Below the pieces are notes generated by a model. That model made no database searches, had not been told where the DNA came from, and saw only the letters and a program-made list of their open reading frames with translations. Source: Spirogloea muscicola (taxonomy: Eukaryota; Streptophyta; Zygnematophyceae; Spirogloeales; Spirogloeaceae). From it: a stretch of 26,275 bases of DNA. The position numbers and the translations under genes are program-made. Every line of letters starts with the position of its first letter. Within the stretch, counting starts at the first letter, position 1. Shown piece after piece: positions 1 through 26,275 of this stretch. The stretch is taken from assembly GCA_009602725.1 (NCBI GenBank), contig WELB01000433.1, positions 7,511 through 33,785 on the forward strand, given 5' to 3'.

Positions 1-52
1 GGCGCCGGCGCCGGCGGCGCCTCAGAGCCGCCGGCACGACGACGGCGGCGGG

Positions 53-3000
53 ATGGCAGTGGCGGAGCCGGCGTTGGAGGCGCCGGCGGCGGAGCCTGGC
101 CCGGCGTTCGGGAGCCTCGTGGACCTCTTCAGGGAGGCCGACGACGGCAGCCCCTGGGAGGGCTGGGAGGCCGGCGGCAGCGGCGGCGGCGGCGGCGGCG
201 GCACTACTGGCCCGAGGAGCGGCGCCGACAGCGGCGAGCTCGTCGGCGGCGACGACGGCGTCGTCGACGACGACGACGACGATGGCGCGACGTGGCAGCA
301 GCCGCGCGGCCGCGACGGCGCGGCGGCGGACCTGGCGGCGGGCCACGACTTCCGCGAGGAGGACTTGAACCGCCGCTTCAAGTTGCGCAACGGGAGGTAC
401 TATGGCTGCTCTCATTACACTGACCATAGGAAGAATGGAATGTGTATTGAGTGATAAGTGACCATCAAGGGCGAAAGTGGCTCACTCAAAGAGGGCGAGG
501 GCTGTGAACTGCCAGCCCAACGATAATTGACAAGGTGTCTTGAAGGAGCCGGTTAGCACTGTCCTTAAAGCTTAGGTGTAGGATAACCACTTGGTGACCT
601 CTGATAAGGGGGACCATGAGGGCAGTCGGCCATGTGTGGGTCCGGCAGGGGCGTCGCTTGCCCGCTGATGTAGACATGTGCCGCTGCTAACACTTCATAT
701 ATATATATATAATGTTAGTGAGATATTTAGTATGTGGGTGCTGTCAGGGAGGTGTTTGAGGAGCGAGCGTACCTGGTGGCCATTGAGCGCAAGTCCGGCG
801 GCGACAAGCAGGGGCTGTTCTCCGTGGAGGACTCCCTGGACGAGCTCTCGCAGCTCGCCGAGACCGCGGGCCTCCTGGTCGTCGGCTCTTCGTACCAAAA
901 GTGCGACGACGCCTTCTGGCACCCATTTCGCTGTCTTCTGAGTCCATAGCTCCATAAGCTGATGAGCAGAGTTAGACACTGAAGTGCTCGGAAACAGCTG
1001 GTATGACTAACATTGAACATTATGCCACAAAGGTGACGATGGAACCTTTGACTCTGTGTAAATTTCTATGAAAAGCTGATCCTCTGCATGCTGCAAGCAG
1101 ACTTGAGCATCCCAGCCCCAGAACATATGTTGGGGCGGGAAAGGTGTCGGACATACGAGCGGCCGTGACGTCGTTCGGAGTGGAGACCCTTGTCTTTGAC
1201 GACGAGCTGACAGCCGGGTACTACATGACTAACTCTGATTATCTCACATGAAGATGAGCAGGCCAGTTCATACTGGACATGCTTGTATCGCGAGAAGGAT
1301 CGCCCTCTAAAATTCAGAAAGGTTTCCAGCAAGTGGTACTTTATGTAAGGAGCTTGAGATGCGCTTGATGTGTTCACTCACTACCCGTTGTGTTTGATTG
1401 GTGAGAATTAGTGAGAGTTAGTGAGTATCAGCTTACTTGGACCTCATCGACCCTTGGTAGTCAGGCAGTTGAGGAACCTGGAGGAGGCTTTTGGAGCTGA
1501 CGTCAGGGTCTGCGATAGGACCGCCCTGATACTTGACATTTTCAGCCAGCGAGCCGCCACCAAGGAGGCCACATTGCAGGTTCGTACTGCGCCTATGGCT
1601 GTGCTTGTTGCTGGCAATTTGTCAACGAATATTAAGTACATTGTTCTACGGCACGGCTGTTACATTGATGCTAGGTTGGATTGAGCACAAGAAAATGCAA
1701 AGTCTTACACCTCATGCTCTAGTCTGCACGGCAAGCACTGCAGTTCAACTCAGATATGTTAGACGTGGTGGTTTTCTTACTTGGCAGGTTGAGTTAGCAC
1801 AGACAGAGTACCAGCTCCCGCGGCTGACCCGCATGTGGACGCACCTGGAGAGGCAAGCCGGAGGCCTGAGCAAGGGCATGGGAGAAAAGCAGATCGAAGT
1901 GGACAAGCGATTGCTGCGCAACAGGGTAATGTCACCACTTAAGAAATTGCATCACCCATCAGCAACACTTCAGCAATTGCAGAAAGCTTGTGACATTGGT
2001 CTTGTGAAGTTAGCGATCCATGGGCTGCGGCAGCATCATGATTATGCAGCCTTTCTTCTTGATGAAACTTATCAGAAAAGCTGGATCTACAACTGCATTC
2101 ATGCAGATCTCTGCCTTGAAGAGAGAGCTGGAGGCTGTGAGGGAGCACAGGCAGCAGTACAGGGACCGGAGGGCAGAGGTCCCCATTCCCGTCATCTCGC
2201 TGGTTGACACCTCCTGTCCCACTGGCTGTATAACTCTGTGATGATGGCACCTGCATAACCCGTTATGCAAGCTTAAGTAAGATCGTAGTAAGTTATTGAA
2301 CCTGAAGTTTGTGAATGCGACAGACCAATTAGAAGGCCAGCAGGTATCCTGCTCATTGCACAAAATTATACAACAGATGTGGGGCTTAGGGGTAATGCCC
2401 ATCCTGTAGGATGTAAACAAGCTGTACCTGCCAAACTCCTAGCTTGAGAGAGGGAAAAGCTCCGTCGTTTATGTGCTCTGACCAATTCGGTGCTTGCCCA
2501 TTGCTTCAGGTTGGCTACACCAATGCTGGAAAGAGCACGCTTCTGAACCGGATCACCAATGCCGGAGTCCTTGCTGAAGACAAGCTCTTTGCCACTCTGG
2601 ATCCCACGACCCGGCGAGTGGAGTTGCCGAACGGGAAGGAGTGTCTCTTCACAGACACTGTGGGGTTCATCCAGAAGCTACCCACAAAGTTGGTAAGCCT
2701 CTAATGAAAGAACTGAGTGGATATCTCTAGTCGGAAGTTTGGTGAGGAGCAGTACTCCGGTCTCTCCTGCGCATGCACAATTTAACGATAGATCCAGCTG
2801 AGATTGTTTCCAACTTCTGTAAAGGATAGCTTGATTGTTTGTATCAAAAGCTTGCCTGTTCTGCTAAGTGTGAGAGTGACTGATAATCACTGAGATGGGT
2901 GGCAGGTGGCGGCGTTTCGGGCAACGCTGGAGGAAATTAGCGAGGCGTCTCTCCTTATCCATGTTGTGGATGTCAGGTAGGAAGTGCAAGCAGGCTCTCT

Positions 3001-4271
3001 GTGCTCCACTAATTATCTTAGCTGTGCAATCTCCTAGGAATGCTCATCCAGTTTTCAGGAAGATTTGGTACCTTAATCTACACACCAAACTGGCAGAAAG
3101 CACTTAGTTTCCGATTATTATAAGCTGTGGCGTATTGCCCTTGTCATTGGCTTCAGTGATTTTCTTGATCGTGCATGCTGCTCCTTGTGTGCAGTCACCC
3201 CATGGTGGAGCAGCAGATTGCAGCAGTGGACAACGTGCTCGAGGAGCTAGAAGTCATCGACATTCCCATTCTGCATGTCTGGAACAAGGTCAGCAATGAG
3301 AACCCCAAAGCATCAAATTCATGAATCTTATAAACCCTTGGTTGCTGCCTGCGTGTGTTCATCGACCTGACTTTCCTACTGACTGCTATTTGTGATGTGA
3401 AACTCGTCTTGAAATGCATTCATGTCGCAAGATGTTCTTTACACATATAAGACTGGGGATGATAAAGGCAGAACTTGTCCTCCTCTGCAGATTGATAAGG
3501 CAGAGAACAGCAGAGCCTTGAAGCGAGCGGCACTCAGAAGAGGAAGCACGGTTTGTATCTCCGCACTGACTGGGGAGGGCATGGATACCTTCTACAATGA
3601 GGTTCAAGAGATGATTAAGGTGTGCCGGTTGCTGCAACCTGTTGGCATCTCAGTGACTACCTGTCATGTTGAGATTAATTTAGATCAGCTGTGTTGAGGC
3701 AAAGTAATGCTCTTCCTCAAGTGACTCTGCATTCCCATTGCATTGCCACTTTGACGTTTATTCAATCTCTACGCCTTGTGCTTTGCAGGATCTGCTTGTA
3801 TCAATAGAAGCAGTGGTGCCATACAGTCAAGGCGACATGCTCAATGTCATCCACCGCTTAGGCACTGTAGAAATAGAGGTATTGGCTTGGCCCGTCAAGA
3901 ACCCTCGTATCTAAGAGAATTAAGAGCATTGAGTAGCTGCTCCATTGCCTCTAAGTACTTATATATATTGAAGATTTATACTTCAATTCTCCAACTTTAT
4001 GCAGGCTTGTTGTGCTCTGTACTGCCCTTGCATCTCCTATGGGCTGGACCGATTTTACTGATCGTTTGTGTAAGTCTGGGCGCCTAATTGAGCTCGTTTC
4101 TCCATCCTGTGCCAGGAGTATCTGCCGGAGGGGACGCTGGTGCAGGCCCATGTGCCCCTGTCCCTGGCACGGCAGCTGCTCCCGCTTAGGACCTCAGCTC
4201 TAGCAGACCTTGTGGTGCCCACACAGACTGTGTACGATGCCAGTGAGGCGGCTTACCTGCAGAAGCTGTGA
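53..4271 (+). CDS. HFLX: HflX-family GTPase, 12 exons
   Basis: HflX proteins are GTPases that bind the large ribosomal subunit and split or rescue stalled ribosomes; eukaryotic copies usually act in chloroplasts or mitochondria. Exons joining in frame with GT-AG borders: 53-396, 748-900, 1101-1217, 1465-1579, 1788-1925, 2107-2202, 2510-2692, 2906-2976, 3195-3288, 3491-3619, 3789-3878, 4116-4271 (1686 nt, 561 residues plus stop). The HflX N-terminal domain spans exons 2-6 ([10 protein letters not shown]; the linker [17 protein letters not shown]). The G domain shows G1 GYTNAGKST (about residues 323-331), G3 DTVGF (370-374), G4 NKID (436-439, split by an intron) and G5 SALTG (461-465). The first ~110 residues are Ala/Gly/Asp-rich with poly-Gly and poly-Asp runs, not a clear transit peptide. 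The frame is open upstream to base 2, so the true start or a targeting exon may lie outside the window. All key GTPase residues are present. Confidence 0.93.
177..282 (+). repeat. In-frame GGC and GAC trinucleotide runs
   Basis: Within HflX exon 1, a GGC-type run at about 177-204 encodes poly-Gly and a GAC run at about 262-282 encodes poly-Asp. Both are outside the conserved HflX domains and probably arose by replication slippage. Confidence 0.8.
475..540 (-). repeat. Hairpin repeat (type A) in HflX intron 1
   Basis: On the minus strand this reads CTTGTCAATT, a T-rich stretch, GGGCTGGC, a short loop, CACAGCCC and then GAGTGAGCCACTTTC. That is the order seen in the many type A copies elsewhere in the window (for example 13713-13775 minus, 14302-14359 plus). 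It is diverged and sits between the splice sites of intron 1, so it should be removed with the intron. Confidence 0.7.
696..711. repeat. (TA)n microsatellite in HflX intron 1
   Basis: A pure TA dinucleotide run lies about 35 bases before the intron 1 acceptor (CTGTCAG, 741-747). Confidence 0.85.
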
Positions 4272-5618
4272 TGGAGGACGACCTGATTATTGTGGTGTTT
4301 AATGAAGCCTTGTACACTGTACAGGAAGCAGACTCTGAGTGAAAGCCACACATGTGCACAACGTGAGGACTTGGAACCATTTCAACATCAATAATGCGCA
4401 GTTTTTTGGTGCAAATAGGCGACGAAGAAAGATGAAATTGACAATTAGATTTTACTGTCAGTACATATTTCATGAAGTAAGAGTATACATACAGTTCTAC
4501 TACGATCCATAAAGTGCCCTGGCAGCATAATCCCTGGCAATTGGAGGTAATCATGGTGATATTTCTTTGTTTCATTCGTGTATCTACCCACACAGAAGAC
4601 AGAATCAGTTCAAAAGGAGCTTGCGACAGTCCCAGCTCTGATGCTCTCCTCTGTCCTTGACCCCACGTATGGTTGCTTGTGTACTCATTCCTGAAACCTC
4701 AGGACTACAATATGATGCGCTTGTTCTGCCTTCTCAAGGCTTAGGTTTGAAGTGATCCGACAGTTGCTTGGTCCACCATGATGCGTTCTCAGCCCTGCCC
4801 AAAACTTTGAGAGGAACCTTGTCAGAAACTGCCGCCAGCTTGCCATCAGGATTGGCTGTCTTGAGCAGGAGCATTGGTGCTCATGAGCTGCACATATCAA
4901 GAACGACTTGGCAGACATTCTTGTCATTTTGAAATTGAAAGTGCCTACATAATACAACACAATGTTACCAGATTCATCCAACTTCACCTCCTGCCCGAAG
5001 CTTAATAATACACCTTCTGCAGACACAGGGAAGACCTACTCTGCATAGGGCTGCATTCCATGTAGCCTTCTTTTTGCACTAGCTTTTGCCTTGACAATGT
5101 AATGGCTTACTTGGCCAACCCTTTGCTCCATGCCACCCGGCCAACCCTTTGCTCCATGCCACCCACGCGCCTTCCCTCCCTCCTGGGGGAATGCGCATAC
5201 ACTACGTTTGGTTGGTAAATGTCATTGTCTGATACTGCCTGGAGCGTGCGACACAGGTGTCGAGCAATTTGTGCTGCAAATCTCAAACTCTCTTGAGTAT
5301 ACCCCTTTCCTACCACATCCCGTTGCCTGTCCATGTCTGAAAATTTTGTCTGAAGAATTAGCCTGAGGCACTGCAACCAAATTGCGGCTATTGCAGAAGA
5401 GCCCCAGAAGAGCAAATATTGCTTACAAAGCCCAAAGACAAGGCCACTTTATTGTGCTCAGGAATACTGCTGATCTGATAAAGAATGAAAATTTTCAACA
5501 GCTCGTTAATGAGCTGTTGAAGTTGCCTGCGACGAGGCCATGCATGATTCTCTGCTGACATTCAGGTCTTGGGTCGATGTTCAGTAGAGTTTGGTAGAGT
5601 ACAATCGGCAACTAATAG
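4272..5618. other. Convergent intergenic region with a 26-bp tandem duplication
   Basis: This lies between the stop codons of two convergent genes and should contain both 3' UTRs. No reading frame here resembles a known protein. The clearest structure is a 26-bp unit present twice in tandem without change (5113-5138 and 5139-5164, beginning GGCCAACCC). I could not assign a polyadenylation signal on either side. Confidence 0.6.
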
Positions 5619-7973
5619 TCAGTCAAGGCCATTCTTTGAGTCATTAGTGAGGTGCCCAAAGGTTTCGACCTTGCGGTCTGCACGCTCGTACATCTTGTAG
5701 TCGATCGCAGCGCGCATGTATTGGTCAAACTCCAGCCGGCCGCCCGTTTCGTTGTACCACTTGCTTCCAGGAGCCCACAGGAAGGCGAAGTCATCCAGCA
5801 TGTACACTTGATACAGCTCCTTGAGGGGGTCAAAATAGTGGGGCGTCATCTCGTCCGTGCTTATGTACAGCACCCGGCCTTTGGGAATGTACATTGGCAG
5901 TGTCTGCATCAGCCTGCGCTGGAAGCACAAGGCGCCAAGCCATCAACACCAATAGACATGACCGTCAATTATGCCTGCGATTGTCTCAAGCCTTCAACTT
6001 TGAGCATGCTGCAAGAACCGCCACAACCCAGTGCCCTGTAGTAGGTGCAGAGGAGTGTGACAGCATAAGCAGACCAACTCAGCATGTGGGTTTGATAACG
6101 AATTAACGAAAGCTCTTAGAGCAACAAAGGTTTGTATATGTACTGGGGACCCAGAAGGTAATGGTGCCGTCACCTCTCTGGCTGTGTGTCAGCATCGAGG
6201 TGCGGCCAGCGCTTATGGTCCAGCACCTTGTCGCCGCGCCGGACGTGCACAACGTCCCACTCCCAGCGCAGCTTGTGGCAGATGCCCCAGAACACGCTCA
6301 TCAAAGGCGGGGAGAGGTTCCAGAGCGGCCGGGACTGCTTCTTGATGTCCTTCTGCTCACGCGAAGATAGCAACAATGCATGTCAGGAAAGGGCAATGAG
6401 AGCCTCCATTGTAATAACTTGAAGTTCATACTGAAGGAGGTCAAGAAGTTCTGTAGAATAGCAACCTATGCAATTTAGCTTCTGTAGGTGGTGGCTTGAA
6501 GTAGGTGATAGCAGGCCTAAGGAACTGACAGAATTCAGGACAAGCCTGAGGCCAGGCCTTCATGGCCAGCAGTGAATACAAGCATGTATTTGTACAGTCC
6601 ACATTTTCAAACCTTCGGTTGGAGTTTGTCCAGGCTACCAAACGAGATCTAGAAAACAGGATGACGTTCGAAATCGCATGCATCTGTTACTATATGGGTG
6701 AAATTCTGTTCGGTGTAAGCAGACCTAAATTACAGATCGAGGAGGGCTCACTCCATGGGTGCTGCTTATTGTCCCATATAACCCCCTGAAAGTCTGACTA
6801 TCTTTGTGTGGATCTTACATAGCGCTTTTGATACATTCCAATTCTTTGATTGAAAAGGTTCTCTGAACAATACTCTCTCCAAGCAAAGCACCCATTGCGC
6901 TTGTGTAGAACTGACATCATCTTAAGGACCTGACCGAGTGTTAAGGACAGGCTTTGAAGAGGTGGAAAGGTAGCTTACCCTGTTTTGCGGCACGGTGCAG
7001 ACAGAGTAATAGTATTCATTGCCGAGCGCATCCCCCGCAAAGAACCGCTGGATGATGGGGGCCTTATCATGGAGTACCCGCCTCGACGGCGTTCTGCTGT
7101 TGATGGTGGTGATGGCGAGGGGCTCGCGTGGGTGCCGCTCGTTATACCTTGCAATGTCGCCCAGGAAGCGGCCCCGTTCCACCACCGGCACATAGCTGCC
7201 CAATCAATCAAAATCACTTATGATGTTGGCTTCTAGTATTTGCAAGGAGTAGTCAGCGCTAACAGTCTAGCAGCAACAATCAGGTGCGATGCTGCTGGCC
7301 CAGGGTTGGAGCTTGCCATCTTCAGAACCCCTTCCCTCCAACAAAGTTACTACTTACTGAATGCCAGAATGCTTGAGCTTTGATCTTTATCGTATTTGCA
7401 ATTATGGGTTAGCTAATGACTGCAGAGCTGCACAAACTGACCCTACACTGTCCTGGCTCCAATCTAGGAGCTACTTTGGGGTCCAGTGAAAGAACAGGTA
7501 AGACAACCCAAGCCTCCCCTTTAATACAAAGACTCTATGAGACAGGCTTTGACAGGCCAATAAATTACAACTCCCACATCTACAATACAAGCTGATGCCT
7601 AAGGTGCCCCAAAGCTGAAGTCTACATGTGGTCATTGGAACAAGGTGAATAATTGCTGACTGGAAGGCAGAGTTACAACAGATCAGTCAATCAACTGCTA
7701 ACAATGCCATTACCCATAATAGATTATGGGGCTATAAGCGCAGGAGCTAGCACGAGGAGGCCGCACCAGTTGATGCCCTGAACGTCGTAGTAATTGTGGA
7801 CTTTGCGGACGACGTTGTCGCTGCGGCCGCTGTGGGCGCCGTGGATGCAGATCTCGTCGTCCCACACGAAGGTGCGGTTGAGGAACACCGCCTCGCCCAG
7901 CGCGCACTGCATCGACCACTCAAAGTGCTTGAGGCCCTTGCACCAGTCGCCCGACCGCGTGTAGTACAGGTAC
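5619..7973 (-). CDS. O-fucosyltransferase-like glycosyltransferase, 5' partial
   Basis: GDP-fucose O-fucosyltransferase-like proteins are Golgi type II membrane enzymes, usually acting on cell-wall glycans or glycoproteins. Minus-strand exons: about 7767-7973 (RYLYYTRSGDWCKGL, ALGEAVFLNRTFV), 6979-7195 (YVPVVERGRFLGDI; donor GTAAGC), 6174-6352 (VVHVRRGDKV) and 5913-5619 (VLYISTDEMTPHYFDPLK), ending in TGA at 5619-5621. The last two junctions keep the frame cleanly. The donor of the most upstream exon is weak (GTGCGG) and its border is approximate. HxRRGDK is the characteristic GDP-fucose-binding arginine motif, and the YLYYTR...LGEAxxLNRTFV start matches the beginning of the catalytic domain in plant members. 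The membrane anchor and start codon were not found. Retroelement fragments begin about 150 bases upstream, so the gene may be broken or have distant 5' exons. The acceptor substrate cannot be inferred. Confidence 0.85.
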
Positions 7974-8127
7974 CTGCGCAGCAGGCCACCAACCTCAATC
8001 AGCTCATAGCATAACCGAAGGATAACGCTTTCCTTACTTACTGACCTATAACTGTCTCTTACTTACTTCTACTAAAGGATAGGCAGGGCTTGTGCTGAAT
8101 TGATCTGTCTACTGNTCTGGTGTCCTG

Positions 8128-8287
8128 CTACCGTATGCGACTGTCTATGTCCCTGCAGCGCTCCCAAGCGCTTGCTTTGCACCGCCGCGCTGGTCGCGCC
8201 CTTGCAGCAGCCTCTGGCTTGCGCAGCGGGGTTGCTCTTCCTCCCCTCAGCTCATCTGACTTCCTACTGCTGACACGGGGGTATTGA
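8128..8287 (+). mobile_element. Retroelement C-terminal fragment
   Basis: This encodes the last ~50 residues of the RLE retroelement protein (YRMRLSMSLQRSQALALH, AGRALAAASG) and ends LLLTRGY with TGA at 8285-8287. It matches the C terminus of the long copy at 14300-16369 and is missing everything upstream, the usual outcome of 5' truncation. It starts 13 bases after the N at 8115. Confidence 0.85.
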
Positions 8288-8332
8288 GGGCGCCCTGTCT
8301 GCCTAGCCTTTGGCTCCGTCAGGAACACCTGT

Positions 8333-8419
8333 ATGCATCTGGCTGGCATTTCACAGCCGATTCTTTCATATCAGCAGCCGCTTTCTTCTGCCTTGCTGTT
8401 GCTCACCCGTGGGTACTGA
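8333..8419 (+). mobile_element. Hairpin repeat joined to a retroelement stop-end fragment
   Basis: A short GGCTGGCATTTCACAGCC hairpin core is followed by codons for LLLLTRGY and a TGA at 8417-8419. Only the last ~10 codons of the retroelement frame are recognisable. Confidence 0.6.
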
Positions 8420-8603
8420 GCATCCCTCTGCATCATTCGTGTCCCATTGTGTAGTTCTTCCTCCTCGGCATATACGGCGGCTACGGACGAAGTTGGTCTT
8501 CCCTCCTCCATCGCCTGGCACTGCATGTTGATGCCCGCCGACGTAGTCTGGCGGGTAGCTTAGGGCATTCTAGCGTCCCGCAAGCCATCGTAGCATGCCA
8601 TAG

Positions 8604-8755
8604 GATGCGGCTATCATTAAGTCTGCAGCGCTCCCAGGCACTCGCGATTCACCAGCGTGCTGGTCGTGCAGGCTAGTGGCTTCCGTGGTGGTGGTTTGGC
8701 GCCTCAGTATAGCTTGTCAGATACGCATGTGCTCACTCGGGGATATCAGTGTCCC
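8604..8755 (+). mobile_element. Degenerate retroelement C-terminal fragment
   Basis: The translation starts RMRLSLSLQRSQALAIHQRAG, as in other tails, but then meets stops and frame changes before a remnant of the L-T-R-G-Y end. It is clearly decayed. Confidence 0.75.
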
Positions 8756-8914
8756 CCTTAGCCAGCTCATTACCCAGTTAACAGGACATTTGTAAGGCCC
8801 CCCTGTGCTGACATGACATCTTCATTTGTAAGGCTAGAATTGGCCTCCCTTTCTATTTCATGCGCACCGCGCGCCTTCTCTCTTCGGCACCGTTTTGTGG
8901 CCTTTGGATGTTGC

Positions 8915-8974
8915 CCATTCTTTTCTGGGCTGGCTTTGCTAGCCCCACTTTGTCTGTGGGCGAGCCATTTCTCT
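8915..8974 (+). repeat. Hairpin repeat (type B)
   Basis: The order is CCATTCTTTT, GGGCTGGC, TTTGCTAGCCCC and TGTGGGCGAGCCATTTCTCT. This is the type B layout (T-tract, GGGCTGG/CCAGCCC stem, then ATGGGCGAGC), with a changed base in the 3' arm. Confidence 0.75.
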
Positions 8975-8979
8975 GTGAG

Positions 8980-9240
8980 GATGGGGCCGGGCAGCGCGGA
9001 ACCAGGTGGCTGAACGTTAGCCCGGTCAGCAGCACGCCAAGGCCGCCGGCCACACGAGTGGCAGCTCCGAGCCCCCTGGGCCACCAACCAGGAGCTCGCC
9101 CAGCTCCTTGATGCCCGGGGCCGCCGGGCCCGTCACCGCTGCTCCAAGCGGCGGGGCGTGGCCCGCTCCCAGGCGGGCCCAGCTTGCCCTCCAACCTATC
9201 CTTCAGTGTATTCACATTCCGGTTCTCCTTTCTCCTGTCC
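8980..9240. other. GC-rich block of unknown identity
   Basis: This GC-rich stretch has base composition like host exons rather than the surrounding repeats. Minus-strand frames include a mildly hydrophobic segment (VAGGLGVLLTGLTF). It could be a missing 5' exon of the glycosyltransferase gene, because it lies on the correct side and strand, but I see no convincing splice sites or family match. Confidence 0.3.
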
Positions 9241-9249
9241 TCCACAATG

Positions 9250-9400
9250 TAGCCTGTTTGCAGCGAGCTAAGACTTGTACTCTGCACCGCAAAGCTGGGC
9301 AAGCTTGGGCGGATCGGTATAGCAGCAGGGCAGCTTGCATTGCAGATGCGCTTGCCTCTGTACTTGGCCGCTCTGGCCCCCTGTCACTCATGTAAACGCT
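9250..9400 (+). mobile_element. Degenerate retroelement tail with GTACTTGGCC 3' flank
   Basis: The frame reads LQRAKTCTLHRKAGQAWADR, recognisable against LQRSMAHALHLRAGRALA of the long copy. It is followed by GCGCTTGCCTCTGTACTTGG, the 3' flank motif also found at 13146, 16595, 19142 and 23279. Confidence 0.65.
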
Positions 9401-9698
9401 TGTCCTCCCAGCCTCGCCAGGCCTGACTTGACGCTGGTGAGCCGCCACCAGGTGAGGGAGGAGGATGCTGGCCATCTCGAGGCCGAGCCAGCGGCTCTGT
9501 GCAGAGAAGGCCTCGGTGGCCCCTGCCCATCGAACGACTCAGGAGCCCACAGGCCTGCCGTCACATTGCATGGCGTCACATTGCTCGCGTCCACCCATCA
9601 GCAGAGGACATCCTTGTGCTCGCATTGCAACCCGTTCCCCCCGCTCCATAAGCCTCGAGCAAAGATGGGCCAGGCATTCCGAATCAAGGGCCTCCCCC

Positions 9699-11432
9699 TC
9701 ACGGCCGCAGCTCGTGCAGGCCAATGGTGAGGTCAGAGGAGATGGACATGAGGAGCGGCAAGGTGGGGTGCCACACGGCGCGCACCACACGCTTCTGGTG
9801 GGCGTCAATCGACAGCGCCGGCGATCGACCGAGCTGGCGGATGTCAAACACGTGGATCTGCGGGTCCGGCGAACCGACGGCGACGAGGCGCCCGCACGGC
9901 GACCACGACGCCTTGATGAGGCCCGACTGCTCGTCTGAGGTCGCCTGCTCGAAGCCAAACCAGTGCAGCTCCCGGGGCGACCGCGCGTCCCACAGCCGCA
10001 GCTGCTGCCCGAGCGTGCCAATCTGCACAAGCAGGAGGTTGGCGTCCAGCGCATTCGGCCGGCAAGCGATGGCCTTGCTGTTGAACGTGAGCTTGAAGGC
10101 CTGCTGCCCGTGCTCGACATCCCAACCGATCACTCGCTTGTCGAGGCCCGCAGACACCACGACGCCTCGCCGCGGCATGCCGTCCACATCCGTCACCGCC
10201 GATGTGTGGGCGTGGCGGTGCAGCAGCCTGGGGACCGGCTGCGAGGCCTGCCGGCTGCACTCCCACAGGACCACGGCGTGATCGCAGCCGCCCGTCGCAA
10301 ACAGCCGCCCATCGCCCCACGGCAGGAACGCCACCCTGTTGATGATGCCCTTGTCGTGGGGTGCACCCTCCAGCTTCCTCGCGCCCTCGCATTTTGGCGA
10401 GTTCGTGACGACCGCAGCCTGCCAGTCTCCGGGGGCTGCGTTGTATACGGCCACGAGGGCGGCGCCATCGGGCCGCCACGCCAGGTCCTGAGGGAAGGAG
10501 CGCTTGGGCGTCTCGCAGTTGATCGAGTGCCTCAACTCCACGTGCTCCCCCCTGCCCCTGATCTTCCACAGCTTGACGCGGCCATCAAGCGCGCTGGTCG
10601 CGCACTCGGTGCAGTCGTTGGGATTGATGAGGAGGGTGCGCAGCTTGCGCTGGTGCTGGGACGCGACGAACCGGCTCCCCACCCGCCGCAAGTGCCGCTG
10701 AACCCCAGCCGCCACGCAGCCAATGCGGTCCTCGTGCACCAGCGCTGTTGGGGAGAAGCTTGCGTGCAGGTTGCCAGCGGCGCTGCCGCCGGCCCTCTTC
10801 CCTCCTCCTGCTGAGGAGTCTGTTCTGCAGGAGTTGACGCTGCCGTTGCGCTGCCTTGGCGTGTCAGCCGATGCCTGTGCCTGCTTCCGCCCACTGCCGC
10901 AGCTACAGGGATCCCCTTGAAGAATCCTGGGAACGCCCCTGTCGTCTGTGAATGTGGCCCTTGTCGCGCATCTGCTGCAGCCCTGGTCCCGCCTGCTCCG
11001 GCCTGAGCATTCGGCGCGTCCTCCGTGGTCAACCTCCAAGCCATCTTCGCCAGCACCCCCGTTGCCGCCATCGTCCCCGTCCCGGTCGTCGTCGTCGTCG
11101 TCGTCGAGAACCTCGAATCGCCGGTGCCCGTCGGCGTGGCCGTTGGGCCCGCCATCAGGTGCGGCATGATGAGGACGCCTCCGTGGCGATTCCCGGCCTT
11201 CCAGAGAGACGTGCGGGGGTTGGCGGCCTGGGTGGAAGGCACCCGCCTGCTCCGGCTCCCGGCGAGCGGCAGCGGAGGCGTCAGGCCGGGCGGGGCTTCG
11301 GCGAGAGCGCGAGGCCGCCTGCCGGGCTGCGGGGTCGCTGCACGTCGTCTCCTCCTTGACCTGGGCCCGCTGCGCTCGCGGCTGTGGGGTCGGCGGCGGC
11401 GCAGGCCGGGCGGCGCCGTCNCCTCTCGCCAA
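9699..11432 (-). CDS. Seven-bladed WD40 repeat protein
   Basis: This uninterrupted 577-codon frame ends in TGA at 9699-9701. The C-terminal ~320 residues form seven WD-type repeats, recognised by segments such as ALDGRVKLWKI, FATGGCDHAVVLWE, VSAGLDKRVIGWDV, GTLGQQLRLWDAR and GSPDPQIHVFDIR, with the last ending SSDLTIGLHELRP. Seven blades suffice for one closed propeller, normally a protein-interaction platform; partners cannot be inferred. The N-terminal ~240 residues are Arg/Ala/Pro-rich low complexity with a poly-Asp run (LDDDDDDDRDGDD) and no recognised domain. The only upstream Met in the frame is at 11432. The N at 11421 makes residue 4 unknown, and an inverted-repeat element begins at 11441, so the first exon could be elsewhere. 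The lack of introns contrasts with the two upstream genes. Confidence 0.85.
   Translation of the reverse strand: MARXDGAARPAPPPTPQPRAQRAQVKEETTCSDPAARQAASRSRRSPARPDASAAARREPEQAGAFHPGRQPPHVSLEGRESPRRRPHHAAPDGGPNGHADGHRRFEVLDDDDDDDRDGDDGGNGGAGEDGLEVDHGGRAECSGRSRRDQGCSRCATRATFTDDRGVPRILQGDPCSCGSGRKQAQASADTPRQRNGSVNSCRTDSSAGGGKRAGGSAAGNLHASFSPTALVHEDRIGCVAAGVQRHLRRVGSRFVASQHQRKLRTLLINPNDCTECATSALDGRVKLWKIRGRGEHVELRHSINCETPKRSFPQDLAWRPDGAALVAVYNAAPGDWQAAVVTNSPKCEGARKLEGAPHDKGIINRVAFLPWGDGRLFATGGCDHAVVLWECSRQASQPVPRLLHRHAHTSAVTDVDGMPRRGVVVSAGLDKRVIGWDVEHGQQAFKLTFNSKAIACRPNALDANLLLVQIGTLGQQLRLWDARSPRELHWFGFEQATSDEQSGLIKASWSPCGRLVAVGSPDPQIHVFDIRQLGRSPALSIDAHQKRVVRAVWHPTLPLLMSISSDLTIGLHELRP
11085..11108. 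repeat. (GTC)n trinucleotide run
   Basis: A GTC/GAC run encodes the poly-Asp stretch of the WD40 protein on the minus strand. It is the same repeat type as in HflX exon 1. Confidence 0.8.
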
Positions 11433-11440
11433 TCAAACCA

Positions 11441-11639
11441 TACTGGAAGAGTCTTTTCTTTTCTCTCTCCGTCCGTTCTTACGCCATCCGGCCCTCACAC
11501 CTTGTACGTTACTTTGGGCTGGCCTCTCACAGCCATTGCCGTAGATTGGAAGAGCTGTTCGTTCTCCCTCTCTCTGCGGCTCTCTCAGCAGCCGCAAGTC
11601 GGAGTAACTTGCAGCTGGAAAAGACAGACTCTTCCAGTA
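11441..11639. mobile_element. MITE-like element with 14-bp terminal inverted repeats
   Basis: TACTGGAAGAGTCT at 11441-11454 is exactly inverted at 11626-11639, followed inward by T-rich sequence on one side and its A-rich counterpart on the other. The interior holds a diverged hairpin repeat (GGGCTGGCCTCTCACAGCC, about 11512-11530) and no protein frame. A convincing target duplication is not visible. It ends 9 bases before the WD40 start codon. Confidence 0.65.
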
Positions 11640-11648
11640 GAGGGCGAT

Positions 11649-11690
11649 GGCTGTGATTGGCCAGCCCAGAAAAAAGATTGAATAAAGAAT
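11649..11690 (-). repeat. Hairpin repeat, inverted copy
   Basis: On the minus strand this reads TTTTTTCTGGGCTGGCCAAT followed by CACAGCCATCGCCC. It faces the copy at 11512 and lies just outside the inverted-repeat element. Confidence 0.6.
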
Positions 11691-11791
11691 GGAAAATTAG
11701 TTGAAAGAGGCACCCAGACGAGACCAGAAGTAGCAGCCTAAGGCGAGGCCTGCCCGAATTGCACTGCCTGAGCCCGGGACCTTTTTAATCG

Positions 11792-12012
11792 CACCCGCCT
11801 GGAGATGAGTTCGTCCCCCTGGCTGTTGACGTGCACGGGGCTCTCGGGTCCCAGTGGCTCGACCTGCTGGCGAGGCTTGCGCGGCGCACTGTGTCCCGCA
11901 GGCGCAGTGAGCCGGCTGACTTCAACGCAGCTGGCTCGTGGGCCCAAGTCTATCGTATGAGGTTGTCTTCCTTCAGCGGTCCATGGCCCAAGCCTTGCAT
12001 CTGCACGCCCAC
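11792..12012 (+). mobile_element. Retroelement C-terminal fragment, frameshifted
   Basis: Codes for DEFVPLAVDVHGALGSQWLD through AQVYRMRLS, nearly identical to the long copy. The frame then shifts at about 11965 into the SLQRSMAQALHLHA region. It is fused tail-first to an opposite-strand fragment near 12015. Confidence 0.85.
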
Positions 12013-12019
12013 AATGCCG

Positions 12020-12237
12020 AGTGTGCGGCGATGATGACGTCCCTGGGCGTCCGTGGTGATAGGCATGACATTGTTGACTTCAACAACCGCACGGTAGCCG
12101 GCGTCGCGCATCAAGCCCGCCAGGACATCGCGGAGGAGGTTGTGGATGCCCACCACTTCTGGTCCAGTGGGGCATCTTAGCATGTGAGTGGCGAGCTCAG
12201 CACCCTCTGCACGGAAGCCGCACTCACACTGGCGCAC
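12020..12237 (-). mobile_element. Retroelement zinc-knuckle/endonuclease fragment
   Basis: The minus-strand translation includes RQCECG, a histidine in ATHMLRC, then HNLLRDVLAGLMRDAGYRAV. This corresponds to the C-x-C...H-x3-C knuckle and the start of the endonuclease domain of the long copy. It stops where the catalytic acidic residues should begin. Confidence 0.8.
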
Positions 12238-12357
12238 CCCAATCAGCCACCAGTCAATCTGGCCGCGCTTTCTTCAATCAGGCAGTTAGGTGGGAGGAGG
12301 GTGGCCGCGCTCGCCAGAATGCCGGTGTCGAATTCCGCATGAACGGGGTAAAGAGAA

Positions 12358-12440
12358 GTGGTACTCCAAATGGGGGCAAGGGCTGTGAAAAGCCAGCCCA
12401 AAAAAAATTGACAAGGGTTCGGAGGGGCCGACAAGTGTTT
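12358..12440 (-). repeat. Hairpin repeat (type A)
   Basis: Minus strand: CTTGTCAATT, a T-tract, GGGCTGGC, TTTTCACAGCCC, TTGCCCCCATTTGGAGTACCAC. It forms the outer 3' flank of the minus-strand retroelement copy at 12441-13035. Confidence 0.8.
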
Positions 12441-13035
12441 AGCAGTTACAGAGGGGCCTGAAGATGCTGTGTCAGCACAGGAGGCGGATGGATCACTCAG
12501 TAGTTACGATTGAGGAGCCGCAAATCCGACAGACTAGCTGCCGGAAAACTATCCCCCTGACGAAAGCCGGAGGCCGCAGCGAGAGCACGGCCATTTCGCA
12601 GATGGAGAGCATGGGCCATGGACCGCTAGAGGGACACTGACAATCTCATCCGGTATACCTGAGCCCACGAGCCAGCTGCGTCGAAGACAGCCGGCTCGCC
12701 GCGCCTGCGGGACACAGCGCGCCGCGCAAGCCGGGCCAGCAGGTTGAGCCACTGGGACCCGAGAGCCCCGTGCACGTCCACGCCAAGGGGACGAACTCAT
12801 CTGTAGGCTGGTGGTCGGACTGCTTGGCCGCCTTGCTGCGAGCGGCCTTCGCCGCAGCATGGCCTGCCCGCGAGGCAGAGAGCCCCGGGTTGGAGCGGTC
12901 GACCACGTCAGTGGTGACCACGTCGGCGATGATGCGCGCGCCACCGCCCGGCGTCGACGCCACCAGGTCGACAAGGCGCGTATGGAGTCCGTCGGCCCTC
13001 TCAGAAAGCTGGTCGAGCCTTAGCTGCTGGCACAA
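12441..13035 (-). mobile_element. Retroelement 3' portion, minus strand, frameshifted
   Basis: Minus-strand frames give ADGLHTRLVDLVASTPGG, ARIIADVVTTDVVDRSN and TDEFVPLA, then shift frame within the DVHGALGS region. They continue to the tail near 12545 and a 3' UTR. Both putative endonuclease acidic residues (VD...AD) remain, but the frameshift should inactivate the protein. Confidence 0.85.
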
Positions 13036-13039
13036 GAGC

Positions 13040-13210
13040 TAGTCAATCGCCGTCCGGTATTCGAGCGTCAGCTAGCGACCTCTATGTGCTGACTCGTGGT
13101 TACTGAGCGGGTCAGCTTAGCAGCAGGTGACGTACATTTGTCCAATGTGCTTGCCTTTGTACTTGGCCACACATGGCCTCCCCATCTCTTAATATACACG
13201 CATTTTCTCG
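13040..13210 (+). mobile_element. Retroelement tail, family C 3' flank
   Basis: This codes for ASDLYVLTRGY with a stop at about 13096-13098, then CAGCTTAGCAGCAGGTGACG and TGCTTGCCTTTGTACTTGGC. The same order of stop codon, AGCAGCAGGTGA and GTACTTGGCC recurs at 19073-19200 (+) and 19525-19660 (-). Confidence 0.7.
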
Positions 13211-13408
13211 AGGACGGGGTAAACGCTAAAATTGAGGGTGTCAAGTAGCTACGAAACACTCAGTAACCCCTACGAAGGAAAATTTTCGTGTATTTGAAAC
13301 AAACGAAGGGGGGTTTACTGACGAAGCAGCCGCAGGTCGGAGAAACTAGTCTCCTAATAAGAACGAGGTATGAGGACTCTTCCATTGAGCATTCTTCTCT
13401 TGCAGTGA

Positions 13409-13630
13409 AAGAAGTGGCACTCCCAATGGGGGCAAGGGCTGCGAAAAGCCAGCCCAAAAAGAATTCACAAAGGTTCAGAGGGGCCTAAGAGCGGTGAGCA
13501 GCTACAGAGGGGCCTGAGGATGCAATGGTAAAACAGGGGGAAGATGGATCACTCAATAAGTAGAGTGAGGAGCCTCAGATCCGACAGACTAGCTGCCGGG
13601 AAGCTATCACCCAGACGAAAGCCAGAGCCC
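13409..13630 (-). mobile_element. Retroelement 3' end, minus strand
   Basis: This is the reverse complement of the 3' end of the long copy: the last ~25 codons (13560-13630) and then the 3' UTR ending in a type A hairpin repeat at 13409-13470. Its sequence is nearly the same as the two direct copies at 14183-14359 and 16340-16516. Confidence 0.85.
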
Positions 13631-13665
13631 TCTTGCAGTGGAGGAGAAGAAGAAGGATGCCTGTG

Positions 13666-13775
13666 ATTTTCAAATTTTTTCGGGCTGGCTTTTCACAGCC
13701 CTTGCCCCCCATTTGCGATGGGGGCAAGGGCTGTGATAAGCCAGCCCAAAAAGAATTGACAAGGGTTCGGAGGGG
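13666..13775. repeat. Two hairpin repeats tail to tail (palindrome)
   Basis: A plus-strand type A copy (GGGCTGGCTTTTCACAGCCC, TTGCCCCCCATTTG) is directly followed by a minus-strand copy (GATGGGGGCAAGGGCTGTGA, TAAGCCAGCCC). The two arms form a near-perfect palindrome with a spacer of only a few bases. Confidence 0.85.
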
Positions 13776-13830
13776 CCGACAAGCGATTAGCAGCTACAGA
13801 AGGGCCTGAAGATGTCATGTCAGCACAGGA

Positions 13831-13990
13831 AGAAGTGGCAACCCAAATGGGGGCAAGGCAAGGCAAGCACATCTGAAGACCTACATAATCTACAGCAAAT
13901 TGACCCGCTCAATAACCACGGGTCAAAACAAACATAGAGAAGAGGGGCTGGCAGAGCCAACCCAAAACGAATGGACACTGTCCAAAGCCA
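13831..13990 (-). repeat. Degenerate hairpin repeats, minus strand
   Basis: A partial type A 3' end (GAAGTGGCAACCCAAATGGG) at 13831-13850 is followed by a type B-like copy at about 13938-13990, whose minus strand reads TGTCCATTCGTTTTGGGTTG, GCTCTGCCAGCCCC. Confidence 0.6.
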
Positions 13991-14059
13991 AAGAAAGAGG
14001 TGCCGAAAAAGGACCACACTACAAAACACGACTAAAATACAAGACGCGGAGCGGGCCCC

Positions 14060-14182
14060 AGCCGCACCAATCTGTCGGTACCAATCTGTCGGCGGCGGCC
14101 ATCCTCCGGCCCTTTTTTATCTGGTCTCACCAATCTGGGGCGCCCGGCTTCCCGGTGCAGACGCCCCGGCTTGCCCTGTCCA
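14060..14182 (+). repeat. Dispersed repeat shared with 24008-24125
   Basis: It contains CACCAATCTG, GGCGCCCGGCTTCCCGGTGC and CCGGCTTGCCC. The same order with substitutions occurs at 24008-24125 (ACACCAATCTGGGCCGCCCG, GCTTGCCAGTGCAGACGGCC). No coding potential is recognised. Confidence 0.6.
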
Positions 14183-14359
14183 TCGGATCTGAGGCTCCTC
14201 ACTCGTACTTATTGAGTGATCCATCCTCCCCCTGTTTTACCATTGCATCCTCAGGCCCCTTTGTAGCTGCTCACCGCTCTTAGGCCCCTCTGAACCTTTG
14301 TGAATTCTTTTTGGGCTGGCTTGTCGCAGCCCTTGCCCCCATTGGGAGTGCCACTTCTT
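14183..14359 (+). repeat. 177-bp direct repeat, left copy
   Basis: It runs from TCGGATCTGAGGCTCCTC, the last codons of the retroelement frame, through the 3' UTR to CCACTTCTT. The right copy is 16340-16516, also 177 bp with only scattered differences. The left copy is the 3' end of another element joined to the 5'-truncated long copy, not an LTR, because it includes coding codons and a stop. Confidence 0.85.
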
Positions 14360-16369
14360 CTGTCCATCCGCGCGGCCCTGAATCTCCACCCTGACTGGAT
14401 GGTCCTGGCGGTAGATGTGCAAAATGCAATCAACAGCGTCGAGCGCAGCGCCATCGCCGAGGAGCTGCGAGCGGCCTTCCCGTCCCTCATCCCCTTCTTC
14501 CGCCTGGGCTACGGCCAGCCCAGCGACCTTCTATGGCGGACAGGGAGTGGCGAGATGGAGACGCTGCAGTCGAGGACGGGCACACGCCAGGGGGATCCTC
14601 TAGCAGGGTTCTTCTTCGCGCTGGCTCACAGCCGCGCTCTCAGGGCCACCGCGGCGGCGCACCCCGGCGTCCTTCTGCCGTCCTACGCCGACGACACCAC
14701 GCTCGTCGGCAGCCCGGGGGAGGTCTCGGCAGCCACCGTCACCTTCCAGCAGCAGCTGGCCGCCCTTGGCATGACCATCCGCCCGGAGAAGTGTACCGCG
14801 TGGTCGCCGCGTGTCCTCCCTGCCGCCTTGCCCCTGCCGCCTGGGTGCCAAACTCCCCCAAGCGGCCTCACCATCCTTGGGGTCCCGTTCGGCACGCCAG
14901 CGTTCGTCGACGGGCAACTGCGCGTCCGCCTTCAGGAGCACCTCCAGCCAGTGGCCCGCCTCCCCGAGCTGCAGGACATGCAGCTGGCGCTTGCCATGCT
15001 CAATCGATGCATTGTGCAGCGTCCTCACTACTTGGCGCGGACGACCCCTCCCTGCCCCGCGGTGCTGGCGGCCTACACCACATTCGACACGGGGGTCATG
15101 GAGGGCGCGGCGGCCCTCATCCGCCACGATGGCTTCCTTGCCTCGTCAGCCGCTACGCTCCAGGCCACACTGCCCCCTGGCCAGGGCGGCCTCGGCTGCC
15201 GCTCGCTCGCGCGCGTCTGCAGGCCAGCATTCCTCGGCAGTTGGGCACAGGTCGCCACGTCGGTGGCGCAGCGCTTCCTCCATGATGGGCGGCCCCTGCT
15301 GCAGCAGGTTGTGGAGGAGGTGGCGACTGGCTCGCTGCCTTTCCAGGAGGCCCTCCGCTCAGCCCAGGACGGGTTACTCGCGGAGCATCCGGCCCTTGCA
15401 GAGAGCGTGGTCCCCTTCGCTCACCTCGCCCACACCTCCGACTCGCAGGCGCAGGCGCGATACATGGCTGCTGTGGACAAGGCGACGTTCACGGACACGC
15501 TGCAGCTCCTCCCCGCAGGCGACGTGCGCGGCCGTGCTCGGCTGCTGTCGGCCGCCTCCCCCGGCGCGGCAGCCTGGCTCTCTGCGCTCCCACTGTATGA
15601 TGCGCTCAGGCTGCCGGACGAGCTGTTCCGCACGGCCACGCATCGCCTGCTGGGCCTCCCCCCGCCCTGCCTGCTGGGCGTGCTGCAGTGCGAATGTGGG
15701 GAGCGGTCGACGGACCCGGCGGAGCTGGCGGCGCATCTCCTCCGCTGCGCCACTGGAGGCGAACGAACAGCTGCGCACGACCTCTTGCGTGATGCTATGT
15801 TCGGGATCTTTCAGGAGGCGGGCTACACGGTAGCGATGGAGAACGCCTCGGTCATGCCCATCCTCGAGAGGGCTGACGGACACCATACGCGTCGTGTGGA
15901 CCTGGTGGCGTCCACGCCGGGAGGTGGCGCGCGGATCATAGCCGATGTAGTCACCACCGATGTGGTCGACCGCTCCAACCTGGGGCTCTCTGCCTCGCGG
16001 GCCGGCCACGCTGCCTCGAAGGCCGCTCGCTGCAAGGCGGCCAAGCACTCCGATCACCCACCTGCCGACGAGTTCGTCCCCTTGGCGGTGGACGTGCACG
16101 GGGCTCTTGGGTCCCAGTGGCTTGACCTATTGGCTAGGCTTGCGCGGCGGGCTGTGTCCCGCAGACGCGGCGAGCCAGCCGACTTCAACGCCGCGGGCTC
16201 GTGGGCTCAGGTATATCGGATGCGCCTCTCTGTATCCCTGCAGCGGTCCATGGCCCACGCTCTGCATCTGCGAGCTGGCCGTGCTCTCGCTGCGGGCTCT
16301 GGCTTTCGTCAGGGTGATAGCTTCCCGGCCGCTAGTCTGTCGGATCTGAGGCTCCTCGCTCGTACTTAA
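14300..16369 (+). CDS. RLE-type non-LTR retrotransposon polyprotein, 5'-truncated
   Basis: This 689-codon frame carries reverse transcriptase palm motifs: A with VLAVDVQNAINSVE (Asp39), B with RQGDPLAG (Gln97-Pro100), C with YADD (129-132), and D/E with GMTIRPEKC and ILGVPFG. The fingers (motifs 0-2) are missing, and the first ~24 residues are translated from a hairpin repeat and the 3' UTR of another copy, so the native N terminus is lost. The C-terminal third has a C-x-C-x12-H-x3-C knuckle (Cys464, Cys466, His479, Cys483) and a VD-x14-D pattern (Asp534, Asp549), as in restriction-like endonucleases of R2/CRE/NeSL-type elements. Such elements nick the target and prime reverse transcription there. 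The frame is open to TAA, so the copy is young, but without fingers it is unlikely to be autonomous. Confidence 0.92.
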   Translation: MNSFWAGLSQPLPPLGVPLLLSIRAALNLHPDWMVLAVDVQNAINSVERSAIAEELRAAFPSLIPFFRLGYGQPSDLLWRTGSGEMETLQSRTGTRQGDPLAGFFFALAHSRALRATAAAHPGVLLPSYADDTTLVGSPGEVSAATVTFQQQLAALGMTIRPEKCTAWSPRVLPAALPLPPGCQTPPSGLTILGVPFGTPAFVDGQLRVRLQEHLQPVARLPELQDMQLALAMLNRCIVQRPHYLARTTPPCPAVLAAYTTFDTGVMEGAAALIRHDGFLASSAATLQATLPPGQGGLGCRSLARVCRPAFLGSWAQVATSVAQRFLHDGRPLLQQVVEEVATGSLPFQEALRSAQDGLLAEHPALAESVVPFAHLAHTSDSQAQARYMAAVDKATFTDTLQLLPAGDVRGRARLLSAASPGAAAWLSALPLYDALRLPDELFRTATHRLLGLPPPCLLGVLQCECGERSTDPAELAAHLLRCATGGERTAAHDLLRDAMFGIFQEAGYTVAMENASVMPILERADGHHTRRVDLVASTPGGGARIIADVVTTDVVDRSNLGLSASRAGHAASKAARCKAAKHSDHPPADEFVPLAVDVHGALGSQWLDLLARLARRAVSRRRGEPADFNAAGSWAQVYRMRLSVSLQRSMAHALHLRAGRALAAGSGFRQGDSFPAASLSDLRLLART

Positions 16370-16516
16370 TGAGTGATCCATCCTCCCCCTGTTCTACCAT
16401 TGCATCCTCAGGCCCCTTTGTAGCTGCTCACCGCTCTTAGGCCCCTCTGAACCTTTGTAAATTCTTTTTGGGCTGGCTTTTCGCAGCCCTTGCCCCCATT
16501 GGGAGTGCCACTTCTT
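16340..16516 (+). repeat. 177-bp direct repeat, right copy (retroelement 3' end)
   Basis: It begins in the last codons of the long copy, passes the TAA at 16367-16369, a conserved UTR (GAGTGATCCATCC, CCTCAGGCCCCTTTGTAGC) and ends in a type A hairpin repeat at 16454-16516. Confidence 0.85.
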
Positions 16517-16517
16517 T

Positions 16518-16640
16518 CTTACTCTGGGCTGGCCTCTCACAGCCACCGCCCACCCTTGATTTAGCAGCAGGTGACGTACATTTGTCAAATGTACTGGCCT
16601 TTGTACTTGGCCACACAGGCCCTCCAGAATGAGTTGTATA
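16518..16640 (+). repeat. Hairpin repeat plus family C 3' flank
   Basis: GGGCTGGCCTCTCACAGCC at about 16526-16544 is followed by TTAGCAGCAGGTGACGTACA and GGCCTTTGTACTTGGCCACA. This stretch ends about 60 bases before the start of the secreted wall protein gene and must lie in its promoter or 5' leader. Confidence 0.7.
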
Positions 16641-16695
16641 CTCTCTCCTCGCGCCAGCTCCCCACGGCCTCACCCCGCCGCCGCGCCTCCACGCC

Positions 16696-17780
16696 ATGGC
16701 GAGGGCGCCAGCCCCATGCCTTCTCCTGCTCACTGTCCTGGCGGCCACGACGACGCGGGCTGCCGCCAGAGCCTCTCTTACCGGCTCCGTCTTCTGTGAC
16801 CGTGACTTCAACGGGATCATGGACAGCCCGTGAGCAACTCCGGCTTGTAGCTCTTACCACTGAATGTCGCCATTGCTGCCTGTGAGTCAGTTCCTCTAGC
16901 CTAGACGCGGCTGGCAGAGAGGCTGACTTGCCTGTGGACAAGCACTAGCGTCAGGGCTGCTCACACACTGTGCAACCAGCCGCCAGGGGTTTTCAGGTGC
17001 ATCCTTGGGCCTGCTTGTGTTGACTAGGCTGTGCATACAGGTGGCCACAGACTGACCGACTCTACCACGGGTGTCTTTCTAGGCCCGACACACCAGCGCA
17101 GGGAGCCCTGTTGCAGCTTGAGTGCGTCTACCAGGGTAGAGGGTTTGAGGTACGGAGGTTGAGCTGTATTGCAAGCGACAGCGACAGCAACAGCGATGTT
17201 AGGCGTGGTTGTGCAGCTGATTGTGCTCCGGCCTGACAAGACAGGCTGCATCATGTGATGTCACAGATGTTCTATACAACCACCAACAGCATGGGCTCGT
17301 ACTCCTTTGACAACGACCTCCCTACTTACGAAGATGGATATCCAGGGTCCACCCCTTTCTATAGATGCTCAGTCTCGCTGTCCAGCTCCGGCGACATTAA
17401 TTGCCGAATCACTGGCTCCTGCGGTGGAGGCGATGTGGGCGCCATAACTGCATCTAACGGTAATAAGTCTGCAAGTATTCGTGCGTGCCAGGCAGTCAAA
17501 TTGCCACACACAAGCTATAAGCGTCTAGTGATCTTGACATGTCTCAGTTCTCCTAGCTGACACAATCAGCTGTGATGGTATGACAGCTGGCCCTTACTAC
17601 CACAATGGGGATACTGCCATGCTGCCGCCATTTTGCTATAAACCGCCCATCCCAGCACCATCCTTCGCCGCCAACTCCGCCGTCACCTCCGCCGCCACCT
17701 CCGCCGCCACCTCCGCCGCCACCTCCGCCCCCACCTCCGCCGCCACCTTCCCCCCCGCCTCCGCCTCCACCTTCCCATAA
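16696..17780 (+). CDS. Secreted Ole e 1-like wall protein, four exons
   Basis: Exons 16696-16829, 17083-17149, 17267-17459 and 17557-17780 join at GT-AG borders with phases that fit, giving 205 codons. The start has a clear signal peptide (CLLLLTVLAATTT, then a run of Ala). The body resembles the Ole e 1 allergen/extensin fold: GSVFCDRDFNG, GALLQLECV, MFYTTTNSMGSYSF, CSVSLSSSGDINC and the closing LPPFCYKP, with several cysteines spaced for disulfides. Land-plant members often continue into a Pro-rich extensin tail. Here the spliced frame instead reads a Ser-Ala-Ala-Thr tail and stops at 17778-17780, while the +1 frame of the same DNA reads poly-Pro. A slippage frameshift or a missed intron is likely near 17665. 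Function is inferred as extracellular or cell-wall. Confidence 0.75.
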
Positions 17781-17973
17781 GTGCCCGCCTTCACCACGCA
17801 AGGCCTCGCCGCCGCCCCCCGTCAAGGCCTCGCCGCCGTTGCCGCCGACCCCCAAGGCTTCGCCACCGCCGCCCCCCAAGGCCTCGCCACCGCCGCCAAG
17901 TACACCTCGCCACGATGACGACGACAAGAACGACGGCGACGACGACGACGACGACGACCACCACCACCATTAA
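17656..17973 (+). CDS. Proline-rich extensin-like tract with Asp/His tail
   Basis: This frame reads SPPTPPSPPPPP, then SHKCPPSPRKASPPPP with repeats of KASPPPP, ending in an acidic run and HHHH before TAA at 17971-17973. PPSPPP and KASPPP blocks are typical of hydroxyproline-rich wall glycoproteins. It is probably the true C terminus of the upstream Ole e 1-like protein, displaced by one base. It could also be chance translation of a CCGCCGCCA minisatellite. No independent start codon context supports a separate gene. Confidence 0.5.
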   Translation, partial: HHPSPPTPPSPPPPPPPPPPPPPPPPPPPPPSPPPPPPPSHKCPPSPRKASPPPPVKASPPLPPTPKASPPPPPKASPPPPSTPRHDDDDKNDGDDDDDDDHHHH

Positions 17974-18120
17974 CGGCCTCGCCGCCCCCGCCCCAGAAGG
18001 CCTCGCCCCCTGAAAGGCCTCGCCGCCGCCGCCCCGCAAGGCCTCGCCGACGTGGAAGGCCTCGCCGCCATGGAAGACCTCGCCGCCCTGGAAGGCCTCA
18101 CCACCTTGGAAGGCATCCAT
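17974..18120 (+). repeat. AAGGCCTCGCCGCC minisatellite after the stop
   Basis: The unit behind the KASPP repeat (AAGGCCTCGCCGCC and variants such as GGAAGGCCTCGCCGCC) continues at least seven more times beyond the stop of the Pro-rich frame, with unit lengths that break the frame. Confidence 0.75.
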
Positions 18121-18884
18121 ATCTCAACAGCTCGACTTTCACCGACAGACTTATGAATGCTTAGGCGTCAGCATTTACTTCATTGGAAGTAAGTCCATGC
18201 TGTAGGTGGTCCCGCTTGATTGAGTCCTACTCTTGTTCACATTTGTTTCGTTAGTAAGCACTTTCACGCCAGTATAAGCTTGCTGTCTCAGTCTTTGCTT
18301 CCGTACTGTATGATCTACATACTAGATACCATATCAAGTGTCAGTCTTCACGTATAGAAACATGCTGGACAACTATGGTCAATCAGTGCACAGACAGGTA
18401 TTGACAAGTAAAACAGTTTTTACATCATGACACACAAGTTACTTTTAGATAATTTTCAATATCCATCGCCCATAACGCCACTTTCATGGCGAGAGGTTGT
18501 CAATCGAGCAGCAGTCTGATGCAAAGCCGGCAAACAAAAGTCTCACTTACGTTACTTACAATTGCTCATGCAATGCTTATGATAGCTATCTGTAAGTCAA
18601 CTATAGTATGGGGAGGTCCCACCATTATGACCGGAAGACTACTACCTCTAATACTGTGTCACCACAAGCTAGAAATGTCCAGACCAGAATGAGTGGTGGT
18701 GCATGCCAAGCCGCAATCAGATGCAAAGCTGGCAAGCAAGAATCTTCACTCCATGGCTTGCTATTGCTCATGCCTTCCTTTTGGTGTCAGTGCTATTGGG
18801 TCACAAGGCGAGATAGCAATTCTGGTGTTAAGTGCTGACGCGAAGCGCCAGTTATTGAAAAACCATCTGTGGTAGCCACTTGCT
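18121..18884. other. Non-coding stretch with a diverged duplication
   Basis: No protein family is recognisable. Two related stretches lie at about 18505-18580 and 18708-18776: each has GATGCAAAGC, GGCAA and a CACT-TTGCT-TTGCTCATGC core, about 205 bases apart, an old local duplication. Confidence 0.45.
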
Positions 18885-19200
18885 TTGCTGAGAGAGTTGC
18901 GGCGTTTTGTGAGGAAGTGCTTCCGGATGAGATGGGTCTGCCGGCAGAATATCGTCGTTCTTGCGCTGTCGGTTGTCAGCCTGTTTGCAGCGAGCTCATG
19001 CTTTGAAGCAGGCTGGACGAGCTTTAGGTGGTGGCGGAAGGGCTTTGGAATCTGCCGTCCGGTATGTGGACTAACGACCTCTACCTGCTGACCGTGCTTA
19101 TCGAGCCGGTTGACTTGGCAGCAGCTTACATACATCTGTGAATGTGCTTGTCTTCGTACTTGGCTTACCCAGGCCCTCCATCACTCAATACACGTGTTTT
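18885..19200 (+). mobile_element. Degenerate retroelement tail with family C flank
   Basis: Frames include LLRELRRFVRK and, after a shift, LQRAHALKQAGRALGGGGRA, then NDLYLLT near 19075. It is followed by GCAGCAGCTTACATACATC, GTGCTTGTCTTCGTACTTGG. It is the same 3' end as 13040-13210 but more decayed. Confidence 0.7.
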
Positions 19201-19254
19201 GCTATCCGTCTCTTCTGGAGCTTGTCGTTCTTTTATGGCCCTTTGCAGCCCTCG

Positions 19255-19345
19255 TCCCTTTGGAAAGAGCTGCGTATCTTCCATAAGCAGAAACAGCTCT
19301 TCCAAGGTACGGCAATTGCTGTGAGAGGCCAGCACAGAGCAATGA
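19255..19345. repeat. Imperfect inverted repeat with hairpin remnant
   Basis: TTGGAAAGAGCTG at about 19260 is inverted as CAGCTCTTCCAA at about 19301, followed by a minus-strand remnant GGCAATTGCTGTGAGAGGCC. It is related to the interior of the element at 11441-11639. Confidence 0.55.
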
Positions 19346-19524
19346 AGAAATTTTGGAAGGACCAGAAGGCGCCAAAGCCCGAGACTACTCTCCATGACTT
19401 CAGCATGCTAACGCTCGATAAAGGTCAATGAGCAACTGCAGCTCCGCATATGTAGAGGGCAGAAAAGCGTCGTCAGAGTGGGCGAGGGCTTCCTACTATA
19501 CAAGGTGAATGGAGTGTGTACCGA

Positions 19525-19665
19525 GTGGTGAAGGTCCTGAGTGGCCAAGGCAAGCACATTGACAGATGTGCATCACCTGCTGCTAAGCTGACCCACTCAG
19601 TAACCACAAGTCAGCACATAGAGGTCGCTTATTGATGCCCGACTGCCGAGGTGGGTAACACCCCT
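19525..19665 (-). mobile_element. Retroelement tail, family C, minus strand
   Basis: On the minus strand, codons for SDLYVLTCGY and a stop are followed by GTGGGTCAGCTTAGCAGCAG and GTGATGCACATCTG, then GTGCTTGCCTTGGCC. It is the inverted partner of 18885-19200. Confidence 0.7.
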
Positions 19666-20026
19666 CAAAGTGGGCTCTTGGGCTTTCTCGTCTGAAATTT
19701 AAGCTTCTGTTTAAACAAAGCGGGCGGCAGGATGTGTTGTGCACCGATGCCATGTGTGGCCCGATACGCCATGTTCCTTGTTCCGATTATTGCACAAACG
19801 CCTGCTTGGCCGGACAGAGCAAGAGTGCGAGAAGTCACGATACTACCGTCACGATACTACTCGTCGATAGCTCAGTCCCGTCAATGACTTAGTTAGCTGA
19901 CCTGGGTTCACACGTAGAGATCTCATGCTTAGTCACACCTTTCTGGTGTGACTTCGAAATATTGCAGAATTTACAAAGAGTAATTTCGTTGATTTGCACC
20001 TTCTGGCCCTTTCAGAACTTGCTCGA
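19666..20026. other. Stretch without recognised features
   Basis: No protein family, RNA gene or clear repeat was recognised. The only local structure is a 12-base direct repeat, GTCACGATACTA, at about 19836 and 19849. Confidence 0.4.
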
Positions 20027-20245
20027 TAGGCTGGCCTCTCACAGCCTTTGCCTTACATTGGAGAGCTGTGACTCTTTCGTGTAAATGAATATTGAGATGG
20101 AGACCAATTTCAAACAAGATCGAGGCAACGACTCAACAGATCCGTGCTAGAATGACTGCGAAGCAAAGACAAAGAGACAAAGACTCGTTGGGTAGAGCGC
20201 GATGGCTGTGATCGGCAGCCCAGGAATGAGATTGAACAATGTCTG
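20027..20245. repeat. Facing pair of hairpin repeats
   Basis: A plus copy (AGGCTGGCCTCTCACAGCCT, about 20030) and a minus copy (GCGATGGCTGTGATCGGCAG, CCCAGGAATGAGATTG, about 20198-20235) face each other across ~150 bases. The arrangement resembles 11512/11649. Confidence 0.6.
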
Positions 20246-20482
20246 AAGGGGTCAGAAAAGCGCTAAATAAAGCACACAGCGACCAAAGTGGCCACTGGAT
20301 GCTCAACATCACCTTGAGCAGCCGCAGGTCGGAGAACCTAGTCTCCGGATAGCTGGACAAAGACGAAGACAGAGGCCAAAGCACTACAACCACTCAGCGC
20401 TCTCTCGGTGGAGGGCGGCCAGTTTCTTTTCTTCTGTTGCAGCAGGCTGTGGCGGAGGTGGAGACCGGCTCGTTGCCCTTTC

Positions 20483-20549
20483 GACCCTTGTTAATTCTTT
20501 TCGGGCTTGGCTTCTCACAGCCCTTGCCCCATTGGGAGAGCCACTTCTT
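20483..20549 (+). mobile_element. 67-bp hairpin element with 5-bp target duplication
   Basis: The retroelement frame ...LPF|QVALRS is split between CTTTC (20478-20482) and a second CTTTC (20550-20554). Removing 20483-20549 and one CTTTC restores homology to the long copy (LPFQEALRS). The inserted 67 bp is a type A hairpin repeat from GACCCTTGTTAATTC to GCCACTTCTT. Its ends are not inverted repeats. Confidence 0.75.
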
Positions 20550-20576
20550 CTTTCAAGTGGCGCTCCGCTCTTGTAC

Positions 20577-20815
20577 ATTCTGCACCTTGTACAGAATGTA
20601 CAGTCTGTACTTGTACCATTGTACCATTGTACCTTGTACCATTGTACCTTGTACATTCTTTTTGGCTGGCCTCTCACCTTTTCCTTTTTCGCCAACTTTT
20701 CTTTTTGGGTTTTTGGACATTGCCCATTCTTTTATGGGCTGGCTTTGCCAGCTCTTCTCTATGTGCGAGCACTTTCTTCTACTCACAGCCACCAGTCAGT
20801 TTGGAAGCGCTGTTT
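20577..20815 (+). repeat. Composite insertion: TGTAC array and two hairpin repeats
   Basis: It contains a TTGTACC-type array with TGTACA palindromes (20577-20662), a truncated copy (TTTTTGGCTGGCCTCTCACC, about 20657) and a type B copy (CCATTCTTTT, GGGCTGGCTTTGCCAGC, 20717-20780). It lies between codons for LRS and AHNELLAG, which match contiguous LRSAQDGLLA in the long copy. Confidence 0.7.
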
Positions 20816-21130
20816 TTTACCTCGGCACACAACGAGCTACTCGCGGGGCACCAAGCCCTGGCCGAGAGCGTGGTGCCCATTGCACATCTATCAATACGCA
20901 CCAACTTGCGGTCGCAGGCGCGGTACATGGCCGCGGTCGACAATGCGGCCTTCACGGCCACGCTGCTGCTCCTGCCTCCGACAAACGGGCGCAGGCATGC
21001 CCGGCTGCGGTCGGCATCGTCCCCTGATGCGGCAGCCTGGCTCTCCGCGCTTCCGCTCTACGACGCACTCAGGATGACGGACGAGCTCTTTAGCACGGCA
21101 GTCCATCGCCTGCTTGGTCTCCTCCGGCCC

Positions 21131-21198
21131 TGTCCATTCCTTTCGGGCTGGCCTTTCCCAGCCACCAGTCAATCCGGCCGCGCGTGCTTGTCTGCAGG
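21131..21198 (+). mobile_element. Hairpin repeat insertion in the retroelement frame
   Basis: It separates LLRPC from GVLQCEC, which are adjacent in the long copy. It reads TCCATTCCTTTCGGGCTGGC, CTTTCCCAGCCACCAGTCAA, then CCGGCCGCGCGTGC. The block begins near GT and ends in TGCAG, so it could mimic an intron, but its content is the hairpin repeat. Confidence 0.7.
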
Positions 21199-21536
21199 GC
21201 GTATTGCAGTGCGAGTGCAGGGAACGGTCGGCGGACTCGGCGGAGCTGGCGGCGCATGTCCTCCGCTGCACCGCGGAGGTGAACGCACGGCAGCCCACGA
21301 CCTCCTCAGGAATGCCATGTTTGGCATATTTGTACCGCCGGCTACACAGTGGCGAAAAACAATTCTTCCTATTGCCAAACCTCCTATTGCCAAACCTCCA
21401 AAAAACAACAATCGAAGGCCAATATGGCCAAGAACAATGGGCTGAGCGTCCTCTGGCTGATGTCTTCGTCCTAGTCCAAAGGCACTGACTGTAGTATAGT
21501 TCTTTTACGGCTCCTCTTTCTTTGGCTTGGGGATAT

Positions 21537-21770
21537 TGTCCATTCTTTTTGGGCTGGCTTTGCCAGCCACTCTTCTCTATGGGCGAGCACATTCCTCAAT
21601 GGGGGCAAGGGCTGTGAAGAGCCAATCCGATATGAATCGACAGGTTCAAAGGGGCCAAAAACTCTTAGCAGCTACGAAGGGGCAAGGAGGGGCCGGAAGA
21701 AAGAAGAAGTGGCAATCCCAATGTGGGCAAGGGCTGCGAAAAGCCAGCCCAAAAAGAATTGACAATGTCA
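21537..21770. repeat. Cluster of three hairpin repeats
   Basis: A type B copy on plus (about 21537-21597: CCATTCTTTTTGGGCTGGCT, TTGCCAGCC, ATGGGCGAGCAC) abuts a type A copy on minus (about 21598-21655). A second type A minus copy follows at about 21705-21770. Confidence 0.8.
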
Positions 21771-22480
21771 CGTTCGGACATAACAAGCAGGTTAGAGCCG
21801 AATGTGTCCTATTGATTTGAGTGCTTGGGTATTCAGGGACAACCACCCGCCACGAGGAAGCACTCCGACACAGCGGAAGACTTGCCCCTGTGGTGATGCC
21901 GCTAAATAGCACCCACGGGCACACGCTGTAGCCTTACCTCCCGCAGCACGCCGCCAGATCCGCAAGAGCAGCCGGCAACGAGCCGCGCGGGGCAGCGGTC
22001 TACAGCAGCAGGCAGCCGCAGGGCTGCGTGCCTCTCCGAGCGTCACTGAGTCCCCAGCCCTAATGTCGGGTCTCTCTCTGCTCGTGCAATAGTTAGTGCT
22101 TCTCCGTGCCAACCCCCCTCAAGGGTGTATGGGGGTCGCCCCAAGGCTCGCCCACGAGGAGCGTGCCTGACGAGGGAACCATGAGCTGTCTCCAGCAGGC
22201 GCCATGGCGCCGGGCATGGCCGCGGCGGGCATGGCGCCGAGCATGGCCGCGGGCGGCCATGCCGTCGGGGGCGTCCGGGCCCACGCATGCCGCCGAGCAT
22301 GTCTGGGCTGAGCATGACGGGAGCATGCGAGGCCACCCGGACGAACCTGGACGGAACGACAACGGCACGAGTGCCAGGGCGGTTCGTGCCGTCCGGCACA
22401 AACGGCCAAATGAACACCAGGTAAGCGTTAACAACAGTCAGGCGCTCACAAACCTGGGAACGTTACAGACAATGGGCGAC
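21771..22480. other. GC-rich region with GCATGGC reiterations, possible exon
   Basis: At about 22200-22320 the sequence is built from repeated GCATGGC/CCGCGGGC-type words. A good splice donor (CCAG|GTAAGC) at about 22419 follows a frame open for several hundred bases, so this could be a host exon. No family resemblance was recognised. Confidence 0.3.
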
Positions 22481-22660
22481 AGCCAGCCCCTCTCCTCAAT
22501 GGGCGAGCCCTTTCTTCTGTGCTTCTTTCTTAGTGCTTCGCCTTAGTGCTTCGCCTGGCCCCCTTCTTCTTGGGCTTCTTGTACTCTGCTCATTCTTGTT
22601 TGGGCTGGCTGTTCCAGCCCCTATCCTCAATGGGCGAGCTCTTTCTTTCTTCCTCAGGGG
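22480..22660 (+). repeat. Two type B hairpin repeats
   Basis: A partial copy (GCCAGCCCCTCTCCTCAATG, GGCGAGCCCTTTCTTCTG, about 22483-22520) and a full copy (CTCATTCTTGTTTGGGCTGG, CTGTTCCAGCCCC, about 22588-22655). Confidence 0.8.
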
Positions 22661-22711
22661 CACTGCCGGCCCTTCTCCCCCCCCGGCCATCCCTCCTCCT
22701 ACCGTCGCCTG

Positions 22712-23069
22712 CGCCGCTCGGGCAAAAGAGATCAAGTACGCCGACCATCCGCCGGAAGACGCGTTCTTCCCGTTGGCAATTGACATCCATGGGGCACTGG
22801 GCGCTCGGTGGCGTGAGCTACTTAACCAGCTCGCCCGCCACGCAATCGCCCGTCGCTTCCATGGTGAGCCGGTAGACTTTCCTGCAGCCGGGTCGCTGGC
22901 GCAAGTGTATCGCATGCACTTGGCCGTCTCGCTGCAGTGGTCCATGGCCTGTGCGCTGCACCTTCTTCGTGCCGGAAGAGCCCTAGCTGCTGCCTCTGGC
23001 TCTGTCCAGGGGACCCACTTCCAGGACCCTAGCATCTCTGATCTGCGGCTGCTCAGCAGGAATTACTGA
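22712..23069 (+). mobile_element. Retroelement C-terminal fragment, open frame
   Basis: About 118 codons read without interruption: KEIKYADHPPEDAFFPLAID, IHGALGARWRELLNQLAR, AGSLAQVYRMHLAVSLQ, SDLRLLSRNY and a stop at 23067-23069. It is a relative of, not identical to, the long copy (a distinct subfamily), truncated upstream at a hairpin repeat. Its 3' end is duplicated in inverse at 23447-23738. Confidence 0.85.
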
Positions 23070-23215
23070 GTCATTCGTAGCTGCTTTGTTTCTTTTTGTG
23101 CTTGTTTTTCTTAGCGCTTTCCCTGGCTCCCTTCTCGTACTTTGTCCATTCTTTTTTGGGCTGGCTGTTCCAGCCCCTATCCTCAATGGGCGAGCTCTTT
23201 CTTCCCTTTGCTGCT
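22930..23215 (+). repeat. Long inverted repeat, left arm
   Basis: It runs from CTCGCTGCAG through the last retroelement codons, stop, 3' UTR and a type B hairpin repeat (23146-23212). The right arm is 23447-23738 on the opposite strand, with high identity. Confidence 0.8.
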
Positions 23216-23286
23216 GCCCTACTCCTACTCCTCTAGCAGCCCAGAAGCTGCTAGATGCTAGCTGCTATGTCATAAGATGTGCTTGC

Positions 23287-23423
23287 CTTTGTACTTGGCC
23301 ATTTTGGCCTTCGATTGTTTCAAATACACGAATATTTTCCCCTGACGAAAGCCGGAGGCAATAAAGAAAAGGAAGGATTCGTGTATATGAGACAAACGAA
23401 GGCCAAATGGCCAAGTACAAAAA
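23287..23423. repeat. Inner inverted repeat
   Basis: TTTGTACTTGGCCATTTTGG (about 23289) with CAAATACACGAAT is inverted as ATTCGTGTATATGAGACAAA and CCAAATGGCCAAGTACAAA (about 23368-23420). It lies within the loop of the longer inverted repeat. A related CGTGTATTTGAAACAAACGA stretch is at 13285-13310. Confidence 0.75.
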
Positions 23424-23446
23424 AAAGAAAGGAGACAAGCGCGGCC

Positions 23447-23738
23447 ACGTTAACTGGTTGGCTGGGAGAGAAAGAAAGAGCTCGCCCATTGAGGATAGGG
23501 GCTGGAACAGCCAGCCCAAAAAAGAATGGACAAAGTACGAGAAGGGAGCCAGGGGAAGCGCTAACAAAAACAAGCACAAGAAGAAACAAAGCAGCTACGA
23601 ATGACTCAGTCATGCCTGCTGAGCAGCCGCAGATCAGAGAGGCTAGGGTCCTGGAAGTGGGTCCCCTGGACAGAGCCAGAGGCAGCAGCTAGGGCTCTTC
23701 CGGCACGAAGGTGCAGCGCACGGGCCATGGACCTCTGC
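23447..23738 (-). mobile_element. Retroelement 3' end, minus strand, inverted-repeat right arm
   Basis: The minus strand encodes SMARALHLRAGRALAAASGS and SDLRLLSRH followed by a stop, then the 3' UTR and a type B hairpin repeat (23464-23535). It is a close copy of 22930-23215. Confidence 0.8.
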
Positions 23739-23826
23739 AGCGAGAAAGAGCGCGCCCATAGAGAAAGGTGGATCCTTTCTAAAGCGACTGGCGCGGCGCG
23801 GCGCGTCCGTACCGAGCGGGGCGCGG

Positions 23827-23930
23827 AAGCGTCCGTACCGTCCGGGCACAGCGGCGGCGCGGCGCCTAGTTGGCGCGCAAGCGTCCGTACCGTCCGGGCA
23901 CAGCGGCGGCGCGGCGCCTAGTTGGCGGCG
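23827..23930. repeat. 52-bp tandem duplication
   Basis: A GC-rich unit starting AAGCGTCCGTACCGTCCGGG occurs at 23827-23878 and again at 23879-23930, almost unchanged, with a third diverged partial copy just upstream. Confidence 0.8.
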
Positions 23931-24007
23931 CGCCGGCAACCAGTGGTCTAGTGGCGGGCGCCATCTAGACCTCTGGCGGGATGACGGCCTCTCCGTAGCG
24001 GAGCGGG

Positions 24008-24217
24008 CCCCAGCCCGGCCAACCCGTCGGCGGCGGGTCATCCTTCGACCGACCGTCTGGTCCCACACCAATCTGGGCCGCCCGGCTTGCCAGTGCAGAC
24101 GGCCAGGCTTGCCCACCTGCACGCACGCGTCTTGGGCTAGAAGCTGCTCACCCCCTCGCCTCTCTTTGGGCTGGCTTTTCGCAGCCCTTGCCCCCATTGG
24201 GAGTGCCACTTCTTCTT
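24008..24217 (+). repeat. Second copy of the 14060 repeat plus a type A hairpin repeat
   Basis: 24008-24125 resembles 14060-14182. At 24160-24213 follows GGGCTGGCTTTTCGCAGCCC, TTGCCCCCATTGGGAGTGCC, ACTTCTT, identical in layout to 16454-16516, and then TTGTACTTGGCC. Confidence 0.7.
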
Positions 24218-24329
24218 GTACTTGGCCATTTGGCCTTTCAAGTACAGTAGAACCTGTCTAAGGTTATGCGGTCGGTTGGGGAGATTTGTATAACGATACA
24301 CAGGTTATAGCTATAAACAGGTTACTGCT

Positions 24330-24386
24330 TAACCCCTGACCCCTAGGGTTAAGGGGTTAGGGGTAGGGTTAAGGGTTAGGGGGTTA
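24330..24386 (+). repeat. Interstitial telomere-like repeats
   Basis: It reads as degenerate TTAGGG/TTAAGGG/TAGGGG units in both directions around a CCCTAGGG centre. Units are irregular, so this is not a functional telomere. Confidence 0.7.
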
Positions 24387-24413
24387 AGCGCTTAGCGTGA
24401 CGTCACGTGACAC

Positions 24414-24478
24414 AGGTCGCACGGTTGGTCGCACGGACGTCGCACGACCGTCGCACGGTCGCACGCCGTCGCACGGTA
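24414..24478 (+). repeat. GTCGCACG short tandem array
   Basis: About seven copies of GTCGCACG with spacers of 0-5 bases lie in the interior of the MITE. Confidence 0.8.
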
Positions 24479-24679
24479 TTTGTATAAGCTTATATTTGAG
24501 AAAAACATATAAAGTATGGAAGTAGAGAGGATATAAGCTTACGCCACTAAACCGACTCGATTGGCCAGAATTTGATAACCTTAGACAGGATATAAGCTTA
24601 TGGAGGATAAGCTTAGACAGGTTTTACTGTACACGAATTTCTTCCTATCCGGCCGGCCGGCTGCATCCGGCCGGCTCCC

Positions 24680-24849
24680 TGGCCCAGGTATCCCGGATGC
24701 GGCGCTCCGTGTCCCTCCAACCCTCCCTCGCCTATGCCGTCCACTCGCGTGCGGGCCGCGCTATCACGGCTGCTTCTGGGTCGCGTCTGGATGAATCTTT
24801 TCCTGCGTCGAGCTACTCCGACCTGATGTTGCTCACCCGGGGGTATTGA
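24680..24849 (+). mobile_element. Retroelement C-terminal fragment
   Basis: It codes for LAQVSRMRRSVSLQPSLAYA, VHSRAGRAITAASGS and SDLMLLTRGY, with TGA at 24847-24849. This diverged but uninterrupted tail begins about 50 bases after the MITE. Confidence 0.8.
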
Positions 24850-24919
24850 GCTTCCTGTGATTTCGTCGTGTCTTCTTCTCTAGCTGCCTAGCTGTTTGTT
24901 TTTTGTTTTGTTTTTTTGG

Positions 24920-24990
24920 CTTTTGACAGTCCATTCTTTCTGGGCTGGCTTTGCTGGCCCCCTTTCTCTATGGGCGCGCACTTTCTTCTT
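24920..24990 (+). repeat. Hairpin repeat (type B)
   Basis: GTCCATTCTTTCTGGGCTGG, CTTTGCTGGCCCCC, TCTATGGGCGCGCACTTTCT, with the type B order. Confidence 0.75.
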
Positions 24991-25032
24991 ATCCCCCGCT
25001 CCTTATCCGCTCCTTATCCGTGCGATCAGCTC

Positions 25033-25115
25033 CTGCCAGCTGCAGTTGACACCTTTGGCTGTCTGGGTCCGCGTTTCCACAACCTCCTCCAAAACATTGC
25101 CAACCTAGGCTACAC
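25033..25115 (+). mobile_element. Diverged retroelement fragment, second family
   Basis: The frame LPAAVDTFGCLGPRFHNLLQ, NIANLGYTRR aligns loosely with PLAVDVHGALGSQWLDLLAR of the main family (shared P-AVD, G-LG, LL, IA). It is too diverged to be the same family. Confidence 0.5.
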
Positions 25116-25365
25116 ACGACGTGCAGATGTGTTCCCGGCCTGTTCCTGGCCTCCGGGTCTCTGTCATCCGAGTAGGTGTCGGCGCGAAATGACGTCGATA
25201 GGTCTAGACGATAACAGACCTTGACCAGCTGACATGGAAAACAGTCTGATAAAGGTCAACAATTGTCGTCAGTTGTCAAAGAGCACAACAGATAAACAGC
25301 TCAAGACATGGTGAAATTTGACTATATAGTATAGCGGTACAGAGTTTAAAGGCGCATTCCAGCGA

Positions 25366-25749
25366 TTGTTAGACCGCAGCTTCATTGATCACCGACTTAC
25401 ATCTAGGGATCATCCACAGGCTGATGGTTTGGCCGAGCGGATGGTGCAGACAATCAAGAAAGGTTTGATGAAGTATGCAATGCAACATGGTTTGGAACGT
25501 TGGTACTACTTTCTACCATGGCTTATTATGGGATATCGAATGTCCAACCAGGCTTCTTTGTCCTGTTATAGCCCTTATTTTCTTCTGTTTGGTCGGCATC
25601 CAGCTATCCCTGCTAACATTAGCTTGGTCACTAACGTGGTAGATCTGGATGATCCACTGATGGCAGAAGGTTTGCACGGCTCGGGGCCAACTGTTTCAGA
25701 AGCACATGCCCATGGCCATGAACAACTTACGCATTGCACAAAACCGTGA
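25366..25749 (+). pseudogene. Integrase catalytic core, C-terminal half
   Basis: The segment HRLTSRDHPQADGLAERMVQ carries the third acidic residue of the DDE core (Glu in GLAER), and ...LPWLIMGYRMSN, SCYSPYFLLFGRHPAIP is the usual Ty3/gypsy core ending. The N-terminal zinc finger and first two Asp residues are absent. The frame is lost near 25710-25735 and continues in the next frame. Confidence 0.9.
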
Positions 25750-26017
25750 CACAAACCGGTACGCTACAATCCGTAGCGGTACTTACAGACCCAAATCTAA
25801 AGACATTAATGTGAATGAATTTGTGTATCTTAAGGTTAAGCCACAGGATGCATTGGACTCTTCAACTGGACCTCTAATTCTTCAGGTCGTTGAGAAACTC
25901 CCTTCAGGTGTGGTTCGTCTTCGTGGTTCATGTAATCGCGTTATCAGTGATCGTATTCAGAATTTTGCTCGTTGTCACCTCAGCAACATCGATACTACTA
26001 TTGACCCTACTAAATAG
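25706..26017 (+). pseudogene. Integrase C-terminal domain (GPY/F-like)
   Basis: This continues the integrase in another frame: NNLRIAQNRDTNRY, NVNEFVYLKVKPQ and TGPLILQVVEKLPSGVVRLR, a GPY/F-type module. It ends at TAG (26015-26017). One frameshift joins it to the core upstream. Confidence 0.85.
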
Positions 26018-26019
26018 TG

Positions 26020-26238
26020 GGATCTAAGCAGTTATCTTGTGAAGTTTGTGAGTGCACAGATCAGGCAGGTGTCATGCTCTTGTGCTCTCACTGCAATCGA
26101 GGTTGGCATATTTACTGCCTTGTACCTCCACTTGAATCTATACCCAGGCATGATTGGTTCTGTACAACTTGCTCAGCTGATCACCCAACTGCTCAACCTG
26201 TGCCAGGACTGACAGTTGGGGGGGGGGATACTACATAG
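26020..26238 (+). pseudogene. PHD finger domain following the integrase
   Basis: C4HC3 spacing is complete: CEVC, then CSHC, WHIYC (His-x2-Cys) and WFCTTC. PHD fingers bind histone H3 tails, so as part of an integrase protein it could steer integration to particular chromatin. It lies in the frame of the integrase core, one frame away from the GPY/F segment, and has no ATG of its own. It ends inside the right inverted-repeat arm after a G9 run. Confidence 0.85.
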
Positions 26239-26275
26239 TCAAATTTCACCATGTCTTGAGCTGTTTATCTGTTGT

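Follow-up and report, generated by a model that had tools for sequence, protein, structure and literature searches.

In the L2-clade LINEs UnaL2, ZfL2-1 and ZfL2-2, which encode an EN domain before the RT, binding of a stem-loop and the requirement for it were shown experimentally, according to excerpts of PMC4176376. The R2 protein binds a core in the R2 3' UTR, a compact RNA of ~40 nt that contains two stems (PMC10499050, in excerpt), and 5'-truncated R2 copies are known (PMC7650587, in excerpt). In the green alga Chlamydomonas the RandI/Dualen LINEs and their partner SINEs, SINEX, have common 3' ends with non-poly(A) tails, one SINE ending in (CTTT)n (PMC3747384, in excerpt), and HERO comprises many non-specific families and some that are microsatellite-specific (PMC4640811, in excerpt). 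Here we analysed 26,275 nucleotides of Spirogloea muscicola contig WELB01000433.1 (the window), in which a hairpin repeat resembling an unknown mini-element can be explained as a LINE tail. The hairpin is very probably the 3'-terminal ~60 nt of diverse, very high-copy LINEs with a probable RLE, which would be mobilised by target-primed reverse transcription with frequent 5' truncation.

The sequence GGGCTGGC matched the window 24 times on both strands as compared to a mean expectation of 2.78, and none of 100 shuffles scored as high. A looser hairpin pattern gave 34 matches, a number that includes double counts and chance matches, versus 2-6 per run in 20 first-order Markov simulations. A covariance model (R1, 67 positions) was built from 32 sequences, 24 from elsewhere in the genome and 8 from the window, the latter matching R1 by construction. 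R1 detected 29 window matches at E<=0.02, and the 27 at E<=0.005 span 471 to 24988. The repeat was confirmed as real, and the R1 matches agree with the initial annotation in number (more than two dozen copies on both strands, about 28 in all) and in coordinates. Rfam produced no window match above gathering score. Both subtypes that had been distinguished, A and B, are real, and at least two more were found, C (GGCTGGCCTCTCACAGCC..TTGGAAGAGCTGTT) and D (GGGCTGGCnnCTCCCAGCCACCAGTnAAT). The proposed motif order was corrected in that copies run on into a common 3' end; in type B its upstream TCATTC/CCATTC is the left arm of a predicted outer stem closed by AATGGGC. The features of the window are as follows.

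471..537, minus strand: short type-A-like copy (R1 E 1.8e-12), probably in an intron of a GTPase gene as read from the sequence (exon 2510-2692 matches MMR_HSR1 at 2.2e-15)
8341..8358, plus strand: weak partial hairpin (R1 E 0.019, model positions 21-38)
8907..8974, plus strand: type B-like hairpin (R1 E 8.7e-13), ~620 nt downstream of the end of an RLE ORF (stop ends at 8287)
11498..11564, plus strand: type C hairpin copy (R1 E 3.4e-11)
11619..11689, minus strand: type C hairpin copy (R1 E 2.3e-8)
12352..12418, minus strand: type A 3' end of a reverse-strand LINE copy (R1; ORF stop at 12497), in a region with a long inverted match to 16079-16515
13408..13474, minus strand: type A copy (R1 E 1.1e-16)
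13663..13766, both strands: facing type A pair, 13663-13734 (plus) and 13695-13766 (minus), joined tail to tail with the tails themselves absent (R1 and sequence)
13925..13982, minus strand: B-like copy without the 3' end (R1 E 1.7e-7)
14294..14360, plus strand: type A 3' end (R1), with 14178-14359 and 16335-16516 96% identical; by eye, the next LINE copy appears to start right behind this tail
14361..16369, plus strand: 5'-truncated LINE ORF with RT, CCHC-like motif, RLE-like motif and stop (open frame 14294-16369, RVT_1, motifs; start set by eye)
16451..16517, plus strand: type A hairpin, 3' terminus of the preceding LINE (R1 E 5.1e-17), ~80 nt past its stop
16527..16559, plus strand: weak partial type C hairpin (R1 E 0.015)
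19287..19353, minus strand: type C copy (R1 E 3.6e-10)
20009..20075, plus strand: type C copy (R1 E 8.9e-9)
20188..20243, minus strand: type C-like copy (R1 E 0.004)
20484..20550, plus strand: type A copy (R1 E 1.7e-12)
20645..20686, plus strand: partial hairpin (R1 E 0.0004)
20716..20779, plus strand: type B copy (R1 E 8.6e-12)
21126..21192, plus strand: type D copy of ~60 bp that interrupts a LINE ORF fragment (R1 E 7.5e-11), compared with an uninterrupted relative at 15640-15720
21532..21597, plus strand: type B copy (R1 E 4.2e-17), facing the next
21578..21647, minus strand: type A-like copy without tail (R1 E 0.0012), facing the preceding
21703..21769, minus strand: type A copy (R1 E 2.5e-16)
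22473..22517, plus strand: type B copy without the 5' part of the motif (R1 E 3.9e-5, model positions 19-67)
22582..22648, plus strand: type B copy (R1 E 7.1e-17)
22701..23069, plus strand: C-terminal part of the ORF of a type B LINE (open frame)
23138..23204, plus strand: type B hairpin, 3' terminus of the preceding LINE (R1 E 5.3e-19; fold z -4.2)
23471..23537, minus strand: type B hairpin that forms the 3' terminus of a LINE end in reverse orientation (R1; stop at 23606)
24149..24215, plus strand: type A copy (R1 E 4.1e-12), preceded by a short stretch of homology as judged by eye
24923..24988, plus strand: type B hairpin, 3' terminus of a LINE end (R1; stop ends at 24849)

When LINE copies were picked by protein alone, the hairpin was present in 37 of 37, 64-122 nt past the ORF match; one of these, L138, has an unusual spacer, and its hairpin might be an independent copy. 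A loose regular expression for stop codons matched in 33/36, a count that includes wrong frames, and we relied on the protein-chosen copies instead. Long hairpin copies extend upstream into LINE UTR and ORF. The suggestion that the RLE retroelement carries the hairpin at its 3' end was borne out by the 37 protein-chosen copies, and we judge the initial annotation right that the hairpin copies look mobilised by this retroelement. The type A core pattern matched 1,129 places in the genome and the type B core 7,130, with 0 for the reversed controls. The LINE family is very abundant and its hairpin is scattered as many cut-short copies. A LINE tail hairpin is of an ordinary kind; the copy number and brevity are unusual.

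The protein contains a reverse transcriptase domain, as RLE-type LINEs do, with RVT_1 detected in the window ORF (E 5.6e-11) and in copy L156 (8.3e-16). The best PDB matches of the L156 protein were three R2 proteins (7e-7 to 1.1e-6), and the window ORF alone matched R2 in the PDB at E 1.5. The motifs CxCGx11HxxxC and RRxDLVA..DVVTTD..K were invariant in 6/6 aligned copies, the spacing of the first being unlike the published CCHC spacing CX2-3CX7-8HX4C (PMC5678591, in excerpt). A profile of the C-terminus gave no PDB match and its AlphaFold model was poor (pLDDT 40). The 1,336-aa ORF of L156, the one ORF scanned, had no Exo_endo_phos (APE) match at E values of up to 5. In this intact copy one ORF encodes both RT and, judging by the motifs, a probable RLE.

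Mean identity among 14 subfamily representatives (91 pairs) was 78% in the last 60 nt, 70% at the ORF end and 50% in the preceding UTR, the terminal value being raised because that segment was anchored on the hairpin, with ~13 letters nearly fixed. The extra terminal conservation would suit a motif in the RNA that is recognised by the protein which the LINE itself encodes, by analogy with stringent-type LINEs and R2. In type B, 92% of cells were paired in the outer and inner stems versus 24-52% when slid, a control that favours a structure read from the same sequences, and the five B copies folded had folding energies of z -1.9 to -4.2. Folds of the other types were near shuffles (A -0.5 and -1.3, C +0.5, D +0.55 and -0.6). 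The fold has no support from covariation: no type B pair changed on both sides, and type B was level with its shuffles both in pairing (92.0% against 91.8%) and in the score for covariation (0.093 against 0.097). RNAalifold on mixed subtypes returned 8 pairs, one with a two-sided change, and the named outer helix was 77.7% paired in the mixed alignment. Among copies with an extent of at least 35 nt the left arm was CATT in 39/45 B copies and CAAT in 16, GAAT in 9 and CATT in 3 of 34 A copies. This apparent swap of CAAT/ATTG for CATT/AATG between the A and B arms is suggestive only, because the search patterns fixed the right arms and the register shifts by one.

The hairpin could alternatively be a terminator-like signal for 3'-end formation or stability of LINE RNAs that lack poly(A), and not a site read by the RT. 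This would suit its position at the 3' end, where no poly(A) was seen, and the strong predicted stem of type B, but conservation goes beyond pairing and extends to letters outside the stems, the CUU end among them, and stringent LINEs and R2 employ such motifs for recognition in the excerpted sources. We consider this reading unlikely, and the two roles are compatible.

To characterize the copy ends we surveyed 160 sampled copies, 100 of type A (all the places listed, C1-C8, of the 1,129 matches) and 60 of type B (the first 64 places listed, all on C1, minus four close neighbours). The 3' end was nearly constant, mostly ACTTCTT or CTTTCTT followed by other DNA: the A core was followed by ACTTCTT in 74/100 and ACTTCTC in 13/100, and the B core by one variable base and CTTTCT in 35/60. 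The 5' ends were graded from 4 to >190 nt upstream of the core with no common head, and the upstream extent was <=60 nt in 60 copies. These extents are lower bounds because they were taken from the third-longest alignment among the fetched sequences. Exact flanking repeats of at least 8 bp were found in 23 of the 131 copies that end within 185 nt upstream, versus 2.2 expected, and were absent in the other 108. The smallest copies are 32-37 bp and begin within the hairpin, and a 5' end inside the hairpin was seen in L053, L057, L067, L089 and L105; L105 is a 32-bp insert flanked by TATTC repeats, and L006 is a 59-bp insert with the uninterrupted version of its site at window 8186. As in RLE-type LINEs, the survey shows 5'-truncated copies, a constant 3' end and target duplications, and from the constant 3' end, graded headless 5' ends, flanking repeats and shrunken copies it follows that the tiny copies represent LINE insertions that lack their 5' parts.

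The initial annotation had suggested a possible tiny non-autonomous element, which as a SINE-like unit of ~60 bp with its own head would be moved in trans by the RLE LINE via the common tail. The 26/160 copies with <=30 nt upstream do hold little besides the hairpin, and two copies (window 21126 and L006) begin near the TGTC/TCAATTC boundary that it described, but the 5' ends have no evident peak, several copies start inside the hairpin, long copies reach the LINE UTR and ORF, and an unsystematic look at 200-450 nt of fetched upstream sequence noticed no recurrent non-LINE head. With the hairpin also in every protein-chosen LINE, a distinct element is unsupported and we regard it as very unlikely. 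The annotation's opposing possibility, a mere piece of UTR, holds in part: the repeat does belong to the UTR of the retroelement, although the 5' ends of its copies are independent and scattered, and target duplications accompany some of them. A MITE or foldback DNA element with the hairpin as inverted arms, which the facing pairs in the window might recall, is hardly credible and was rejected, as the arms measure 6-8 bp and lie internally, the ends are asymmetric (pyrimidine tail), the 5' ends vary and the flanking repeats range from 4 to 15 bp.

Insertion into old tails was scored in 12/97 cases versus 94/1,940 control positions by a loose test and 4/97 versus 195/19,400 by a strict test; this preference is weak and we do not claim it. 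Neighbouring copies cluster, with 17/99 intervals <500 bp versus 2.2 expected, which may merely reflect transposon islands.

For truncated LINE insertion, we infer an element RNA that ends in the hairpin, GAGC/GTGCC and (C/A)CTT(T)CTT. The LINE protein would probably bind the terminal hairpin motif of its own RNA and nick the DNA, and the nicked strand would prime on the CUU-rich tail so that the RNA is copied from its 3' end, as in target-primed reverse transcription. We propose that most sampled insertions are 5'-truncated because copying often stops early, some retaining little more, or less, than the hairpin. It is doubtful, and in our judgement quite improbable, that the terminal hairpin itself, either processed into a short RNA or copied prematurely, is a main unit of insertion, with the RT habitually stopping after a few dozen nucleotides. 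If true, the LINE machinery would scatter 30-70 bp hairpin scars in large numbers as a source of micro-insertions, and the recognition motif would evolve more slowly than the coding end of the enzyme. A LINE copy can take the form of a micro-insertion of 30-70 bp, which repeat annotation may overlook. Subfamilies A-D offer, in one genome, divergent enzymes with matching tail RNAs as material on how an RLE LINE protein chooses its RNA, a useful question for R2-based gene insertion.

Like the stringent-type LINEs UnaL2, ZfL2-1 and ZfL2-2, these elements have a conserved 3' terminus followed by a short repeat tail, common to related LINEs, and the stem-loop predicted in it is strong in type B and weak in A, C and D. 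Unlike UnaL2/ZfL2, where EN precedes RT and binding is experimental (PMC4176376, in excerpt), binding here is presumed and the sequence differs. The order of RT, CCHC-like and RLE-like motifs and the 5'-truncated copies resemble R2, and the terminal RNA may be comparable to the small R2 core. Unlike R2, whose clade is marked by insertion into 28S rDNA, the sampled copies are scattered with diverse flanks, several of them inside other LINEs. Dualen carries both APE and RLE; the one intact ORF scanned here had no APE match up to E 5, and no SINE head was noticed. The LINE 3' end with a non-poly(A) tail is like that of RandI/Dualen and SINEX (PMC3747384, in excerpt), and as probable RLE LINEs the elements are like HERO, NeSL and Utopia.

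The window lies on contig C433 of a genome of 153 Mb (G000), where apparent introns and genes of eukaryotic type point to a eukaryote, perhaps a green alga. Within the window the hairpin core GGGCTGGC occurred 24 times against 2.8 expected. A 67-position model, trained on 32 sequences of which 8 were taken from the window itself, gave 29 window matches at E<=0.02. Of these, 27 scored E<=0.005, all between 471 and 24988, and the remaining two (8341 and 16527) were weak partials. Several copies were found inside longer repeats (182 nt at 14178/16335 and 437 nt, inverted, at 12354/16079), indicating that the hairpin belongs to a larger unit. By eye, facing copies were also seen fused tail to tail with their tails absent at 13663-13766, at 21532-21647 and in the genomic copy L128, two of these pairs having a palindromic junction. 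Such pairs are not the product expected of two target-primed insertions.

Linkage of the hairpin to the LINE was assessed by selecting copies on protein alone. The window protein gave at least 65 genome matches (64 of 18,646 candidates were scored), many of them in open frames of about 1,330-1,430 aa. The 3' flanks were taken for 37 of 54 further matches that reached the C-terminus (the first 20, then alternate ones), and the hairpin was scored allowing at most one substitution per arm. It was present 64-122 nt after the protein match in 37 of 37 LINE copies, including L138, which has a spacer unlike that of other copies and in which a separate copy may account for the hairpin.

The window ORF at 14294-16369 matched RVT_1 (5.6e-11) and carries, in frame and 3' of the reverse transcriptase (RT), CxCGx11HxxxC followed by RRVDLVA..ADVVTTD..K, with key residues that do not vary among the 6 copies aligned. 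L156, an intact natural copy with a single ORF of 1,336 aa, matched RVT_1 at 8.3e-16 and a weak C2H2 finger at E 0.09, below Pfam's cut-off. Its best PDB matches were three R2 retrotransposon proteins (7e-7 to 1.1e-6), as compared to E 1.5 only for the truncated window ORF against R2. A profile of the C-terminal region found no match in PDB, and structure prediction of the C-terminus gave a low-confidence model. The motif suggests a putative restriction-like endonuclease (RLE), and the element would be an RLE LINE of clade R2, NeSL, HERO, Utopia or another. RLE LINEs have the domain order finger-RT-CCHC-RLE according to PMC5678591 and PMC10499050, and the LINE here would share this order, with its RLE assigned by motif.

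Elements of a second group within this LINE type, with an ORF ending LTRGY at 13106, seem to terminate in a different hairpin, TTGGCCAnnnTGGCC, and then AATACACG. The sequence TGTACNTGGCCATTTGGCCT had 1,284 genome matches. The regions where this second hairpin would lie, and the other features of the window, were as follows.

13055-13200, second-group LINE hairpin region
16590-16640, second-group LINE hairpin region
19130-19200, second-group LINE hairpin region
23270-23330, second-group LINE hairpin region
24216-24240, second-group LINE hairpin region
2510-2692, (+), GTPase exon (MMR_HSR1), which we take to be HflX
9702-11429, (-), WD40-repeat gene
24230-24650, different repeat, seen by eye, with units like GATATAAGCTTA/CTTAGACAGG and GGGTTAAG
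25335-26020, integrase-like reading frame (by eye), with a 48-nt inverted repeat at 25285/26228; together probably a piece of an LTR retroelement

Genome-wide, 1,129 places matched the type A core exactly and 7,130 matched the type B core, whose pattern left six positions free, with none for either reversed control; the combined 8,259 core matches are a striking copy number. Ends were analyzed in the 100 A places listed and in 60 of the 100 B places listed, the latter all on contig C1. After the A core came ACTTCTT in 74 of 100 copies and ACTTCTC in another 13. After the B core came one variable base and then CTTTCT in 35 of 60 copies, the others carrying variants. A pyrimidine run of at least 6 was present in 87 of 100 copies tested. 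Beyond the hairpin 3' end we saw other DNA by eye, often after extra TCTT, CTT or similar pyrimidine repeats. Type B copies on C1 were clustered (5 of 99 intervals <120 bp against 0.5 expected), and a few copies (L015, L044, L073 and L112) sat at an older copy's tail.

The 5' end was variable. Upstream extent, taken as the third-longest alignment and cut at 200 nt, ran from 4 nt to that limit with no evident peak. It was <=60 nt in 30 of 100 A and 30 of 60 B copies and <=30 nt in 13 of 100 and 13 of 60. With 26 of 160 at <=30 nt, minute copies also make up a striking share. Truncation fell within the hairpin itself in L053, L057, L067, L089 and L105, and copies shorter than these would be missed by the search patterns. 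Exact flanking repeats of >=8 bp were found in 23 of 131 copies (2.2 expected) and of >=10 bp in 10 of 131 (0.3 expected), the clear cases being L048 (15 bp), L037, L052 and L089 (12 bp) and L060 (10 bp). L105 is a 32-bp insert flanked by TATTC repeats within the ORF end of another LINE, L089 is a 37-bp insert, and L006 contains a 59-bp insert whose site is uninterrupted at window 8186. Window 21126-21192 splits an ORF fragment; the relative of this fragment at 15640 is intact at that point. In L020, by eye, part of a LINE ORF seems to have given way to an 18-bp piece of the 3' end of type A (TGGGAGTGCCACTTCTTC), possibly through a template jump.

Shuffled sequences gave identities of 34% for the terminal segment, whose anchoring on the hairpin favours terminal identity, and 40% for the UTR. 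Pairing in type B was counted in 20 sequences (16 ORF-linked and 4 from the window). The outer helix, G[UC][UC]CAUU/AAUGGG[CU], was paired in 90.7% of cells and the inner stem that it encloses, GGGCUGG(C)/(G)CCAGCCC, in 93.1%, compared to 24-52% overall in slid controls. Stem changes in these sequences were one-sided, pairing was no higher than shuffled (92.0 vs 91.8%) and the covariation score equalled shuffled (0.093 vs 0.097). Against shuffles, five B copies gave more stable predicted folds (z -1.9 to -4.2), whereas five A, C and D copies showed little or no gain (z -1.3 to +0.55). Together these data indicate that the terminal motif is under constraint and that the predicted fold, likely in B, is unproven in every type.

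PMC4176376 describes stringent LINEs whose 3' stem-loop is bound by the LINE protein, and PMC10499050 an R2 protein that binds a ~40-nt core of the R2 3' UTR. By analogy with both, the terminal motif would be a handle for the LINE protein, the CUU-rich RNA end would meet the nicked target, and copying would often stop within 100 nt.

The kind of element is already known. The hairpin family was absent from Rfam at gathering score. A literature search on green-algal RLE LINEs gave no papers, and no description was found in the titles and abstract starts of the papers listed on truncated hairpin copies or trebouxiophyte RLE elements, with subscription papers and Repbase outside the scope. According to PMC3747384, Chlamydomonas has RandI/Dualen LINEs with SINE partners, of which one carries a (CTTT)n tail; these LINEs are the nearest algal precedent that we found.
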